Positions 1-64,000 of a DNA stretch of 64,000 nt are shown piece by piece (position 1 is the stretch's first letter; every line of letters starts with the position of its first letter). The DNA comes from Hamadaea tsunoensis DSM 44101 (GTDB lineage Bacteria; Actinomycetota; Actinomycetes; Mycobacteriales; Micromonosporaceae). The stretch covers positions 124,001-188,000 of the forward strand of contig NZ_AUAX01000014.1 of the NCBI RefSeq assembly GCF_000428945.1. The letters are read 5' to 3'. The translations under genes were made by a program, and so were the position numbers. The notes under the pieces were generated by a model. That model searched no databases, was not told where the DNA came from, and was given only the letters and a program-made list of their open reading frames with translations.

Positions 1-138
1 GCGTACCTGGTCCGCGGTCTCGGCCCAGCGACCGCCGTCGGGTCCGCCGTGACCCGCCATTTGCGTGGGCGCATCACAGCCGGGCTGGACCTGTCGCCCA
101 AGACCTATCACCGCAGCTCTCCTCGGGAGGAATCATGA
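1..138 (+). CDS. C-terminal end of an unrecognised upstream protein
   Basis: Reading frame 1 is open from the window edge and ends at TGA 136-138, giving the last 45 residues of a protein that begins outside the window. Its tail is basic and shows no motif I recognise. The stop overlaps the ATG of the next gene (ATGA at 135-138), so it is most likely the preceding gene of the same operon. A good ribosome binding site for the next gene (GGGAGGA, about 124-130) lies inside its coding sequence. No function is proposed. Confidence 0.6.
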   Translation, partial: AYLVRGLGPATAVGSAVTRHLRGRITAGLDLSPKTYHRSSPREES

Positions 139-737
139 CCGTCACCATCGGGCTGGAAGGCGTCAGCTGCGTCGGCAAGACCACCCTCGCCCGCGAAATT
201 GCCCAACGCCTGGACGCCGCTGTCGTGGCCTGCTATTACCACATCGCCCCGGACAAAACCCTGCTGCCGCCACCGGACTCCACCACCGCAGCAGCCCAAA
301 TGGCCGCGTTGACGGTGCTGCTGCAGCTGGAGCAGCACCGCTACCGCCTCGTCCAGAACACCGCATCGCCGGTGGTGATTCTGGATCGGACCGTCGACAC
401 GCTTCTCGCGCACGCCCACGCCGTGGGCCGCCGGCACGGCTACGACTGCGACGACCACGCCCGCCAGCTCGCCCTGTCCCAGCAGATCGTGGTGCCCGAG
501 TTGACGCTGCTGCTGACGGCCGGCGACGAGGACCGCGAACGCCGGGCAGCTCGGCGCGTCGGGATGCCCACCTTGTTCTACGCCCCGGACTTCACCCGTG
601 ACTTCAACGCCTACTTCACGCATCCTCTGGCCAGCCGCGTTGTCGTCCTAGACACCAGCGGCGACGACACGACCACGACCGTCGCCGACCACGCTCTTCA
701 GATCGTCGCCGACCATTTGACGGCGAGCGTTCGATGA
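135..737 (+). CDS. P-loop small-molecule kinase, thymidylate-kinase-like
   Basis: A 200-residue protein with a Walker A loop GVSCVGKT at residues 9-16 and a DR pair at residues 84-85, the pattern of the thymidylate kinase/deoxynucleoside kinase superfamily. It probably transfers phosphate from ATP to a nucleotide or other small molecule in the cytoplasm. The start ATG 135 overlaps the previous stop and follows GGGAGGA, and the 3' end overlaps the next gene by four bases. In an operon of oxidoreductases, an aminotransferase and APH-fold kinases, its substrate is more likely a pathway intermediate than dTMP. The fold is well supported, the substrate unknown. Confidence 0.8.
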   Translation: MTVTIGLEGVSCVGKTTLAREIAQRLDAAVVACYYHIAPDKTLLPPPDSTTAAAQMAALTVLLQLEQHRYRLVQNTASPVVILDRTVDTLLAHAHAVGRRHGYDCDDHARQLALSQQIVVPELTLLLTAGDEDRERRAARRVGMPTLFYAPDFTRDFNAYFTHPLASRVVVLDTSGDDTTTTVADHALQIVADHLTASVR

Positions 738-1687
738 ATACCGTCATCGTCGGTTGCGGGGCGATCGCCGATCGGTGGGCACGAGCGCTCCAGGCCGACG
801 GCCGTGCCAATGTGGTCGCGGTCGCCGATCCCGACCAGCAGCGCGCCGAGCATTTGGTGCGTCAGCGGTTCCCCGCGGCCGCCGCTGTGGCTGATCTGCG
901 GCAAGCGCTGGGTGTGACGTCGGCCGACGTGGTGGTGAACTTGACGCCGCCCGACCGGCATCCGCAGATCATCAGCCAGGCACTCGAAGCGGGCCTGCAT
1001 GTGCTGACCGAGAAGCCACTCACGCTGCACCTGGCCGACGCGCTCGACCTGGCCCGCCTGGCGCAGGAACGCAACCTGGTCCTCGCGGTCATGCACAACC
1101 GGGCCCTCGACCCGCGATTCGCCGCCTTCGCCCAGCCGCTGCGCGACCGGGGACCGTACACCGTCAGCGCCGACGTCTCGGTCACGCTGACCACGCCAGG
1201 ATTCCGGGCCGATACCGACCGGCCTGTCCTGACCGACCTGGCCGTGCACGCCTTCGACCAGGTCCAGAGCCTCATCACAGCCGCACCTTTGACGGTCACG
1301 GCGACCGAGATCGGGCTGCCGTTCCTCGCCGATCATTGCAGCCTGGCCACCGTGACCGTCGCCTTCGCTGACGGTTCCGTCCTGGCCTACCGCGGCAGCT
1401 ACACCACAGTCAGCACTCGTGCTGGTGCCTTGGGCCGCTGGCACGTCACCGCAGACGCAGCGTCCGGGCAGTGGGAGGTCGAACCGGCTGCTGTGGGCGC
1501 AGTGCCTGCGTATCAGACGTGCATCACGACCATGATCGACGCCGTCGGAGCCGTGCGCGCCGGTCGACCGCCCGTCCGACCGACGATTGCCCTGCGGTCG
1601 AGCGCGATCCTTGACGCGGCACTGGTCTCAGCCGCCCGGCACGGCCGCACCACGACCATCCACTGCATCCCGCAGGTCGCCTCATGA
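734..1687 (+). CDS. Gfo/Idh/MocA family oxidoreductase (first copy)
   Basis: A 317-residue NAD(P)-dependent sugar or cyclitol dehydrogenase-like enzyme. The N-terminal Rossmann motif GCGAIA is at residues 7-12, the family motif EKPL at 93-96, and an H-A-F-D segment in the middle matches the usual H...D catalytic area. Members oxidise or epimerise hydroxyl groups of sugars, inositols and sugar nucleotides. The gene overlaps both neighbours by ATGA. A second, clearly different Gfo/Idh/MocA gene lies two genes downstream, so two separate redox steps are likely. Substrate and cofactor (NAD or NADP) cannot be read from the sequence. Confidence 0.85.
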   Translation: MNTVIVGCGAIADRWARALQADGRANVVAVADPDQQRAEHLVRQRFPAAAAVADLRQALGVTSADVVVNLTPPDRHPQIISQALEAGLHVLTEKPLTLHLADALDLARLAQERNLVLAVMHNRALDPRFAAFAQPLRDRGPYTVSADVSVTLTTPGFRADTDRPVLTDLAVHAFDQVQSLITAAPLTVTATEIGLPFLADHCSLATVTVAFADGSVLAYRGSYTTVSTRAGALGRWHVTADAASGQWEVEPAAVGAVPAYQTCITTMIDAVGAVRAGRPPVRPTIALRSSAILDAALVSAARHGRTTTIHCIPQVAS

Positions 1688-2637
1688 GCGATCCATCCAG
1701 CGACCGGCGCACCACGGTGACGGCGATTCTGGCCGCCGCCGGGTTTCACGGCCCGCATGCACCGCTGGCGCTGTTCGACCGCGGTCACGACAACCACGTC
1801 TACGCCACCCGCTGCGACGGCATCGACCTTCTGGTCAAGACGCCACGCACCAGCCAGGTCCGCTACAGCACCGCCGCATGGGCGGCCACCCGACTCGCCG
1901 TCGCCGGCGTACCGGGCCCGCGTGTGATCGGCTACAGCGACCAGCTGCTCATCGAAACCCGCTGCCCCGGCACCGCCCTGGCCAACCACCTGCTCAACCC
2001 CGCCACCGTCGAGCAGGTCGGCGCGCTGCTACGCCGCCTGCACACCGTTACCGTCACCGGCTTCGGTCAGCTCGACGCCACCGGGACAGGCCGCCATGCG
2101 ACCGCCGAGCAGTGGCTGATGCGCCTGCCCGACCTCGGCACCACCGCCAACCGCGAGCAGCACCAGCTACACGCCGCCGCCCTACGCGCGATCCGAGAAC
2201 ATCTCCCGCTGCTGGCTGGCGAACCGGCCCGGCTGCTGCACGGCGACCTCACCGCCAGCCACATCATCGTCGACACACCACATCGTCCCGGCGAGCTCCG
2301 TGTGACCGGGTTCGTCGACCTGGAAAGCGCCCGCGGCGGCGACCCCCTCGCCGACCTCGCCGGCTGGTCGCTCAACGAACCCGCCGCCCACATCCGACCA
2401 CTGCTGGACGGCTACTTCGCCGAGCCACCCACCGCGGCCCACCTCCTACGTCTGGTGCTGTACCGCATCCGGATCAGCATGGCCACCCTCGCCCGCCACC
2501 TCGCCGAACACGAGCAGCCAGCTGCCGATCTGCGGACCGCGCAACTGCGCGCCGACCTCGACGACCTCCACTCCGGCAACCTGCACCTCGTGCCCCGCAT
2601 CACCGCACCCCTCAAGGAAGGCCACCCATGCTCGTGA
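1684..2637 (+). CDS. APH-fold phosphotransferase (first copy)
   Basis: A 317-residue aminoglycoside/choline-kinase-fold enzyme. The catalytic-loop signature HGD is at residues 186-188, and a metal-binding aspartate in F-V-D-L-E-S (D212) replaces the kinase DFG. The N-lobe has a plausible ATP-binding lysine in the L-V-K segment. It would phosphorylate a small hydroxylated molecule; the family includes antibiotic resistance kinases, sugar kinases and biosynthetic kinases. It overlaps the flanking genes and sits between two dehydrogenases, which favours a biosynthetic or self-protection role in the same pathway. Specificity is unknown. Confidence 0.82.
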   Translation: MSDPSSDRRTTVTAILAAAGFHGPHAPLALFDRGHDNHVYATRCDGIDLLVKTPRTSQVRYSTAAWAATRLAVAGVPGPRVIGYSDQLLIETRCPGTALANHLLNPATVEQVGALLRRLHTVTVTGFGQLDATGTGRHATAEQWLMRLPDLGTTANREQHQLHAAALRAIREHLPLLAGEPARLLHGDLTASHIIVDTPHRPGELRVTGFVDLESARGGDPLADLAGWSLNEPAAHIRPLLDGYFAEPPTAAHLLRLVLYRIRISMATLARHLAEHEQPAADLRTAQLRADLDDLHSGNLHLVPRITAPLKEGHPCS

Positions 2638-3686
2638 CCACCGACGGCCGGTCCCGGACCGCCGTCATACCTCACCTCCTCGCGTCCGGCGCCGATCCCA
2701 TCCGCGTCGGTATCGTCGGCGCCGGCGAACAGACCGCCAGCCACCTCGCACCCGCCCTCCTGCACATCCCCGGCGCCCGGATCACCGCGATCGTCGACCC
2801 CGACACCCGCCGCCGTGACGCCCTCGCCGCGCGGCTCGGCGTCCCCGCGGGCCCGGCCACCCTCGCCGGTGTGCTGGACAACGGACTGGTCGACTGCATC
2901 GTGGCCGCCTGCCCACCCCAAGCGCACGAACAGATCGCCGCCACCGCGATCAACGCCGGCATCCCGGTGTTCGTGGAGAAACCCCCTGCCGTCACCACTG
3001 CCGCGCTCGCCGCTCTGGCCGCCGCCGCTGACCAAGCCTGCATCACGACCGGCGTCGGGATGAACTTCCGCTGGGCCACGCCGATCCGTCACCTTCAGAC
3101 GGTCCTCGATGCCGAACGACCCGACGCGCTCGCTCTCGCCGTCCGGCACGTGGCCGCCAAGCCCACCACCGGCTTGTGGGGACTGCCGCTGTGGACGAGT
3201 TTCCTGCTCGCCCAGGCCATTCACCCGATCGACCTCATGCTCACCCTCGTCGGCACGCCGCTGCGCGACGTCCACGCGACTGGACACCGCGATGGCGACA
3301 AGATCTGGCTGACCGTCCAGCTGCACCACACCAATGGCTCCGTCAGCACGCTGCACTGCTCCAACCTCGCCCCCCGGTTCGAGCACCGCATCGACCTGAC
3401 CACCACCAGCGCCACCTCGGCGAGCCTGCACAACCTCGCCGACCTCACCATCACCCGCCCCAACTCCGAGCACGCCGAGGCTGGCGTACCCGCGCTGAGA
3501 GGCACCGCCTCCCACTGGCGGCCCAGCCCCCTGGACACCGGCTACCAGCGCACCGGGTTCGCCGCCGAACTCGCCGCGTTCTGCACCGCCGTGCGGACCG
3601 CTACCCGATTCACCCCCGACCTCGCCGACCTGCTGCCCACTTACCGGGTCCTCGACCAGATCACCCCCACCGGAGTCCAGCCGTGA
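2628..3686 (+). CDS. Gfo/Idh/MocA family oxidoreductase (second copy)
   Basis: A 352-residue dehydrogenase-like protein. The Rossmann glycine motif is V-G-I-V-G-A-G-E near residues 26-33, the EKP motif follows V-F-V, and A-I-H-P-I-D supplies the H..D pair. The start ATG 2628 is chosen because AAGGAAGG lies 6 bases upstream; in-frame sequence further upstream is a shadow of the previous gene. It is more like a lactonising or amino-sugar dehydrogenase partner than a duplicate of the gene at 734, since identity by eye is low. The next gene is a PLP aminotransferase, and dehydrogenase plus aminotransferase is the classic way to turn a sugar hydroxyl into an amine. Confidence 0.85.
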   Translation: MLVTTDGRSRTAVIPHLLASGADPIRVGIVGAGEQTASHLAPALLHIPGARITAIVDPDTRRRDALAARLGVPAGPATLAGVLDNGLVDCIVAACPPQAHEQIAATAINAGIPVFVEKPPAVTTAALAALAAAADQACITTGVGMNFRWATPIRHLQTVLDAERPDALALAVRHVAAKPTTGLWGLPLWTSFLLAQAIHPIDLMLTLVGTPLRDVHATGHRDGDKIWLTVQLHHTNGSVSTLHCSNLAPRFEHRIDLTTTSATSASLHNLADLTITRPNSEHAEAGVPALRGTASHWRPSPLDTGYQRTGFAAELAAFCTAVRTATRFTPDLADLLPTYRVLDQITPTGVQP

Positions 3687-4789
3687 GCGCCCCGATCGAC
3701 ACCGCGCACCTGTACCTGGATGCCACCGACCGACAGGCCGTCCTCGAAGTCCTCGACGCCGGCGACCTGTCCGGCACCGCCGACATCGTCGCGGACTACG
3801 AAACCGAGCTGGCGACCTGGTTCGGCGGATCGCACGCCATCGCCTGCTCGTCGGGCACCGCGGCGCTGCACCTGGCCCTGCTCGCCCTCGATGTCGGCCG
3901 CGGCGACGAGGTCATCGTCGCGGCCACCGGCCCGGCCATGACCGCCCTGCCGATCCTCGCCGTCGGCGCCACCCCGGTCTTCGCCGACACCGCCGGCCCC
4001 GACACGTTCGCCCTGTCCCTGACCGATGTCGAACGCAAACTCACCCCGCGCACGCGAGCCGTGATCTGTGTGCCGATGTGGGGCTACCCCGCCGACCGAC
4101 CAGACCTTGCCGCCGCCTGCCACACGCGGGGTATCCCGCTCATCGAAGACGCCTCCCAAGCCCACGGCACCCTCATCGACGGACAGTACGCCGGCACCCG
4201 GGCCACCATCGGCACGTTCTCCACCCACCACCGCAAACTCATCGCCACCGGCGAAGGCGGCTTTTGCCTCACCGAGAACCCGGACCTCGACCAGCGCCTG
4301 CGTCAGCTACGCAACCTCGGCAAACAACCCGGCCACGGCTTCGGCACCGCGTTCGGCCTCAACTACAAACTCCCGGCCATCGCCGCCGCGCTCGGCCGCA
4401 CCCAGCTCGGCCGGCTGACCCAACGCCTCGACCACCGCCGCCACACCCTGCAGACCGTCGTCGACCGCCTGTACGGTCTCAACGGCTTGCACCCGCTTCC
4501 TGCCGTCGGTGGCAAGCCCAACGGGTACGCCGCCGTGTTCACCACCCACGGCCCGGCCGCCCCGTACGCGCACCGGCTCGCCGCTGCCGGGATCACCAGC
4601 GACCCCACCCGATACCAATACCAGGCCCTCTACCACCTGCCAGCCTTCGCCCAGTACGCACCCGCAGCGCCCTGCGCGAACGCCGAAACGCTGACCCGGT
4701 CGCTCATCACCATTCCGTGTCACGAGGGTGTCGGTCCCCACGAACTCGACCACATCACGGCAGCATTGACCGGTGACCCGGATGCGTAA
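3683..4789 (+). CDS. DegT/DnrJ/EryC1/StrS family PLP aminotransferase
   Basis: A 368-residue fold-type-I aminotransferase. The cofactor-phosphate motif S-S-G-T-A-A is around residues 56-61, the aspartate that contacts the pyridine nitrogen is in E-D-A-S-Q-A-H (D156), and the Schiff-base lysine is in H-H-R-K-L followed by T-G-E-G-G (K185). This family transfers an amino group to keto-sugars or keto-cyclitols, usually on nucleotide-linked or phosphorylated substrates. The start is GTG 3683, overlapping the previous stop as GTGA. With the two dehydrogenases it forms the chemical core of the operon. Whether the substrate is a nucleotide sugar, free sugar or cyclitol is not visible. Confidence 0.88.
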   Translation: MSAPIDTAHLYLDATDRQAVLEVLDAGDLSGTADIVADYETELATWFGGSHAIACSSGTAALHLALLALDVGRGDEVIVAATGPAMTALPILAVGATPVFADTAGPDTFALSLTDVERKLTPRTRAVICVPMWGYPADRPDLAAACHTRGIPLIEDASQAHGTLIDGQYAGTRATIGTFSTHHRKLIATGEGGFCLTENPDLDQRLRQLRNLGKQPGHGFGTAFGLNYKLPAIAAALGRTQLGRLTQRLDHRRHTLQTVVDRLYGLNGLHPLPAVGGKPNGYAAVFTTHGPAAPYAHRLAAAGITSDPTRYQYQALYHLPAFAQYAPAAPCANAETLTRSLITIPCHEGVGPHELDHITAALTGDPDA

Positions 4790-5279
4790 ACACGCCACCG
4801 CCAGCGTCTTCCTCCTCAGCAACCACCACGGCGACTGGCACATCGGCCTCATCCACCACCCACGCCTGCACCGATGGATGCTCCCTGGCGGCCACGTCGA
4901 ACCCGACGAGAACCCCGCCGAAGCCGCCCTCCGCGAAGTCCAAGAAGAAACTGGCCTGAACGCCCGCCTCGTCACGACCGAACCACGCCGATGGGACGAC
5001 GTCCTCGGAACCGTGCCGCTACCCGCCGGAATCGCCGAACAACACGTACCACCCGAGACCCGGCTCCCCGAACCCCACATCCACGTCGACCACCTCTACC
5101 TCGCGGTCGCCGACCCCACCCAGACAGCCGAACCCGAACTGCCGTTCGCGTGGTACGCCGTCAACGACCTCGACAACCTCGACATGTTCCCCGAAACCCG
5201 GACCGCGGCACAGCGCATTCTCACCGACATCGACGCTATCGGCCTCGCGGCCGGCGCTATGACGGCCGCAGGAGCCTGA
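4773..5279 (+). CDS. Nudix hydrolase
   Basis: A protein of 168 residues (165 from the alternative ATG 4782) with a complete Nudix box: G40, E46, then R54-E55-V-Q-E-E-T-G61. Nudix enzymes hydrolyse nucleoside diphosphates linked to another group, such as nucleotide sugars. The gene begins inside the 3' end of the aminotransferase gene and is followed after 2 bases by a GTG start, so it is translationally coupled. In this operon it could release a sugar phosphate from a nucleotide-linked intermediate or clean up damaged nucleotides. Family call is secure, role inferred. Confidence 0.88.
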   Translation: MTRMRKHATASVFLLSNHHGDWHIGLIHHPRLHRWMLPGGHVEPDENPAEAALREVQEETGLNARLVTTEPRRWDDVLGTVPLPAGIAEQHVPPETRLPEPHIHVDHLYLAVADPTQTAEPELPFAWYAVNDLDNLDMFPETRTAAQRILTDIDAIGLAAGAMTAAGA

Positions 5280-5281
5280 AG

Positions 5282-6325
5282 GTGCCCTCCATCCCGTACG
5301 CCCTCGACGCCGCCACGCTCGAACACCTCACCAACGCCTACCGCGTCGACGTCGGCAGCGGACTTCACGTGTCCTATCTCGACGCCGGGCTGATGAACCA
5401 CAACTGGCGCCTCACAACGCCCGACGGCACCCGGTACGCCCTCAAACAGCTTCTCGACGTCCCGCTACCCGAAGCCCGCCGCAACCTGAACGTCCTCGCC
5501 GCCCTCCACAAGTCCGGCCTACCCACCAGCCAACCACTCACGGACGCCACCGGCGACCACGTCGTGGAGACCGGCGGCCACGGCTACTGCCTCATGACCT
5601 GGATCGACGGCACTCACCCCGAAGGCACCCAACTCACCGTCGACCAAGCTCACCAGCTCGGCCGAGTGGTCGGACAAACCCAGATCGCGCTCAACCAACT
5701 CGATCCCGGCCTCGGGCTGCATCCGCCAACCCACGCCCCCACGACCAAGAACGCCAGCCCCGAACAAGCAGTCGCCCGCGCCCACCACTACATCACTGCC
5801 GCCACGAACAGCGGCACCGCGTTCGACCAGGCCATCATCGACAGCCTCACCCGACGCATAGCCCTCATCAAACGCCACACGGCCGATCAACCCGCAGGCC
5901 AGGCGAACCTCGGTCCCTACGGCTGGACCCACGGCGACCTGCAACACCGCAACATTCTCTGGAGCGACGGGCAGATCGCCGGCATCATCGACTGGGACCG
6001 CATCCGCGTCCGCTCCTTCGCCGAGGAAGCCGCCCGCACCGCCACCATCCAATTCGCCACACACGACGACATCGACCTCGAACGCGTCGCCGCCTTCGCC
6101 ACCGGATACAGGACCGTCATCGAAATCGCCGACCACGAACTCGCCGACAGCCTCCACCGTCTCTGGTGGAAACGCCTGACCGACTTCTGGCACCTCGACC
6201 TGCACTACAACCGCAACGACACCAGCTGCGACGACCTCTTCTTCACCGGCGAACACACACTGACCTGGTGGACGGAACACCAACGACAACTAGAGACACT
6301 GTTTACTAGCAACGGAAGCGCATAG
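5282..6325 (+). CDS. APH-fold phosphotransferase (second copy)
   Basis: A 347-residue choline/homoserine-kinase-like enzyme. The catalytic HGD is at residues 217-219 (T-H-G-D-L-Q-H-R-N), the metal-binding I-D-W-D at 236-239, and an A-L-K-Q segment supplies the likely ATP-binding lysine. The start is GTG 5282 with GGAG at 5271-5274; the frame upstream is a shadow of the Nudix gene. It is the last gene of the operon. It differs from the APH gene at 1684 in the HGD context, so the two probably act on different hydroxyls or different substrates. A resistance function against the operon product is a reasonable alternative. Confidence 0.82.
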   Translation: MPSIPYALDAATLEHLTNAYRVDVGSGLHVSYLDAGLMNHNWRLTTPDGTRYALKQLLDVPLPEARRNLNVLAALHKSGLPTSQPLTDATGDHVVETGGHGYCLMTWIDGTHPEGTQLTVDQAHQLGRVVGQTQIALNQLDPGLGLHPPTHAPTTKNASPEQAVARAHHYITAATNSGTAFDQAIIDSLTRRIALIKRHTADQPAGQANLGPYGWTHGDLQHRNILWSDGQIAGIIDWDRIRVRSFAEEAARTATIQFATHDDIDLERVAAFATGYRTVIEIADHELADSLHRLWWKRLTDFWHLDLHYNRNDTSCDDLFFTGEHTLTWWTEHQRQLETLFTSNGSA

Positions 6326-6491
6326 CGTGAATTATTGGTAGGGCGCCGATCCTACATTGGGCATCCCTCCGGACTACCTCCTGATAGTCAGCCTGCCGTC
6401 GGTCATAAGGACAAGATCTGGCTCGCGGTCAAACCATCTCGGCGCTCCACTAATCCGCTCGCCGCCGACCGGATTGTCGCCTAACGACTGG
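6326..6491. other. Convergent intergenic region
   Basis: 166 bases between the end of the left operon and the end of the minus-strand SDR gene. It is less GC-rich than its surroundings. Only a weak 5-bp hairpin (GTAGG...CCTAC, about 6341-6356) is visible as a possible terminator. I see no convincing gene. Confidence 0.4.
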
Positions 6492-7202
6492 TTACCATTC
6501 GAGCAGCTTGCCGTCGAAGAACAATTGACCGCTGGGGCCGTTGTCGGGCAGCGTTGCAAGCCACACAAACGTGTCCGTGGCTTCTGATGGCTGGCGGTCG
6601 GCTTTGCCATACGCCAAGCGCGTGTCGACTTTGCCTGGCGACGCTGCATTGACCAAGATGTTGTCAGCTTGCAGTTCCGTCGCCAGAATGCGGGTCAATG
6701 CGTTGAGCGCTGCCTTCGATGTCCGGTAAGCGACGCTTCCGACACCGAGGTTGGCTGATGTGCTCATATGAGTCGTGACATTGACAATCCGGCCATAGTC
6801 GTTGCGTTTCATCTCCGGAATGGCAGCGGTGCAGCAACGCCAGGCGCCCATCAGATTGGTATTTAGCGTGGCGCAGACCTTCTCCATATCGGCAGCCGCA
6901 GCGAGCTGGCCACGATCGATGGCGACTGCGGCATTGTTCACTAGCACATCGAGTCTGCCGTACGTGAAGCCGACATCGGCCATCGTACGCGCGACGCTGG
7001 CCGGGTCAGTGATGTCCAGCTGATGCGCGGAGGCAGCCAGGCCCTCGCGCTGAAACTCCTCAGCGGCGCTCTGCGCAGCCTGTTCGGTCCGGCTGGTGAC
7101 CACGACGTGCAGACCTGCCGCGGCCAGGTCGTGTGCGATCGCCTTGCCGAGTCCGCGGTTGGCCCCGGTGACGACAGCTACCCGCCGTGGCGTTTTGGTC
7201 AT
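6492..7202 (-). CDS. SDR family NAD(P)-dependent oxidoreductase
   Basis: A 236-residue classical short-chain dehydrogenase. It has the cofactor motif T-G-A-N-R-G-L-G near residues 12-19, the structural N-N-A after L-D-V-L-V, and the catalytic Y-R-T-S-K with hydroxyl residues upstream (N-V-T-T-H-M-S-T). The arginine after the nucleotide-binding strand (T-S-R) hints at NADP preference, as in FabG-like enzymes. It starts 4 bases after the stop of the XRE-TPR regulator gene, so the two are probably co-transcribed. Substrate unknown; a link to the convergent aminotransferase operon is possible but unproven. Confidence 0.88.
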   Translation of the reverse strand: MTKTPRRVAVVTGANRGLGKAIAHDLAAAGLHVVVTSRTEQAAQSAAEEFQREGLAASAHQLDITDPASVARTMADVGFTYGRLDVLVNNAAVAIDRGQLAAAADMEKVCATLNTNLMGAWRCCTAAIPEMKRNDYGRIVNVTTHMSTSANLGVGSVAYRTSKAALNALTRILATELQADNILVNAASPGKVDTRLAYGKADRQPSEATDTFVWLATLPDNGPSGQLFFDGKLLEW

Positions 7203-7206
7203 GTAG

Positions 7207-8556
7207 CTATCTGATCAGAGCGCGGACTTGGTCGTCCAGTGCGGCGGTCGAGGAATGCCGAGTCTTCTTCAACCGGCGGTGCGTGTCGTCCAGGCGCTGC
7301 CGGTTGCGAATCGACCGTGCGCTGGCGACGTCCGGCACAGCGTTTTGAACCAACGCGCACGCATGCTCGACGTCGCCGAGGTTGAGTACGGCATCGGCTT
7401 GCCAGATGTAGTAAGTCGCGCGGTCTCGGCTGCGATCCGCGGGCTGGAGCATGAGCGTCTCGCCGAGCCATCGATTGGCCAGGCGCCAACGGCGTAGCAG
7501 CAGATAGCATGCGGCGACCTGTGCACAGTACTCGGCCTGATCAAAATAGTTGGCCCAGGCCGGGGCTGGCTGCCGATCCGCTTTGACCATGGCGGTCTCG
7601 GCTTCGGCAAGAAGTCGTTCGCATTCCACAGCTTCGCCACGGACGGCGTGGGTGCGGGCCTGCCGAACGGTCAGCATCGCTCGAACTCGGGCGGGAGCGT
7701 CCCTGGCGCCGTCCCGGGCGGCGCGGGCCAACGCGAGTGCTTCTCCCGTGAGATTGGCGTCGACGCGTTGCAAGCTCATGCATTTAAGAATGTTCGCGCC
7801 CAGTCCGCGGTCGTTCGCCGTGTGGGCGGCGTGCAGAGCCGCCACCCAGTAGCGTTCGGCGGCGCTGTGGAAGCCGACATCGAAGCTGGCCCAGCCAGCG
7901 ATGCGACCAAGTTCGGCGGCGACTTGAAGTAGCCGCCTTCCGAGACTCTCGGTGTAGGAGCCGCTGGCTAGAAGATCGGTTACCAGGCGTAGTTCGGCAT
8001 CGACGAGTCCGCGAACGCTGCCGCCACCGAGACTGAAGTCCATTTGGCGCAAGGCAGGTAGCCGCTGCTCGAAGCAGGCAACCAATGTCTCATCGATGCG
8101 GCCGCCCCGTAGGACGGAGGTGAGCTGAGGTGCCTCGATGGTCTTCCATTGGTCGGCCAGTATCGAGGCGACACCGGTGCCGAGGACCATGAACGCGCGA
8201 CGGTCCACTAGCGCGGTCCCGGCCGTCGAGTCGAGTAGGCCGACGGCGCCGTCCAACGACCAGGGAGCCTGGACGTTAGCGCCCTCCCCGATGGGCAACC
8301 AGCCCGGCCATCCAAGACTTGCCACGAGCTTGGGGTCAACCCCCAGCTCCGCCGCGAGTGCGAGTTGTGCATCTGCATCAGGCGTGACACCCCAGTTTTC
8401 CCAGCGCCACGCCTTCTCACGGTGCGCGGCCATGTTGCCGACCCGCTGCGCGATCACGTCGACGAGATCTTGCAGCGTCCAGTTCCGTTCGTATCGAACG
8501 TAGCTCAGGGGATGCACAAGCCGGTCGCTCGGCACAGGTGATCTCCGTTGCGCCAT
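7207..8556 (-). CDS. XRE-type regulator with TPR-like C-terminal region
   Basis: A 449-residue protein. The N-terminal 70 residues resemble an XRE helix-turn-helix that recognises DNA (L-Q-D-L-V-D-V-I-A-Q then a W-R-W-E-N segment), and the remainder is an alanine-rich helical repeat region of the TPR kind. Such regulators are abundant in actinomycetes and often sit beside the gene they control. The start ATG 8556 has GGAGGG 7 bases upstream. The gene leads a two-gene operon with the SDR gene. What the repeat region senses, and whether it represses or activates, is unknown. Confidence 0.8.
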   Translation of the reverse strand: MAQRRSPVPSDRLVHPLSYVRYERNWTLQDLVDVIAQRVGNMAAHREKAWRWENWGVTPDADAQLALAAELGVDPKLVASLGWPGWLPIGEGANVQAPWSLDGAVGLLDSTAGTALVDRRAFMVLGTGVASILADQWKTIEAPQLTSVLRGGRIDETLVACFEQRLPALRQMDFSLGGGSVRGLVDAELRLVTDLLASGSYTESLGRRLLQVAAELGRIAGWASFDVGFHSAAERYWVAALHAAHTANDRGLGANILKCMSLQRVDANLTGEALALARAARDGARDAPARVRAMLTVRQARTHAVRGEAVECERLLAEAETAMVKADRQPAPAWANYFDQAEYCAQVAACYLLLRRWRLANRWLGETLMLQPADRSRDRATYYIWQADAVLNLGDVEHACALVQNAVPDVASARSIRNRQRLDDTHRRLKKTRHSSTAALDDQVRALIR

Positions 8557-8946
8557 GACAGGCCCTCCAATGCAGATACCGCATTCTAGACCCGCTGGCG
8601 TCCCTCAAGGTCCACTGTTTCAACATCAATTTCGATGAGACAACAGTGAGACTACGGAGCTGATCTGGATCCCTCCGATAGGTGTGCGCTTTCCTGGTTT
8701 CGGAGCAGGCGATCGTTGTTTTCCAGGCGCGAAGGCGCTTCAATGCGCCAACTGAGCTGGTGAAGCAAAGGGCGCTTGAATGGGCCGCTTGGACGACTGC
8801 GTCAGTGGGACCCGATGGTCACTGTCCAGTTTGCGTGCCGGTTCGATGCAGTGTGTCCGCAATGGACGTGCGCACGTCTGCATCCTGATTCGGTTCTGGC
8901 TGGATCACTGCCAGTCAGATATGAGCGATTTCGGGGGAGGCAGTTC
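8557..8946. promoter_or_regulatory. Divergent promoter region with inverted repeat
   Basis: 390 bases between the divergently transcribed regulator and the conservon operon. It contains an inverted repeat CACTGTT (8613-8619) / AACAGTG (8642-8648), with further short symmetry (ATC...GAT) between the arms, lying about 60 bases upstream of the regulator start. It is a candidate operator. The open frame preceding 8947 has no good start context and is probably not translated. Confidence 0.4.
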
Positions 8947-11256
8947 ATGTCCGCTGGTCTGATGAAGTCGGCGGAGGCCGCAGCCTCGCATCGACGGCGG
9001 GCTCACGCACTGGATCGGCGCCGTTGGTGGCGCCCGGAGGATCATCGACTGCGTCGGAAGATGTTGGCGATCTTGGTCCTTCCGGTGGTCATGCTGCTCG
9101 TCATCTCCGGCTTGCTTATCGCAGGGAACGCGGGTGAGGCGGTGGCGGCACGCCGGCTGGTAGCTCTCGCTCGCTTGTCTGCGGCGTCTGGTGAGTTGGC
9201 GTCTCGGCTGTCCGATGAGCGGGCCCAGGCGGCGGTGACGGTGATGGGCGGATTCGGTGATTTCGCTGGTGTGGCGAACGCTGTGGATGCCGCTTCGGCG
9301 TCGTGGCGGTCGGCGCGTCACGCCGTTAGCGATGGCGGCGGGGATGGCGAGGCGGCGCTGCGGCGGGTTGAGGTTCAGCTGGACGGTCTGGTCCATCTTC
9401 GTGAAGAGGCGAGGAATGGCAGGCGTACCGCCTTGTCGGTGGTGGTCTTGCGGTATCAGCTGTTGATTGCGGCGTTGCTTGATGTGCGGCAGACGCTGAT
9501 CGTGGCCGGGGCGCCGGCCGAGCTTGCGGTTCGGGTTCGTGCGGCGGTGGCTCTGTCGCAAGCGGCGGAGTCTGCGGGGCAGTTGCAGGTCAGCGTCCTT
9601 CGGGCGAGCAGGCTCAGTGCGGTGACCCCGGCTGCGGCAGCGCAGATCGCGTCGGAACGGGCGGGCTGGTCGGAGTCGTTGCAGGGCTGGACCACGGGAG
9701 CGCCGCCGGCCTGGCGGGTGCTGCTGGACCAGTCGCTGACCGGCGATGACGTGTTGACCGCGCAGCGCCTGGATGGTGCGGTGAGCCGCACTGCCGTCGG
9801 GGATCGGCTGGTGGTTCCCCTCGCTGATTGGATGTCGGCCCAGAACGGTCGGCAGGAGCGGCTACGGCGGGTGATGGCTGCGGCCGACGCTGCGGTGGTT
9901 GTCGACCTCGCGGCGTGGGGTCGTGAGCGTACGGCCAGCGCAGTGACGACAGGTCTGGTGACGTTGCTGGCGCTGACGCTGACGATTTGGCTTGCGTCCT
10001 TCGTAGCCCGCCGTACGATCCACCGGTTCACGACCTTGCACCGGCAGGCCGTGCTGATGGCTGGATCCGGCCTGCAGAAGGCGGTCCAGGACCTGTCGGG
10101 CCGCTCGGACCTCGAACAGTACGACTCTGTCAGCGCTGCCAAGTTGGTCGCACCGCTACTGGAGGAGACAGGCGCTGACGAGGTCACCGATGTCACTCGG
10201 GCGTTCAACGAGGTGCAGCTGACCGCGCTGGGACTTGCGGTGAGCCAGGTCGTTGCCCGTCGGGCGGTCAGCGGCGCTGTTGTCGACATTGGACGGCGGG
10301 TGCAGCGGTTGTTGCACCAGGTGACCAAGGGTCTGGACGCGGCCGAGGCGAAGGAGACCGACCCGGAACGACTCGGCCGCCTGTTCCACATCGACATGCG
10401 GGCGGCGCTGATCTCCCGGCTGAACTCCAACCTCCTGCTTCTAGGGGGAGTTCCCACCGGCACGCACGGCCGACCCGAATCTCTCAACGACGTCATCCAG
10501 GCCGCTGTCTCGCACGTCGAGGACTTCCAACGCGTCACCGTCACCTGCCGCACCGACATCCTGGTCCGTGATGAGGCAGTCGATGCCGTCGTCCAGGCCC
10601 TCTCGGAGCTGATCGACAACGGCTTGAAGTTCTCGAATGCGCCGGTGCACGTGGAAGCGGCCGTTATCGACGGTACGGCGATCGTGCGGGTCACAGACCG
10701 CGGCGTGGGCATGAAGCCAGACGAACTACCGAAGGCCAATCAGCAGCTGGCTGGCGTACCCGACACCGACCGGCAGGTCCCCGGCTTGCGCCGGATGGGA
10801 CTTCAGGTCGTCGCACTCATAGCCGCACAGCACCAGCTGGACGTGCGGCTGCAAGCCGAGGACATGGGCGGCACGGCGGCATCGATGCACCTGCCTGCCG
10901 CACTGCTACTGCCCGCACCGCCGGCTTCTGCGGATCCGGTCGTCCGCACTGACCTGGTCGGCGCCCGGCGCGGGGTAGTTCCCCGTCCGCTGGATCGCAC
11001 TGACCTCGGCCGCCAGTGGCCGCCGCGCGTGCCGCCGGTCGAGGCGGCCGACCCGGCGACGACCGTGTCCGGGCTGCCGGTACGCCCCAGGTCGCCCGCC
11101 GCACTCGAACCAGCGCGGCGGGTTGTCGTTGCCGCGCCGCGCGATCACCAGGTCCGGGCCGCGTCCCTGGCGGCTATGCAGCGAGTCTTCCGAACCGGCC
11201 GTGCACGCCGGGTCGCCCGTCCATTCACCGAACCTTCGCGAGGAGAACGACCATGA
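8947..11256 (+). CDS. Conservon-type sensor histidine kinase-like protein (CvnA-like)
   Basis: A 769-residue membrane protein. The first transmembrane segment is at about residues 39-60, an extracellular helical region of some 270 residues resembles nitrate/nitrite-sensing (NIT) domains, the second transmembrane segment is at about 334-354, and a HAMP-like linker and HATPase domain follow (N-box E-L-I-D-N-G-L-K-F-S near 554, then D-R-G-V-G-M). The proline-rich tail is unstructured. The dimerisation segment reads L-F-H-I-D-M-R at 479-485, where relatives usually have D-H-x-A-T-R, so the phospho-accepting histidine may be absent. The start is ATG 8947 behind GGGGGAGG (8933-8940). The gene overlaps the roadblock gene by ATGA. 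Confidence 0.85.
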   Translation: MSAGLMKSAEAAASHRRRAHALDRRRWWRPEDHRLRRKMLAILVLPVVMLLVISGLLIAGNAGEAVAARRLVALARLSAASGELASRLSDERAQAAVTVMGGFGDFAGVANAVDAASASWRSARHAVSDGGGDGEAALRRVEVQLDGLVHLREEARNGRRTALSVVVLRYQLLIAALLDVRQTLIVAGAPAELAVRVRAAVALSQAAESAGQLQVSVLRASRLSAVTPAAAAQIASERAGWSESLQGWTTGAPPAWRVLLDQSLTGDDVLTAQRLDGAVSRTAVGDRLVVPLADWMSAQNGRQERLRRVMAAADAAVVVDLAAWGRERTASAVTTGLVTLLALTLTIWLASFVARRTIHRFTTLHRQAVLMAGSGLQKAVQDLSGRSDLEQYDSVSAAKLVAPLLEETGADEVTDVTRAFNEVQLTALGLAVSQVVARRAVSGAVVDIGRRVQRLLHQVTKGLDAAEAKETDPERLGRLFHIDMRAALISRLNSNLLLLGGVPTGTHGRPESLNDVIQAAVSHVEDFQRVTVTCRTDILVRDEAVDAVVQALSELIDNGLKFSNAPVHVEAAVIDGTAIVRVTDRGVGMKPDELPKANQQLAGVPDTDRQVPGLRRMGLQVVALIAAQHQLDVRLQAEDMGGTAASMHLPAALLLPAPPASADPVVRTDLVGARRGVVPRPLDRTDLGRQWPPRVPPVEAADPATTVSGLPVRPRSPAALEPARRVVVAAPRDHQVRAASLAAMQRVFRTGRARRVARPFTEPSRGERP

Positions 11257-11687
11257 CCGCGCTCAGCGAACAGCTCACGGACGAGCCGGGATCGGCCGTC
11301 GACACCGGCCTGGTACTCAAGCTGCTCGACGACGTGGTCGCAGCAGTGCCGGGGATCGAACACATGTTGTCGGTGACCGGCGACGGGCTGCTCCAAGCGG
11401 CCAGCAGCGACGTGCCTCGCGACATGGCCGACACGCTCGCCGCGGTCGTGTCCGGGCTGATCTCGCTGGGCACCAGCGCCGACCCGATGCTCAACGGCGG
11501 TGGCCTGGCGTCGATGGTCCTGGAGTTCCACGCCGGCTACCTGATCGTCATGCCGGTCCCCGACGGAACCCATCTGGCCGCGACCACGAGCGACAATCCG
11601 GACCTAGGCCAGATCAGCTTCGAGCTGATGTCCCTGGCCGAAAGGTTCGGCGCGACCGCGTTGAGGGTCGGTCGCCGGAATGCGTAG
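11253..11687 (+). CDS. Roadblock/LC7 domain protein (CvnB-like)
   Basis: A 144-residue protein matching the roadblock/LC7 proteins of Streptomyces conservons: an N-terminal helix (L-L-D-D-V-V-A-A-V-P-G-I), S-V-T-G-D-G-L, and a glycine-rich strand segment. These proteins bind the partner small GTPase and may act as its regulator at the membrane. AGGAGA precedes the ATG, which overlaps the kinase stop; the 3' end overlaps the GTPase gene by 8 bases. In canonical conservons a DUF742 protein (CvnC) lies between this gene and the GTPase; here none fits. Confidence 0.87.
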   Translation: MTALSEQLTDEPGSAVDTGLVLKLLDDVVAAVPGIEHMLSVTGDGLLQAASSDVPRDMADTLAAVVSGLISLGTSADPMLNGGGLASMVLEFHAGYLIVMPVPDGTHLAATTSDNPDLGQISFELMSLAERFGATALRVGRRNA

Positions 11688-12279
11688 CGCACCACCGGCC
11701 GCGACGTCGTTGAAGGTCCTCGTCGCCGGCGGGTTCGGCGCCGGGAAAACCACCTTCGTCAATGCGGTATCCGATATTCCGGCGGTGACCACCGAAGCCC
11801 CCATGACCGAGGCGAGCGCCGGTGTCGACGACCTGTCGTTCGTGCCCGACAAGCGATCCACAACGGTCGCGATGGACTTCGGCCGCGTCGACCTGGCCGA
11901 TGACATTCACCTGTACCTGTTCGCGACGCCGGGCCAGGAGCGGTTCTGGTTCATGTGGGACAACCTCGCCCGCGGTGCCATCGGCGCGGTCGTCCTCGCC
12001 GACGTCCGGCGCCTGGGCGACTGCTTCGCGGCGATCGACTACTTCGACCACACCCGCGTGCCGTACGTCGTCGTGGTCAACCGCTTCGACGGCGCGAGGG
12101 AGTATCCGGCCGCTGATATCCGCGACGCGCTGACGGTCGACGCGCACGTGCCGGTGCTGTTCTGCGACGCGCGCAGCCGCGACGGAGTCAAGACCACCCT
12201 GATCGAACTGGTGCAGCACCTGCTCCGCCGACGCGGTGTCGCCGCCCCTGATCGGCGGGCTCTGCCCGTCGCCGTGTAA
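11680..12279 (+). CDS. Small GTPase of the conservon type (CvnD-like)
   Basis: A 199-residue P-loop GTPase. The G1 loop G-G-F-G-A-G-K-T-T is at residues 17-25, the G3 motif A-T-P-G-Q-E-R-F is central, and a variant G4 motif N-R-F-D replaces N-K-x-D. The NRFD form is common in CvnD proteins. It would switch between GTP and GDP states in response to the sensor and roadblock protein. It starts inside the roadblock gene and ends 25 bases before the lipoprotein gene of the ABC importer, so signalling and transport genes appear to be one transcription unit. Confidence 0.9.
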   Translation: MRSAPPAATSLKVLVAGGFGAGKTTFVNAVSDIPAVTTEAPMTEASAGVDDLSFVPDKRSTTVAMDFGRVDLADDIHLYLFATPGQERFWFMWDNLARGAIGAVVLADVRRLGDCFAAIDYFDHTRVPYVVVVNRFDGAREYPAADIRDALTVDAHVPVLFCDARSRDGVKTTLIELVQHLLRRRGVAAPDRRALPVAV

Positions 12280-12304
12280 CCCCTGCGATCAAAGGAACCC
12301 CTTC

Positions 12305-13522
12305 ATGACCTCCCCTTCCCTGCGGCGCATGCTGACCACCGTCGCGGCCGCAACGCTCGTGGCAACTGCCGGGTGTAGCGGCTCCGCACTCGATGACCAT
12401 CCCGACTCTGCCGCGGCCGCGTTGCCGATCGGCATGGTGGCCGCCCGGACCGGCGTCTACAAAGCGGTCGGCGACGATATGATGCACGGCTTCCAGCTCT
12501 ACCTGGATCAGCACGGCGGCAAGCTCGGCGGCCGACCGGTCAACCTCATCGTGGAAGACGAGCAGGCCGGCGGCGAACCGGCCCGCACCGCCGCGCAGAA
12601 GCTGATCACCGCCGATCACGTGGTCGCGTTGACCGGCATCGTCGCCGGAAACTCCATCTCGGCGGTCAAACCGCTGCTCGACCAGTACAAGGTGCCGCTG
12701 CTCGGCTCGAACGCCCGCCCGGCCGTCGGTACCGAGAAGGGACAGATCCCGGACCTGAACTGGGTGTGGCACACCAGCTACATCTCCACCGAGCCCGGCG
12801 AGGCGATGGGTGCCTACGTCGCCGCCCACGCCGGGGGTCCGGTGTGGATCGTCTGCCCGGACTACCAAGGCGGCTACGACGAATGCGGCGGTTTTCAGAA
12901 GGCGTTCCTCGCCGCCGGCGGAAAGGTGGCCAACCCCGACGGGAAGATCGCCTGGACGCCGTTCCCCAGCACGACGAACTTCCAGCCGTACCTGACCGCG
13001 ATCCGGGACTCGGACGCCGCAGCGGTCTACACCTTCTACGCCGGCGGATCCGCGATCGACTTCGTCAAGCAGTACGCGCAGTTCATCGGGCCGAAGATTC
13101 CCTTGTACGCAGCCGGCTTCCTCACCGAGGGATCAGTCCTCGCCGCCCAGGGCGACGCCGCGAAGGGCATCCGCAACAGCCTCAACTACTCCCCGGACCT
13201 GTCCAACCCAGCCAACAGCAAGTTCGTCGCCGACTACCAGTCCAAATACGGCAGCCTGCCGACGACGTTCTCGATGGCGTCGTTCGACGCGGCCGCGGTG
13301 CTGGACAAGGCCATCGCGGCCGCGGCCCGCGGGGAGGTCACCGCGGCGTCGATCAACGACGCGATCGGCGCCGTCGGCCAGATCGACTCCCCGCGCGGCG
13401 TGTGGCAGTTCTCGCTCAAGACCCACACCCCGGTACAGACCTGGTACCTGCGCGAAGTGCGGATGGACGGACCGGTCCTCAACAACATGCTCGTCCAGGA
13501 ACTCGGCACCCTGGGCGGCTGA
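12305..13522 (+). CDS. ABC importer substrate-binding lipoprotein (LIV type)
   Basis: A 405-residue protein with a lipoprotein signal peptide (lipobox ending T-A-G-C, lipidated Cys24). The mature part resembles the periplasmic binding proteins of branched-chain amino acid and amide importers (peripla_BP_6 type): G-M-V-A-A-R-T-G near the start and V-E-D-E-Q-A-G-G-E-P further on. It captures the ligand outside the cell and delivers it to the permeases encoded downstream. AAAGGAA precedes ATG 12305. The conserved family covers amino acids, urea and aromatic compounds, so the ligand is not predictable. A long hairpin follows the gene. Confidence 0.88.
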   Translation: MTSPSLRRMLTTVAAATLVATAGCSGSALDDHPDSAAAALPIGMVAARTGVYKAVGDDMMHGFQLYLDQHGGKLGGRPVNLIVEDEQAGGEPARTAAQKLITADHVVALTGIVAGNSISAVKPLLDQYKVPLLGSNARPAVGTEKGQIPDLNWVWHTSYISTEPGEAMGAYVAAHAGGPVWIVCPDYQGGYDECGGFQKAFLAAGGKVANPDGKIAWTPFPSTTNFQPYLTAIRDSDAAAVYTFYAGGSAIDFVKQYAQFIGPKIPLYAAGFLTEGSVLAAQGDAAKGIRNSLNYSPDLSNPANSKFVADYQSKYGSLPTTFSMASFDAAAVLDKAIAAAARGEVTAASINDAIGAVGQIDSPRGVWQFSLKTHTPVQTWYLREVRMDGPVLNNMLVQELGTLGG

Positions 13523-13549
13523 CCACAAAGGACCTTACGGCACCTCCCC

Positions 13550-13622
13550 TGGGGTGGGCGGGTCCGGCGCCGCGAGCGCCGTTGAGCCGGCGTACCCGAC
13601 CGGCGCCGCCCCGCCCACCCCA
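13550..13622. terminator. Long intercistronic inverted repeat
   Basis: TGGGGTGGGCGGG at 13550-13562 is perfectly complementary to CCCGCCCACCCCA at 13610-13622. The 47-base loop contains further GC-rich symmetry (CGGCGCCG). There is no T-run. It lies 28 bases after the binding-protein stop, inside the operon, so partial termination or 3' protection of the binding-protein mRNA is more likely than full termination. Confidence 0.6.
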
Positions 13623-13657
13623 CCTTCCGCACAGACCACGAAAGGCACCGATCACCA

Positions 13658-14440
13658 ATGACCGCCGGCTACGCGTTCACAGGTACGAAGGCCGTCCCCG
13701 ACCAACTCGCCGCCCTCACCGAAGGCTTCGACCCGTTCACCCGCCGATCCCTGTCCACCATCGGGATCGTGCCCGGTTGGCAGGTCCTGGAGGTCGGTGC
13801 CGGGACGGGCACGATCGCGAGGTGGATCGCCGACCAGCTCGGCACCACAGGCATCGTGTCGGCCACCGACATCGACACCCGCTACATCCCGAGCCACCGG
13901 GCCATCACCGCATTGCACCACGACATCGTCACCGGGGAGCTTCCCGCCGACTTCTACGACGTAGTCCACGCGCGTCTGGTACTCATGCATCTGCGCCAGC
14001 GTGAAGAGGTCGTGCGTCGCCTGCTGGGGGCGCTGCGGCCAGGGGGCGTGCTGGTGCTGCACGAGTTCGACTGCACCGTCCCGCGCGCGGTGGTGTGTGG
14101 GGATAACGACCAGGTGGACCTGTTCGCCAAGGTCGTCGACGGCATCAACTGCGTCCTGGACGATGCCGGGGCCCGGCTGGACTGGGGAAGCACCGCCGCC
14201 CGCGTCCTGGTTCGCCAGGGCTTCACCGGCGTGACCGTGACCGCGCACGCCGAGAGCTTCGTCGGCGGCAGTCCGTGGGCGCGGCTCGGTGCGATCAACA
14301 CCATCCAGCTCGCCGACCGGCTGCACGGCTGCGGGTTGAGCGCCAACGACCTGTACGCGTTCCGGATGATGATGGACGATCCGCGGTTCTGCGCGATGTC
14401 GTACCTGATGACCTGCACGGTCGGGCGGCGTCCGGCGTGA
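13658..14440 (+). CDS. Class I SAM-dependent methyltransferase
   Basis: A 260-residue protein. SAM-binding motif I is V-L-E-V-G-A-G-T-G-T near residues 46-55, an acidic residue ends the second strand (T-D-I-D), and D-V-V-H-A-R is the motif-IV region, as in UbiE-like small-molecule methyltransferases. It probably methylates a small metabolite in the cytoplasm. It is embedded between the binding protein and the permease of an ABC importer and overlaps the permease gene by GTGA, which ties its activity to the imported or sensed ligand. Substrate unknown. Confidence 0.88.
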   Translation: MTAGYAFTGTKAVPDQLAALTEGFDPFTRRSLSTIGIVPGWQVLEVGAGTGTIARWIADQLGTTGIVSATDIDTRYIPSHRAITALHHDIVTGELPADFYDVVHARLVLMHLRQREEVVRRLLGALRPGGVLVLHEFDCTVPRAVVCGDNDQVDLFAKVVDGINCVLDDAGARLDWGSTAARVLVRQGFTGVTVTAHAESFVGGSPWARLGAINTIQLADRLHGCGLSANDLYAFRMMMDDPRFCAMSYLMTCTVGRRPA

Positions 14441-15291
14441 GCATTGTGGGGATCGCTGACGCCGCCGCCATCGGGCTGCTGTACTTCGTGATCGCGTCCG
14501 GGCTGACTCTCATCCTGGGCTCGTTGCGGATACTCAGCCTCGCCCACGGCAGCGTCTACCTGGCCGGCGGCTATCTGGCCTGGCTACTGCACGCCGACAC
14601 GCCCAGCGGGTTCGTGCTCGCGTGCGGTGCGGCGATCCCCACCGGCATCGCTATTGGCGGGCTGTGCGCGGCAGTGACCTGGCCGCTGCGTGCGTACGGG
14701 CACCTCGCTCAAGCTCTGGCCACCCTCGGGCTCAGCCTGATCGGCGGCCAGCTGATCGCGGCGGCCACCGGCGGAACCTGGTTGCCGGCCAAGCCACCAC
14801 CGCCGCTGGCCGCCGTTATCAACCTGGCCGGCCACCGATATCCGGCCTACCGCCTGGGATTCATCGCCGTCGCCGCTGTGATCGCCGCCGGCCTGTGGTG
14901 GGTAATGACCCTTACCCGCGCCGGGATCGTGGTCCGGGCGGTCGCCGACGACGCGCAAATGGCTGCCTCCACCGGCATCCGGCCGTCATTCGTCCACACA
15001 GGAGTGTTTGCGGCCGGGACGACGTTGGCGGTACTGGCCGGAGTGCTGGCCGCGCCGATCCTCCCGGCCGGCCCTGGCGTGGATGAACAACTGCTGGTGT
15101 GGAGCCTGATCATCGTGGTCCTCGGCGGCCCCGGCGACCTACGTGGCGCTTTGGCCGCATCGCTGGCGGCGGGAACGGTGTCGGCGATCGGCGTGGTCGT
15201 CCTGCCCACCCTCGCCCCATTCCTGCTCCTCGTACTGGTACTGGTAGCCCTCGTGGTGCGCCCGGCCGGGCTCGGACGGAGCCTGGCATGA
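14437..15291 (+). CDS. ABC importer permease, LivH type
   Basis: A 284-residue polytopic membrane protein with about eight hydrophobic segments. The early segment G-L-T-L-I-L-G-S-L-R-I-L-S-L-A-H-G-S is the typical LivH N-terminal signature, and E-E-Q-L-type/G-G-P-G-D-L near the C-terminus matches the family EAA-like region that contacts the ATPases. The start is GTG 14437 overlapping the methyltransferase stop. It forms the channel with the LivM-type protein that follows. The start was chosen from the overlap; the upstream frame is a shadow. Confidence 0.88.
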   Translation: MSIVGIADAAAIGLLYFVIASGLTLILGSLRILSLAHGSVYLAGGYLAWLLHADTPSGFVLACGAAIPTGIAIGGLCAAVTWPLRAYGHLAQALATLGLSLIGGQLIAAATGGTWLPAKPPPPLAAVINLAGHRYPAYRLGFIAVAAVIAAGLWWVMTLTRAGIVVRAVADDAQMAASTGIRPSFVHTGVFAAGTTLAVLAGVLAAPILPAGPGVDEQLLVWSLIIVVLGGPGDLRGALAASLAAGTVSAIGVVVLPTLAPFLLLVLVLVALVVRPAGLGRSLA

Positions 15292-16223
15292 GGCGCCGCA
15301 ACCTTGCGCGTCCGGCCGCGCTCATTGTGGCGGTGCTAGCGGTGCCGTTCGTGGCCGACGCGTACGCCACCACGGTCGCCGCCCGGATCCTGGCCCTCGG
15401 GCTGTTGTCGGTCGCCGTGCACCAACTGTCGGCCCGCCCTCATCTGGCGTCGCTGGGACACGGCGCCTACTTCGGCGCCGGCGCGTACGTCACCGCCGTC
15501 CTCGACCACGCCGGGATGCACCTCGGGCCGGTGCACCTGGCCGCCGGCGCCGCCACGGGGGCGGCCGCCGCCGGCGTGGCCGCGGTCGGGCTGGCCCGAC
15601 TACGGGGCCTCGGTTACGTGCTGGCCAGCCTCACCGTAGGGCTGCTCGCCGCGACCATCGCCGTCAGCTCCCGGACGGTGACCGGTGGCAGCGACGGCAT
15701 CAGCGCCGGCCCGCCCGTCTTGTGGCCGGGAACCGGCCGCCTGCAAGGAATCGGGCCGACGTACCTGTGGATCGCCGCGATCGTGATCGCCGCTGGGCTT
15801 CTGCTGGCCGCGCACGCCCGCTCTCCGCTGGCGATCGTGCTGATCGGGATCGGCGACGCCGAGCAGCGGATGCGGTCGATCGGCTACCCCGTCGGGCGGG
15901 TGCTGTGGACCGCCCACGTGATCTCCGGCGCGACCGCCGCGACGGCCGGGGTGCTGTGGATGCACGCCACCGGCTACATCGCCCCCGCCGATCTCGGCCT
16001 GTCCACCGCGGCCGTCGCCCTGGCCGCGGCGACGATCGCCGACCAGCGCGGCCTGATCGCCACCATCGCCGCCACCGGCGTACTCGTCCTGGCCCGCGAC
16101 GTCGCCACCAGCTACCTGCCGCCGGCCGGATTCGGGCCGCTGTGGCTGGGCGTACTGCTCCTCGCCCTCGCCTACGCCCCGCTCGCCCGTCGCCTGCGCG
16201 CCCCACGGGAGGCCACGGTATGA
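15288..16223 (+). CDS. ABC importer permease, LivM type
   Basis: A 311-residue polytopic membrane protein. The segment L-A-S-L-G-H-G-A-Y-F-G-A-G-A-Y is the LivM hallmark, followed by multiple hydrophobic helices and the T-G-G-S-D-G-I region. It pairs with the LivH-type permease. It starts at ATG 15288, overlapping the previous stop, and ends overlapping the first ATPase gene. It is somewhat shorter than typical LivM proteins, as is common for actinomycete relatives. Confidence 0.88.
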   Translation: MRRRNLARPAALIVAVLAVPFVADAYATTVAARILALGLLSVAVHQLSARPHLASLGHGAYFGAGAYVTAVLDHAGMHLGPVHLAAGAATGAAAAGVAAVGLARLRGLGYVLASLTVGLLAATIAVSSRTVTGGSDGISAGPPVLWPGTGRLQGIGPTYLWIAAIVIAAGLLLAAHARSPLAIVLIGIGDAEQRMRSIGYPVGRVLWTAHVISGATAATAGVLWMHATGYIAPADLGLSTAAVALAAATIADQRGLIATIAATGVLVLARDVATSYLPPAGFGPLWLGVLLLALAYAPLARRLRAPREATV

Positions 16224-16921
16224 CCGGCAACCTCCTCCTGCACGTCGACCGAGTAACCCACCGCTACGACAACCTGGTGACCGTCGACAATCTCAGCCTG
16301 CCGCTCGAATACGGCCAGCGGCTCGCGCTGCGCGGCGCGAACGGCTCCGGCAAGACGACACTGCTCAGCCTCATCGACGGGACCCTCACACCCGCGTCGG
16401 GCCGCATCATGTTCGCCGGCAACGACATCACCACCTGGCCGCCGCACCGGCGCGCGGCGTTCGGCATCGCGCGGGTCTTCCAAACACCGCAGGCCGCCGC
16501 CCGGCTCAGCGTACGCGCCAACATCCTGCTCGGCGTGCGCCAGCACCGCCACCAGGGCCTCAAGGCCCTGCCCATGACCGCGGCCATGGCCCGCGAACTG
16601 GATGCGAACGCCTACGAGATCGCCGCGTGGGTCGGCCTGACCGGCTTGGCGGACGTGCCCGCCGGGCTGCTGTCCTACGGCCACCGCCGCCAACTCGACC
16701 TGGCGATGGCCCTGGCGATCGAGCCCGTGCTGCTCCTGCTCGACGAACCGACCGCCGGGCTATCACCGGATGAGACCGTCATCATCACCGGGCTGCTGCG
16801 CGATCTGCCGCCCCGCATCGCCTATGTGCTGGTCGAACACGACACGGTGGTCGCCGACCGCACCACGACGGCCGCCGTCCGCCTCGGACCGACCGCCGAC
16901 AATACGCAGGTGCTGCGATGA
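16220..16921 (+). CDS. ABC importer ATPase, LivG type
   Basis: A 233-residue ABC ATPase. Walker A G-A-N-G-S-G-K-T is near residues 37-44, the signature is L-S-Y-G-H-R-R-Q rather than LSGGQ (normal for LivG), Walker B is L-L-L-L-D-E-P-T-A-G-L-S, and the switch histidine is in V-E-H-D. R-V-F-Q-T-P provides the Q-loop. It powers uptake together with the LivF-type ATPase. ATGA overlaps join it to both neighbours. Confidence 0.92.
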   Translation: MTGNLLLHVDRVTHRYDNLVTVDNLSLPLEYGQRLALRGANGSGKTTLLSLIDGTLTPASGRIMFAGNDITTWPPHRRAAFGIARVFQTPQAAARLSVRANILLGVRQHRHQGLKALPMTAAMARELDANAYEIAAWVGLTGLADVPAGLLSYGHRRQLDLAMALAIEPVLLLLDEPTAGLSPDETVIITGLLRDLPPRIAYVLVEHDTVVADRTTTAAVRLGPTADNTQVLR

Positions 16922-17589
16922 CCCGACCTGTTGTCCAGCTGGAGCGGGTCACCGGCGGCCACGACCGCCACCAGGTCCTGCACGACATCACCATGACCCT
17001 GCACCGTGGGCAGATCGGCCTGCTGACCGGCCGCAACGGAGCCGGCAAGACCACCCTGATCTCCACCGTGGCCGGACACCTGCCCGTCACCGGCGGCCGC
17101 ATCCTGCTGCACGGCCGTGACATCACCCGCCAGTCCGCCTACGCGCGGGCACAGGCGCAGATTGCTGTTGTCCCGCAAGGCAAACGGCTGTTCGGGTCAC
17201 TGACCGTCGCCGAGCATCTTGCCCTCACCGGCGCCCCGGCCACCGTCCAAGCGCAGATCCTCGACCTGCTGCCCGCGCTGCGCGACAAGCAGCGCTCGCG
17301 TCCCAGCCAGCTGTCCGGCGGCCAGCAACAGATGCTCGCCATCGCCCGCGCCATCGCGATGCCGCCCGCGGTCCTGCTCCTCGACGAACCCGCCGAAGGA
17401 CTCGCCCCGCCGGTCACCGCAGCGCTCGTCGACATCATCACCATCCTGGCCGAACGGGGAGCCGCGGTCCTGATCGCCGACCATGCCCGCTTCTGGCCCG
17501 CCAATACGACCTGGCACCTCGACCGCGGCCACCTCACACCCGCCTGCCAGCACACGACCGTCCATCCGCAGACCCTGGAGATGCGCTGA
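16918..17589 (+). CDS. ABC importer ATPase, LivF type
   Basis: A 223-residue ABC ATPase. Walker A is G-R-N-G-A-G-K-T-T, the Q-loop V-V-P-Q-G is a LivF trait, and the full signature L-S-G-G-Q-Q-Q-M and Walker B L-L-L-D-E-P-A-E-G-L follow. The H-loop is A-D-H-A. It completes a five-component importer. The stop codon overlaps the ATG of a very small gene (TGATG at 17587-17591). Confidence 0.92.
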   Translation: MTRPVVQLERVTGGHDRHQVLHDITMTLHRGQIGLLTGRNGAGKTTLISTVAGHLPVTGGRILLHGRDITRQSAYARAQAQIAVVPQGKRLFGSLTVAEHLALTGAPATVQAQILDLLPALRDKQRSRPSQLSGGQQQMLAIARAIAMPPAVLLLDEPAEGLAPPVTAALVDIITILAERGAAVLIADHARFWPANTTWHLDRGHLTPACQHTTVHPQTLEMR

Positions 17590-17753
17590 TGCCCCTGGAA
17601 CTCGTCACCCCGCCGATCGGCACGCTCGCCGACTGCCGCACCTGCGGCCGGCTGGCTACCTGGGACGCCGTGCACGGCTGGATGCACGTGGCGACCGGTC
17701 ACCCGCCCGACACGCCGCCGCATCCGGCCAGCATCGACTGGGCGCCCCGATGA
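17589..17753 (+). CDS. 54-residue protein with a Cys-x-x-Cys pair
   Basis: A short frame from ATG 17589 to TGA 17751-17753, joined by TGATG to the LivF stop and by ATGA to the next gene. The protein contains C-R-T-C-G-R followed by W and H-G-W-M-H, the look of a small zinc-binding treble. Its coupling on both sides is the main evidence that it is translated. Function unknown; it could be a metal-binding accessory or a regulatory peptide of the transport operon. Confidence 0.6.
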   Translation: MPLELVTPPIGTLADCRTCGRLATWDAVHGWMHVATGHPPDTPPHPASIDWAPR

Positions 17754-18427
17754 ACCGCCCCGGCCGGGCCCGCCAGCGACGGGTCCTCGCGTGCTGTACG
17801 GCCGACTGGGACCCCGATCCGGCCGAGGACCTCGGTGAGTTGCCGCCGTTCGACATGGATGCTCTTCGGACCCGCGCTGCCGCCGGGGACTTCCGGCCGA
17901 TCCGCTGGACCCGGCACCTGCGCGTCGCCGTCCACCAGCTGCTGCACTGCCGCGGCGACCTGCGCAGCATCACGTGGGCGTTCGGGCCGGTGTTCTGGCC
18001 GTTTCCCCGACACGCCAGGCCGACAGTGCAGCCGGACCCGACCGGCCGCGTCTCGTCGGACCCACCACGATCGGTCACCGTCCAGCCGATCACGGATCCA
18101 CCCACCGGCAGCCGGGCGACAGCGTCGAACGATCTGATGTGGACAGACGTGCCGCCGGGGATCGACATGGCCCAGCTGCGCGTGCGAGCCGCCGCCGCCG
18201 ACTACGAGTTCCTGTCCTGGAGGGTCCACCTGTACGTCGCGATGGAGATCACCGGCAGCCACCTTCGCCTGCGGCACTGGCGGCTCGTCCGCGACTGCTG
18301 GGCGGCCGTGGTGACCTGGCCCGCGCAATACGCCCGCCACCAGCGCCGCGCCCAGCACCACGCCGCCCGCCGGGCCGCGGCCCTGGCCGACATCACGCAA
18401 CCGGCGACGAGCGGAGACCGGCGATGA
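17750..18427 (+). CDS. Unknown protein with two copies of an internal repeat
   Basis: A 225-residue protein I do not recognise. Residues about 35-84 (M-D-A-L-R-T-R-A-A-A-G-D, then W-T-R-H-L-R-V-A, ending F-G-P-V-F-W) and about 144-190 (M-A-Q-L-R-V-R-A-A-A-A-D, then W-R-V-H-L-Y-V-A, ending R-D-C-W) align as a duplicated domain. A proline- and serine-rich linker separates them. No signal peptide or membrane segment is evident. The start ATG 17750 overlaps the 54-residue gene, and the end overlaps the next gene by ATGA. It belongs to the conservon-importer operon. Confidence 0.75.
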   Translation: MNRPGRARQRRVLACCTADWDPDPAEDLGELPPFDMDALRTRAAAGDFRPIRWTRHLRVAVHQLLHCRGDLRSITWAFGPVFWPFPRHARPTVQPDPTGRVSSDPPRSVTVQPITDPPTGSRATASNDLMWTDVPPGIDMAQLRVRAAAADYEFLSWRVHLYVAMEITGSHLRLRHWRLVRDCWAAVVTWPAQYARHQRRAQHHAARRAAALADITQPATSGDRR

Positions 18428-19275
18428 GCGCGTACCCGAAGGTGTTCCCAGCCCCAGCTGCCAACGCCCTGCGCGACCTGGGCGTAGAGCTACAACGGCG
18501 CCATGTGACCTGCTACCTGCCCGGCCGACGCGCGTACTACGGCACGTATCAGCAGCAGCGGGTCGTGGTCACGGTCCGGCTGCTCCTTCGACCGGACGCC
18601 GTCGCCAGCCATAACATCGAGCAAACGCTGTACCACGCGGCTGCCGGCGGGGACTGCCCGCTACCGCTGCCGACTGCGATATACCTCGACGAGTACGTCA
18701 CGGTCGCCGCCGCGTTCAGCCAGCCGACCCCATCGGACAGCGTCTCCGAGGCGGCGTTGGTCGATCTGCTCGACCGGCTGAACTGGCTGCACACCTGGAC
18801 CCCGCCGCCACCGCACGACCAACCGCTGCCCGAACCGCCGATCGCCAGCACGCTGTCGAGGTACCACCAGTGCGGCCTGCTGCGCCAAAGTACCGCCGCC
18901 GCGATCCACGCGGTTGTCGGCGTCAAACCTCGGCGACGGCTCGAACTCGGCGACGGCCCGCTCGACCGATGCCAGTTCAACCCAACCGCGCTCAGCGCGC
19001 TGTTCGGACCGTTCGACGCCGGCTGGCGGCTGGCCGGCTACGACTGGGCGGAACTGCATCTGCGCTTCGCCGACACGCATCCGTGGCTGGCCAAGGAACT
19101 CATCGAACGGTCCGAACGCGCCAACCTGTCGGTCACCTACGCCGCGAGCCTCGTCCTTGCCGCCTGCCGGCAGTTGTGCCGCGGAGGCATTGACCCACAA
19201 CGGGAGCAACGACTTCGTGGGCAGCTCGAAGCCGCCCAACGCCGCCTATATCTGCTCTACGAGGCGTCGCTATGA
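18424..19275 (+). CDS. Unknown protein, possibly a degenerate APH-like fold
   Basis: A 283-residue cytoplasmic protein. Its outline recalls APH-fold kinases: an N-terminal beta-rich part, an I-E-Q-T-L-Y-H-A segment like the N-lobe helix, and L-L-D-R-L-N-W-L-H like the helix before the catalytic loop. No HGD or D-W-E motif is present, so catalysis of that type is unlikely. The gene is linked by ATGA overlaps to both neighbours. The fold suggestion is inference from pattern only; otherwise it is a conserved-looking hypothetical protein. Confidence 0.7.
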   Translation: MSAYPKVFPAPAANALRDLGVELQRRHVTCYLPGRRAYYGTYQQQRVVVTVRLLLRPDAVASHNIEQTLYHAAAGGDCPLPLPTAIYLDEYVTVAAAFSQPTPSDSVSEAALVDLLDRLNWLHTWTPPPPHDQPLPEPPIASTLSRYHQCGLLRQSTAAAIHAVVGVKPRRRLELGDGPLDRCQFNPTALSALFGPFDAGWRLAGYDWAELHLRFADTHPWLAKELIERSERANLSVTYAASLVLAACRQLCRGGIDPQREQRLRGQLEAAQRRLYLLYEASL

Positions 19276-19619
19276 GAGATCCCACCGCCACCGCCACCGC
19301 CACCGCGAATGCGTGGCGCTGGCACGAGATGCGGCAATCCATCGCCGCGCGCTGCCTCCTGCTGTGGCTGTTCACCGGTGCGATGCCAATGGCGATCATC
19401 GCCTGGCAGACCGCCGACGATCCGCTGTACGCCCTACGCTGGCGCGTCCTGCTGGTCGGCGTCGTCCCGGCCGCCGCCCACACGGTGAGCGTCGGATATG
19501 CCCTCGGTGTCCTGGCCACCCGCGACCCGGCCGTCTCCCGCATACGCGCGCGCTGGCAGGCCCTCACGTTCGCCCTCGGCGTCGCCACGTATCTGATCGC
19601 CGCAGCTACCGACCCGTAA
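19272..19619 (+). CDS. Small integral membrane protein
   Basis: A 115-residue protein with three hydrophobic stretches at about residues 26-46, 57-78 and 94-112, consistent with three transmembrane helices. The N-terminus carries a Thr-Ala repeat. It overlaps the previous gene by ATGA. No family is recognised. Its place in the importer-signalling operon suggests a membrane accessory role, but this is only context. Confidence 0.7.
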   Translation: MRDPTATATATANAWRWHEMRQSIAARCLLLWLFTGAMPMAIIAWQTADDPLYALRWRVLLVGVVPAAAHTVSVGYALGVLATRDPAVSRIRARWQALTFALGVATYLIAAATDP

Positions 19620-19748
19620 CACCTCTCAACCCCGCTTTGCCGGCCACCGTGCCCGATGGACAAGCAGAGCCCGACCAACCCCAGTGCGCTCCCGTTCCTC
19701 GCCATCGGCACCAGCACCGACCAGGTCTCAACTTCGGAGAAGCAACCC

Positions 19749-20747
19749 ATGCCCACCACCGCCCGCGCCGCCGTGGATGCGCGACCCGTTGCCCTCGGCA
19801 CCGTCGGATCGCGCCGCCCGCCGGCCCGCGTGGTCGTGCCCCGCGGGTGCATCGACCCCGCGATGTGGCAGGCCGCAGTGCGCCTGCTGGAACGCCACAC
19901 CGGCGACGACAGCTGCCCGTCCTGCCGCCGCGTCTGCCCCTACGCGGCGATCTGCCGGGCCGGTCTCGACGTCGCTCAGGGACTGCCGACCCGGCACGAC
20001 ACCTGGTGGTGGCACCAAATGCAGCAACACCATCAACATCGCGTCCGCCTGGTCATGCCACCGACCACCGACCCCGCCCGCATCCACCCCGCCCTACCCG
20101 CCTACCTGCACCACCTCCACGAGCACTGCGCACCCCTCGCCGCCGCGCGCGAGGCCGGGCACGTCGTGCTGTCGTCGTTTCAACCCCGGCCGTCCTCCGC
20201 TGCCGATGTGTTCGCCAAGATCTACGCCGCCGCCGAAGGTGTACGCATCCGCCGTCGCAGCGACGCCGGCCGCCACGCCTGCGCCGTGCTGGCCTGGCTC
20301 GGCCCCACCGCCGCCGACAACCACAACGACCTCATCGCCTACCCGGCCCACCTCGCCCGAGCCCTGTACGCGCCAACTGGACTCGTGATCGCCGACTTCG
20401 CGCCCGGCCCACCACGGCCCAGCCGCCGCGACCAACCCATACCGGCCCCGCCGATCGGACTGGTCATCATCCGCGTCGGCGTACCCGCCGACCGGCACCT
20501 GATCGGCCCCACCACCAACCCGCAGCTGATCCCGGCCCTCGACGACGACGGCCACGACGTCATCTCTGCCACCCTGACCCGATCGCGCGGCAGCCTCACC
20601 CCGCGCAGCGCCTTCCGCCAACTCGAACTGCATGTCCTTGCCCGCATCGAACAACAACCACCACCCGCTGCGGTCCCGCCGTCGGCGGTGCCCGATCGTC
20701 CAGCGCGCCGGCTCCGCCGCCGATCCACCGGCCAGCCCACGCAATGA
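19749..20747 (+). CDS. DUF6875-like protein with a cysteine cluster
   Basis: A 332-residue protein. A cysteine cluster C-P-S-C-R-R-V-C-P-Y-A-A-I-C occurs near residues 56-69 and may bind a metal or an iron-sulfur cluster. The C-terminal part contains G-L-V-I-A-D-F-A-P-G-P-P and a later G-L-V-I-I-R-V-G-V-P-A-D, which resemble the DUF6875 pattern as I remember it. The start ATG 19749 is preferred because GGAGAAG lies 6 bases upstream; an in-frame ATG at 19656 lacks a binding site. Function unknown. Confidence 0.65.
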   Translation: MPTTARAAVDARPVALGTVGSRRPPARVVVPRGCIDPAMWQAAVRLLERHTGDDSCPSCRRVCPYAAICRAGLDVAQGLPTRHDTWWWHQMQQHHQHRVRLVMPPTTDPARIHPALPAYLHHLHEHCAPLAAAREAGHVVLSSFQPRPSSAADVFAKIYAAAEGVRIRRRSDAGRHACAVLAWLGPTAADNHNDLIAYPAHLARALYAPTGLVIADFAPGPPRPSRRDQPIPAPPIGLVIIRVGVPADRHLIGPTTNPQLIPALDDDGHDVISATLTRSRGSLTPRSAFRQLELHVLARIEQQPPPAAVPPSAVPDRPARRLRRRSTGQPTQ

Positions 20748-20945
20748 CCGCGACCCGTCAACGAGCGGCACCACCCCGCAGTCGTGCACCGCCGACCGAG
20801 GCCGACGCGCGCTCGCCGCCGCCATGTATAGCCGCCATCGTGCGTTGCGCAGCCGCCAGCGTCCGACCTGCCGTGCCCGCAAGGCCAGGCAGTATCCCGG
20901 CACCGCCGTCGGACACCCATCCACACACCACCGAGGAAGGACTCC
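20748..20945. other. Intergenic stretch without a convincing gene
   Basis: 198 bases. A frame beginning at ATG 20744 is open but runs out of frame into the next gene with shadow-like composition (mostly Arg, Pro, Ala), so I do not annotate it. A strong AGGAAGG for the next gene is at its end. Confidence 0.4.
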
Positions 20946-21899
20946 ATGTCCACCAGTACAGCCCCTACGCCGCCGCGCCCCGCCGCGCCCAAGCTGTCTC
21001 GCCGCGCCATCGTGGCCATCGTCGCGGCCGTTGTTCTGCTCGCCGTCGCCGCGATCGTCTTCATCCTCCCGGTCGCGCGGCACCCGGCCGCCATCGCAAC
21101 CTCACCCAGCGCTTCCGCGAGCATGGGCAACCCGCAGCCGTCCACCGGCGGAACGATGCTGACGACGCTCGCCCGCGACACCGCCGCGCTTCCCGCCGCG
21201 CCGCGGACCGGCACCTACGAATACCTGCGGCACATCATCTGGGGACCCAAAGAAAAGATGGTCTACGCCGTCGATGAACGAACCTGGCGCCAGCCCGACG
21301 GCATCGCCAAGTACGCGGTAGACCGCCACCAAGACTTGGCCGCCAAGGGCTTCGACCCGATGACCGCCAACCTCGACTTCGCCAGCGGGGCCGCCAACGT
21401 CCGCGTTCTCGACGCCATCCAAGACCCCGACATCCACGACCAGCCCGACATCATCCTGGCCGACAGCGGCGACCCCGTCGCCCAACTGAACTGGTACCTA
21501 AACACCGCCCGCAACAGCCAAACCGCCGACACCCAACGACAAATCCGGGACCTGATCGACATCTACCACCACCAGCTCGTTCCGCCGAAGTTGCGCGCGG
21601 CGATCCTGCTGGCCCTCGCCCAGCTGCCCGACACGACCTCCACCCACCACAGCGACACCGACCCCCTGCACCGCGACAGCATCGCCTTCACCACGACGTT
21701 CACCGACAGCGACGTCACCATCCTCGTCGACCCGGCCACCGGGCTGATCAACGCCGTCCGGGAACGGTTCAAGGGCCGACTCTGGGAGTACACACTGTTC
21801 TTTCCCGCGGAGTGGACCGCCATCCGCGGACCGGGCCCCGCTCAGCCCACACCGGCATCCACCATCCACCCGTCCACCGCACCGGCCCCGCGAACCTGA
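20946..21899 (+). CDS. Membrane-anchored protein, CU044_5270-like
   Basis: A 317-residue protein with a short cytoplasmic N-terminus, one transmembrane segment at about residues 21-43 and an exported domain. The exported part has the layout of actinomycete CU044_5270-family proteins: T-Y-E-Y-L-R-H near residue 89, and V-D-P-A-T-G-L-I near the end. Such proteins are often encoded with ECF sigma factors and may sense envelope state; no sigma factor is near here. AGGAAGG precedes ATG 20946. The family call is tentative. Confidence 0.65.
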   Translation: MSTSTAPTPPRPAAPKLSRRAIVAIVAAVVLLAVAAIVFILPVARHPAAIATSPSASASMGNPQPSTGGTMLTTLARDTAALPAAPRTGTYEYLRHIIWGPKEKMVYAVDERTWRQPDGIAKYAVDRHQDLAAKGFDPMTANLDFASGAANVRVLDAIQDPDIHDQPDIILADSGDPVAQLNWYLNTARNSQTADTQRQIRDLIDIYHHQLVPPKLRAAILLALAQLPDTTSTHHSDTDPLHRDSIAFTTTFTDSDVTILVDPATGLINAVRERFKGRLWEYTLFFPAEWTAIRGPGPAQPTPASTIHPSTAPAPRT

Positions 21900-21968
21900 T
21901 CCGGACACCCGTCCGTCGCGTGACCTCGACGACGGGGCCAGCGTCGCAGGACACGCCGCCGACCGGCA

Positions 21969-22202
21969 GTGACTGATGCCGAGACCGCACGTCGGCGCGC
22001 TGAGCGCCTTCGCCGCAATAGCCGGACTCGCCGCGCGGTGGCGTACCCGCACCGGTACGCCACCGCCGTCCGGCGACCGACACCGAAGCAGACGCCGCCG
22101 GCCACTCGCCCCGTCGCGAAGCTCACCCCCCACGCTGCCGAGCTTCAGCACCTCCAGCGCTACCGACCGCCACACCCAGACCAGACCGGAGACCCCGCAT
22201 GA
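21969..22202 (+). CDS. Small basic protein of unknown function
   Basis: A 77-residue frame from GTG 21969, rich in Arg, Ala, Pro and Thr, with an N-terminal helix-prone segment (T-A-R-R-R-A-E-R-L-R-R). Its TGA overlaps the ATG of the alpha/beta hydrolase gene, the same coupling seen across the operon, which is the main support. The ribosome binding site is weak and the composition is also compatible with a chance frame. Confidence 0.4.
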   Translation: MTDAETARRRAERLRRNSRTRRAVAYPHRYATAVRRPTPKQTPPATRPVAKLTPHAAELQHLQRYRPPHPDQTGDPA

Positions 22203-23098
22203 TCGTCGAAATCGACGGCCCGATCTCCTACGTAGAACACAGCGGCCCCCCCGACGCGCCGCGAGTGGTCTACCTCCACGGGCTCGGCGGCTCGCTGAGC
22301 AACTGGAACGACCTCGCGCTGCGGATGCGAGCGCATGTCCGCGGTACGGCACTCGACCTGCCCGGATTCGGCCGGTCGCCGTCCGCCGGGCGCCGCACCA
22401 CCGTCACCGCGAACGCGAACCTGGTCGGCCGGTTCCTGAAGACCGTCGTGGGCGAACCGGCGATCCTCGTCGGCACCTCGATGGGTGCGCTGATCTCGAT
22501 CCTGCTGGCCGCGACCGAACCCGACCTCGTCCCCGCGCTCGCACTGATCGCACCACCATGGCCGCTGACCGGACCGCCACGAGTACATCGCGACGTTGGC
22601 CGGTCCGCGCTCGTCAGCGGCATACCCGGCCTCGGCGAACTCATCCTCGCACGGCGTCTGGCGACCGTTCCCGCCCACCAGCGCGTCGAGCAAACGCTAC
22701 GGCGCTGCTGCGCCGACCCGACCCGCGTCAGCGCAACCATGCGGCAAGCAACCATCGCCGACGAAGAACTCGTCACCCAGGAAGGTTTCCGCCGAGCCCG
22801 CGACTACTTGTGCGCCGCCCGCTCGATCGTGCGTACCCTGGCCCAGCGTCACACCCACACCCGACGCGTGGCCGACCTGCCGCAGCCCGTCCTGCTCATG
22901 CACGGAACCGCTGATCGCCTCGTCCCCGTCGCGGCCGCGCGAGCCGCCTCGAACCTCTTGCGACACGGCACCTACCGCGAGGTTGCCGCCGGGCACATCG
23001 CACACATGGAAACGCCCGACGACATCGCTGCGGCCCTCTTAGCGTGGCTGGCCACCGTCACCCCACAACACCGACCCGAGTTCAACGGTATGCAGTAA
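22199..23098 (+). CDS. Alpha/beta hydrolase
   Basis: A 299-residue enzyme. The oxyanion-hole motif H-G-L-G-G is near residues 27-31, the nucleophile elbow G-T-S-M-G near 96-100, the acid is in H-G-T-A-D-R-L-V-P, and the catalytic histidine is in G-H-I-A-H-M-E. All members of the triad are present. It hydrolyses an ester, amide, lactone or C-C bond in a small molecule. It may process a ligand imported by the upstream transporter. No signal peptide is seen, so it acts in the cytoplasm. Confidence 0.88.
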   Translation: MIVEIDGPISYVEHSGPPDAPRVVYLHGLGGSLSNWNDLALRMRAHVRGTALDLPGFGRSPSAGRRTTVTANANLVGRFLKTVVGEPAILVGTSMGALISILLAATEPDLVPALALIAPPWPLTGPPRVHRDVGRSALVSGIPGLGELILARRLATVPAHQRVEQTLRRCCADPTRVSATMRQATIADEELVTQEGFRRARDYLCAARSIVRTLAQRHTHTRRVADLPQPVLLMHGTADRLVPVAAARAASNLLRHGTYREVAAGHIAHMETPDDIAAALLAWLATVTPQHRPEFNGMQ

Positions 23099-23195
23099 AC
23101 GGTCACGACCGACGATGGCACCACTCGATGCCCGGACCCGGACCGCTCCGGCACCGATCCAATCGCAGCTGTTCCGTCCAGAATGAGGAGCGCTC

Positions 23196-24437
23196 ATGAG
23201 CACGGCCGCCGACGTCCCGACCGACCTGGACCCGAAAACCCTTCGCCGGCAGCTGGCCGAGCAACTCCTCGCCGCCGGGCACGTCACCCGCGACACCGTG
23301 GCCGCCGCGTTCCGGACCGTACCCCGACACCTGTTCATGCTCGACGGCGTAGACCTGGCGACCGCCTACGACGCCGACCAATCGCCCGTCACCAAACGCA
23401 ACGAGGCCGGAGCGGCGACCTCGTCAGTGTCCGCGCCGTGGCTGCAAGGCCGCATGATCGAACAAGCGGACATCCGACCAGGGATGCGCGTGCTGGAGAT
23501 CGGCAGCGGCGGCTACAACGCGGCCCTGATCGCCGAAGTCGTCGGCCCCACCGGGCGGGTCGTGACCGTCGACATCGACCGCGACATCACCGACTGCACC
23601 TCCCGCCGCCTGGACGCCACCGGATACGGGCGGATCCGAGTCGTGCAAGCCGACGGCAACCGGCGCATCCCCGGCGAGCACGAGCTGTTCGACGCCATCG
23701 TGGTGACCGTCGGAACCCACAGCGTGCCGCCCGCGTGGATGGAGCAGCTCGCCCCGCACGGGATCCTCGTCGTCCCGCTCGATATGGGCGGCACCACCCG
23801 CTCGATCGCGTTCCGCCGCGACGGCAACCGCCTGGAGAGCCTGAGCGCGGAGGTGTGCGGGTTCGTGCCCATGCAGGGAGACGGCGAGCACGCCCCGACC
23901 ATCGTCTCCGTCCCCGGCACGCAGGCAGCAGCGGCAACCCTACGATTCGCCGGCCCGGCACCCGCCGGGCTCAACCTGCCCGACAACCTGCTATCTGGGC
24001 CGCCCGTACAGCTGTGGTCCGGCGAGACGATCGGCAACAGCACCGACTGGTCCGACCTCTACTTGTGGTTCTCCTGCTACATGCCCGGCGCCTGCACCGT
24101 CACCGTGCCCGACGACAGCCCCCTGCGTACGCCCGGCCAGTTCTTCTTCCCCAAAGGCAACGCCCGCGACGACAGCCTGGCCGTGTTCGTCATCCGCAGA
24201 CTCGACGACGGCAGCGGCTGCGAATGGGGCGCCACCGGGTACGGGACGCACGGCGTAGTGGCCGCCGAGGAAATGATCAGCCACATTCAACAATGGAACC
24301 GCACGGCCGGCCCGACACGCCCGCCTACCTACACCTTCATCGCGAAACCGAACCGACCGCAGCTCCAACCGCACACCACCGCCCTTGCTCAACACCACGG
24401 CGCGCTCCTGATCCACTGGCCCACCAGCACGGACTAA
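23196..24437 (+). CDS. FxLD-system methyltransferase (PIMT-like)
   Basis: A 413-residue protein resembling protein-L-isoaspartate O-methyltransferases. Motif I V-L-E-I-G-S-G-G-Y is near residues 96-104, T-V-D-I-D is the acidic ribose-binding strand, and a long C-terminal extension ends W-P-T-S-T-D. The arrangement matches the methyltransferases of FxLD lanthipeptide systems, where the enzyme modifies an Asp of a precursor peptide. No precursor peptide, dehydratase or cyclase gene is visible nearby, so here it is an orphan or acts on another protein. ATGAGGAGCG just upstream supplies a GAGG binding site for ATG 23196. Confidence 0.8.
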   Translation: MSTAADVPTDLDPKTLRRQLAEQLLAAGHVTRDTVAAAFRTVPRHLFMLDGVDLATAYDADQSPVTKRNEAGAATSSVSAPWLQGRMIEQADIRPGMRVLEIGSGGYNAALIAEVVGPTGRVVTVDIDRDITDCTSRRLDATGYGRIRVVQADGNRRIPGEHELFDAIVVTVGTHSVPPAWMEQLAPHGILVVPLDMGGTTRSIAFRRDGNRLESLSAEVCGFVPMQGDGEHAPTIVSVPGTQAAAATLRFAGPAPAGLNLPDNLLSGPPVQLWSGETIGNSTDWSDLYLWFSCYMPGACTVTVPDDSPLRTPGQFFFPKGNARDDSLAVFVIRRLDDGSGCEWGATGYGTHGVVAAEEMISHIQQWNRTAGPTRPPTYTFIAKPNRPQLQPHTTALAQHHGALLIHWPTSTD

Positions 24438-24541
24438 GGCTGGTTACAGTCGCGCACTCGGCGTGCTCGGGTCCGCTGACTCGGCTCAGCCGACCTGGAG
24501 GCGGCGGGCGCCGTCGAACGCGTGTTCTATAGTCTGACTTC
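24438..24541. promoter_or_regulatory. Promoter-like stretch upstream of the gene at 24542
   Basis: A TATAGT hexamer at 24527-24532 lies 9 bases before ATG 24542. A transcript starting at the usual distance would have almost no leader, so the downstream gene may be leaderless, which is common in actinomycetes. No clear -35 box. Confidence 0.4.
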
Positions 24542-24847
24542 ATGGCCTTCGGTAACCAGCTGCGCGAGATCGGCGAGTGTCACGCCCAAAGTCGGGCGAT
24601 TCTGCGGGTGGAGATTCGCCAGAGCGGCGTCGGCGCGTGGAAAGTCGACGTTGTGGACCAGGAACAGCGCCGCAGCATCGAGAAGACGTACGAGGATGAG
24701 GCAGCCGCCCGCCATGCGGCCGAGACAGCGTACGCCTACGGGCGGCAGTTTGGCCGATGGAGAATCCAACGTGCCACTGGCTACGAGCCCGCTGGCACAG
24801 CATCCCCCGTGGGCTGGGAACCCGACATCGATTCCTTGATCGGCTGA
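24542..24847 (+). CDS. Unknown 101-residue protein
   Basis: A small soluble protein with an amphipathic, charged middle (D-E-A-A-A-R-H-A-A-E-T-A-Y-A) and two beta-like segments at the start (I-L-R-V-E-I-R then W-K-V-D-V-V). Composition and codon use look genuine. It has no Shine-Dalgarno sequence and probably starts from the promoter at 24527. No family recognised. Confidence 0.6.
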   Translation: MAFGNQLREIGECHAQSRAILRVEIRQSGVGAWKVDVVDQEQRRSIEKTYEDEAAARHAAETAYAYGRQFGRWRIQRATGYEPAGTASPVGWEPDIDSLIG

Positions 24848-24945
24848 GGCTCAAGGACAGAGCCGTCACATCGTGCGCCTCAGCGTGTGTGGTGAAGCTG
24901 ACCGCCGGAGCATTTGGTCCCGTCGTTGGCGCGGGAGCAGCTCGG

Positions 24946-24962
24946 CAATTTCGCGCAAATTG
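24946..24962. repeat. Inverted repeat CAATTT-N5-AAATTG
   Basis: Two perfect 6-bp arms around CGCGC in an intergenic stretch that is AT-rich for this genome. Complementary TGGTCC/GGACCA segments flank it. It could be an operator or part of a terminator between the convergent genes at 24847 and 25030. Confidence 0.4.
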
Positions 24963-25029
24963 GACCAGGCGAAAAGGTGCGAGGACCAAGACCGCTCGAA
25001 CTGATAGCTGAGCACACCACAGGGGCAAA

Positions 25030-25266
25030 TCAGCCGGGCCAGTCCGCGGGGACCTCCTCTTCGATCGAGTAGATCTCTGGCGTCGGGTGCCCAACGCCCA
25101 TATGCCACCGGTGCCGTTGGGCGGCATACTCCGCGTCCGAGGGTATGCCCCAGCCGCTGCGAGAATGGGCGCCACACGAGCAGCGCCATCCGTAGGACGT
25201 CCGAGCCTTGGTGCTAACCCGATCAGGCTCGGTGCCGTTGAGCGCCTGCAGAATCTTCCGGAACAT
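25030..25266 (-). CDS. Small putative zinc-binding protein
   Basis: A 78-residue protein with a C-S-C-G pair followed by H-S-R, Q-R-H-R-W-H and G-H, a spacing suggestive of a small Cys/His zinc ribbon. The start ATG 25266 is chosen because AGGAGG lies about 6 bases upstream; the longer in-frame start at 25338 has no such site. The acidic C-terminus ends E-E-E-V-P-A-D-W-P-G. Function unknown. Confidence 0.6.
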   Translation of the reverse strand: MFRKILQALNGTEPDRVSTKARTSYGWRCSCGAHSRSGWGIPSDAEYAAQRHRWHMGVGHPTPEIYSIEEEVPADWPG

Positions 25267-25448
25267 GGCTGGCCTCCTGGTGCCCGCGGAGATTCTACGT
25301 CCTGCGGGCTCGGCTCTATCTGATGTGCGCCACGCCATCCATGCTCCGCCCTGGAGGCGACAGCCCGGTGGAGGAGGCGGCGAGTTCCGGCGCCACGCCC
25401 GTAGTCATGCAGCGAAACGAATCCGGCTCTCCCGGTGTAGACCTTGGG

Positions 25449-25640
25449 TCACCTGTACAGCGCCGCTGCGGCGACAGCGATGGCAATCGTCCCACCGGCG
25501 GCCGAGCCGCCAACCAGAAGCGCTCGGGGCACCAGTCTGTGGTCGAGCCAGGACAGCAATGCCGCCGCCGAACCTAGGAACGTCGCTCCGAGTAGTACAA
25601 CAGCGGTCCAGAGGAAGATGAGCGCAGAGGAGGTGGTCAT
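25449..25640 (-). CDS. Small membrane protein, two helices
   Basis: A 63-residue hydrophobic protein with predicted transmembrane segments at about residues 6-29 and 39-60 separated by a short charged turn (D-H-R-L-V-P-R). AAAGG lies about 10 bases before the ATG. Its only visible feature is the hairpin topology. Function unknown; such peptides can be holin-like or accessory subunits, but nothing supports either. Confidence 0.5.
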   Translation of the reverse strand: MTTSSALIFLWTAVVLLGATFLGSAAALLSWLDHRLVPRALLVGGSAAGGTIAIAVAAAALYR

Positions 25641-25886
25641 CCGTGCCGCCTTTCATGGTGCCGCCCGGCCCGGCGCCCGGCGATGAACCAAACTCTTGCA
25701 ACTCACCGACGTCCCGGTCAGGATGGTTGCTGACCGATCAGCCCGCACGGCAAGATCATGCATGTGGCATCTGGCCTCGTGGTTCGCGGACCTCCGTTCG
25801 TTGCCCACCTCGCCTCTCCCCCGGAGAACTTCTTGTGCGGGCAGATCGGTCACGAGTTTCTGAGCGGCGGCACGGAGGACGGCGGC

Positions 25887-26870
25887 ATGGGTGCACGCGA
25901 CACGGAGCGTCATCAACGGCGGGCAGATGCCCTTCGGCGGTACGCCGACAGGTACGCGACCGCCAGCGAGGCACTTCAGCGGGTGTACGACGAGAACGAG
26001 CGGTTGCGCACCCAGTACGCGATACGACGCTGCCTAGTCCTCAGCCGACCTGGCGCGATAGGTACGCACGACGAGCGGAGGCCATCGCCAATAGCGGGCC
26101 TTCTCACTCAGAAGGGGTGGGCTCTGCAGCTCTACCTGGTCGCGTTGTTTGATGCACAGTCTCGGCGCAGGCGAGGCGCCGTGATCAACAATGTGCGACC
26201 ACTTCGAAGCGATGCCCGACAGATGGGCTGGGTCGATTTTCTGCCAGCGACGACGACCACCGTGGATCGCGGGTCCGGGATGATGCGTCAGTTGACCCGA
26301 GCCCTGACCCTGCTCGCCAAAAATGATCTCGTCCACCTGCGTGGTCGGGCGGGAGTGGCCGGCCGATTCGAGAAATTCCAACTGCTCGATGAGTCGGGGA
26401 TTGCGCACGGGTGGAGTTTCAATCGCTATGAGATCCCCGCCTCCGACGGGGTTATGGGGCAAGACTTCCGACCCCCAGCCTCAAAGGCCGGCGTCGCCGA
26501 AACGTTACAGGTGCCGGCTAGCTTCTTCCTTCAAGGCTGGGTACACGTGCTGTCGGCAGCGGAGATCGCGACATATCTGATGCTCCGCGAGATGGAGACC
26601 AGGTACCCCGAGCGGTCGAAGAGTGGGGTGTTCGTCAATGAGCCGACCCGCAAAGCGTGGTACAGCCTCAACCGGGACGTGTACGAAAGCCACCAGCAGT
26701 TGGCCCAATACGGTGTGATCGAACGGCTCGAGACCGCAAACCGAGGACTCGACGGCAAGATTCGGCGTCAGCCTACCGGCACCACATTTCTGGAGGCGCT
26801 GCGATTCCGAACCCTCCAGGGCGGGTTCGACCGACCGGCGCTGAAAACCGTCACCGCCGCGCTCAGCTGA
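25887..26870 (+). CDS. Unknown protein, possible winged-helix DNA-binding
   Basis: A 327-residue protein. The N-terminus is a charged helix (about residues 1-45), and the middle contains M-M-R-Q-L-T-R-A-L-T-L-L-A-K-N-D-L-V-H-L and a later E-I-A-T-Y-L-M-L-R-E-M-E, helix patterns typical of winged-helix replication or transcription proteins. ATG 25887 has GGAGGA 7 bases upstream and is preferred to the upstream frame from 25758. Its place next to a toxin-antitoxin pair and a conjugative region would fit a plasmid or ICE replication or control protein, but I recognise no family. Confidence 0.6.
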   Translation: MGARDTERHQRRADALRRYADRYATASEALQRVYDENERLRTQYAIRRCLVLSRPGAIGTHDERRPSPIAGLLTQKGWALQLYLVALFDAQSRRRRGAVINNVRPLRSDARQMGWVDFLPATTTTVDRGSGMMRQLTRALTLLAKNDLVHLRGRAGVAGRFEKFQLLDESGIAHGWSFNRYEIPASDGVMGQDFRPPASKAGVAETLQVPASFFLQGWVHVLSAAEIATYLMLREMETRYPERSKSGVFVNEPTRKAWYSLNRDVYESHQQLAQYGVIERLETANRGLDGKIRRQPTGTTFLEALRFRTLQGGFDRPALKTVTAALS

Positions 26871-27197
26871 CCCTGACCGGCCAGGTCCGCAACGTCGCTC
26901 GCGTCCGAGCGCATTTTATTGAAGTTTCATCCCGACACGATCTTGAGAAACCTAAAGACCGACCGATATCTACAGAGATGTAGGTACTCGGGGAAGATGG
27001 CGGCTTTAAATCGTTGACCTGGGAGGTCCATTGCGGCTTCTCACTGAGATGGCGGCCGGATTTCTCACGGAAATGACGTTTCCCTAATCCTGCACGTGCA
27101 GGATTGTGAGCCAGATGACCGGTGCGTGCCTCGGTGTCTTGATCTTAAAGATTCTGAATAGGGCATCCCAGCTGACCCCCGGGGGGATGATCAGATC
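26871..27197. promoter_or_regulatory. Intergenic control region of the RES/Xre pair
   Basis: 327 bases without a gene, clearly lower in GC than its neighbours. Visible structures are a perfect 20-bp palindrome at 27086-27105, ATCTTAAAGAT at 27142-27152, GACCT-GGG-AGGTC at 27015-27027, and an imperfect direct repeat (TTCTCACTGAGATGGCG at 27038-27054 and TTCTCACGGAAATGACG at 27062-27078). Toxin-antitoxin promoters are normally autoregulated through such sites. Confidence 0.55.
27086..27105. promoter_or_regulatory. Perfect 20-bp palindrome, candidate antitoxin operator
   Basis: AATCCTGCAC followed directly by its reverse complement, centred on the ACGT at 27094-27097, 92 bases upstream of the antitoxin start. 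Xre-type antitoxins bind palindromes in their own promoter, which makes this the best operator candidate. Confidence 0.55.
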
Positions 27198-27749
27198 ATG
27201 GCCGTTGCACATCGGTCTGCCGGTAGTCCAGTGGAGCTCGTGATCGATGCTCTCAGGCATGCGATGCCTACCTATCCAGCCGAAGTCACCGACAGGACGA
27301 CGGACGTGGTTCCGGATGCCCTTGAGAAACTTGCTGGGGTCAGCGCCGTCGCGAATCCTGACAGTCTCTCGCGAGAAACGCGCGCAGCCAGGGCAGCAAA
27401 GATGATGTCAAGTGCCGATTTCTCCATCCAGGTTGCGAGGATGCTTAGGAAACGTGACCAGGCAATAGTTGACATGGTGGAGAGTGGCCGGCTTTATGGA
27501 TTTGAAGTCGGCCAACTGCTCTTTCTGCCGAGGTGGCAGTTCGAGCACGAGCGACCGCTGCCAGGGTTGCCACTCGTAGTCGGAGCGCTATCGGCGGATC
27601 TTCACCCCCTTGAAGTGGAGGGGTTCATGAAGACTCGTCAGGATGCTCTGCGGCTGGGAGGTAAGCGAATTTCCCCCCGTAGGTGGCTGGCATTAGGCAA
27701 GGACCCGGCGATCGTGGCCGCCTTGGCTCGCGAGGTCGACGAATGGTGA
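27198..27749 (+). CDS. Xre/MbcA-like antitoxin of a RES toxin-antitoxin pair
   Basis: A 183-residue protein. The central part (M-L-R-K-R-D-Q-A-I-V-D-M-V-E-S-G-R-L-Y-G-F) resembles the helix-turn-helix region, and the C-terminal part (L-H-P-L-E-V-E-G-F-M, then S-P-R-R-W-L-A-L-G-K-D-P) the toxin-binding region of antitoxins paired with RES toxins. It should neutralise the toxin and repress the promoter. It overlaps the toxin gene by 7 bases, the usual antitoxin-first order. The binding site GGGGGG at 27181-27186 is far upstream but plausible. Confidence 0.78.
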   Translation: MAVAHRSAGSPVELVIDALRHAMPTYPAEVTDRTTDVVPDALEKLAGVSAVANPDSLSRETRAARAAKMMSSADFSIQVARMLRKRDQAIVDMVESGRLYGFEVGQLLFLPRWQFEHERPLPGLPLVVGALSADLHPLEVEGFMKTRQDALRLGGKRISPRRWLALGKDPAIVAALAREVDEW

Positions 27750-28366
27750 AGCTCGGACTCCCTCCGCCGCCAGGACAACTGACTCGCGATCCTGGTCACC
27801 TGCTGACGCTAGTGGAGACGTCGCCGCTCTGGCGCATCCATAGAACCCAGGGTAAGCATCCGGTCAGTTGGAATGATCTTAGATACTATGGGCCGGTCCG
27901 AGGCGTCCGGTTCGATCCCCACGTTCCCCCTCCACGAGAACAGGATCGTGGTGTCGCCTACGCGGCAGGCGACATCGTGACGCCGATCGCAGAAGTCTTT
28001 CAAAACACCAGGAAGATCAACCCGGCGCGTGACCACCCGTTTCTCACAATGTGGCATTCAACCCGACGACTGATACTCCTCGATCTAACTGGTAAGTGGC
28101 CTATCGCCAATGGAAGCTCAGCCGTGATCACCAGTGGTCGTAAAGACTTCTGCCAGAAGTGGGCTGCTGCAATACATACGGCATGGCCTGACCTCGACGG
28201 TCTCTACACGCAGTCCGCAATGACGAACGAGACGTGCTTGGTCCTGTTCACCCACGCCGCTGATAGCTTCCCAGACGAGCCCACCTACTCGCTGCCATTG
28301 ACTCACCAAGCGATACTGCACCTCGTGGCCAGTGCCGCGCAGCAAATCGGGTACGAACTCCTATAG
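27743..28366 (+). CDS. RES domain toxin
   Basis: A 207-residue protein with the RES layout: L-W-R-I-H near residue 28, R-F-D-P, G-V-A-Y-A-A and I-A-E-V-F (the glutamate of the family), and a C-terminal serine in the A-D-S-F-P region. RES toxins degrade NAD+ (studied members act as NAD+ phosphorylases or glycohydrolases), stopping growth. ATG 27743 lies inside the antitoxin gene (ATGGTGA overlap); GTG 27746 is an alternative. The pair probably stabilises the mobile element to its right. Confidence 0.8.
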   Translation: MVKLGLPPPPGQLTRDPGHLLTLVETSPLWRIHRTQGKHPVSWNDLRYYGPVRGVRFDPHVPPPREQDRGVAYAAGDIVTPIAEVFQNTRKINPARDHPFLTMWHSTRRLILLDLTGKWPIANGSSAVITSGRKDFCQKWAAAIHTAWPDLDGLYTQSAMTNETCLVLFTHAADSFPDEPTYSLPLTHQAILHLVASAAQQIGYELL

Positions 28367-28567
28367 CCAAGAGGTACACGGCCTGCGTCAGCGATGGCCA
28401 TCAGTTTGGGAAGCGGTAAGTAGTTGAGGTTCGGGATCCGCCGCGCGAACCATCGATCGCCGCCACTTCAATCAGAATCGACAGGATTCTTCTCATGAAA
28501 TGGCGCAAGCGCCAACCCGGGCGCCATGTCCGCGAGAAGGCGCCATCTCCGATGAGAACCTACAGAT
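28367..28567. terminator. Convergent region with nested hairpins
   Basis: Between the RES gene and the minus-strand peptidase gene. Arms TTCTCAT (28489-28495) and ATGAGAA (28551-28557) enclose ATGGCGC/GCGCCAT arms and a further GGCGCCAT copy. A nested GC-rich stem without a T-run is the usual form of a terminator in high-GC genomes and could serve both genes. Confidence 0.45.
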
Positions 28568-29728
28568 CTAACGACCCAAGGGCGCGCCTACCGCCGCCAT
28601 CCATGGCGCTGGGTCAGTCGAGTTGACATTGTCGGCGGGCTCACCGTTGGTCAGGTGGACCTCGAAATGGAGGTGGGGTCCGCTGGAATGGCCCGAGCTG
28701 CCGACGAAACCGAGGACTGTGCCCGCGGCGACGGTTTGCCCAACGGTTACGGAAGGCCGTCTTCCCATATGGCAGTACCGAGTGATGACGTCGGTGATCA
28801 TGTGGCCCTGGTACCACAAGTGCAGGGTGTGGCGGACTTCGACGTACCAGCCGCATCCGCTGACGTTGGTGCCGCCGTCGCGGTCGCAGGTTCCAATGCC
28901 GGAGTCGCATCGGACTTTGATGACGGTTCCGGCGGCGGCGACGTGGATGGGGGTGTTGCGGGCGGCGCCGAGGTCGTCTCCGGCATGGAGTCGGCCCGCG
29001 CGTTGTCCGTACGGGCTGACGATCGCGGCGTGGACCGGCTGTGTCCATCCCTGGGGTCCGACAGCGACTGCCGGTATGGTGTCGGTGCCGCAGGGGGCGG
29101 GCGGGGCGCCGCCGGCGATCTGCTCGACGCTGGTGACGCCAGCGAGGGCAGCGACGAGCGCTTCCGCCGGTTGCTCCCATTTCTGGTACGCCTGCGGGTA
29201 TGCCGAGTGTTGTACGGCCTGGGCGGCGTCGGTGAGTCGCATCTGTTGCCAGCCTTGGATTTTGGCGAGGGCGTTGTAGAACTTCTCGGTGGCGATGTCG
29301 GGGTTCATGAGCTCCGCGACAGTGCCCCAGGATCCCTTTCCAGCGGGCGGATTAGGGCGTTGCTGGAACAGTCCGAGGGAGTCATGGTCGTGCCCCGCGC
29401 CATCGTGCGGGTACGCCATGGACGCAGGTACGCCGGTGTTGGCGAGGTTGCGCAAGCTGCTTTCTTGCATGGCGGTCGCGATCGCGATGACCCAGCCGCG
29501 CGGCGGAACGTGTGTGCGCTGCCCGGCGCCGATAATGGTGGCGGCTCGCTGCTGCTGGAGAGGACTCCATCGTTTGTCCGGTGCGCCGGGCGCAGCAGGT
29601 TGTGGAGCTGAGCCGCAGGCGGCCAGTGCGGGCGAGCCGAGCATCGGCAGTACAAAGCCGATCGAGCACAGCAGGAGAAGGATCGCTCCGGCCGTGACGG
29701 TCATGATGAGTCCGACATGACGGTTCAT
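28568..29728 (-). CDS. Conjugation-associated cell-wall hydrolase (lytic transglycosylase-like plus M23 peptidase)
   Basis: A 386-residue exported protein. A transmembrane or signal segment lies at about residues 7-30. A lysozyme-like/NlpC-associated transglycosylase-type region (A-M-Q-E-S-S-L-R-N then S-L-G-L-F-Q-Q-R-P) supplies a catalytic-type glutamate. The C-terminal M23 metallopeptidase has zinc ligands H-A-G-D-D and H-L-H-F. It would open the cell wall locally for the transfer channel, like VirB1/TcpG/CwlT-type proteins. The start at 29728 is chosen because it overlaps the lipoprotein stop (ATGA); a longer start at 29767 exists. Confidence 0.87.
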   Translation of the reverse strand: MNRHVGLIMTVTAGAILLLLCSIGFVLPMLGSPALAACGSAPQPAAPGAPDKRWSPLQQQRAATIIGAGQRTHVPPRGWVIAIATAMQESSLRNLANTGVPASMAYPHDGAGHDHDSLGLFQQRPNPPAGKGSWGTVAELMNPDIATEKFYNALAKIQGWQQMRLTDAAQAVQHSAYPQAYQKWEQPAEALVAALAGVTSVEQIAGGAPPAPCGTDTIPAVAVGPQGWTQPVHAAIVSPYGQRAGRLHAGDDLGAARNTPIHVAAAGTVIKVRCDSGIGTCDRDGGTNVSGCGWYVEVRHTLHLWYQGHMITDVITRYCHMGRRPSVTVGQTVAAGTVLGFVGSSGHSSGPHLHFEVHLTNGEPADNVNSTDPAPWMAAVGAPLGR

Positions 29729-30216
29729 GCGGCGCTCGGGGCGAAGTCGACGTCGGACACGAGCCATCGTCCGCCGATGGCGGCGACGGTGAGGCTGAGG
29801 GTGCCGGTGTCGGTGGGGACCTCGAAGTGCAGGCCGGTCTCCGGTGTGCCGCTTGACTGCTGGGGCGAGCCGATCACGCGAGACGCCGGGACGCCTTCAG
29901 GGTCGGTACCGCGCAGGCTCGCGGCCAGTCCGTCTTCGCACCACGGCTGAACTCCGGTCCACCAGGTCGTCGGATCGGTGGTCGGTCGGACCCACGCATC
30001 GGCGAACCCTGCCGCGACGATGTCGGCATCCGCAACTGGCGGGGCATTGGCCAGGCCTTCGTCGTCGATGCCGACGTCGGGGGCTGCGGATGTAGCGGCA
30101 GTGCGGTTGGCCGAAGAGTCGGGCTGCGGAGTCGGAGCTGGCTGGTCTGGCGTGGAGCACGCGGCGGTGAGAAGCAAGACGCTCAGCAGAATGTGCGCAC
30201 TGGTGAGGGCCTTCAT
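29725..30216 (-). CDS. Transfer-region lipoprotein
   Basis: A 163-residue lipoprotein with signal peptide and lipobox L-T-A-A-C (Cys20), followed by a Pro/Ser/Thr-rich linker and a small C-terminal domain with alternating beta segments (L-H-F-E-V-P, L-S-L-T-V-A-A-I, W-L-V-S-D-V). The last segment resembles the NTF2-like end of VirB8-type or conjugation accessory proteins. GGAGGAG lies 4 bases before the ATG. It is divergent from the secretion operon and coupled to the hydrolase gene. Confidence 0.75.
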   Translation of the reverse strand: MKALTSAHILLSVLLLTAACSTPDQPAPTPQPDSSANRTAATSAAPDVGIDDEGLANAPPVADADIVAAGFADAWVRPTTDPTTWWTGVQPWCEDGLAASLRGTDPEGVPASRVIGSPQQSSGTPETGLHFEVPTDTGTLSLTVAAIGGRWLVSDVDFAPSAA

Positions 30217-30261
30217 CGCTCCTCCAAGTTCGGCTGTGGGAGACCTTGAAGGCCGCCGATC

Positions 30262-30303
30262 TTATTGTCTGTACGTAAAGATAGTGTACGTACATACGTT
30301 AAA
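30262..30303. promoter_or_regulatory. Paired inverted motif in the divergent transfer promoter
   Basis: Two copies of a 20-bp motif in opposite orientation: on the minus strand CTTTACGTACAGACAATAAG and on the plus strand GTGTACGTACATACGTTAAA, two bases apart. The plus copy contains TACGTACATACGTTAA (30287-30302), which is identical to a sequence upstream of the relaxase (62268-62283). The site sits between the lipoprotein operon (leftward) and the secretion operon (rightward), so one regulator could control both. Confidence 0.65.
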
Positions 30304-30357
30304 GTTGCTAGGGTCGTGGGTGGCCAACCGGGTGTCGTGGGGTTCTTCGGGGGGATC

Positions 30358-30894
30358 ATGCAGAGATCAACTACTCTGCGGCGTACGCGCCGCCTGACAT
30401 CCAGCACGCTCGGGATCGCGACGTCGCCTGCGGCATCACCGATCGGTGGCCCGCTGCGATCGCTTCGGTGGCTTGGCGTACACGGCGGGGCCGGCGTGTC
30501 CGCGCTGGTGAGCCTGACCGGCATTGGCCACGACGCAGGAGCTGTGTGGCCGGCCGATGACGGCTCGCAGCATGTGCCGGTGGTCGTGGTGTGTCGGGCG
30601 ACCGGGACCGGATCAGCGGCGTGTGCCACCGCGATCGAGCAGTGGCGGACGGCACCGGCGCTGCGGCACGTGGACCTGGTGGGCCTGGTCGTGGTCGCGG
30701 CAAGCCCCAAGCCCGTTCCCGACCCAGTGACGGCTCGGCTGCTGCTGATGTCGGGTTGGGTGCCCAATCACTGGTGGATCGGTTGGCAGGACGCCTACGT
30801 GGCGGCTGACGACGTGCGTACCGCCGGGCCGAGCCCCGACGTGATCGCACTACGAGACAGCCTTAGCGGACTTTTGAACGGGGCGGCGTCATGA
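30358..30894 (+). CDS. DUF6668-like P-loop protein of the transfer operon
   Basis: A 178-residue protein with a degenerate P-loop G-V-H-G-G-A-G-V-S-A (near residues 44-53), followed by V-W-P-A-D-D and V-V-V-V-C-R-A, the layout I associate with DUF6668 proteins in actinomycete conjugative elements. The Lys of the P-loop is missing, so nucleotide hydrolysis is doubtful. The start ATG 30358 follows GGGGGG. ATGA overlaps the next gene. It is the first gene of the secretion operon. Confidence 0.68.
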   Translation: MQRSTTLRRTRRLTSSTLGIATSPAASPIGGPLRSLRWLGVHGGAGVSALVSLTGIGHDAGAVWPADDGSQHVPVVVVCRATGTGSAACATAIEQWRTAPALRHVDLVGLVVVAASPKPVPDPVTARLLLMSGWVPNHWWIGWQDAYVAADDVRTAGPSPDVIALRDSLSGLLNGAAS

Positions 30895-31205
30895 CCGTCG
30901 GCGGGGGCATACTGCACATGCTGTCCACAATGGTTGGTGATCCGACGCCCGGCCCGGGAACGGTCCCCGACCCCGGTGGCGGACAGATGCCACCCGGAGT
31001 CATCGGTGAGCGGGTCCTGCTGATCCTGAAGTGGGTCGCGGCGGGTGCGACGGCCTGCTGCGTCGGCGGGGTGCTGTACATCGCCGGGAAGATGGCCATC
31101 GCGCATCGGCGGGGCGACGAGATCGAGCTTGCGTCGCTGGGCCGGGTGCTGTTCGCATGTCTGCTCATCAGCTCGGCGACAGCGATCGTCACAGCTCTGA
31201 TCTAG
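30891..31205 (+). CDS. Small transfer membrane protein (VirB2/TrbC-like topology)
   Basis: A 104-residue protein with a proline/glycine-rich N-terminus and two transmembrane helices at about residues 42-66 and 83-103, separated by a short charged loop (R-R-G-D-E-I-E). Size, topology and position fit the pilin-like VirB2/TrbC component, although sequence similarity cannot be judged by eye. It lies between the DUF6668 gene and the VirB8-like gene in the operon. Confidence 0.68.
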   Translation: MTVGGGILHMLSTMVGDPTPGPGTVPDPGGGQMPPGVIGERVLLILKWVAAGATACCVGGVLYIAGKMAIAHRRGDEIELASLGRVLFACLLISSATAIVTALI

Positions 31206-31213
31206 GAGGCACG

Positions 31214-31957
31214 ATGTCCGCATCGGACAGCACGACCCGGCGTTCGCGTGTGCGGCTGTTGGTAGTAGCCACCGCGGTGGTGGCGGTCTTCGCCGCCGTC
31301 GCCATTCTCCTCGTCGTCCGGTCCGGCGATACGCCGTCCGCGAGCGCCCCGTCCCCGGCAACGTCGTCCACCGTCGTATCGGCGCAGGATGAGTCAGCGC
31401 AGCCGGCGCCGTCGAGCGAACCGGTCGTGGCTTTGCCGACGAGCGCTCCCAACGGCCTGACCTGGCGCCTGATCGGTCAGGTCGCAGTGCCGGTCTCCTC
31501 CTCCGACGGGCCGCAGCGAGTCACCGAAACCTCGGCGAGCGGGTACGCGCGTACGCCGGTGGGTGCACTGGTCGCGGCCGTGCAGATCAGCACCCGGGCT
31601 GGGTTTTCGGCCGGACGGCCGTCGTGGGAGGCCGCGCTGCGCGATCAATTCGTCGCCTCCGCCGACCGAGACTTGCTGCTCGGTATTCTGCGCGACGCAG
31701 CGGCAGCCGGTCAGCAGCCTGCCGCCGCCGGGGAGCTGAGCCAGGTCGCCGGATTCCGCTACCTTTCCTACACGCCTGACACGGCGGTCATCGCAGTGGT
31801 TCGCCGTACTCCGCAGGGCAGCTACGCCCAGACGACCCTCACCGCCGTGTGGCAGTCGGGCGACTGGCGGCTGATGGCCCCCGCCGGTGGCCAGTGGCCG
31901 TCGGCGACCAGCGTCCTGAGCAACCTGGCCGGCGTGATCCCGTGGGGGGCGGGCTGA
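31214..31957 (+). CDS. VirB8-like bitopic transfer protein
   Basis: A 247-residue protein with one transmembrane helix at about residues 13-34, a Ser/Pro/Ala-rich stalk and an exported domain of about 150 residues ending in beta segments (A-V-W-Q-S-G-D-W-R-L), the outline of NTF2-like VirB8/TcpC proteins. VirB8 organises the periplasmic part of type IV secretion channels. AGGAGG lies 4 bases before the ATG. Family assignment rests on topology and position. Confidence 0.7.
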   Translation: MSASDSTTRRSRVRLLVVATAVVAVFAAVAILLVVRSGDTPSASAPSPATSSTVVSAQDESAQPAPSSEPVVALPTSAPNGLTWRLIGQVAVPVSSSDGPQRVTETSASGYARTPVGALVAAVQISTRAGFSAGRPSWEAALRDQFVASADRDLLLGILRDAAAAGQQPAAAGELSQVAGFRYLSYTPDTAVIAVVRRTPQGSYAQTTLTAVWQSGDWRLMAPAGGQWPSATSVLSNLAGVIPWGAG

Positions 31958-33147
31958 TGGGCTGCAACCCGCTGACCGACCCATCGTGCATCACAGACCT
32001 GCCCGGCCAGGTTCTCGGCAGTGCCGCCGATCAAGCCCTCGCGACGGTCGCCGACCAGATCGGTACGTTCGTCGCGAGCCTGGTGAAGATCGTCGTGGCC
32101 GGATGGCTTCACATTCCCTCGCCGACCGTAGCCACCGACCTAGACGCGGCCCTGTCGGGCGACTACAGCGGCGCGGTCGCGCACTTGCGTGCCTCGACGT
32201 GGTGGCTGACGGCCGCGCTCGCGGTCGGGTCGCTGCTGGTCGCCGCCGGGCGGATTGCGGTCAACCGCAACGGCCGGGAGGCCGCCGACGTCGGCCGGGG
32301 ACTTATCCACCTCGTCGTGGTGGCGTTCATGGGCGTACCACTCGTACTGCTGCTGACGCAGATCGGCGACATCTACAGCAGTTGGATCATCGACCAGTCG
32401 ACGCAGGGCGGCTTCGAGGAGCGCATCGGCGCCCTCACCATGATCGGCGGGCCGGGCGCCGTGGCGTCTCCGAGCTTGAGTTCGGTCGGAGTGATCGTCG
32501 TCGGCGGCATCACCGCGGTCACGATGATCATGCAGATCCTGCTCGCGTTCGGCCGATCGGTGGGCCTGGTACTGCTGACCGGTGCGCTGCCCGCAACCGC
32601 CGCTGGCGGGATGACCGAACGCGGCGCGCAGGCCCGCGACAAGGCCACCACTTGGCTCGTCGCGTTTATCTTGTACAAACCGGCTGCGGCGACGATCTAC
32701 GCGACGGGCTTCTGGCTGATCGGCGATGGCCGCACCTTGAACGACATGTTCGCCGGCCTGATGACCTTCATCATCGCCCTGGTCGCCCTGCCGGCGTTGA
32801 TGCGCCTGCTGACCCCGGCCGTCGAGCGGCTGTCCCAAGGCGCCGGCTCGGGTGCGATGCAGGGCTTGGCCGTCGGCACGTCGATGGCGACCGGCGCGGT
32901 CGCGGTCGGCGGAGCCTTGGGCCGCATGCGCGGAGGGTCCGACGGTGGAGGGAGCGGTGGGGGCGCGCCGGGCCCGACCCCGGCCAGCGGCGCCACGGCG
33001 GCGACCGCCGCGGCGGCGGGCGGCCCGGTCGCGGGTATCGCCGCAGTCGGTGCCGAGAAGGCGAAGCAGACGGTGGACAAGCCCCGCGAGGCCGTCGAGA
33101 GCGCTGCCGCGGTCGGAGCGACGGGAGCCACCGGGGGACGCTCGTGA
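31957..33147 (+). CDS. VirB6/TrbL-like polytopic transfer protein
   Basis: A 396-residue membrane protein. An N-terminal exported-type segment with two cysteines (M-G-C-N-P, S-C-I-T-D) is followed by about six hydrophobic helices between residues 80 and 295 and a long Gly/Ala/Pro-rich tail. These are typical of the TrbL/VirB6 channel core in Gram-positive conjugation. It overlaps the VirB8-like gene by one base (TGATG) and the SCO6880 gene by GTGA. Confidence 0.8.
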   Translation: MGCNPLTDPSCITDLPGQVLGSAADQALATVADQIGTFVASLVKIVVAGWLHIPSPTVATDLDAALSGDYSGAVAHLRASTWWLTAALAVGSLLVAAGRIAVNRNGREAADVGRGLIHLVVVAFMGVPLVLLLTQIGDIYSSWIIDQSTQGGFEERIGALTMIGGPGAVASPSLSSVGVIVVGGITAVTMIMQILLAFGRSVGLVLLTGALPATAAGGMTERGAQARDKATTWLVAFILYKPAAATIYATGFWLIGDGRTLNDMFAGLMTFIIALVALPALMRLLTPAVERLSQGAGSGAMQGLAVGTSMATGAVAVGGALGRMRGGSDGGGSGGGAPGPTPASGATAATAAAAGGPVAGIAAVGAEKAKQTVDKPREAVESAAAVGATGATGGRS

Positions 33148-34601
33148 GCGCCACCAGCCCGACGCAACCCCAGCCCCGCACGTACGGCAACTGGCGTCGC
33201 GGTCTGCGGCCGGGATTGTTCGGCTTCGGCCCGGCCGCGACGGCGATCGCGTTCGCGGTCATGGTCTGCGGGGCCGGGTCTCTGATCCTCTCGAAATGGG
33301 TGGCCCTGGCCATCGTCGTAGTCGGTGGATTGACACTGACGCCGCTCGCGGTGCGCTTTCATGGCCGCACTGGGGCGCAGCTGTTGGCGGCCCGGCTGTT
33401 GTGGCTCGCAGGCCGGCGCCGACGTAGCCACCTGTACGTCACCGGGCTCGCCTCGCCGGTCAGCCAGGCCCACCGGCTGCCCGGCATCCTGGCCCGATCG
33501 GTGCTGTGGGAGGTCGAGACAGGTCTGCGTACGCCGCTCGGCGTGGTCGTGATCCCGCAGAGCCGTCACTACAGTGTGGCCCTGCGCTGCCAGACCGACG
33601 GCCTGGACCTCGTCGACCAGCCCGTCGTCGACCAGCGCGTGGCCCGCATGGCGCAGTTCCTGTCCGCGCTGGCCCGCGAACCGATGCTCGTCCAGGCGCA
33701 GGTCACCGTCGAGACCACCCCGGACCCAGGGGTTGCCTTGGCCGGCGAAGTCGCCCGCACCACCGTCGAGCACGCGCCGGCCGCCGCCCGGCAGGTTCTC
33801 GCCGACATCGTCGCCTCCTATCCGGTCGGGGCGGCGCACGTCGACACCTGGGTCGTCCTCACGTTCAAGCCGCCTGCCCGCGGAACCTGGACCGACGACG
33901 CCGTCTGCACCGAGATCGCCACCCGACTGCCGAGCCTCGTGCAGTCCCTCCTCGGCGCCGGGGCGTCGGCGGTCAACCCGATGAGCGGCGACGACCTCGC
34001 GCTCACGGTCGCCGCCGCCTACGACCCGGCTACCGCCTCCCACGCCGCTGCACCCGGCGCGCCAACTTGGGACAACGCCGGCCCGGTCGCCGCCCACGAG
34101 ACGTGGGACGCCTACCGGCACGACTCGGGCACCTCGCGTACCTGGGGCATGGCCGAAGCGCCGCGCGGAACCGTCTACGCCAACGCGTTCGCCCGACTGG
34201 CCGACCCGGACCCGACCCTGCTGCGCAAACGCGTGTCGATCATCTACCGGCCGTACTCGCCCGGCGCCGCCGCCGCACTCGTCGAACGCGACCGCCGCGA
34301 CGCGATGTTCACCGCCGCGAAGAAGCGCCAAGCGACCGCCCGCGACAACATCGACGTCCAAGCCGCCGAGCAAGCCGCCCGCGAAGAAGCGACCGGGGCC
34401 GGAATCACCCGCTTCACCGTGCTGGTGACCGCGACCGTCCGCAACCCGGCCGACCTCGACGACGCCGAGTCGATGACCTTCGCCCGCGCCGGCGAAGCGA
34501 GGGTCACGCTGCGGACTATGTACGGCTCGCAGGCCGCCGCGTTTGCCGCCAACCTGCCCACCGGCGTCGTCCTGCCCCACCACGCCAGCCTGCGGATCTG
34601 A
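33144..34601 (+). CDS. SCO6880 family type IV secretion protein
   Basis: A 485-residue protein starting at GTG 33144. The N-terminus has two close transmembrane helices (about residues 26-65), as in PrgI/VirB3-like proteins. The large cytoplasmic domain includes R-L-P-G-I-L-A and a long helical hairpin (R-D-R-R-D-A-M-F-T-A-A-K-K-R). This matches the SCO6880 family found in actinomycete conjugation operons, where it is thought to stand for a VirB3 fused to the N-terminal part of VirB4. The true VirB4-type ATPase follows as a separate gene. Confidence 0.85.
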   Translation: MSATSPTQPQPRTYGNWRRGLRPGLFGFGPAATAIAFAVMVCGAGSLILSKWVALAIVVVGGLTLTPLAVRFHGRTGAQLLAARLLWLAGRRRRSHLYVTGLASPVSQAHRLPGILARSVLWEVETGLRTPLGVVVIPQSRHYSVALRCQTDGLDLVDQPVVDQRVARMAQFLSALAREPMLVQAQVTVETTPDPGVALAGEVARTTVEHAPAAARQVLADIVASYPVGAAHVDTWVVLTFKPPARGTWTDDAVCTEIATRLPSLVQSLLGAGASAVNPMSGDDLALTVAAAYDPATASHAAAPGAPTWDNAGPVAAHETWDAYRHDSGTSRTWGMAEAPRGTVYANAFARLADPDPTLLRKRVSIIYRPYSPGAAAALVERDRRDAMFTAAKKRQATARDNIDVQAAEQAAREEATGAGITRFTVLVTATVRNPADLDDAESMTFARAGEARVTLRTMYGSQAAAFAANLPTGVVLPHHASLRI

Positions 34602-34620
34602 CCCCTGCCGAGGAGGAACC

Positions 34621-36144
34621 ATGCGCGCAAAGACGACGGCGTACCCGTCGGCCGCCGAGCAGACCAACGAGGCCGACACCATGCCGCGCGGGCAACGACC
34701 GGCAGGCCCGCGAGGCTTCGCCGGCCCGACCGGCGGTCGCATGTCCTATGTGGAAGAACCGATCGAGTATCGTGGGACGACGGTGCAGGTGTGCGGGCTG
34801 TGGCCATTCGGGGTCGGCAGCTCGACGCCGATGGTCGGCGTACCGATGGGACGCCACCTGTACACCGGCAATACAGTCTGCTTCGACCCGATCTCCTGGT
34901 TCACCCGAACGAACCTGATCAACAGCCCGTCGGTGTACATCCTCGGCGAGCCGGCCATGGGCAAGAGTTCCGCCGTACGTCGGATGGTCCTCGGCTTGAC
35001 CGCCCAAGGCGTCACCCCGCTGATCCTCGGCGACCTCAAACCCGACTACGCCGACCTCGTCCGCGCCCTGGGCGGACAGGTGCTGCGGATCGGATCGGGC
35101 CTGGACCGGATCAACCCCCTCGACGCTGGCCCGTGGCGCAACGTGCTGTCGCGCGTCGACGCCAAGACCGGCGCCCAAGTCCGCGCCGGGGTCGTGGCCC
35201 GGCGTACCAACCTGGTCGGCGCGCTCATGCACTTGGTCCGCCGCGGCCCCGTCACCTCCGACGAGACCACCGTCCTGACCGCCGCGATCCGGCTGCTGTC
35301 CGAACGCGAAGACGAGACTCAGCCAGTGCTGTCGGACATCCTGCGAATCATCCAACAGGCTCCGGCCGCGGTGCGAGCCGTGACGCTGTTCACCGCCGAC
35401 ACCGACGCAGACGCTAACCGGTTCCGCGACGACACCGCACCGTTGCAACGCACCCTGCTCGCGCTGCTGCACGGCCCGATGAGCGACACCTTCGAAGGCC
35501 AGACCACCACACCCATCGACCTGGACACCCCGGCGGTGTGCATCGACATCTCCGGCATCGACGAAAACGATGAGCTGCGCACGGCGGCCAGCCTGCTGTC
35601 CACCTGGTCCTACGGCTTTGCCCAGGTCGACGCCGCACACCTGCTCGCCGACCTCGGGCTCGCGCCAGCGCGCACCTTCATGGCCGTCATGGATGAGATG
35701 TGGCGGGCTCTGCGTGTCGGGCATGGTCTGGTCGACCGGGCCGACGGTCTGACCCGCCTTAACCGCCAGCGCGGTACGGGCGTCGCGATGATCACCCACA
35801 GCCTCGACGACGCCGCCGCCCTGCCCACGCCCGAGGACCGGGCCAAGGCCCGCGGCTTCGCCGACCGGTCCGCCGTGCTGATGATCGGCCCCTGCTCGGA
35901 AGCCGAACTCGACGCCGTACACCGCGTACGCAACCTGTCCGACGCCGAACGCCGCGAAGTCCTCAGCTGGACCGCCCCGCCGTCATTCGCCGCCAACGAC
36001 GCCCCACCGGCCGGCCAAGGCAACTTCCTGATCAAGGTCGGCAGCCGGCCAGGCATCCCGGTCCACCTCGAACCAACCAGCGCCGAACTCCGCTGGGGAA
36101 ACACCAACGCCCGCTGGAACCTCCATAAAGGAATGCCGCGATGA
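34621..36144 (+). CDS. VirB4-like conjugation ATPase
   Basis: A 507-residue ATPase. Walker A is G-E-P-A-M-G-K-S-S near residues 113-121, D-L-K-P-D-Y the strand-2 region, and Walker B-like V-M-D-E-M-W-R-A-L lies in the second half, followed by T-R-L-N-R-Q-R-G-T-G and a T-H-S segment typical of VirB4/TraC. It energises assembly and DNA transport. AGGAGGA precedes the ATG; the first 40 residues are disordered. It overlaps the coupling-protein gene by ATGA. Confidence 0.85.
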   Translation: MRAKTTAYPSAAEQTNEADTMPRGQRPAGPRGFAGPTGGRMSYVEEPIEYRGTTVQVCGLWPFGVGSSTPMVGVPMGRHLYTGNTVCFDPISWFTRTNLINSPSVYILGEPAMGKSSAVRRMVLGLTAQGVTPLILGDLKPDYADLVRALGGQVLRIGSGLDRINPLDAGPWRNVLSRVDAKTGAQVRAGVVARRTNLVGALMHLVRRGPVTSDETTVLTAAIRLLSEREDETQPVLSDILRIIQQAPAAVRAVTLFTADTDADANRFRDDTAPLQRTLLALLHGPMSDTFEGQTTTPIDLDTPAVCIDISGIDENDELRTAASLLSTWSYGFAQVDAAHLLADLGLAPARTFMAVMDEMWRALRVGHGLVDRADGLTRLNRQRGTGVAMITHSLDDAAALPTPEDRAKARGFADRSAVLMIGPCSEAELDAVHRVRNLSDAERREVLSWTAPPSFAANDAPPAGQGNFLIKVGSRPGIPVHLEPTSAELRWGNTNARWNLHKGMPR

Positions 36145-37943
36145 GTGGGCGCCGCCCGCGAGGCACCAGCGGCGACGAACCGAGCATCGTCCTCGGCATC
36201 CTCGCCGCTGCCATCCTCGCCCCAGCGTTTCTCGTGTGGGTGCCGCTGGCGCTCGCCCAGCCACCCGACTATCCCGGCGGCGGACCGGTCAGCGTCTTGC
36301 TCGCTCTGGTGCGGGGCCGCATCACCTGGACCGCCGGCGCCACGGCGTACGCGGCCGGCGAGGCGGCGGTCCTAGGCGTACTCGCCGGCCTCGGGTGGCT
36401 ACTGCGCCGGCGTGGACGCGAGGTACGCAGCCGCGTCGACTGGGCCGCCCGGCGCATGGCCAAACCGCGAGACCTCGCCAAACTCTCCCCGGCACATGTC
36501 GCCAAGTCCGCCCAGCGGCTACGCCCCCGCATGCCCGCCACCAGCGACCCGGACGAGCACGGCGTACCGATCGGCACGACCGTCTACGGCGCGATCGCGC
36601 TGCGGCAGACGTGGGAAGACATGGCCATCGACATCTGGGGACCTCGCACCGGAAAGACCACCTCCCGAGCCATCCCGGCGATCGTCGCCGCCCCCGGGCC
36701 AGTGGTGATCACCAGCGTCAAGGGCGACATCGTCGACACCACCCATGACGTACGCGCCCGACGCGGCCGATGCTGGGTCTTCGACCCCATGTACCTGATG
36801 AAGCGCGAGGTCAACGAGCCTGGTTCGCCCACGTTCTACTGGAATCCGCTGCGCGGCATCACGACCATCACCGCAGCGAGGCTGCTGGCCGAACACTTCT
36901 CGTTCTCCGAACAGTCCAACGGGACCATGTCGCCGCGCGATCCGTTCTTTGACACCAAGGCCCAGGACTTCATCGCTGCCCTCATCCTCGCCGCCGCCAT
37001 CACCGCCCGGACGCTGATCGACGTCTACCTGTGGACCACGAACCAGCGTGAGACCGAGCCCGGCGATATCCTCAAAGCCCACGGCTACGCTTTGCCCGCC
37101 GAGTCGATGTACGGGGTTCTGGCCATGCCCGACCGCACCCGGGGGTCGGTGTACGCCATCGCCGAAGCATCCCTGAGCGTCCTGACCGAACCGTCGGTCA
37201 CCGACTGGATCACCCCTGGTCACGGCAACATGGACGAGTTCCTCGTCGACGCGTTCGTTGTCTCCACCGACTCGCTCTACCTGCTCTCCCGCGGCGGGCC
37301 CGGCTCCCCGGCCCCGTTGATCGCCGCGTTCGTCGACGCGGTCCAGCGCGCCGGCGAAGCAGCCGCGCGCCGGTCACCGGGCCGCCGCCTCGACCCGCCG
37401 ATGCTCACCGTGGCCGACGAAGCGGCCAACATCGTGCGGATCAAACGGCTGCCGGACCTGTTCAGCTTCTACGGATCGCTCGGGCTGCCGGCCATCGTGA
37501 TCCTTCAGTCGTACGCGCAAGGCGAGATGGTCTGGGGCGCTGGTGACATGAAGAAGATGTGGGACGCGGCCAACGTGCGCACCTATGGCGGCGGCGTGGT
37601 CGACATCAAGTTCCTGGAAGACCTGTCGCGGCTGATCGGGCACGATTGGCAGATGGTCAAGAGCGTCAGTACGCAGAGCCGCAGCTGGGACCGGACCGTC
37701 AACCGGCAACCGCAGCGACTTCCGCTGCTGGAAGTCGATGACCTGATGGCGCTGCCGGTCGGACGCATGATCCTCATCCCGTCCGGCGCCCCGGCCGTGC
37801 TAGTCCGCACGCAGCCATGGCAAGCCGGCCCGTACGCCGACCAGGTGCGCGAGTCGCTGGCCCACTGGGATCCCGACCCCGGCGAGCACAGCTACGACCC
37901 GGCTTTGCTGCCCGAGGACACCCTGCTGGAGACAAGGCCATGA
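36141..37943 (+). CDS. VirD4/TraG-like coupling protein
   Basis: A 600-residue protein with two N-terminal transmembrane helices (about residues 15-35 and 67-89) and a cytoplasmic ATPase domain. Walker A is G-P-R-T-G-K-T-T near residues 171-178, S-V-K-G-D follows, and Walker B is L-T-V-A-D-E-A-A-N-I. Coupling proteins bring the relaxase-DNA complex to the secretion channel. It overlaps both neighbours by ATGA. Length and motif order match the VirD4 family of Gram-positive systems. Confidence 0.9.
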   Translation: MSGRRPRGTSGDEPSIVLGILAAAILAPAFLVWVPLALAQPPDYPGGGPVSVLLALVRGRITWTAGATAYAAGEAAVLGVLAGLGWLLRRRGREVRSRVDWAARRMAKPRDLAKLSPAHVAKSAQRLRPRMPATSDPDEHGVPIGTTVYGAIALRQTWEDMAIDIWGPRTGKTTSRAIPAIVAAPGPVVITSVKGDIVDTTHDVRARRGRCWVFDPMYLMKREVNEPGSPTFYWNPLRGITTITAARLLAEHFSFSEQSNGTMSPRDPFFDTKAQDFIAALILAAAITARTLIDVYLWTTNQRETEPGDILKAHGYALPAESMYGVLAMPDRTRGSVYAIAEASLSVLTEPSVTDWITPGHGNMDEFLVDAFVVSTDSLYLLSRGGPGSPAPLIAAFVDAVQRAGEAAARRSPGRRLDPPMLTVADEAANIVRIKRLPDLFSFYGSLGLPAIVILQSYAQGEMVWGAGDMKKMWDAANVRTYGGGVVDIKFLEDLSRLIGHDWQMVKSVSTQSRSWDRTVNRQPQRLPLLEVDDLMALPVGRMILIPSGAPAVLVRTQPWQAGPYADQVRESLAHWDPDPGEHSYDPALLPEDTLLETRP

Positions 37944-38389
37944 CCGACCGCGATGCCCTCGATGCCTTGCTCGACGAGCTGTCTCAGCAGGGCCAACAGG
38001 CACCGTCCGATCCGCGGGAGATCCCCGCGGACGGCACCATCGAACCAGCCTATGCCAACCTCGCCAGCTGGGCCGCCGACTGGCTACTACCCACCGTCGA
38101 GCGACGGGTAGCTGAAGGATCACGGGGCGGGATCTATTGGTGCGCACAATGGTGGGCACATCCTGAAGGGCTGCAACGCATCTACGCCCTGTGGCGCGAA
38201 TGGGAACGAGCCCGGATCGAGGAGAACATGAGCGGCTGGTGGCGCGACCACCTCGACCCGCACTTGCGATCCCTGACCGGCGAACACGGCCCGTTCGTAC
38301 AGTGCTCACCTGCCCGCCATTACCCACCCGCTCACCTGCCGGCGGTCGCACTGCCAGATGACATCCTCGGCCAGCTACCTGAAGGGTGA
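37940..38389 (+). CDS. DUF4913 domain protein
   Basis: A 149-residue protein with the DUF4913 pattern: Y-A-N-L-A-S-W-A-A-D-W-L-L-P, W-C-A-Q-W-W-A-H-P-E, A-L-W-R-E-W-E and a later G-W-W-R-D-H-L-D-P-H. This family travels with actinomycete transfer operons and has no proven function. It is the last gene of the secretion operon, coupled to the VirD4 gene by ATGA. An IS element begins 116 bases downstream. Confidence 0.87.
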   Translation: MTDRDALDALLDELSQQGQQAPSDPREIPADGTIEPAYANLASWAADWLLPTVERRVAEGSRGGIYWCAQWWAHPEGLQRIYALWREWERARIEENMSGWWRDHLDPHLRSLTGEHGPFVQCSPARHYPPAHLPAVALPDDILGQLPEG

Positions 38390-38505
38390 GGTCCGTATGC
38401 GGGATTGCAGGGCCTCGGGGCGCGTCATCCAGCAACCAGAATGCTGCGGACACGGGGTTCTCGTGATCTGTAAGGCGGCCTTGTCATGCTGACGGCGTCG
38501 ACTAA

Positions 38506-40197
38506 CCTCCCTCGTTCGCTTAGCCGGTGATCTTGGCTCGGCGAGGTGTCAGCATCGAGGCGTGTCGCTGTTATGTGGTTGCGGGCATGGCGAGGGCCGG
38601 CGTCGGGCCGGGGCCGTGGTCTCCGAAGGTTCCTGCGTGGGTGGTCAGCGACGATTGCTGCTGGTCAGGTGGCTGGTTGTGGGAGGGCGGCCAGGCGGGC
38701 GAAGGCGGCGGCGAGGTCGGCGGCCCAGGGCCAGGTGGCGGGGAGGCGTAGCCGGATCTTTCGGGCGGTGCGGGTGATCCGGGCGGGTACGTGCAGCAGC
38801 CGGTAGCGCAGCTTCTTCGGCTCAGCGCGGGTCAGATAGCCGTCGCAGAGCAGGTGGCGGGTCCAGGCGAGCAGGTCGATGCCGCACAACGCGAGTTCCA
38901 GCCACGCGGCGTTGATCGCGAACTCGCGCGACGGGAACCGGCCGAAGCCTGAGTCCTTGCCGGGGCGGATGCGGTCTTCGACCCTGGCGTGTGCGCGGTG
39001 GCAGACCTCGAGGAACTGCATGCTGCCGTGCCCGATCGGGGTGTCGGTCGCGGTCGCTTGATGCCGCCAGCCGGCGTCGAGGTCGAACAGGGTCAGCTGC
39101 GCGCCGGGGTGCGGTCGTTCGCGGCGGACGATGAACCGTGTGCCCCGCGGGTAGTTATCGCGGTAGCCGGTCGGCAGCAAGGTGGTGATCTCGCAGACCT
39201 GCGCGCTGTCGCGCAGTTCGCCGTCGGCGCCCAGCGCGTCGACCCAGCCGCGCTCGTCGCAGGCGATGATGGCGTCGCGGACCGGTTCGGTGACCGCGAC
39301 CCCGACCGAGAACCGGGCGTTGACGCCCTGTCCGCGCAAGGATCGGATATACGCGAGGAAGCCGTGGCTGGCCCCCGCCGAGTCGCTGCGGATGAGGATG
39401 TCGGTGCCGTGCCGCAGCGGGTCGGGCAGCTGGGCCAGGGCCATGTCGAGCACCGCGATGTGGTCGGCGGTGGTGTTCGACCCCGCGCGGCCCTCGCGCA
39501 GCAGCCCGGCCAGGGCCTCGCCGGTGGCGTCCAGGAAGCACAGCAGCGGGTGGTAGCCGAAGGTCGTCTTCCAGGTCGGGCTGGCGCCTTGCTTGTCGGA
39601 GTGGCAGATCACGATCGTCGCGTCGATGTCCAGCACGATGCCGGGGATCGGCCGCCCGGCCGCGGTGGAGGCCGGCATTCCGCCGCGGGTCTGGAACGCC
39701 TGTGCCCAGGCCAGTTCCCGCGCGGCTGCCCGGGCTTGGCGCAACCGGCCCAGCGCCGCGCTGTCCATAGCGGACAGCAGCCGCCACGCGGTCGGATCGG
39801 AGGCGACCGCGCCGAACAACTCCGGCTGATCGCGTAGCACGGCCAGGTCGGTGATCGTTTCGCCGCCGTCGGCGAGCATCACCGCCAGATCGACCGCGAT
39901 CCGGCCCGGATCATGGCCGCGCTCGCGCTTCCGCAACGGTTTCAGCGCATCGCCGAACCCGCCGGACAGACCGGTGGCGTCGGCCAGGTCGGCCAGCAGC
40001 CGCGCGCCGGCGTGGCCGACCACGCCCCGCCCGTCAGCCGTGACAGCGATCTTCGGACGCGTTGAGGTAGTCTTCACCCTGCGAGTGCTTTCTGAGATGG
40101 ATGGTTTGGGCCTTAGACAAGCCAAATCTTTCCAGATCAGAAGGCACTTTCGCGTTCCTGGACCACGATACGGGCAGCCCTTAGCGAATCGCTGAGG
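38506..40197 (-). mobile_element. Intact IS1380-family insertion sequence, 1,692 bp
   Basis: The left end CCTCCCTCGTTCGCTTAG (38506-38523) and the reverse complement of the right end, CCTCAGCGATTCGCTAAG (40180-40197), are imperfect inverted repeats sharing CCTC, TTCGCT and AG in register. Both ends are flanked by CTAA (38502-38505 and 40198-40201), a 4-bp target duplication. Length and single transposase gene fit the IS1380 family. The element lies between the DUF4913 gene and the 3' end of the dual-HTH regulator, apparently without breaking either. Confidence 0.85.
38665..40077 (-). CDS. IS1380-family transposase
   Basis: A 470-residue DDE transposase. The start is V-K-T-T-S-T-R-P-K (GTG 40077), which fits related IS1380 transposases better than the longer ATG at 40125. 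Key acidic positions appear in V-L-D-I-D-A-T, I-L-I-R-S-D-S-A-G and the C-terminal R-V-E-D-R-I region. The reading frame is uninterrupted, so the element may still move. It cuts and pastes the element using its inverted ends. Confidence 0.9.
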   Translation of the reverse strand: MKTTSTRPKIAVTADGRGVVGHAGARLLADLADATGLSGGFGDALKPLRKRERGHDPGRIAVDLAVMLADGGETITDLAVLRDQPELFGAVASDPTAWRLLSAMDSAALGRLRQARAAARELAWAQAFQTRGGMPASTAAGRPIPGIVLDIDATIVICHSDKQGASPTWKTTFGYHPLLCFLDATGEALAGLLREGRAGSNTTADHIAVLDMALAQLPDPLRHGTDILIRSDSAGASHGFLAYIRSLRGQGVNARFSVGVAVTEPVRDAIIACDERGWVDALGADGELRDSAQVCEITTLLPTGYRDNYPRGTRFIVRRERPHPGAQLTLFDLDAGWRHQATATDTPIGHGSMQFLEVCHRAHARVEDRIRPGKDSGFGRFPSREFAINAAWLELALCGIDLLAWTRHLLCDGYLTRAEPKKLRYRLLHVPARITRTARKIRLRLPATWPWAADLAAAFARLAALPQPAT

Positions 40198-40200
40198 CTA

Positions 40201-40221
40201 ACGGAGCCTAGAGAACTCCGT
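40201..40221. terminator. Small hairpin at the 3' end of the regulator gene
   Basis: ACGGAG (40201-40206) and CTCCGT (40216-40221) form a 6-bp stem spanning the stop codon of the minus-strand regulator gene. It was probably the original terminator before the IS inserted 4 bases away. Confidence 0.35.
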
Positions 40222-43200
40222 CCCTGAGGGCAGTCGCGACCGCTTCATGCCGGCTGGACACACCCATCTTTCTCAAGATGTTCTGAACGTGGACGCCCAC
40301 TGTGTTGGGCGACACGTGCAGACGCGAAGCGATTGCACTGTAGGTCGCTCCCGTCGCCAGCTCGGCCAGAATCGTCAGTTGCGCCCGCGTTAGACCGTAC
40401 GAGCTATTCGCCGGGAGCCGGTCTAGAAACTCACGCGCTGCGTCAAAAAGCGGCGCTGCTTGGATTCGCTGAGCTTCATCGCCAGCCTGGCGTGCGGCGG
40501 ACACGGCTCGGCCGCGATCGCCGGAGCGGAGCGCTACGTCGGCCTCCCGGAGGCGGGCGTACGCTGCCCGGAACGGTTGTCCCAGCGTTGCCCAGCCATT
40601 CGCGATCGCAGCCCAGGCTTCCGGAGAGTCGCTGTGAGTCGTTCGATCGTGTTCGGCTTGAGTTTGCCGAATCAGCCAGCCGATCTCGGTTCCTTGAGGT
40701 TCCGTTCCGGCCGGTGCTGCCCATTCGAGTAGTGCTGCCGCCAGGCCGACGTCACGGCGATCGGCCGCGATGCGCAATCCCACCGCTGCTAGCTGGACAA
40801 CGACACGCGGGTTCGCGGTATCGCGGAGCGCTTGCATGCCCTCCTCCGCCACGGCAGCTGCTCGATCGAGATCGCCTGACCATGCCGCCGCGTCAGCCAG
40901 GCAGCCGTAGAGAGGTCCGATGAACCGGGGATCGACGTTTGGCTCCCGGCGGATCTCCGCCAAGATTCGCTCAGCATCGGCAAACTGACCTTGCGCAACG
41001 TGGATCTCAGCACGGGTCAGCAGGGCGTACATGCTCTCGGCTACCGAACGGCGGCGCAGCATTGAATCCAGATAGGACGCGCCCTCCGCGTATCGCCCGA
41101 GAAGCAGCAGCGCCGCTGCCGCGTTGTCCGCCAAGGCATCGGTCTGCGGAGTGTTCAGCAGATTGTGCTCCTTCGCGTACTCGAGGCCCTCGGTCATCGC
41201 TGTTACGGCCTCTTCAAGCCGTCCGCCTTGCTCCAGGCAGACACCGAGGGCTGCGTAGGCACGAAAAAGATCCTCAAACTGGTCAGACTCCTTGGCGATG
41301 CCGATCGCCGCGTGCAACGCATGACGCGCTTCGTCGATCCTGCCAGTGAAGATCAGCGCCAGACCGAGACTACTCAAGGCGCGGCCTTCCTCCGCACTTG
41401 CTATCACGCTACCGCTCCGGGCCAACTCCGCTGCTCGGCGGGCATGGTTGGCACCCTCTGCGTACCGTCCCTGGCGAATCGCGACGGCCGCCAGTCCTGA
41501 CTGCACCCGTGATGCCAACGCACTGGCATCTTGACCTTCGAGCAGGCCATCTGCTGCCAGGTATGCCTCTGCGGCATCGGCCTGTTGCCCGGCTTCCCAC
41601 AGGTAACTCCCTAGCCGCTCTTGAAGCGCTGCGGCCAGTACGGGAGCGACATCATAATCCACAATAGAGATAGCGCGCCGAACCCATTGCAGGGCTTGCG
41701 CTATGTCGCCTGACGATCGGGCGGCATCTGAAGCTAGGCGCAAAACATGATCCAACGACGTTCCGGTTAGCTCAGCTGCGGCTGGCACGTCCCCCCATAG
41801 GCCCAGCACTCGGTGATACTGAGCAGTGGCCTCTCGGAACGCGTTCAATCGGACTGTCATCGTGGCCGCGCGGAACGCTGCTATCAAGGCTTCGGGCAAT
41901 CGGCCAGCCTCGAACCAGTGGTACGCGAGCGCAGGCGTCAGCTGAGTCTGAGAGGCACGCGCCTCTGTCATTGCCTCGGCGACCCGGGCATGGATGGACG
42001 TGCGTATGGTACGCCGAATCTCGTTATATGCGGTTTCCCGCAGCAACGAGTGCTTGAAGGCGTACCTGTCATTGGGGTCGCGGACGAGGATTTGCTGGTC
42101 GATGCACTCTGCGATGGCGCTATCGAGCAGACTTTCGCTGAGATCGCTAACCGCTGTGAGGAGGTTGTCGTCGGTGTGACGCCCGGCCACGGCGGCGATG
42201 CGAACAACCATACGACCGGCGTCACTGAGCCGGTTCAGTCTGGTCAGCATGAGCTCCCGCAGCGACGGTGGTACCTCGACTTCGTGACTTCCTAGACTGT
42301 CAGTGGCAACTAGTTGACTGGCATAGTATGGGTTGCCATCGGTCAGTTCGTAGTACCGCCGCAACCGCTTCTCCGGTAGCTGTCGGCCCGTACGTGATGT
42401 CACGAACTCATCGAGTTCGGCCAGACTGAACGGCGGCAGCGTCATGTACTCAACTCGCCGCTGGAAGTCCAGGTCGCTAAGCATGATACGTAGCGGGTGG
42501 CGCTGCGGGACCGGCCGGTGCGTACAGACGAGGAGCAGCCGCTCATTGGATTTCGCTTTCGCGACATAGCGCACCAGATCGAGTGTGGATGAATCGGCCC
42601 ATTGTAGATCTTCGAAGATCAGCAGCAGCATCGAATGCCCTCTGCCAATTGCGTCGGCCATTTGCAGCACCGATCCGAAAATCCGTTGCTGGGAATGCGA
42701 CGTCGGCACGGGATCAGAGCCACTGGAAGTCAACGATGTGAGCGTGTTCCAGGGGCGGGAGGCCAGGACATCCCTATTCGCTTCGCCGTGCAGCCGCTCG
42801 AACACCCGGAGGCCCTCGGACAGTGCGCCATACGGCGACGCAAGCATGCCGCTGAGTTCAAAGCAGCTGCCCTGGACGACAAGCGCCCTTTGATGCCTTG
42901 CCCTACTGGCAAGCCACTCCATGAGATGAGTCTTTCCGACGCCTGGGTCTCCCTCGATGACGACGACCGCTGGCTGGTCGCCCTGGGCTTCGGTGAGCAG
43001 TGAGGCGACCCGATGGCGCTGAGCGGCACGCGCCACCAGCGTCGCGCCTGCCTCAACTCGATGGAACCGATCCTGGAATCGGTCAGGGGATGGCGGCCGA
43101 TATGTGTTCCCTAGAGGTTGCTGCGCAACCAGGTCCGCAACAGAAATGTTGAAGACCTCAGCCAATGTGCCAACTTCGTCGATTGTCAGAGACACGCGCA

Positions 43201-43384
43201 CGCCCGACTCGATCTTCGCGAGAGTGCTTCGGGTCAGGGAGGTCGATCCTGCTTCTGCGCACAGGTCCGCGAGTTGGCGAGCCGACAGGCCTGCGCGGTG
43301 ACGAAAATCCCGGACGCGGCCCGCGACCAGCGCGCTGAGGGTAGGACTATCGTCGCCGGTCGAGTCTCGCGGCTCTTGCTCCAT
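40208..43384 (-). CDS. Large regulator: XRE HTH + AAA ATPase + TPR + LuxR HTH
   Basis: A protein of about 1,058 residues. An N-terminal XRE helix-turn-helix (about residues 20-85, G-L-S-A-R-Q-L-A-D-L then T-L-A-K-I-E-S-G) is followed by an AAA ATPase (Walker A G-D-P-G-V-G-K-T, Walker B L-I-F-E-D-L-Q-W-A-D), a long TPR region and a C-terminal LuxR helix-turn-helix (Y-S-A-I-A-S-R-L-H-V-S-P-N-T-V). LAL-type regulators normally have only the C-terminal HTH, so two DNA-binding ends are unusual. Neither candidate start (43384 or 43402) has a clear binding site; the message may be leaderless. CTAGT repeats lie upstream. Confidence 0.85.
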   Translation of the reverse strand: MEQEPRDSTGDDSPTLSALVAGRVRDFRHRAGLSARQLADLCAEAGSTSLTRSTLAKIESGVRVSLTIDEVGTLAEVFNISVADLVAQQPLGNTYRPPSPDRFQDRFHRVEAGATLVARAAQRHRVASLLTEAQGDQPAVVVIEGDPGVGKTHLMEWLASRARHQRALVVQGSCFELSGMLASPYGALSEGLRVFERLHGEANRDVLASRPWNTLTSLTSSGSDPVPTSHSQQRIFGSVLQMADAIGRGHSMLLLIFEDLQWADSSTLDLVRYVAKAKSNERLLLVCTHRPVPQRHPLRIMLSDLDFQRRVEYMTLPPFSLAELDEFVTSRTGRQLPEKRLRRYYELTDGNPYYASQLVATDSLGSHEVEVPPSLRELMLTRLNRLSDAGRMVVRIAAVAGRHTDDNLLTAVSDLSESLLDSAIAECIDQQILVRDPNDRYAFKHSLLRETAYNEIRRTIRTSIHARVAEAMTEARASQTQLTPALAYHWFEAGRLPEALIAAFRAATMTVRLNAFREATAQYHRVLGLWGDVPAAAELTGTSLDHVLRLASDAARSSGDIAQALQWVRRAISIVDYDVAPVLAAALQERLGSYLWEAGQQADAAEAYLAADGLLEGQDASALASRVQSGLAAVAIRQGRYAEGANHARRAAELARSGSVIASAEEGRALSSLGLALIFTGRIDEARHALHAAIGIAKESDQFEDLFRAYAALGVCLEQGGRLEEAVTAMTEGLEYAKEHNLLNTPQTDALADNAAAALLLLGRYAEGASYLDSMLRRRSVAESMYALLTRAEIHVAQGQFADAERILAEIRREPNVDPRFIGPLYGCLADAAAWSGDLDRAAAVAEEGMQALRDTANPRVVVQLAAVGLRIAADRRDVGLAAALLEWAAPAGTEPQGTEIGWLIRQTQAEHDRTTHSDSPEAWAAIANGWATLGQPFRAAYARLREADVALRSGDRGRAVSAARQAGDEAQRIQAAPLFDAAREFLDRLPANSSYGLTRAQLTILAELATGATYSAIASRLHVSPNTVGVHVQNILRKMGVSSRHEAVATALRDGVL

Positions 43385-43419
43385 AACGGAGCAGTCTAGC
43401 ATCCGCAGGCTACGAGGTT

Positions 43420-43480
43420 CATCTAGTGTCTTGTTCGGACGAACTAGTTAGAGCATACTTCGCTCACGGAGCATCTAGTG
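43420..43480. promoter_or_regulatory. Repeated CATCTAGTG boxes upstream of the dual-HTH regulator
   Basis: CATCTAGTG occurs at 43420-43428 and 43472-43480, and the palindrome AACTAGTT lies between them (43442-43449). The spacing from the regulator start (about 36 to 90 bases) fits operators for autoregulation or for the neighbouring small gene. Confidence 0.5.
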
Positions 43481-43586
43481 AGCTGGCCAGCTTCCACGTG
43501 TTAGGTAAGGCCGCCCAGGGTGGCACCCCCAGGCGGCCAACTGCAGAGCATCTCCACCCATTCGACCTGTGAGGAGTACCTGCACC

Positions 43587-43754
43587 ATGAAGACTAATGA
43601 AGGCGAACCGCCCATGGAAGATCCCCAAGGCCCTCCGCCTGCGCACAAAAACGATCAGGAGCGATCGAGCTGGTGGACGGCCGAAAGGATTAGAGCGGTT
43701 GGCTGGTCAGTAGCGCTCGTCGTCGGGGCGCTTCTTGGACGCAAGTTGCTGTAG
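43587..43754 (+). CDS. 55-residue protein with one membrane helix
   Basis: A small frame with a charged N-terminus (E-G-E-P-P, H-K-N-D-Q-E-R) and one transmembrane segment near the C-terminus (A-V-G-W-S-V-A-L-V-V-G-A-L-L-G) ending R-K-L-L. GAGGAG lies 11 bases before the ATG. A strong terminator hairpin begins 11 bases after its stop, which supports expression. It diverges from the dual-HTH regulator and may be its target. Function unknown. Confidence 0.55.
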   Translation: MKTNEGEPPMEDPQGPPPAHKNDQERSSWWTAERIRAVGWSVALVVGALLGRKLL

Positions 43755-43764
43755 CGAAGCAAAC

Positions 43765-43796
43765 TGCTGGTCGAAGGCCCTTGCCTTCGACCAGCA
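43765..43796 (+). terminator. Strong terminator hairpin
   Basis: A perfect 14-bp stem, TGCTGGTCGAAGGC (43765-43778) with its reverse complement (43783-43796), and loop CCTT. No T-run follows, as is common for actinomycete terminators. It separates the small membrane protein gene from the convergent zeta-toxin gene and may work in both directions. Confidence 0.8.
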
Positions 43797-43886
43797 TCCA
43801 CGGTGCCCATTGTCTTCTCCGTCGTGGATCACCTGGCAAGCCTCCCATTTCGCAAGGCGGGCGAGCGCGCGTGCTCAAGGTGGCAG

Positions 43887-44912
43887 TCATGTTTCCGCAA
43901 GCACATGCGAGGCACGGCCAGGGCCGATCTCAGTTTCGGGCCAGACTGCCGCCGGCCGAACCCGCGCCGGGTGGGCCGACGGCGGGTACGCCACCCGCAC
44001 TGGGTTGGCGTCGCTCGGAGCGCGCCGCAGGTGCGCCAGGCCGTCGGCGACTACCTCGGCTAGCAACGGTCGCAGGTCGGCAGCGAGTGGGCTGCACTGG
44101 TGCTCGGGCATCAGGTGTGGCGGGAGCGATCTGGGCCTGCCGGTTCGGCCGAGCCATCCGGCGACGCTGCGAAAGGTAGCGGTCTCGATTCTGGACCAGG
44201 GCCGCATGCGCTCGGTGATGATGGCGTCAGAGGCGGTCGACGCGAATGCCGGGGTGCTCTCGCCGAGACTCCTGCGGTACAACGGGATTCCGTCGCGGCT
44301 GTAAACGCTGACGCTGTCGATGCTGCGCTCGCCTTCGATGAGGGTCGCGGTGTCGAGGAGGCCGACGTACTGGCGGTCGTGGTACTCGAAGGGCACGATC
44401 CGGCCGGCTCCGACGCTGTCGCGGCTGCGTTGGTAGCGGTGCAGGATGGCGAGCTTGCTGCGGGCGCTGTCAACGGCGACGAAGGCGATGTCGATCCGGT
44501 AGCCGGTGTCGTGGACCAGGTCGGCGAGCCATTGCACCCGCTCGGGGTCGCCCATGGGCGTGGAGTAGACGATGTTGAACCGTTGGCGGATGGCGTATCG
44601 CAGTGCGCGCTCGGCCCATGCGGCCGCGGCTGGGTGGGTGATCCGGTCGGCGGTCCGATCGTCGGCGACTGCGAGGGCGCGGTAGGCCGGGTGGTAGGGC
44701 CGAAGGTCGTCGGCGTCGACGTTGATCGCAGCGCCGATGTCCAGATCGCGGACGAGCGCGCGTTCCGCGTAGCTCTTGCCGGCTCCCGGTTGGCCGGCGA
44801 CGATGAGCATGCGCGGGTGCTGCTGTGGTTGTGGCTCGCCGGAGAGAAGACCGGTCAGGATGTCATTGGCGAAGCGCTGGTTGAGTTCTTCCTCGCCAAG
44901 TTCGTAGGACAT
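43887..44912 (-). CDS. Zeta toxin family protein
   Basis: A 341-residue protein with Walker A G-Q-P-G-A-G-K-S near residues 40-47 and the zeta-type segment I-N-V-D-A-D-D-L-R-P-Y-H-P that binds the UDP-sugar substrate and catalytic acid. Zeta toxins phosphorylate UDP-N-acetylglucosamine and block wall synthesis. The C-terminal half is longer than in classic zeta and ends in an Ala/Pro/Arg-rich tail. It lies 6 bases downstream of a 75-residue gene that could be its antitoxin, in an operon with a putative mobilisation protein. Confidence 0.82.
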   Translation of the reverse strand: MSYELGEEELNQRFANDILTGLLSGEPQPQQHPRMLIVAGQPGAGKSYAERALVRDLDIGAAINVDADDLRPYHPAYRALAVADDRTADRITHPAAAAWAERALRYAIRQRFNIVYSTPMGDPERVQWLADLVHDTGYRIDIAFVAVDSARSKLAILHRYQRSRDSVGAGRIVPFEYHDRQYVGLLDTATLIEGERSIDSVSVYSRDGIPLYRRSLGESTPAFASTASDAIITERMRPWSRIETATFRSVAGWLGRTGRPRSLPPHLMPEHQCSPLAADLRPLLAEVVADGLAHLRRAPSDANPVRVAYPPSAHPARVRPAAVWPETEIGPGRASHVLAET

Positions 44913-44918
44913 GCCTGA

Positions 44919-45146
44919 TCACCGGTTCTGCGCCGCCACGATCGCGGCGTACTGGTGGCCGATCTCGCCGACCGTCGTGTCGGTGGCGGTCCGCATTCGT
45001 TGCAGGGTGGCCGCTGCCGTGTCGCGGTCGGTGCGCGCCTGCTGGCGGGCCTCGTTGGTTTGTGTGTCGTCGTCGGACACGGCGGTGTATCCGGCGATTG
45101 CGGTGCGGACGATGTCTTGAACGGTCGCGTAATCGTGTCGGGACAC
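44919..45146 (-). CDS. Small helical protein, candidate antitoxin of the zeta toxin
   Basis: A 75-residue acidic, mostly helical protein (T-V-Q-D-I-V-R-T-A-I, then a charged linker D-D-D-T-Q-T-N, then a second helix). The start is GTG 45146 with GAGGAGGAG just upstream. Directly before the zeta gene and of the right size, it is the natural antitoxin candidate, although it does not obviously match the known epsilon family. Function inferred from position. Confidence 0.65.
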   Translation of the reverse strand: MSRHDYATVQDIVRTAIAGYTAVSDDDTQTNEARQQARTDRDTAAATLQRMRTATDTTVGEIGHQYAAIVAAQNR

Positions 45147-45172
45147 GGTGCTCCTCCTCGGAAGGCAGTCGG

Positions 45173-46708
45173 TCAGCGTTCGGCGGCGACAGGTTCTCGC
45201 GCGCTGGCGTGGTCGTGGGCGGGTTCGGATGGGCCGGACGCGGCTGTCGGCCGGTTGAGCGCGTCTTTGGTGGTGGTCGGGAACGCTGCGGCGAGCAGTC
45301 TTGCCACGGAACCGTCGCTCGCGGCGGCCGGGTGTACGGCGACGTCGCCGGGGTCACGTTCGCGGGCTGCGGCGCGGCGTTCGGCGGCCTGCCGCGCCGC
45401 TTCGGTGCGCTGCAGGTGGTGTTCTCGTTCGTGTACCGCCCGGCCCAGGCTTACCGGACCGCGGGCTGCTGCCCGCAGCGCCCAGGCGGTGAGTATCGCC
45501 GGTAGTTTGGCGTCGGTGGTGTCGATCGGCAGATCCTGTAGCAGTTTGGACACGTCTTTGCCGGTGCGGTCCAGTCCGTGCATGGTGCTGGCGAGGGCGG
45601 GCCAGGACGGGTCGTGGAGTACGCGGTTGGCGCGGTCAGCCGGCCAGGCGCTGCGTAGGACCTCCTCCATCCTTGCCACGTCTGCGCTGGCGGAACTGGC
45701 GTCGAGCGGCGCGGGTCCTGCTGGGGCTGGTCGACCGTCGGTTGCTGCGGTCGGCGGCCATGGGCCTTCATCGGTGCTCGGGGCGGCCGACGGGCCGGGC
45801 GCATCGACCGCGACTGGACCCGCCGTCGCCTGATCTGACGTGGCGGGATTCGCCACGCCGAGAGGGGTTGTTTCTGCTTCGGATGATGCCGCTTCGGCGA
45901 CGGGGTCGTCGGTTAGGGCGACCTGGACGTCGGCCGGATGTGCCGCCGGGTCGGCCGGCCCAAGGGCGACAGGATCGGCAAGATCTTCGGCCGCAACGAC
46001 TTCCCCCTCGACGATGTCCGACGGGTGCGTCGCTTCCGACGTCGCCGGTGCACTGGTGGCGCGCCGTCGGGCCAGTTCGTCGGCGGTCAGCTCGTCGAGG
46101 GCCCACAGGACTTCGTCGGCAGTCAGCGCCTCGACCACGGGGGCGGCGGCGGGCGGGTCTTCTGCTGGGTCCGCGGCGGTCGCGGGGCGGGGTAGCTCGT
46201 CGAGATCCCACATCAACTCGTCGACGAGCACGGCGATGTCGCTGTCCTGATCGGCGGCGAGGGCGGCTTGCTCGTCACGCTCGGCCATGGCCAGATCGAG
46301 TGCCGCTTGCAGCCAGCGGGCATCGCCGGGGTTTGCGGCGACGTCGGTGTCGACGTGCACGTCCCGGGCACGTAGGCGGTCGGCCATCGCCCGGCGGGCG
46401 CCGGCCGCTTCGGGGTCGACCTGATACCACGTGGTGGTGGCCCGCCACGCTCGGGCGAGCTGTTCGGGCGTGGCCTTGCGCCACCAGACCGGGTCGGCGG
46501 TGCGTCGCCAGATCGCGGCATCAGCGGCTCGGTGTGCGGCCAGCCGGACACGTTCGGCACGCGCTACCCGCTCGTTGTGTTGTGCGGCCAGGCGCAGGCG
46601 TTCGGCCCGCCGTTCGGCCAGTTCGATCGCGACTCGGCTGGCCTCGCGGATCAGCTCGGCCACCAGGCGCGTCATCGCGCGTACGAATTCGTCCGTGCCG
46701 TCAGCCAT
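45173..46708 (-). CDS. Putative mobilisation protein of the transfer region
   Basis: A 511-residue protein. The N-terminal 200 residues are Arg/Ala-rich helices with a compact motif D-P-V-W-W-R-K-A-T-P-E-Q-L; the middle is acidic and Ala/Pro-rich and probably disordered. The C-terminal segment V-L-H-D-P-S-W-P-A-L, then L-D-R-T-G-K-D-V and A-K-L-P-A-I-L-T-A-W-A-L-R resembles the C-terminal domains of actinomycete mobilisation and relaxase-associated proteins. The start ATG 46708 follows GGGGGGAACGG. It heads the operon with the toxin pair. Role inferred from context and weak pattern. Confidence 0.65.
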   Translation of the reverse strand: MADGTDEFVRAMTRLVAELIREASRVAIELAERRAERLRLAAQHNERVARAERVRLAAHRAADAAIWRRTADPVWWRKATPEQLARAWRATTTWYQVDPEAAGARRAMADRLRARDVHVDTDVAANPGDARWLQAALDLAMAERDEQAALAADQDSDIAVLVDELMWDLDELPRPATAADPAEDPPAAAPVVEALTADEVLWALDELTADELARRRATSAPATSEATHPSDIVEGEVVAAEDLADPVALGPADPAAHPADVQVALTDDPVAEAASSEAETTPLGVANPATSDQATAGPVAVDAPGPSAAPSTDEGPWPPTAATDGRPAPAGPAPLDASSASADVARMEEVLRSAWPADRANRVLHDPSWPALASTMHGLDRTGKDVSKLLQDLPIDTTDAKLPAILTAWALRAAARGPVSLGRAVHEREHHLQRTEAARQAAERRAAARERDPGDVAVHPAAASDGSVARLLAAAFPTTTKDALNRPTAASGPSEPAHDHASAREPVAAER

Positions 46709-46969
46709 CCCCGTTCCCCCCGTGGTGGTCTGCATCCAGCGTGCCCCGCCACAACGCACGCCGCAAGAAGGATGTACTGTGATAATCTTGAATGTACCGG
46801 TATATATTGGGGCGCGGCTTCGCGGAATGCCTGGCACACTGGGAGATTGACTATCTCGTCACGGGGGTGCCGGAGATGGCAAGGCGACGTGCTGCGCCGA
46901 GGAACAGGGATTTTGAACAGCTGTCGCTCTGGGGTGCAGAGACAACGTGGACAGACGGGGAGGGTCTTG
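46709..46969. promoter_or_regulatory. Divergent promoter region
   Basis: 261 bases between the mobilisation gene and the plus-strand genes, AT-rich around 46775-46810. GATAAT at 46781-46786 resembles a -10 box for rightward transcription, and the palindrome TACCGGTA lies within GTACCGGTAT nearby. A frame from ATG 46876 is open but becomes a shadow of the next gene after about 35 residues. Confidence 0.4.
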
Positions 46970-47341
46970 ATGAACCGCTACGGGGCGTTGGCGATGAAGC
47001 ATTGGCGCGAGGAGTTCCCGAACCGGTTCTCCCAGATCGAGGACCCGCAGAGGTTCTTCACGGAGCTGGGAGCGCAGGTCTCGACCGAAATCGCGGACCT
47101 AGCGGCGGAACTGGCGGCGCAGGAGCCGTCGAGTGGGACGTTCCTGGCGAATCTCGGCAACCAGCGGACGTCGACGTCGCGGGCGGAGGAGATCGTGCTG
47201 GCGCAGCGGGTGTACCTGACGGAGGAGACCGACGAGAGCGACAGCTCCCAGCCGGCTCAGGAGCAGAGCTGGACGCCGCTGGTCGAGGATCCCTCGGACC
47301 CGTGGTGGCAAGCCGAACGCGACAGCGGCCGTCTGGAGTAG
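46970..47341 (+). CDS. Conserved 123-residue protein preceding the methylase-helicase
   Basis: A small soluble protein beginning M-N-R-Y-G-A-L-A-M-K-H-W-R-E, with a helical middle (R-F-F-T-E-L-G-A-Q-V then E-I-A-D-L-A-A-E-L) and an acidic Ser/Gln-rich tail ending D-P-W-W-Q-A-E-R-D. I recall this opening from small proteins that precede large helicase genes in actinomycete elements. GGAGG lies 6 bases before the ATG. Probable partner of the following giant protein; activity unknown. Confidence 0.72.
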   Translation: MNRYGALAMKHWREEFPNRFSQIEDPQRFFTELGAQVSTEIADLAAELAAQEPSSGTFLANLGNQRTSTSRAEEIVLAQRVYLTEETDESDSSQPAQEQSWTPLVEDPSDPWWQAERDSGRLE

Positions 47342-50300
47342 ACACTGCCGCACCGGTCGGCGGGGAAGTCGTCGACGAGCGGGCGGTACTGGACGATCTA
47401 GCGTACGGGCGCCTCGACCCGGCGGAGGCATTGCGGGCTCTGACCAGCGTTGCCAGCAGCGACGCCGATGAGGTAGATGCCTGGCAGGGCGATCTCGACG
47501 CGCAGGTCGACCAGCGGCGGCGGCAGTTGTTGGGACCCCGCCGGCTGCCGGGTTTCACAGAACGGGCCGAGCAGTTGCGCGAGGCCGGGATGGACGACCG
47601 GGCCGCGGACGTGCGGGCGTTCAACGACGCGATGAGCGGGTTCACCGACGGTCGTATCGGCAGCCGCGTGCCCGAGCGCAGCCCCTATCAGGCCGGCGAT
47701 CGGATCATGCTGCGTCCCGGGTACGCCCGGCACGGGCAAGAGCCATTCGCAGGCACCGTCCACGGGTACCTCGGCCGGACAGAACTGACCGGGCTGACCG
47801 ACGCCGGGACACTGTGGTCGGAGTCGTGGGGAGCCCTCCAACGGCAGCCGACGCCCCAGGAGGGCGCTCTCGCGGCGGAGGTGTCCGACGGCGCGGCCGT
47901 ACGGGGCGAGCCGATATCTCCAGCGGATGCCGGTACGCAGCTCCTGCTGGATGTGGCGGCTGCTGGGGATGCGTCGGTTTCCCGGCCGTCTGCTGCGCGC
48001 CGCCGCCCGGCCCGCCGGGTCGACCCGGCGCAGGCGGACATGACGATGCGGACCGCATTCGAGCTGGACGCGCTGCTCATCCTCGTCGACGCCAACCGCA
48101 ACCCCGCCACCGACCCGCAGCTGCGGGCGCAACTGATCGAGGCGTGCAACGCCCGCGACTTCGCCTGGGCGCTGGCCGACGAGGCGGGCATCCACCATCA
48201 GGTCGACGGCGACCGTTTGCACCCCGAGGTGACCCGATCGGGGCTGATCACCTGGCAGCAGTTGTGGAACCGGATCGGTCCCGGCATCACCGATGAACGG
48301 GTCGCCGAGCTGCACGCGGCCGTCACCGAAGGCGCGGAACTGCGCGCCCGGCAGGGCTGGCACATGGACCAGCGACTGTTCAGCGCGCAGGTCGCGTTCT
48401 ACCGACCGGCACCGCCCCCGACGCTCGACATCGACACAGCCGTGGACGACCTGCTGTATGGACGGACGACCCGCGAGAAAGTCTTCGCCCAGCTGCTCGA
48501 CCACGATGCGGTCACGTTCGACGACATCACTGCCTGGGACACGCAGGTGGAGCAACGCATCTCCACACGCCGGGCGGCTTTGCTCGGCCCGGATGGAGTA
48601 CAGGCGTTCACCCGGCGGGTCGCCGAGCTGCGCAGCACAGGCATGAGCGTTGCTGAGGCAGAGGTGCAGGCGCTGGTCGACGTCCAGAACGGCGCCCCGC
48701 GCTCCGACGCGGACGCCACCGGATCAGGTAGGGCTCCGTCCGACCGGGATTCGCCGAACTCGCACATCGGGGCCACCGGCCCGGATCGGGATGTCGATTC
48801 GAGGCAGGCCACAGCCGCGTCGGCCGACGACTCACCGACGGTGCTCCTGCCATCGGTGGCCGCGGTGCACGCCGAAATGCTCGCCGCCGCGCGGGCCAGA
48901 CGCGCCACGCCCAAGCGCTTCGCCAACAAGACCCGGGCGGCCAACCCGTTCCATCTCACGCGCGAGATCCATCCGGCCGAACGGCGCCGCATCACCGCGA
49001 TGGTGCAGCCCCTCGGCGACGGGCCCCCTCATGTCCGCTCCGACCCGACCGCGCTGGTCATTTACGGCGGCGTGCTGGACACGGTCGCCTTGTCGGAGGT
49101 CATGGGGGCCGCGTACGTGCTCCAATACCAGCGCGACAGCATTCATGGGCCGATGGCGGTCTACGGGCCGGCCGACGGTGACGGCTTCGTACCCGAGGTC
49201 GAACCCGACGATCCGCTGACCGCTGACCTTCGGGCCGTGGAAGGGCTCGCAGTAGGCGCATTTCAGCGCTTGCGGGCCGGCGACCTCGACGGCGCCCTGA
49301 CGAACCTGGCGCGTGGAAAGCAGCTCGCTCCGCAGTTCCGGTTCGGCGGGCGGACCTGGGACGAACAAGCCCAGGCCGCCGTCGCCGAAGCCGACGCCCG
49401 GCGAACCGATCCGGGCACCGCACCGCTGCCGATGGTGTTCCAGCCCGCGACGCAACGCGACCTCGCCCCGGCCACGCCGTTGCAACGGGTCCGGGCGAAC
49501 ATCGCAGCGCTGCGGCTGATGGCCGAGATTGACAGCACCGCACGTGCGGCGACGCCGGACGAGCAGCGCGTGCTGGCCCGCTGGGCCGGCTGGGGCTCCA
49601 TCCCGCAGGTGTTCGACCCCGACAGCCAACAGTGGGCGTGGGCCCGCGACGAACTCGCCGAGCTGCTGACCGACGACGAACGCGCGGCCGCCGCCCGCAA
49701 CACCCTCAACGCGCACTACACCGACGCTCGCATCGTCGGGGAGGTCTGGGCCGCCGTCACCGCACTCGGGTTCACCGGCGGCCAAGTCCTCGAACCGGGC
49801 TCCGGCTCCGGCAACTACATCGGCTTCGCCCCGCCCGGCGCACAGATGACCGGTGTCGAGCTGGAACCGCAGACCGCCCGGATCTCCCAGCTGCTCTACC
49901 CGAACGCGCAGATCCTCAACGAATCCTTCGCCGACACCCGTGCGCCGCGCGGAACCTTCGACCTCACCATCGGCAACGTCCCGTTCGGCAAGATCGTCCT
50001 GCACGACCCGCGGCACAACCCGCACGGACACAGCATCCACAACCACTTCATGCTCAAAGCCCTCGATCTGACCCGGCCAGGCGGGCTGATGGCCATGGTC
50101 GTCTCGGCGTACACCATGGACGCCGCCGGTCCGGCAGTACGCCGGGAGCTGGCACAGATGGCCGACCTCGTCGGCGCTGTCCGGCTACCGTCGCAGGCCC
50201 ACTCCGAAGCCGCCGGTACCGAGGCGCTGACCGACGTGCTGCTGTTTCGTCGCCGCGAAGCCGACCGCGAACCCGACCCCCTCGCCTGGGAGCGGACCGA

Positions 50301-53300
50301 AGCGCTCACGATCGGCGAGCACACCGTGCGGGTCAACGAATACTTCCTGGCCCACCCCCACCGCGTCCTCGGCGAGCTGGTCACCGACGGTTCCACCCTC
50401 TACCGGACCGGGGAGCTGTCCGTCCGCGGCCCCGTCGGCGACGACCTCGTGGCGCCCCTGCGTACCGCGTTGGCGGACATCGTCATCGAAGCCCAGGCCA
50501 AAGGACTCGTGTTCGCTCCTTCGGACGTCGAGCCCGCCGCCGCGCCGGTGGCGCTGGTCGGCCGGTCCGCCGGACGCGCAGAAGGGTTCATCGAAGCCAC
50601 CGCGGACGGCGCCTTCACCGTCGTCACCAACGGCGTCACCCTCGCCCACGAGGTGCCCGACAGCCAGGCCGCCGAACTGCGTGCGCTCCTCGGTCTGCGC
50701 GACACCACCATGACGCTGCTCAACGCCGAGGCCGCCACCCTCGACGACACCGACGAAATCGACCAGCTGCGTCAGCAGCTCAACCGGCGTTACGACGCCT
50801 ACGTCACCCGGTACGGGCCGATCAACCGGTTCACCACCCGGCGCACCGGCCGCGTCGACCCGCAGACCGGCGAGGACAAGACCGCCCGCGTACGCCCGCC
50901 GCAGGGCCGCTTCCGCGAAGACACCTACAGCGCCGCCGTCTACGCCCTCGAAAACTTCGACGCCGAGTCGCAGACCGCGACCAAGGTGGACCTGTTCACG
51001 CAGCGGGTCATCGTCGCGCGTACGCCCCGGCTGGGCGCCGACAGCCCCGAAGACGCCCTCGCCATCGTCATGGACCGCCACGCCCGCGTCGACCTCGACG
51101 CGATCGCCGACCTGCTCGGCGTCGACACCGACGACGCACGTGCCCAACTTGGCGAGTTGGTGTACCACGATCCCGAACAAGGCCGGCTGGTTCCCGCCGC
51201 CGAGTACCTGTCGGGCAACGTCCGGGTGAAACTCGCCGCCGCCCGCACCGCCGCCGAAGACGACCCGCAGCTGGACGTCAACGTCGCCGCCCTGGAAGGC
51301 GTCATCCCCGACGAACTCCAGCCGGCCGACATCCACGCCGCGCTCGGCGCGGTCTGGATCGCCGACACCTACGTCCAGCAGTTCCTACGCGAGCTGATCG
51401 ACGACGACAGCGTGCAGGTCCGCAACCCGATCGGCACCACCTGGCTGGTAGAAGGCGGCCTGCGCGGCGGGGTCAAGTCCCGCGAGGTCTGGGGAACCGA
51501 CCGCATCCCCGCGATCAAGATCGCAACAGCGCTGCTCGAACAGCGGCCCGTCGTCGTCAAGGACAACATCGGCACCCACGACGCGCCCAAGTACGTGGTC
51601 AACATCGAAGCGACCGCCGCCGCGCGGGAGAAAGCAACGCTGATCAACGAGCGGTTCGGCGAATGGGTCTGGGAAGACCCCGAGCGGGCCGCCGTGCTGC
51701 AGCGCATCTACAACGACGCGTTCAACAACCTCGTCTTGCGCAACTACGACAACCCGCAGCTGACCCTGCCCGGCCTGGCGTTGAGTTACACCCTGCGCCC
51801 GCACCAGCTCGCCGCGGTCGCCCGGATCATCCACGAGCCGGCCGTGCTGCTCGCGCATGAGGTCGGCGCGGGCAAAACGCTGGAAATGGTCGTCGGGGCG
51901 ATGGAGCTGCGCCGACTCGGGCTGGTCACCAAGCCGGTGGTCGTCATCCCGAACCACATGATCGACCAATTCGGGCGGGAATGGCTCCAGGCGTACCCGC
52001 AGGCCAAGATCCTCCTCGTCGGCCGCGAGGACCTGTCCACCGCACAGCGGCGCCGTCTGTTCGTGGCCCGGGCGGCGACCGGCGACTGGGACGCGGTTGT
52101 CATGTCCCGTTCGGCGTTCGAGCGGATCCCGATGAGCCGCGACTATCAGGCCGAGTACATGAGCGCCGAACTCAAGTCCCTCGACGAGATGCTGGAGCGG
52201 CTGAAGGCCGAAAAGGACGCCAACCGGTCGTTCGTGAAGAAGGCCGAGCGGATGCGTCTGCAAGCCGAGGAACGGCTGACCAAGAAGCTCGACGCGGTCA
52301 AAGACGACGGTCTGATTTTCGAGCAGCTCGGCATCGATTACGTGATGGCCGACGAAGCCCACGGGTACAAGAACCTGCGCACGATCTCCAACATCCCCGG
52401 CGCCGCCATCGACGGCAGTCAGCGCGCCTCCGACCTGCACATGAAAGTCGAATGGCTTCGTGCCACCCACGGCAGGCGGGTGGTCACGTTCGCGACCGCG
52501 ACACCGATCGCCAACAGTGTGACCGAAAGCTACGTCCTACAGCGCTACCTGCTGCCGCACCTTCTCACCGATGCGGGCATCGACGGGTTTGACGCGTGGG
52601 CGGCAACTTTCGGCGAGGTCATCACCTCGATCGAGGTCTCGCCCGAAGGCACTGGGTTCCGGCAGACGTCGCGGTTCGCGAAGTTCAAGAACACCCCGGA
52701 ACTGTTGCGTATGTTCTGGATGGCGGCCGACGTCAAGACCGCGGAAGACCTCAATCTGCCAGTGCCGCTGCTCGCACCGCGGTCCGGTGACGGCGAGCGC
52801 CAGGTCGAGATCGTCCCGGTGCCGTCGATCCCGGCGCAGGTAGCCCACATGGACAGCTTGGCGGATCGGGCCAAGGCCGTCCGGGACCGGGCCGTCGAAC
52901 CCGAGGAAGACAACATGCTCAAGATCTCCAGCGACGGCCGGAAGGCCGCGCTGGACATCCGCATGGTCTACCCGGACTTCACCCCGATGGAGCCGCAGAA
53001 GATCGACAAGGCGGCCGACAACATTGCCGCGATCTGGCTGGAGAACCGCGACAACGTGTATCCGGCGCCGGGTGGCGGCGACCATCCACGACGTGGCGCG
53101 TTCCAGATCGTCTTCAGCGATCTCGGTACGCCCGGTGGGGCGTTTTCCGCATACGACGAACTACGCCGGCTCCTCGTCGAGCGGGGCATGCCGCGCGAAC
53201 AGATCCGGTTCATCCACGAGGCGAAGACCGACGTGGCCAAGGCGGAGTTGTTCTCAGCGTGCCGCGACGGGCGGGTCGCGGTCCTGATCGGTTCGACCGA

Positions 53301-56300
53301 GAAGATGGGCGTCGGGACCAACGTCCAGGCGCGCGCGATCGCGTTGCACCACCTGGACTGCCCGTGGAAGCCCGCCGAAGTGCAACAGCGCGACGGACGC
53401 ATCCTGCGCCAAGGCAACCTCAACCCCGAGGTCCGCATCTTCCGCTACGTCACCGAGGGCTCGTACGACGCCTACATGTGGCAGACCGTCGCCCGCAAGC
53501 AGCGGTTCATCAGCCAGCTGATGCGCGGGCGGCTCGACGTCCGCGAGATCGAAGACATCGGCGAAACCAGCCTGTCCTACAACGAAATCCTCGCCATCGC
53601 CACTGGCAACCCGCTGTTGCTGGACAAGGCTCGCGTCGAGGCAGAGGTGCATCGGCTGCAACGGCTGGAGCGGGCGCACCACAACGGTCAGCGCAGCCTC
53701 GACCGTCGCATCGTCGACGCCGACACCACCGTCGAGCGTGCCCGCGAAGCTCTGCGCCTACTGGAGCCGGTTCAGGCGGCGCGCACGCCCACCGGCGGTG
53801 ACACGTTCGCGATGTCGGTGGGCGAGCGCCATATTACTCAGCGGGCCGAAGCCGGCCGGGCGCTGGCAGACCTGTTGATCAGCCTGCCGTACGCCGGGCA
53901 GCCGCGTGTGGTAGCGCGGCTGGGCGGGTTCACGATCACTGCGGTGATGGGCCGCGACGTGAAGGGGCCTAACGCCGTCCTCGATTTCCCCGACGTTCCA
54001 GACGCCACGGCGATCGCCAGCAGCCCCCGAGGATTCGTCGCAGCGAGCGTGATCCTCCAGCTGTCCGACCTGTCGGCCGCAGGGGCGGTCGGACTCGTGC
54101 AACGGCTGGAGAACCGGCTCGCGGCGCTCGACCGCGATCACGGCCGAACCCTCGCGCTGATCGACCGGCAGCTACAGGAGGCGGCTGCCGCACGGATTCA
54201 ACACGCTCAACCGTTCCGCTACGCCGACGACCTGCGCACCGCCCGGGAAGAACTCAACCGGATTCTGGAAGAGATGGCCCGCCAGGCCGCCACGCCGCCA
54301 CCCGACCCGACGAATCCTGCGGCCGCAGCAGTGGACGGGCCGGTCGGTGCAACGGCAGCGCCGATCGCGAGCAAACCGCCCGCCGAGGGGAAAGTTCCCA
54401 CGGATCTGGCCACGCTCGACGACGGGCTTGCCGCGGCGCGGGCCGCGGCGAGGGCCACCACATCGAGCGCCCAGCTGACCCACGCACAGCGCATCCGCCG
54501 GGAACTTCTCGCCGCAGCCGCACAACCCCGGCCGGAAGGATCCCGCCTTCTCGATGTCGAGCAGGCACGGGCACTCGTGGGAGACACCAGCCGGATGCTC
54601 GTCAGCGACGACGGCCGGTTCTTCGCCACGCCCGTGCCGGCCGAACCGGACCGCTGGAAACTGTACGAGGCGACGACCGGCGTTGCGGTGTCCAACCCCA
54701 GGCTGCACATCGGCTCGCCCCAAGCCGCGGAGCGGGCCCTGCAGGTGCTCGCCGGATCGTCGGTGGACTTCACGGCCGCCGCACGAATGTTCGCCACCCC
54801 GCCATATGCGATCGAGGATGGTCTGCGCTCCCAGGTGATCGCGGTGCAGGCTGAAGTCCTGCGGGCGGTTAACTCTGAAAATGTAGCCGCCGTCCCGGCG
54901 GCGGCAACGGCTGTGCCATCGGCGGGCCCAACGAATGCGGCGCCGCCCGCGCCCGCAGCGGAGCAGCGTGCGTCGGTCGGCGACTACGACGCCACCGTCG
55001 TCGCCGAGGTGCTGGACAAGGTACGCGCCCCCGGCGCGAGCGACGACGACAAGCTGTGGGCGTACGCCCGACTCGGCCAGCGCTATCAGCGGCTCAGCGA
55101 CGACGACAAGGCCGCGGCCCGACGCGAGCTGGACCGGATCGGTGACACCGGAACCCCAGCACAGCGGTCGGCCGCCCAACACGCGCTGGAAGGATTCTCC
55201 GATCCGCCGTACGTCCAGCAAGCGCAGGTCCTGGCTGTGACCGCGTCGGGTCTGGCGTTCGGCAACGACCCTGGCGAACGCATCCGCAGATACTCGGGCC
55301 TGACCGCGGACGCCTTCGCTGGTCTGCACGAGCGGCACCGCGTCGCGATCCTCGCCGACCTGGCACACGTCGCCGCGGGAGATGACCTCAACCGCAGCGC
55401 CACCGGCCCTGCCCCGTACGTCCTTAACGCCCGGCGCCTCGCCGCGACGCTCGATCCAGCACCCGCGACATCTCCGAGCCGGCAGGGACAACTTCGCCTC
55501 GTCATCGACGACGCGCAGGTCTGGGTGCACAGTGCCGAGAAAGACGACCTGGCCTTGCGCGCGATCCTGCGACGCAGCCACCTGACGTGGTTCCCGTCGA
55601 AGGGTGCGTGGGGCTTCCAACGTCACCTACGGCCAGAAACAAAACGAGCCGGCCTGGTGCGCCTACTCGCTGCCATCGAGAAGGCGGGCCGCCCGACGCA
55701 CGTGGAAGACCATCGCAGCCACCGACCGGACCCGCCTGCGATCGAACCTGCCGTTACCGCAATCGACGAGCAGGCCGAGGCCGCCGCGACGGTAACCGCC
55801 TCCCCGCCGACGCCGGCGAACGACGCGCAGACGCGGCTGAAGACGACGCTGCAGGTGAAGGCCGCGCTGCGGCGCAGAGCAGACGCGGCCGAACACTACC
55901 CACCTCTCCTGCCGCAACCTGAGCAGCTGCGAAGCCTCGCCCGGCAGGACCTCATCATCAGCGACGACGGCCGGTTCTTCGCTCGGCAAACCTCGAAGAT
56001 GAGCATCCCGTACTGGGAACTGCGAGAGGCCGCTACCGGGTGGTGTCTCACCACGCCGGAGGTGGGACTTGACGACGAAGCAGCCGCCCGCCGGGGCCTG
56101 GCGGCCCTCGCAGCCGCGGGAATCGACTTCGCCCAGGTCGCCGAAGCCCTAGCTGCCGACCCGATGAATGGCATCACGAGCGATATTCGTCAGCAGCTGC
56201 GGGCGGTCCTCAACGAAGCCCACGGCCTTGCACCGGCTGGATCAAGTTCGCCAGCCGCGGTGGCGTACCCGCAGTCGGTCGGTACGGCGTTGAACCTGCC

Positions 56301-56373
56301 GCACCAGCGAAGCGCGTCGCCTTCTCCCGGCCGGCCTGATCTTGAGCACGACGATGCGCGACAGCTCGGCTGA
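47302..56373 (+). CDS. Giant N6-adenine methylase-helicase fusion (DarB-like)
   Basis: About 3,023 residues. Two related N-terminal repeats (V-L-D-D-L-A-Y-G-R and V-D-D-L-L-Y-G-R) precede an adenine-methylase domain (SAM motif L-E-P-G-S-G-S-G-N-Y near 829, catalytic N-V-P-F near 892). A superfamily-2 helicase follows (Walker A H-E-V-G-A-G-K-T near 1520, D-E-A-H near 1685, C-terminal Q-Q-R-D-G-R-I-L-R-Q-G-N). The last third is Ala/Pro-rich with another duplicated domain (S-D-D-G-R-F-F-A). Phage P1 DarB-type proteins of this build protect incoming DNA. No ATG lies near the first repeat; GTG 47302 overlapping the previous gene is my best start. Confidence 0.83.
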   Translation: MVASRTRQRPSGVDTAAPVGGEVVDERAVLDDLAYGRLDPAEALRALTSVASSDADEVDAWQGDLDAQVDQRRRQLLGPRRLPGFTERAEQLREAGMDDRAADVRAFNDAMSGFTDGRIGSRVPERSPYQAGDRIMLRPGYARHGQEPFAGTVHGYLGRTELTGLTDAGTLWSESWGALQRQPTPQEGALAAEVSDGAAVRGEPISPADAGTQLLLDVAAAGDASVSRPSAARRRPARRVDPAQADMTMRTAFELDALLILVDANRNPATDPQLRAQLIEACNARDFAWALADEAGIHHQVDGDRLHPEVTRSGLITWQQLWNRIGPGITDERVAELHAAVTEGAELRARQGWHMDQRLFSAQVAFYRPAPPPTLDIDTAVDDLLYGRTTREKVFAQLLDHDAVTFDDITAWDTQVEQRISTRRAALLGPDGVQAFTRRVAELRSTGMSVAEAEVQALVDVQNGAPRSDADATGSGRAPSDRDSPNSHIGATGPDRDVDSRQATAASADDSPTVLLPSVAAVHAEMLAAARARRATPKRFANKTRAANPFHLTREIHPAERRRITAMVQPLGDGPPHVRSDPTALVIYGGVLDTVALSEVMGAAYVLQYQRDSIHGPMAVYGPADGDGFVPEVEPDDPLTADLRAVEGLAVGAFQRLRAGDLDGALTNLARGKQLAPQFRFGGRTWDEQAQAAVAEADARRTDPGTAPLPMVFQPATQRDLAPATPLQRVRANIAALRLMAEIDSTARAATPDEQRVLARWAGWGSIPQVFDPDSQQWAWARDELAELLTDDERAAAARNTLNAHYTDARIVGEVWAAVTALGFTGGQVLEPGSGSGNYIGFAPPGAQMTGVELEPQTARISQLLYPNAQILNESFADTRAPRGTFDLTIGNVPFGKIVLHDPRHNPHGHSIHNHFMLKALDLTRPGGLMAMVVSAYTMDAAGPAVRRELAQMADLVGAVRLPSQAHSEAAGTEALTDVLLFRRREADREPDPLAWERTEALTIGEHTVRVNEYFLAHPHRVLGELVTDGSTLYRTGELSVRGPVGDDLVAPLRTALADIVIEAQAKGLVFAPSDVEPAAAPVALVGRSAGRAEGFIEATADGAFTVVTNGVTLAHEVPDSQAAELRALLGLRDTTMTLLNAEAATLDDTDEIDQLRQQLNRRYDAYVTRYGPINRFTTRRTGRVDPQTGEDKTARVRPPQGRFREDTYSAAVYALENFDAESQTATKVDLFTQRVIVARTPRLGADSPEDALAIVMDRHARVDLDAIADLLGVDTDDARAQLGELVYHDPEQGRLVPAAEYLSGNVRVKLAAARTAAEDDPQLDVNVAALEGVIPDELQPADIHAALGAVWIADTYVQQFLRELIDDDSVQVRNPIGTTWLVEGGLRGGVKSREVWGTDRIPAIKIATALLEQRPVVVKDNIGTHDAPKYVVNIEATAAAREKATLINERFGEWVWEDPERAAVLQRIYNDAFNNLVLRNYDNPQLTLPGLALSYTLRPHQLAAVARIIHEPAVLLAHEVGAGKTLEMVVGAMELRRLGLVTKPVVVIPNHMIDQFGREWLQAYPQAKILLVGREDLSTAQRRRLFVARAATGDWDAVVMSRSAFERIPMSRDYQAEYMSAELKSLDEMLERLKAEKDANRSFVKKAERMRLQAEERLTKKLDAVKDDGLIFEQLGIDYVMADEAHGYKNLRTISNIPGAAIDGSQRASDLHMKVEWLRATHGRRVVTFATATPIANSVTESYVLQRYLLPHLLTDAGIDGFDAWAATFGEVITSIEVSPEGTGFRQTSRFAKFKNTPELLRMFWMAADVKTAEDLNLPVPLLAPRSGDGERQVEIVPVPSIPAQVAHMDSLADRAKAVRDRAVEPEEDNMLKISSDGRKAALDIRMVYPDFTPMEPQKIDKAADNIAAIWLENRDNVYPAPGGGDHPRRGAFQIVFSDLGTPGGAFSAYDELRRLLVERGMPREQIRFIHEAKTDVAKAELFSACRDGRVAVLIGSTEKMGVGTNVQARAIALHHLDCPWKPAEVQQRDGRILRQGNLNPEVRIFRYVTEGSYDAYMWQTVARKQRFISQLMRGRLDVREIEDIGETSLSYNEILAIATGNPLLLDKARVEAEVHRLQRLERAHHNGQRSLDRRIVDADTTVERAREALRLLEPVQAARTPTGGDTFAMSVGERHITQRAEAGRALADLLISLPYAGQPRVVARLGGFTITAVMGRDVKGPNAVLDFPDVPDATAIASSPRGFVAASVILQLSDLSAAGAVGLVQRLENRLAALDRDHGRTLALIDRQLQEAAAARIQHAQPFRYADDLRTAREELNRILEEMARQAATPPPDPTNPAAAAVDGPVGATAAPIASKPPAEGKVPTDLATLDDGLAAARAAARATTSSAQLTHAQRIRRELLAAAAQPRPEGSRLLDVEQARALVGDTSRMLVSDDGRFFATPVPAEPDRWKLYEATTGVAVSNPRLHIGSPQAAERALQVLAGSSVDFTAAARMFATPPYAIEDGLRSQVIAVQAEVLRAVNSENVAAVPAAATAVPSAGPTNAAPPAPAAEQRASVGDYDATVVAEVLDKVRAPGASDDDKLWAYARLGQRYQRLSDDDKAAARRELDRIGDTGTPAQRSAAQHALEGFSDPPYVQQAQVLAVTASGLAFGNDPGERIRRYSGLTADAFAGLHERHRVAILADLAHVAAGDDLNRSATGPAPYVLNARRLAATLDPAPATSPSRQGQLRLVIDDAQVWVHSAEKDDLALRAILRRSHLTWFPSKGAWGFQRHLRPETKRAGLVRLLAAIEKAGRPTHVEDHRSHRPDPPAIEPAVTAIDEQAEAAATVTASPPTPANDAQTRLKTTLQVKAALRRRADAAEHYPPLLPQPEQLRSLARQDLIISDDGRFFARQTSKMSIPYWELREAATGWCLTTPEVGLDDEAAARRGLAALAAAGIDFAQVAEALAADPMNGITSDIRQQLRAVLNEAHGLAPAGSSSPAAVAYPQSVGTALNLPHQRSASPSPGRPDLEHDDARQLG

Positions 56374-56422
56374 GCCCGATGCCGCAAGGCCAGATGTCGC
56401 CCCGGCACCTTAGACTGGAGAA

Positions 56423-56767
56423 GTGGTGGACCTGCGCAAAGCCGTCGTGATTTCGCCGGACGTGATCGAGCAGGCAGCTGCCTCCGCTGTGGCGTGGCTT
56501 CCGCGGTCGGACAACCCTCAGTTCGTCAAAGGCGCTATCGCCGCGTACGCCTGGGTGTTGGGCCGGCTTCCATACGGGCCGGTCAGTCGGGCCGATGGAC
56601 CAGCGACGGTTGAGGCGCTGCGTCGAGAGGACCGCCTGGCAGACGACGCGATCTACGGCCCGGTCGGCGACCCGCCGGTCGATCAGCGTTTCGCCGCCGG
56701 CGTGCAGAATGCCTTGATGTGGCTACGTGGTCTGGACGATGAACCACCGATCTCGATCGATCGCTAG
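56423..56767 (+). CDS. Unknown 114-residue protein
   Basis: A small helical, soluble protein starting at GTG 56423, 49 bases after the giant gene, with A-A-A-S-A-V-A-W-L-P-R and F-A-A-G-V-Q-N-A-L-M-W-L-R. GAGAAG lies 3 bases before the start. It may form a unit with the methylase-helicase. No family recognised. Confidence 0.65.
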   Translation: MVDLRKAVVISPDVIEQAAASAVAWLPRSDNPQFVKGAIAAYAWVLGRLPYGPVSRADGPATVEALRREDRLADDAIYGPVGDPPVDQRFAAGVQNALMWLRGLDDEPPISIDR

Positions 56768-56901
56768 GCGGTTTACAGTTTAGGCAGTTGGTCCGGGCGG
56801 CGACACAGCCCACGTGTCCCAGGTGAAGCCCGACCCCGCAATGCCGGCAATCGCGTACCGACGCGGGAAATGAATCAGCCGCATATCGTCGATCAGCGAC
56901 C

Positions 56902-57849
56902 CTAGAACAGCTGCTTGCCTGCCTCGATCAACCCGGCGACGATCGGCGCGAGATGCGGCAACGCCAGCGATGCAGCGCCCTTTGCCAGCTCGTCAAGCAC
57001 AGTCTGACCGAGCCGCCGAAGAATCCCCTCTCGTGGCGCGGGCGCGTCGAGCTCGCCGTGCAACTCCGATACAGCCTGCTCGATCCGAGCTAGCCGGTCG
57101 GACTCGATACCAACGGTCGGCAGGATCGCGTGAACGGACGCCAGCCAAGCAGCGATTTCCTGCCCGTTGAGCCCGTGGCTGATACCCACCGTTGCGTTGA
57201 CCGTTCCCGAGTTATCCCGCCCGATCACCGCACCGATCGTTGCTCCCGGGCCGAAGTCGAACCGGTAGGTGTCACCGCCTCCGCCGTCGCGCTGCCCATG
57301 GCGCTGCCAGGCGACGATGTCACCATTCCAGTTCTCCAACACCCGCCGACCCAGGTGATGTAGCCGCAGACTCATGCCGGCCAGTCCTCGCTGCGCGATC
57401 ACCAGGCGCTCTTCGGCCAGGTAGTCGGCCGCCTCATTGATCTCCGCCATGGTGAACGCCAAACCGTGCAAATGTGCGGAGGAATGGCCGAGAAAGGCAC
57501 TCACGTGCTCGACGCCGCCATCATGCTCTGCGCTGGGTACCCATGCCAGCAACGCCGCCCGGCATGCGGTCGCCCGCGCGATTGGACTGTCGCGTTCCTG
57601 GCGAGCCTTGTTGACATAGTTTTGCCCACGAGAATTGATCTTTGCGAGCCCCAGAATGCCGTCGCCAGACCGCTGACCAATCTCGGTCACCAACGGCGAG
57701 AACAGATTGCCAATGCGCTCTCGCTCGTGGTCGTCCAGAGCCCGCACGAGCGGCAAGTCGCTGAACACAACCGCGCCTCGGGCGTCATGCATGGATTCCA
57801 AGATGGCCAGCTCAGTCGGAGTCAGAACCTCGTCGGTCATGATGTTCAT
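56902..57849 (-). CDS. Unknown protein, possible effector with a GDNSG-type linker
   Basis: A 315-residue protein. The N-terminal 190 residues are helical, with a winged-helix look (L-T-P-T-E-L-A-I-L-E-S-M). A beta segment G-A-V-I-G-R-D-N-S-G-T-V-N follows, like the repeats that join domains in bacterial conflict proteins. The C-terminal helix A-L-P-H-L-A-P-I-V-A-G-L-I-E-A-G is hydrophobic and could insert into a membrane. It lies downstream of the relaxase in the same direction. ATG 57849 is preferred; a GTG at 58047 overlapping the relaxase stop would add 66 unlikely residues. Function unknown. Confidence 0.65.
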   Translation of the reverse strand: MNIMTDEVLTPTELAILESMHDARGAVVFSDLPLVRALDDHERERIGNLFSPLVTEIGQRSGDGILGLAKINSRGQNYVNKARQERDSPIARATACRAALLAWVPSAEHDGGVEHVSAFLGHSSAHLHGLAFTMAEINEAADYLAEERLVIAQRGLAGMSLRLHHLGRRVLENWNGDIVAWQRHGQRDGGGGDTYRFDFGPGATIGAVIGRDNSGTVNATVGISHGLNGQEIAAWLASVHAILPTVGIESDRLARIEQAVSELHGELDAPAPREGILRRLGQTVLDELAKGAASLALPHLAPIVAGLIEAGKQLF

Positions 57850-58043
57850 TGTGTCTGACCTGGATGATCTCCGGTTCTCGGAGGTACGGCCTCCCTGGCC
57901 CGCCGCTCTCCATCCGGCTCCTTCGACGCCCAGGAATCGCTGAACTTGTGGTTCCCTCTCCCTCCTGGGGTGGTTCGGCATCGGACGTGCTCGCATGCCA
58001 TTGGGCTCGCCGAGCCGACTGTCGCTGCAGTGAGGTGGAGTTC

Positions 58044-61000
58044 TCACGAGGTGCCTTCATAGCTCGTCTGTGTGTGTTCGACGCCGTGGCCATTCGCGGT
58101 TTCACGGGCGACGCGGCGGTCGGCTACCCGTGCTTTCGCCAGCGCGGCGCCAAGGTCGGTGGGGTACGCAATCGCAGCGCGACCGTCGGGAGTCGGCCGA
58201 GCAGAAGCCGTCGAAGCGCTGGAGGAAGCTGCGCGCTGACCGTTTGTATCCAGTCCCCGTCGTCGCAGTTCGATGACTGCGCGTTTCGCGGCCTGCCGAT
58301 GGTGGTCAGTATGGGCGTGCCAGGCGGCGCGGGCCTCGTCGATCAGCGTCAGGTCGCGAGTGGTTGCGAAGAGTTGGTTGGCGGTACGCAGGTGCTCGTC
58401 TGCCTGGGCGTACAACTGCCGCCGCTGATGCTCCTCACCGTTGATCGCGGCTTCGGCTCGTTTGAGGTGAGCTTCTTGTTCGTGCCATCGGGCCAGGCCG
58501 GACTGGTCGCGAAGGCCATCGGCGACCCACGCGGGCGCCCACTCTTGCTGGCGGGTGTAGGTCTCGACAGCGGCGACCAGCGCCGGCACGGTCATTGTCG
58601 TTTCGGCTGCCAGGTCGTTCGGTTCGCCGAGAGCGCGCCAGGCGGCGAACCATGCCGCGCGTGCTTCGGGTAGTCCGGGCTTGGGGCAGCCGCCGATCGG
58701 GTCGGTGTCATCGGTGATCTGGTACTGCTCGCGGAATCCGGCGATGACACCGGCGCGGCGGATCCACTCCCGGCGGCCGTGTTCGTTGTCGGGGATGGGG
58801 CCGAGTCGTGTGGACCATGTCGGGGGTCGGGCTGCGGCTTCGCCGCCGAGCAGGGTGCAACGGGCGTCCATCGCGGCGGCGACTGCGACGGCGTACTGGC
58901 TGATCGGGTCGCGGGCGGTAGGGGTTCGCGCCGTCCAGGTGTCGCCGGTCGGGAGTAGCCGGTCGCCGTGCCGGGCCGTGATGCGGTGGTGGAGCACCTT
59001 GGCCACGGATTCGGCGGTCCACAGTTCGCGTTCGGTGGCGGCGTCGTCGAGGAGGCGGCGCGGGTCGTGGCCGGCCAGTTCGGCGCCGCGTACCAGCCGC
59101 CACAATGAGGTGACCGCTTCATCGGCCAGCAGTTGCGTGGCGAGCCGGGGATCGAGGTGTGAGTCGGCGGTGAGGTCGTCGACGATCGCCCAGTAGCGGG
59201 CTTCCACGGCCAGCGCGTTGGCTTCGGCCCAACGTGACCCGAGGACGGGCAGCGAGCCGGCTGCTTCGGCGAGTTGTTCCCGCAGGTCGACTGCGGCGAG
59301 GTCGGGCTGGTCGCGTTGCACGACGGCGGCAAGGATCTGTCCGGCGGACGGCCGCATGTCCTTGCGGCGTGCGGCGTCGGTGGGCTCTGGACCGGTCGGC
59401 GCGAGTTCGGTGAGCGTGTCCGTGGCGACGTGTGCGACGGATCGCACCCGGCCGCGGGTCATGGCGACGTAGAAGGCGTTGGTGTCGGTGCGGCTGGTGA
59501 TGATGGGGTAGCAGGTGTCCACGGTGCTGCCCTGGGCGGAGTGCACGGTGACCGCGTAGCCGAGGGTGACGTGGTGGGCGACGTAGGCAGCGGGGAGATC
59601 GAGTTCGGGTCCGAGTTCGCGTTGGCCGTTGTGGTGGCCGGTGATCCGGCGTACGCGCAGCCCGCCGTCGTCGAGGAGGCTGGTGACCTGCCACATGTCG
59701 CGGTTGATGACGGCGCGGCCGTAGGAATCGGTGATGCGCCAGTCATTGCGGCGGGTCTGGATGATGTCACCGACGCCAGCGACGGTGTCTTCGGCGTCAC
59801 GGTGATGCAGTTCGACTCCGTCGGCGCTGACCCGGCCCAGATCGACCAGTTGGGTGCGCAGCCGCGCGGACAGCTCGGCGGCTTGTTCGCCGGTGCCGAC
59901 GACGAGCAGCGACTGGTAGCCGCCGAGGGTGTCAGCGAGCCACGCGCGGGCGGCGAGACGGCCAGCGTTCTCGGCGCTGCCACCGTCGACGATGCGGCCG
60001 TGGCGCTCGTAGACGGACAGCACGTTCGGGTCGGCGTCGCGCAGGCGTAGTGATGCAGCCCGTTCCCACGGCGCGGCGAATCGGCGTACCTCGTCGAGGG
60101 TGAAGGTTCGGCCGTGGTTGGTCATGAGGCGGAACGCGCCGCCGGCGCCGACGGCGCCGAGTTGGCGTTCGTCACCGACCACGATGAGCCGAGCACCGGC
60201 GTGCGCGCAGCGGGCGACGATGGCGGCGACTTGGCTCGTGGACGACATGCTGGCTTCGTCGAGCACGACGAGGTCGCCGGGCTGTAGGCGGGCCGCCAGA
60301 TCGGGGCTGTTGGTGGAGCCCGCGTCGAGGCGGGCTTGGCGTTGCAGCCACCGGTCGACGTTGTCGGTTCGGGTGAAGCCTTCCTCGGCGAGCACAGCGG
60401 CGGCGCGCTGCCCGGTGGCCAGGCCGATCACCGACCGGCTTGTGTGGTGTTGCCACAGCTGGGCGGTCATGCCCATGACGAAGCTCTTGCCGGTCCCGGC
60501 CGGGCCGACCACGGTGACGACCGGTTCGGTGGCGGTGAGCAGGCCGCGGATGACGGTGGCCTGGTCGGCGCCGAGTTCGGTGCCCTGCTCGGCAAGGCGG
60601 GCCAGCGCGGCGTCGACGTCGGCCGGGGCGATCGTGAGAGCGCCAGCCCGTCGGGCGACGGCCCGTACCAGGCTCTCCTCGGCGGCGATGTGGCCGCGGG
60701 TGGCGTACACGGTCTCGGCGGGTGCCTCGAACACCGATCGGCCGTCGTTCAGGCGCAGTTCGGTGGGTACCTCGATCAGGTCCGGGGCATTGAGCCGAAG
60801 GACCACATCGTCGGTCGCGGGCATGTCGGGGTTGAGTGCTCTGTCGGCGAGTTCGTCGAGCAGCCGGACGACTTGGACCGCGCCGAGCCCACCGAGGCAG
60901 GCGGGTAGGTGGCTGTTTAGGGCGCGGATGAGGTCGAAGCGGGTCCAGCTCGCCTTGGTGGCCTGCACCTGCTCGACCGCTTGGGCGATCACCTCCGCCG

Positions 61001-62228
61001 GAGAAAAAGCGTCGGGTTGCAGCTCGTCGACCCGATCAGGCACTTCGGCGGCGATCTGGGCCAGGCTCTCGTCGACAGTCGAGCGCAGTTGGCGCTCCCA
61101 TCGGTCCAGGCGGTCGGTCAGGCTTTCCTTGTGGCGCTTCTTCGGTGCTCGGGTTGCCTTCGACGCCTCGCGGGCAAGCTGCGATAGTTCGAGAGCGTTG
61201 GGTGGCCGGCTCCGGCGTTGCTCGAACCGGGCAACGAGATCTTTGACCGCGGTGGTGACGTCGCGACGGCGGCGGGAAAACAGCCGCCGCGCCGGTACGG
61301 ACACACCGACCAGCTCCAGGGTGTGGCCATCTTCGGACCAGCGGACCTGCACGCCGAGGGTTTTGATGGCTTGCTCGGTCATCACCCGTTCGGCGATCGC
61401 ACCGGCGGCGCCGCGCATGCGATGGATGGCCCGTGAGTCGAGCGTGCGCCAGCGTCCGTCTGCGCACTCGACGCGGTTGAGGACGGCGTTGTGGATGTGC
61501 AGGTGCATGTCTTCTGCACGGCTCGTGTGTTGCAGGAACGACGCGACGACCCACGCGTGCGCGTCGATCCACCGCCCGACCGAGCCGCCGGTCGGTGTGC
61601 GTGCACCGTGGTATCCCGCACGCGAGAAGCCGGCGTGATCTTGCAGGTATTCGAGCGCGGCGGTGTTGCCCGCCCAGATTGCACGCTCCAAGAGTTCGAT
61701 CTTGCGTGTCCAGTCGCCGGGAGTGCGTGCACGGCCGTCGGCATGTGCACGGTCCTCTTGTGTACGAACCTCTTGTGCACGTAGCGCAGTGTGCAAGATC
61801 GAAAACGACTTCGGTACGCCGAACGTGAGATCAAGGAACGCCACCGGCGTGCGTGCACGCCGCTCGGATGCGCGCTTCAGCTCCTCGACGCGCTCGGGTT
61901 CTGCGTCGGGCTCACGGGCCAGCGCCTCAGCCAACAGTTCCTCGGCCGTCGCGTACTTGCGTGGCGGTCGGCCCAGCCGTGCGGCATGCCGCCAGCCGCG
62001 CCGGCCGTCGCGGAAGGCGGGGTCGCGCGGGTCGACGAAGTGGACGTAGACGCCTTCCATGTCCTGCTCGTCGACCGGTCCGATCAGGCCCAGGGGTGCG
62101 GTCCCGCGACCTTGCCAGATGCCGGGTGGCTCGCCGCGGCCGACCTCGCGGGTGTAGTAGTTCTCGCCGCCGTTGGCGACCTCGCCGGTGAGGTAGCGCG
62201 GGTTGTAGCCGGTCGCGATCGAGAGCAT
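58044..62228 (-). CDS. MobF/TraA-type conjugative relaxase-helicase
   Basis: 1,394 residues. The N-terminal relaxase domain has T-G-Y-N-P-R-Y-L at the start and the metal-binding H-L-H-I-H near residue 240. Superfamily-1 helicase domains follow (Walker A G-P-A-G-T-G-K-S near 575, then V-L-D-E-A-S and a late Q-G-S-T-V-D-T). It nicks the transfer origin, stays bound to the DNA 5' end and unwinds it for export. Start ATG 62228 has AGGAGG (62237-62242) 8 bases upstream and fits the family N-terminus; the ATG at 62276 lies inside a regulatory motif and is rejected. Confidence 0.92.
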   Translation of the reverse strand: MLSIATGYNPRYLTGEVANGGENYYTREVGRGEPPGIWQGRGTAPLGLIGPVDEQDMEGVYVHFVDPRDPAFRDGRRGWRHAARLGRPPRKYATAEELLAEALAREPDAEPERVEELKRASERRARTPVAFLDLTFGVPKSFSILHTALRAQEVRTQEDRAHADGRARTPGDWTRKIELLERAIWAGNTAALEYLQDHAGFSRAGYHGARTPTGGSVGRWIDAHAWVVASFLQHTSRAEDMHLHIHNAVLNRVECADGRWRTLDSRAIHRMRGAAGAIAERVMTEQAIKTLGVQVRWSEDGHTLELVGVSVPARRLFSRRRRDVTTAVKDLVARFEQRRSRPPNALELSQLAREASKATRAPKKRHKESLTDRLDRWERQLRSTVDESLAQIAAEVPDRVDELQPDAFSPAEVIAQAVEQVQATKASWTRFDLIRALNSHLPACLGGLGAVQVVRLLDELADRALNPDMPATDDVVLRLNAPDLIEVPTELRLNDGRSVFEAPAETVYATRGHIAAEESLVRAVARRAGALTIAPADVDAALARLAEQGTELGADQATVIRGLLTATEPVVTVVGPAGTGKSFVMGMTAQLWQHHTSRSVIGLATGQRAAAVLAEEGFTRTDNVDRWLQRQARLDAGSTNSPDLAARLQPGDLVVLDEASMSSTSQVAAIVARCAHAGARLIVVGDERQLGAVGAGGAFRLMTNHGRTFTLDEVRRFAAPWERAASLRLRDADPNVLSVYERHGRIVDGGSAENAGRLAARAWLADTLGGYQSLLVVGTGEQAAELSARLRTQLVDLGRVSADGVELHHRDAEDTVAGVGDIIQTRRNDWRITDSYGRAVINRDMWQVTSLLDDGGLRVRRITGHHNGQRELGPELDLPAAYVAHHVTLGYAVTVHSAQGSTVDTCYPIITSRTDTNAFYVAMTRGRVRSVAHVATDTLTELAPTGPEPTDAARRKDMRPSAGQILAAVVQRDQPDLAAVDLREQLAEAAGSLPVLGSRWAEANALAVEARYWAIVDDLTADSHLDPRLATQLLADEAVTSLWRLVRGAELAGHDPRRLLDDAATERELWTAESVAKVLHHRITARHGDRLLPTGDTWTARTPTARDPISQYAVAVAAAMDARCTLLGGEAAARPPTWSTRLGPIPDNEHGRREWIRRAGVIAGFREQYQITDDTDPIGGCPKPGLPEARAAWFAAWRALGEPNDLAAETTMTVPALVAAVETYTRQQEWAPAWVADGLRDQSGLARWHEQEAHLKRAEAAINGEEHQRRQLYAQADEHLRTANQLFATTRDLTLIDEARAAWHAHTDHHRQAAKRAVIELRRRGLDTNGQRAASSSASTASARPTPDGRAAIAYPTDLGAALAKARVADRRVARETANGHGVEHTQTSYEGTS

Positions 62229-62306
62229 CTGTGCCACCTCCTCGCAGGTAGCAGCGCCTTCGGGGTTTACGTACATACGTTAACGAGGTAAGTGTACACA
62301 CGTAAA
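62229..62306. promoter_or_regulatory. Relaxase promoter with paired inverted motif
   Basis: TACGTACATACGTTAA (62268-62283) is identical to 30287-30302. A second, diverged copy in the opposite orientation is TTTTACGTGTGTACACTTAC when read leftward from 62306. The pair begins about 40 bases before the relaxase start, where an operator or activator site would lie. Confidence 0.65.
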
Positions 62307-62400
62307 ACCGCCATCATCATTTGAATGCCTAGGCGTGAGGCAGGTTGAGGGTGATGGTCATGGATGTAAGGGGGTGGGTGATGGAGGAGGAACGGCAGGC

Positions 62401-62415
62401 GGGGGGGGGGGGGGG
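62401..62415 (+). repeat. G15 homopolymer
   Basis: Fifteen consecutive G residues in non-coding DNA. Long G runs are slippage-prone and may also be affected by sequencing error, so the length is uncertain. Confidence 0.8.
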
Positions 62416-62659
62416 TGAGTGATGGCGTGGTGAGGTCGGAGCTGGTGGAAGGGATGTGGGGTGTCTACCGCGCTGTTCACCCGGCCGGCGGCGAAGCGTT
62501 GGCCGGGTGAGCCTGGCGTACATAGGTGGAGGTAGTGCGGCCGACCGGCGGGCCTGGCGGGACTGGAGCCGCGGGCGGGGTCGTCGAGGTGCGGCGCTGG
62601 CTGGCACCGCCTTGCCGCGAAGCTGAGGCTGGATGCCGATACGCGCGAGGCTGTGAGCG

Positions 62660-62675
62660 ATCTTGCGCGCAAGAT
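62660..62675. repeat. Perfect 16-bp palindrome
   Basis: ATCTTGCG followed by its reverse complement CGCAAGAT, just before the GTGCAC array. It could be a binding site for a relaxosome or replication protein. Confidence 0.6.
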
Positions 62676-62698
62676 TCCGGTGGCGTTGTCACGTAGTC

Positions 62699-63043
62699 GT
62701 GCGTGCACGGGTAAGTACTGCGCGTGCACGCGTGGGGCGACGGGTCGTGGGTGCGCAGACCGACGGCGTCGACGAATGTGCACGCACGGGAGATGCGGAG
62801 TGTATGCGGCGGCCGGCGGTGCCGAACCGTGTGTGCGCACGCGTGGCGCTGAGTGCGCGCACGGGTCGGCGCCGACGATGTGGCGTATGAGGTCGTGCGT
62901 GCTCGCAAAGGGTGAGTGCGTGCACGCGTCGACGGGCTGCATCTGCCGACACTTATCGCCTCGGTCGGCCGGGAGACTGGCGCCGAGGTTGTGCACCGCC
63001 GAGTCGCAAGGTTGGCGCGTCGGCCGGCGATGCGTGCACGCGT
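62699..63043. repeat. GTGCAC iteron-like array
   Basis: GTGCAC cores occur at 62703, 62724, 62778, 62920, 62991 and 63034, with variants GTGCGCAC (62833), GTGCGCGCAC (62853) and GTGCTC (62899). Most lie in a longer context close to GTGCGTGCACGCGT. Some neighbours are exactly 21 bases apart (62703/62724 and 62899/62920), two helical turns, as expected for protein-binding iterons. Confidence 0.6.
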
Positions 63044-63192
63044 CCGTCGGCGAACTGGGATCGAGCGACGGGAGTGCGAAATCGCGTGGTGCAGCGAATG
63101 GCAGGTGTCCGCTGATCGAGTAGTCGCGGAGACTTGGGTGGGGATGCACGGTGCTGGCGGCACCGGGCGCTTTCCCGGTGAGCGTTAAGGCG

Positions 63193-63230
63193 CAGTGGAG
63201 CCCGCGACCGATCGGTCGCGGGCTCCACTG
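63193..63230. repeat. Perfect 38-bp palindrome
   Basis: CAGTGGAGCCCGCGACCGA followed directly by its reverse complement, with no loop. It could be a terminator for transcription entering from either side, a resolution or recombination site, or the boundary of the element. Confidence 0.8.
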
Positions 63231-63286
63231 TCGGTCGGTGATTTCAGGTCGTCCTGCGGGGCCGTGGGTGCGGCCGCCGGTGTCGG

Positions 63287-63421
63287 TCACTCATCGAGGT
63301 CGCTGTTGTCGTCGAGGTGGTCGGCGAACGCGCAGAGGTCGGCGTGGTTGTCGTGGGCGAATTCGTGGCAGCAGCGGCAGTTGTCGTTGTCTCGATAGAT
63401 GCCGCGGGTTGGCACCTCCAT
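63287..63421 (-). CDS. 44-residue Cys/His-rich peptide (uncertain)
   Basis: A short frame with N-C-R-C-C-H-E-F-A-H-D-N-H followed by an acidic tail (D-D-N-S-D-L-D-E), the look of a small metal-binding peptide. It lies opposite the 5' part of the plus-strand gene at 63317, and both cannot easily be real in full. The ribosome binding site is weak. Confidence 0.35.
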   Translation of the reverse strand: MEVPTRGIYRDNDNCRCCHEFAHDNHADLCAFADHLDDNSDLDE

Positions 63422-63667
63422 CCCGATCACGATTGCGCGGTCGCCTGGGAATTCCCCGACCGCCCCCGGCGCGGCGCCGGTCGGCCGCCCGGCGTACGCC
63501 CGACCGTCGCCGATCTCGATGCCGTTCTCGCCGACCACGGCGCCGGCGCCGGCCACCTCACCGCCGCTGAGATCGCCGCTCTACTGGCCAACCGACTCGG
63601 TGTTGCCGTGTCACCGCGGACCGCCCAACGGCTTCGGGCCGCCGCGAAGGCAGAGTTCAACGACTGA
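63317..63667 (+). CDS. Small HTH-like protein, start uncertain
   Basis: The C-terminal 70 residues look genuine: R-P-T-V-A-D-L-D-A-V-L then L-T-A-A-E-I-A-A-L-L-A-N-R-L-G-V then S-P-R-T-A-Q-R-L, a helix-turn-helix-like pattern. The N-terminal part from GTG 63317 is valine-rich and runs opposite a better-looking minus-strand peptide, so the true start may be further in (GTG at 63344, 63353 or 63365). Possible small regulator. Confidence 0.5.
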   Translation: MVGERAEVGVVVVGEFVAAAAVVVVSIDAAGWHLHPDHDCAVAWEFPDRPRRGAGRPPGVRPTVADLDAVLADHGAGAGHLTAAEIAALLANRLGVAVSPRTAQRLRAAAKAEFND

Positions 63668-63705
63668 TCGTCAACCAGGGCTGCGTCATCCGCGAGACCA
63701 GGATG

Positions 63706-63745
63706 CACCTGCCAGCCGGTCCCCGGCGTCATCGGCTGGCAGGTG
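63706..63745. terminator. Bidirectional terminator hairpin
   Basis: CACCTGCCAGCCG (63706-63718) pairs perfectly with CGGCTGGCAGGTG (63733-63745) across a 14-base loop. It lies between two convergent genes and could stop transcription from both. Confidence 0.7.
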
Positions 63746-63772
63746 ACACCGGGACGCTGTCGGGAACGACCG

Positions 63773-64000
63773 TCACACGTCGTACGCGACGGAATCGGGT
63801 ATGAAGCCCGCGACCGGAACATACTCCCGAACGACCAACGCCGGCGCCCCCGCCGAGCGCATGACCACAACCTGCACCGTCGTCGCCGCAGGCGCACCGG
63901 GAATCCAGATCTGCCGCCGGTCGCCGTCTTCCACGAACTCGCAGCGCGTCGCTGCGTCCCACAGCTCGTGCAGGAAGCTGCTCGACTCGACAACCTGTTC
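63773..64000 (-). CDS. C-terminal part of an unknown protein
   Basis: An open minus-strand frame runs from the window edge to TGA at 63773-63775 and encodes the last 75 residues of a protein. It alternates strands and helices (F-L-H-E-L-W-D-A-A-T, I-W-I-P-G-A, V-Q-V-V-V-M-R, V-R-E-Y-V-P-V) and has good codon use. It begins outside the window. No family recognised; a terminator hairpin follows. Confidence 0.6.
   Translation of the reverse strand, partial: EQVVESSSFLHELWDAATRCEFVEDGDRRQIWIPGAPAATTVQVVVMRSAGAPALVVREYVPVAGFIPDSVAYDV

Follow-up and report, generated by a model that had tools for sequence, protein, structure and literature searches.

Sensor kinases that are informed by a binding protein or an importer are familiar from LuxP-LuxQ, TorT-TorS and PstSCAB-PhoR, all of which work as a classical phosphorelay with a response regulator and involve neither a roadblock protein nor a GTPase. 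In actinobacteria, conservons are G-protein systems composed of CvnA, CvnB, CvnC and CvnD, with Cvn8, Cvn9 and Mfp as described examples. The available part of PMC13343842 treats the signal sensed by conservon kinases as an open question and the existence of extra sensory partners of CvnA as an accepted idea, since CvnF8 stimulates CvnA8; there, the accessory inputs CvnE and CvnF accompany kinases that lack a NIT domain. Our search of the openly readable literature, covering main texts, found no account that links a LIV importer to a conservon or to a roadblock gene; in the available part of PMC3123327 both roadblock/conservon genes and a LIV importer are mentioned, but separately.

The locus described here lies in Hamadaea tsunoensis DSM 44101 (NZ_AUAX01000014.1), within a 64,000-nt stretch of DNA that we call the window, where 17 accepted plus-strand genes lie between positions 8947 and 24437. 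The row begins with a CvnA-like sensor kinase (8947..11256; extracytoplasmic NIT domain 8.4e-18, HATPase 2.6e-13) whose C-terminal tail carries LPVR, a form of the LPxR signature of CvnA, followed by an adjoining CvnB-like roadblock gene (11253..11687; Robl_LC7) and a CvnD-like small GTPase (11680..12279; ATP_bind_1 2.2e-29) with a GGFGAGKTT P-loop, ATPGQ and NRFD. Next are LivJ, a lipoprotein-type substrate-binding protein (12305..13522; Peripla_BP_6, lipobox VATAGC), a class I SAM methyltransferase identified by family match (MT1, 13658..14440), the permeases LivH (14437..15291) and LivM (15288..16223), both matching BPD_transp_2, and the ATPases LivG (16220..16921) and LivF (16918..17589), both matching ABC_tran, which gives a complete LIV/HAAT set of one binding protein, two permeases and two ATPases. 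The 54-aa, Cys/His-containing g10 (17589..17753) is followed by g11 (17750..18427), which has no family match, by g12 (18424..19275), which has an aminoglycoside-phosphotransferase fold with a degenerate catalytic loop, and by g13 (19272..19619), a small hydrophobic protein that closes the tightly packed part of the row. Beyond it lie g14 (19749..20747), without a family match and outside the conserved module, the weakly CU044_5270-like g16 (20946..21899; 89.7 bits against a cut-off of 100), an alpha/beta hydrolase recognized by family match (22199..23098) and an FxLD-system methyltransferase (23196..24437; PCMT/FxLD; TIGR04364, 386 bits against a cut-off of 320). An earlier note on this DNA had named a kinase, a roadblock protein, a GTPase, a complete LIV importer, two methyltransferases and a hydrolase, and family profiles bore out each of these assignments.

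The same note had proposed one long operon of about 18 genes, joined mostly by 4-bp overlaps and extending to the FxLD-system methyltransferase. The plus-strand row stands, but it holds 17 genes, and of its 16 junctions 10 are overlaps, only 8 of them of exactly 4 bp; the six non-overlapping junctions measure, from 5' to 3', +25, +135, +129, +198, +299 and +97 bp. The kinase–roadblock–GTPase–LivJ–methyltransferase–LivHMGF row stays tightly packed up to 19619, whereas every junction 3' of that position is a gap, the spacing widens and the genes are lineage-specific, which leaves a single operon reaching 24437 as no more than a proposal. A long plus-strand hairpin (13550..13622; z = -3.81, with 0 of 200 shuffles equally stable) occupies the gap between livJ and the methyltransferase gene, and no strong hairpin was detected by folding against shuffles in the gap at 19616-19750 (z = -0.70). 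A promoter and terminator scan returned matches no more numerous than in its shuffles, and scanning the window for Rfam families and tRNAs gave no matches.

The linkage of signalling and importer genes is not peculiar to Hamadaea. Among 80 named loci retained by a LivJ-based scan (Streptomycetaceae and Micromonosporaceae), a roadblock gene stands beside livJ in 75 and a kinase gene in 70, and every missing roadblock or kinase coincides with a contig end; the co-occurrence in relatives on which the earlier proposal depended was found in every named locus with upstream room. This co-occurrence of kinase, roadblock and LivJ supports a functional link between the signalling genes and the importer. 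Weaker members of the LivJ family retain the linkage in 17 of 20 loci. In the other three a LivJ relative occurs without kinase and roadblock, and for four LivJ relatives belonging to more distant families the 1-1.6 kb visible upstream held neither gene, which indicates that an importer of this kind can stand by itself. Chance clustering of common genes was considered and ruled out by a genome-wide count in ten roadblock-bearing relatives, in which 15 of 69 roadblock genes (two adjoining fragments of one genome being merged into one) lie no more than 5 kb from a LIV-type binding-protein gene against 1.05 expected, although a Poisson treatment of these figures overstates the evidence, since the 15 pairs are not independent and fall into three arrangements, each inherited in up to six genomes. 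In two further arrangements an opposite-strand binding-protein gene adjoins a complete conservon. Kinase and roadblock genes of the relatives overlap by a median of 4 bp, with 66 of 69 pairs within 30 bp, and the methyltransferase gene lies either between livJ and livH or 3' of livF; the distance between livH and livM was left unused, as it is an artefact that depends on which start is picked in a long open frame. A phylum-wide search of 396 genomes gave 6 matches, a figure that does not measure prevalence, as the cut was very strict and few candidates were scored per genome, and plasmid searches found no copy of the row.

The earlier description of these signalling genes as a conservon holds for the CvnA-, CvnB- and CvnD-like members but not for the set as a whole, which lacks CvnC (DUF742). 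No DUF742 gene occurs two places after cvnA or elsewhere on the contig that holds the window (C12), and a purpose-built DUF742 HMM, which matched 26 of 28 control loci, found none in the module of the 80 named and 18 other loci; the seven matches at these loci all lie in a separate downstream conservon. The GTPase of the window shares 52-59% identity with five GTPases from conservons of the Hamadaea genome, and a GTPase is found inside the module in only 9 of the 80 named loci, 66 of the 75 loci with a roadblock gene in view having none in the row. The LIV kinases, counted without fragments shorter than 400 aa and duplicate loci, share the LPxR tail in 77 of 78 cases, whereas shuffling the tails leaves the motif in 12.9 on average. 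In a kinase tree that came from a short search and has long branches, the LIV kinases form one 99% set with five conservon kinases that adjoin a binding-protein gene, and 15 other CvnA rows lie outside it. By sequence, the kinase of the window has Met in the aligned column of the phosphoacceptor His of conservon kinases, a residue lost in 27 of 77 LIV rows compared to 1 of 34 other rows, in several separate losses of which that in Hamadaea is one; the ATP-box Asn, Asp and Gly are intact in all 27 of the His-less LIV kinases. Repeated loss of the phosphoacceptor together with strict retention of the ATP box argues that at least some His-less LIV kinases would signal without phosphotransfer. An initial regular-expression count of the His motif (missing from 42 of 89 LIV kinases) was dropped in favor of the aligned column, which shows fewer losses.

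LivJ itself is nearest to hydroxybenzoate- and vanillate-binding proteins. When solved structures are ranked by fold, the top five are all R. palustris proteins that bind 4-hydroxybenzoate or vanillate (Z 44.8-45.8), compared to Z 40.4 for the best leucine binder, and these same proteins hold four of the top five places in the sequence family comparison. On this likeness of sequence and fold, the ligand is probably an aromatic acid; generic binding of branched-chain amino acids is possible, yet the aromatic-acid binders rank first by both measures.

A kinase-like CvnA, a roadblock CvnB and a LIV importer with a membrane-anchored binding protein form one conserved row, in which the GTPase and the methyltransferase are optional and CvnC is absent. 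As many soil actinomycetes carry these genes in a single row, both the importer and the binding protein probably belong to the signalling machinery, and we favor, with moderate confidence, an importer-coupled variant of the conservon in which the binding protein or importer serves as sensory input. The lipoprotein LivJ would bind an extracellular small acid, probably aromatic and hydroxybenzoate-like, and the NIT/ATPase kinase would be altered by LivJ once it carries the ligand, or by LivHMGF while it is transporting. The kinase may then act on the roadblock protein, in His-less lineages through an ATP-driven change of shape instead of a phosphorelay, and the roadblock protein would set the GTP/GDP state of a GTPase encoded locally, as in the window, or elsewhere, as in Streptomyces; the importer would additionally take the ligand up. 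A kinase-roadblock pair accompanied by a binding protein with a ligand screenable in vitro makes the sensing question directly testable in common Streptomyces, and the copies without CvnC and GTPase reveal which conservon parts are dispensable.

Besides the LivJ relatives that stand without kinase and roadblock, two features of the row count against this explanation: the proposed GTPase output is missing locally in most loci, and the kinase possesses a NIT domain of its own, unlike the kinases accompanied by CvnE and CvnF, so that it may not need LivJ as sensor. Both features speak for a rival reading in which the importer is the output, the kinase and roadblock protein (with or without a GTPase) gating, placing or regulating LivHMGF so that uptake follows a signal sensed by NIT, as roadblock and kinase stay with the importer in the very loci from which the GTPase is gone. 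We regard this as somewhat doubtful, since we know of no case in which a roadblock protein controls an ABC importer and the opposite-strand binding-protein genes beside complete conservons, in two arrangements, better fit an input role. Rather unlikely, in our estimate, is a further proposal, that in most copies the G protein has been shed and the roadblock protein, together with a pseudo-kinase that binds ATP and in some cases lacks the His, re-purposed to sense through or directly gate an ABC importer; if true, the importer and not a Ras-like GTPase would be the standing partner of a bacterial roadblock protein.

Plain co-regulation, in which a common promoter serves genes needed under the same conditions with no physical or informational coupling, would be compatible with the importer relatives that occur without signalling genes and with the hairpin that, in the window, lies between livJ and the genes that follow it. 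It is distinctly improbable given a linkage that persists over two families and many genera, the three ways in which a binding-protein gene and a conservon are arranged, and the shared kinase lineage. Least probable, and in our judgment very unlikely, is that the row belongs to a lanthipeptide-type (FxLD) biosynthetic locus whose peptide product is regulated or taken up by the importer and signalling genes. The FxLD-system methyltransferase at the 3' end of the row suggests it, as does a second contig of the genome (C39), where g10-g13, the hydrolase and a LivG relative adjoin a genuine FxLD precursor, a methyltransferase and a lantibiotic dehydratase, and Cvn8 of S. coelicolor controls an adjoining lanthipeptide cluster according to the available part of PMC8510531. 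However, the window has no FxLD precursor (TIGR04363), the sole match in the genome being on C39, none of the 17 genes of the row is a dehydratase, and fxlM gave a single weak match among the 80 named loci. Copies of g10 occur both 3' of livF in Catellatospora (70% identical) and on C39 (57%), and relatives of the hydrolase and FxLD methyltransferase lie near window-like genes in a congener or on another contig of this genome and in no module of other genera, which gives no support for counting these two genes with the conserved unit.

Compared to LIV/HAAT importers, including those of the R. palustris benzoate-derivative binders, the importer of our preferred reading has the same five-gene layout and a binding protein nearest to theirs by sequence and fold, but it is tied to a kinase and a roadblock protein. 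LuxP-LuxQ, TorT-TorS and PstSCAB-PhoR likewise pass information from binding protein or importer to kinase, and differ in their phosphorelay and in having no roadblock protein or GTPase. The CvnE and CvnF inputs, as far as the available part of PMC13343842 describes them, resemble the extra genes of this row that may feed the kinase, here a P450 gene in 15 of 80 loci; here, however, the P450 gene lies upstream of the kinase with an HTH gene, an entire transporter and its extracellular binding protein are present, and the kinases keep NIT. Set against conservons, the module lacks CvnC and, in most copies, the GTPase, its kinases have lost the phosphoacceptor His in several lineages, and its row contains a full LIV importer and often a methyltransferase; it shares with them the NIT kinase with an LPxR tail, the roadblock protein, the overlapping genes ordered A-B-(D) and, in the window type, the small GTPase.

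Between 8947 and 24437 we accepted 17 plus-strand genes (window, 124001-188000 of contig C12; genome, 9.48 Mb in 68 contigs). By Pfam and NCBIfam these are a NIT/HATPase kinase (8947..11256), a Robl_LC7 (roadblock) protein, a small GTPase and a Peripla_BP_6 binding protein, here LivJ (12305..13522), then a class I methyltransferase, two BPD_transp_2 permeases and two ABC ATPases, five genes for which no family was found there (g10-g14), and finally a weak CU044_5270-like protein, an alpha/beta hydrolase and an FxLD-system methyltransferase. The earlier note had described a single plus-strand row with mostly 4-bp overlaps; the row stands and eight of its 16 junctions are 4-bp overlaps, with two more overlapping by 1 and 8 bp, but 3' of 19619 every junction is a gap of 97-299 bp.

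The portion common to relatives is the kinase-to-LivF row plus the methyltransferase. The hydrolase, g12 and g16 are found again in a congener locus (L018), and contig C39 of this genome (25000-44999, locus L014) has counterparts of g10-g13, of the hydrolase and of an FxLD methyltransferase; the 3' half thus resembles a cassette added to the row. On C39 the g10-g13/hydrolase cassette occurs a second time, together with a LivG relative (62% identity), next to an FxLD lanthipeptide locus that holds a true FxLD precursor, the FxLD methyltransferase and a lantibiotic dehydratase. The predicted fold of g12 (18424-19275) resembles aminoglycoside phosphotransferases, with TvaE (8jsu) among the fold matches; its HGDxxxxN-type loop is degenerate in the window and C39 copies and kept in distant relatives. 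The gap 3' of livJ contains a 73-nt hairpin, the folded stretch being more stable than 200 of 200 shuffles (z = -3.81), and the 19619-19749 gap folds ordinarily (z = -0.70). Binding proteins are usually in excess over their permeases, which a structure 3' of the binding-protein gene would fit. Internal terminators in ABC-importer operons are the subject of one paper, going by its accessible text (PMC9045158).

The linkage of signalling and importer genes is real and is present across two actinomycete families. With LivJ as bait, 190 of 300 genomes of the same family gave a match at the chosen cut. A kinase or roadblock gene adjoins livJ in all of the best 30 loci (own included), and in relatives read over 14-20 kb kinase, roadblock and livJ occur together in 18/18. 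The order prevailing among these 18 is kinase-roadblock-(GTPase)-LivJ-LivH-LivM-LivG-LivF-(methyltransferase); no LivM, LivG or LivF was recognised at that place in two, the kinase pair is divergent in one, and in a congener the GTPase stands 5' of the kinase. Among 20 spread loci from the weaker part of the match list, 17 have kinase and roadblock and three lack them. A LivJ-alignment scan of named genomes, of which the best 80 of 177 relatives were kept, covered Streptomyces, Kitasatospora, Micromonospora, Catellatospora, Actinorhabdospora, Dactylosporangium, Phytohabitans, Plantactinospora, Allorhizocola and further Micromonosporaceae or Streptomycetaceae. Co-occurrence in relatives, on which the earlier note's proposal turned, was borne out here, with a roadblock gene in 75 and a kinase in 70 of the 80, counts that give the constancy of the module and not its frequency, as the bait favours one LivJ lineage. 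In the five roadblock misses livJ lies about 130 bases or less from a contig end, and in the ten kinase misses about 1000.

The pairing extends beyond this arrangement. In a count independent of the LivJ bait, 13 genomes were scanned for Robl_LC7 and Peripla_BP_6. Ten of them have roadblock genes, 69 in all, and 15 of these have a LIV-type binding-protein gene no more than 5 kb away, where gene numbers and genome sizes predict 1.05. The binding-protein gene is collinear, as in the window, in five genomes, divergent next to a conservon kinase in six, and convergent behind a conservon GTPase in four. Orthologous loci are not independent, but chance hardly accounts for one pairing in three arrangements. 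In the organism's own genome, two conservons (L113 on contig C40 and L116 on C5) adjoin an opposite-strand LIV-type binding-protein gene, an arrangement that is conserved in congeners; genomes G001, G002, G003, G005 and G006 have it too.

At the phosphoacceptor-His column, kinases from LivJ-linked loci (LIV kinases) have H in 50, N in 18, S in 5, L in 3 and M in one, the window kinase, compared to H in 33 and N in one of the other conservon kinases; Catellatospora, the nearest relative, keeps H. The kinase tree requires at least five changes at this column, one of these perhaps in a non-LIV row, and the ATP-box residues (N-box Asn, G1 Asp, G1 Gly, G2 Gly) are retained in all 27 His-less LIV rows. 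A GTPase lies between roadblock and livJ in 9/80 loci, five loci being too short to judge. A P450 and an HTH gene precede the kinase in 15/80 (L139, L149, L157 and 12 more); none of these has a GTPase in the row and all have N or S in the His column. The constant parts are therefore the kinase ATP site, the roadblock protein and the binding protein with its importer. A quick maximum-likelihood tree built from 70 kinase cores places the 47 LIV kinases and eight others in one set (99% SH-aLRT), with 15 other CvnA rows outside; five of the eight belong to conservons that adjoin a binding-protein gene in divergent or convergent orientation. The LIV label changes twice on the tree, compared to a mean of 19.6 in shuffles, and a single origin of LIV kinases is suggested, on a tree that is unrooted and has long branches. 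An NsdA-family regulator (7207-8556) lies divergent 5' of the kinase, with an NsdA-like gene divergent at the same spot in Catellatospora.

LivJ carries a predicted lipobox, and the top match of its profile is the R. palustris binder 4evq (E 1.8e-69), leucine-type proteins following from 1.2e-25. Its predicted model (mean pLDDT 84.7) matches five entries whose titles name hydroxybenzoate/vanillate-type ligands (Z 44.8-45.8), then a Sphaerobacter protein (Z 43.4) and a leucine binder (Z 40.4). Our best guess is that LivJ may bind an aromatic acid, fold likeness being no proof. For the coupling of the two, we prefer LivJ as input to the signalling module, at about even odds; the chief alternative is that the importer is the module's output.

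The gene row probably adjoins a mobile element. Conjugation-like genes (VirB4-like, VirD4-like, MobF relaxase) occupy 34543-62276, a stretch that includes an IS1380 transposase (38665-40125); a 3193-aa open frame without a Pfam match lies at 46792-56373. A RES-domain protein with a small gene 5' of it (27198-28366) and a PezT-like protein (43887-44912) are also present.

A CvnC (DUF742) profile built from conservon loci matches 26/28 control loci; it finds CvnC in the module in none of the best 80 named loci, its 7/80 matches all lying in a separate downstream conservon, and in none of 18 further loci. Of the five clear DUF742 genes in the own genome, which has nine roadblock genes in all, none is near the window locus. 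No prior description of the kinase/roadblock-LIV importer linkage was found in the literature searched. The terms 'ABC transporter', 'substrate-binding' and 'branched-chain' are absent from the main text of PMC13343842, which in its accessible part defines systems by fixed cvnA-B-C-D spacing, a spacing the module would match in part only. The accessible part of PMC4316618 notes orphan roadblock genes flanked by conservon genes, naming no importer there, and gives LPxR as the conservon kinase signature; the window kinase carries LPxR, and it is present in 77/78 LIV kinases, compared to 12.9 on average when the tails are shuffled. The module is a conservon-signalling variant linked to a LIV-type importer.

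Follow-up and report, generated by a model that had tools for sequence, protein, structure and literature searches.

Paired palindromic boxes point to a probable element-wide repressor regulon in a conjugative element of Hamadaea

The occurrence of one short sequence at two promoters of a transfer region raises the question of whether a common regulator coordinates synthesis of the conjugation channel with processing of the DNA and, if so, which protein reads the sequence and how far its regulon extends. Here we address this question in the window, the whole stretch of 64,000 nucleotides under analysis (bases 124001-188000 of the 297-kb contig C12, in a Hamadaea genome of 9.48 Mb), using gene starts and promoters called from sequence in this analysis; coordinates without a contig name are those of the window. 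The starting observation of an earlier note, a 16-mer shared by two promoters, is borne out: TACGTACATACGTTAA occurs exactly at 30287-30302 and 62268-62283.

With up to three mismatches allowed, TACGTACATACGTTAA has three matches in the window against 0.01 expected, a count that no shuffle reached, and the sole further match is the partner at 30262-30277. Each site had been described as a pair of inverted 20-bp copies; the paired, inverted structure stands, but the pairs are better described as two 18-bp near-palindromes whose second copies have diverged. In full, the motif is an 18-bp palindrome with the reported 16-mer as its core, TTWACGTA-CA-TACGTTAA, made up of two 8-bp half-sites and a 2-bp centre, and the spacing between boxes is 23 bp from start to start (and from centre to centre) in all six pairs of the element described below. 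The boxes of the window, scored with a matrix from boxes outside it, are the following.

30262..30279, minus strand: T4SS-pair operator box 1, TTATTGTCTGTACGTAAA, 25.8 bits
30285..30302, plus strand: T4SS-pair operator box 2, TGTACGTACATACGTTAA, holding the reported 16-mer, 28.0 bits, 23 bp from box 1
62266..62283, plus strand: relaxase-pair operator box 1, TTTACGTACATACGTTAA, holding the reported 16-mer, 32.6 bits
62289..62306, minus strand: relaxase-pair operator box 2, TAAGTGTACACACGTAAA, diverged, 16.8 bits, 23 bp from box 1

This held-out matrix, trained on the ten boxes outside the window and then scored over contig C12, placed the four window boxes (16.8-32.6 bits) among the top 14 sites of the contig, on which the best non-box sequence scored 11.8 bits; the maximum across five Markov simulations was 14.6 bits. 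A genome scan with the motif had been proposed as a check in which many unrelated sites would count against the idea, and all good sites were found inside a single element. A relaxed single-box pattern yielded 16 oriented matches in the 9.48-Mb genome, all at C12:103.5-186.3 kb, versus one for the reversed control pattern, and the matrix delineated 14 boxes at eight loci, all within that element. In this genome the sites are thus essentially confined to the promoters of one mobile element.

Judged from its genes and flanking repeats, this is an integrative and conjugative element (ICE) of Hamadaea of about 113.9 kb, integrated in tRNA-Lys, and the window lies wholly inside it. Its attL and attR are an exact 3′ tRNA-Lys repeat at C12:101403 and 215253, and the attachment gene and the recombination genes adjoining it are these.

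C12:101354-101427: tRNA-Lys(CTT) gene
C12:101490-102740: phage integrase, adjoining the tRNA
C12:103153-103320: HTH_17 excisionase, adjoining the tRNA

The assignment to an ICE follows from the integrase, the excisionase and the repeat in the tRNA gene together with a relaxase, a coupling protein, an SCO6880-family protein and a VirB4-like ATPase, the last of which is a weak match; excision and transfer are predicted from this gene content. Among 354 other genomes of the family, none has more than one site matching the ICE box with one mismatch, indicating that the family holds no near relative of the ICE. A relaxase scan of genome contigs found no close relative either, and the best plasmid relaxase shares only 39% identity with that of the ICE.

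The 14 boxes are distributed over the element as follows.

C12 103503+103526: pair flanked on the left by the excisionase and integrase and on the right by a replication-type HTH_36 protein
C12 110084+110107: pair flanked on the left by an ATP-grasp ligase and an MFS transporter and on the right by a short peptide and a secreted protein
C12 112269: single box preceding a pyridoxal-dependent decarboxylase-like gene
C12 112441+112464: pair preceding the gene for a small ribbon-helix-helix (RHH)-like protein
C12 117207+117230: pair at the 3′ end of an MmyB-like gene (MmyB-A), ahead of a four-hairpin array
C12 117509: single box preceding an asparagine-synthase-like gene
C12 154262+154285 (30262-30302): pair between divergent T4SS operons
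C12 186266+186289 (62266-62306): pair preceding the relaxase

The two pairs of the window do stand where they had been placed, ahead of a secretion operon and of a TrwC/MOBF relaxase, and the former also serves a divergent partner operon. The genes concerned are listed below.

30358..37943, plus strand: rightward T4SS operon, with small proteins first; the box pair ends 55 bp before its first start codon
33216-34601, plus strand: SCO6880-family protein of this operon
34741-36144, plus strand: VirB4-like ATPase of this operon (weak match)
36141-37943, plus strand: TraG/TraD coupling protein of this operon, above the Pfam cut-off
28568..30216, minus strand: leftward operon, divergent from the T4SS operon
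29725-30216, minus strand: lipoprotein of the leftward operon
28568-29767, minus strand: M23-family peptidoglycan hydrolase of the leftward operon; the homologous gene in Streptomyces elements also has upstream boxes
58044..62228, minus strand: TrwC/MobF relaxase-helicase, above the profile cut-off, with a GGAGG ribosome site before ATG 62228

This ATG, about 37 bp downstream of the box pair, is the probable relaxase start, rather than the mechanical ORF start at 62276, which falls inside a box. Other features of the region include a DDE transposase (insertion sequence) at 38665-40125, directly downstream of the T4SS operon, and a 3,193-aa open frame at 46792-56373, inside the transfer region, which gave a weak Eco57I-methylase match when part of the frame was tested; a plasmid of M. 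zamorensis carries a 15.5-kb UvrD-helicase-domain gene near its transfer genes. Between two operator loci to the left of the window, at C12:117255-117460 (L017:11255-11460; window -6745 to -6540), lie four consecutive strong hairpins (-133 kcal/mol, z -7.6 versus shuffles) with no credible family match in Rfam; the array may be a structured RNA or a single-strand origin whose transcription would start at the box pair at 117207-117247.

The idea of a common regulator for channel synthesis and DNA processing is thus well supported by eight loci that share the box, all in the ICE, and its reach appears wider than first proposed, extending to excision, replication and cargo; the part that did not hold concerns the candidate regulators. 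The regulators on the ICE comprise two MmyB-like proteins, an ImmR-like XRE protein accompanied by an M78 protease and a DUF6545 protein, further XRE proteins and the RHH-like protein, and among those listed only the last has a box pair at its own promoter.

C12:112498-113061: small RHH-like protein, 11.5 to 10.9 kb to the left of the window

A sigma-70-like promoter search was decisive for this promoter only (TTGAAC-N17-TACGAT), where the boxes extend from about -7 to +34, the pair starting at the end of the -10; this is a site at which a bound protein blocks rather than activates. At several other pairs a half-site (TAACGT) can itself serve as the -10 hexamer. We consider it likely that the boxes define an element-wide, autorepressing regulon under a master repressor and that the RHH-like protein reads them; both binding and repression are predictions from sequence. 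RHH dimers would occupy the half-sites, paired boxes would be bound co-operatively, and the bound protein would occlude the promoters, its own included, so that the excision, replication, channel and relaxase genes and some cargo genes would stay off until a signal weakens its binding. The ribbon-helix-helix fold itself is putative, resting on weak matches to Pfam RHH_1 (E 0.1-0.19), PHROG Arc-like repressors (E 0.03-0.15) and, in the PDB, EndoAI (E 0.4) and chain 2kel (E 1.7); the AlphaFold model contains a helix pair, but at low confidence and with no Foldseek match.

Comparison with other actinomycete elements, in stretches of 80 kb or less each, bears on the assignment of the reader. A scan for RHH homologues returned ten loci, and in seven of them (Streptomyces, Wenjunlia and Mangrovactinospora) a box of the same layout, GTAnnGTCTGTACAcA / GTAACGTCTGTACACAA and variants, lies over the -10 of the RHH promoter, with further boxes of type AGTGTMTATACACT within the same loci; the promoter box was seen in loci L086-L092 and L111. 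An RHH gene found later, without regard to boxes (genome G485), has the promoter box too. In the T4SS-bearing Streptomyces-type elements, related boxes stand at numerous promoters, among them the promoter of the element's own RHH homologue, and of the 47 boxes in five stretches of four elements, 44 are intergenic and lie for the most part 20-180 bp ahead of a start codon. The ICE and all four compared elements have just two proteins in common, the RHH protein and the cell-wall hydrolase; the hydrolase operon carries boxes in the ICE and in the compared elements alike. Exact box cores in these RHH genomes fall mostly on the element's own contig(s), and among 298 Streptomycetaceae genomes at least four box cores occur in three of five with the RHH gene versus none of 293 without it (Fisher p about 2e-6, which overstates independence, as the Streptomyces elements are interrelated). 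G485, the fourth of the five, has no counted box cluster yet keeps the box at its RHH promoter. Relative to the boxes of the ICE, those of the Streptomyces elements show two or three differences per half-site; pair spacing in other elements is 16-39 bp, often 21. No RHH homologues were found on plasmids, and homologues closer to the ICE protein, at 42-44% identity in Hamadaea chromosomes and in a Catenulispora MAG, lack such a box, so that box and protein do not track perfectly; a strand arginine of the RHH does not tell homologues with boxes from those without. In Mangrovactinospora G361, contigs C136 and C162 are both rich in boxes, some of them perfect palindromes (e.g. CTAGTGTCTATACACTAG), and probably represent one split element or two elements.

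Another regulator of the ICE might read the boxes instead, namely one of the two MmyB-like proteins or the ImmR-like XRE protein, the latter with its ImmA-like protease as in ICEBs1, and we regard this as unlikely. The three candidates are encoded at these positions.

C12:116435-117241: MmyB-like A
C12:187773-188558 (63773..64000, continuing to 64558 outside the window), minus strand: MmyB-like B
C12:115740-116144: ImmR-like XRE protein

All three are encoded on the element, XRE dimers recognise palindromes of this length, the set of XRE protein, M78 protease and DUF6545 protein is present on the ICE, and one box pair coincides with the 3′ end of MmyB-A. Against them, the promoters of all three genes are free of boxes, that of the XRE gene being conserved among homologues with a different sequence, and none of the three is shared with the box-bearing Streptomyces elements. 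A Catenulispora locus (L085) has homologues of MmyB-A (47%), the XRE protein (55%) and the ATP-grasp/MFS cargo, and yet no boxes, and there are none on the M. zamorensis plasmid with the best plasmid homologue of MmyB-A. The Catenulispora locus weakens all candidates somewhat, since it also encodes an RHH homologue (42%) without boxes; the RHH protein is favoured because it is present in every box-bearing element. Promoter and synteny evidence therefore sets back MmyB-A, MmyB-B and the ImmR-like XRE protein as readers. The regulators nominated in the earlier note are not supported: the promoters of the element's MmyB-like and XRE genes are without a box, and two of these proteins have close homologues in the box-less Catenulispora locus. 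The XRE/TPR protein at 7207-8535 fares no better, having neither a box of its own nor a consistent homologue in the box-bearing elements.

A cargo set at C12:107408-117241 is also present in the Catenulispora MAG (L085:9857-19986), comprising the RHH, MmyB-like and XRE proteins, the M78 protease/DUF6545 proteins, an ATP-grasp ligase, an MFS transporter and small secreted proteins; it may be a small peptide or amino-acid-ligase biosynthetic unit. Within it, the XRE, M78 protease and DUF6545 set (C12:115202-116144; loci L056-L060) is a separate regulatory system, with a promoter of the form CATAGAGTGAtc...TTGTCAAc...GATTACA conserved across genomes of the family. MmyB-type paralogues with GLRREE motifs in the same genome (G000; e.g. 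L063, L070) seem to carry TGGCAGTACCAGG-like promoter repeats, which may be a clue to the operator of the MmyB family itself.

The mode of action admits a different reading, in which the common regulator activates transcription, or activates and represses depending on the promoter. By eye, some box centres (at the Asn-synthase promoter and at the replication promoter at 103.6 kb) lie some 36 to 44 bp ahead of a potential start, as expected of an activator, but at the RHH promoter and at several pairs the boxes extend over -10 to +34 or themselves provide the -10 hexamer, and we regard this reading as unlikely. We deem it very unlikely that the boxes are structural DNA sites, for a relaxosome accessory protein, partition or replication, rather than transcriptional operators: RHH proteins are common as relaxosome accessory proteins (PMC12857230) and one pair does lie beside the relaxase gene, but the boxes occupy eight scattered promoter-proximal loci, cargo genes included, and the intergenic, start-proximal placement noted above recurs in other elements. 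The notion that paired boxes are the -35 and -10 elements of a dedicated sigma factor, suggested by the 23-bp spacing that sets TTAACG and TAACGT 18 bp apart in several pairs, deserves hardly any credence, given that the boxes are palindromic and also occur singly, that pair spacing varies in other elements, and that a normal -35/-10 lies upstream of the boxes at the RHH promoter.

For T4SS-type ICEs of actinomycetes, the analysis puts forward a specific gene, an operator defined to 18 bp and the regulon predicted from it, and hence a directly testable switch; a published review of conjugation control in Gram-positive bacteria treats almost only low-GC hosts (PMC6540685). The results further suggest that the element turns on its metabolic cargo genes along with transfer; a metabolite would then be tied to mobility. 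A more ambitious proposal, to which we give slightly less than an even chance, is that the RHH-like proteins form an undescribed family of master repressors with their own evolving palindromic operator, providing one switch for T4SS-type conjugative elements of actinomycetes and also governing cargo biosynthesis and possibly the four-hairpin RNA from one operator.

Several known systems share features with the proposed regulon. MmyB has been proposed to work via pseudo-palindromic B-boxes within an antibiotic cluster (PMC3406030), and two members of the MmyB/MltR family are present on the ICE, but the comparative evidence separates both from these boxes. RcoLS20 of pLS20 and PrgX of pCF10 are tetrameric repressors acting on paired operators at transfer promoters (PMC6540685), an arrangement that recalls the pairs described here; they belong to other protein families and act at one main promoter region, versus eight loci across 83 kb in the ICE. 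In ICEBs1, the repressor of the ImmR/ImmA pair keeps excision and transfer genes off (PMC6540685), and the Hamadaea element is likewise an ICE with an XRE and M78 protease pair of this type; its XRE promoter lacks the boxes, and the pair itself is not shared with the compared box-bearing elements. The closest functional parallel to the proposed repressor is ArtA of the staphylococcal plasmid pSK41, an RHH master regulator and repressor with six sites on one plasmid that controls transfer operons and its own divergent gene (PMC6540685). The RHH-like protein shows no detectable close relation to ArtA, and no PDB match to it, and has a conserved region before the RHH; the setting differs as well, in that the host is a high-GC actinobacterium, the element is an ICE, and boxes are also found at xis-int and cargo genes. 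As with ArtA, the same operator is repeated (14 boxes, eight loci) at transfer promoters of a single element, and the operator recurs at the promoter of the putative regulator itself (pair 112441/112464).
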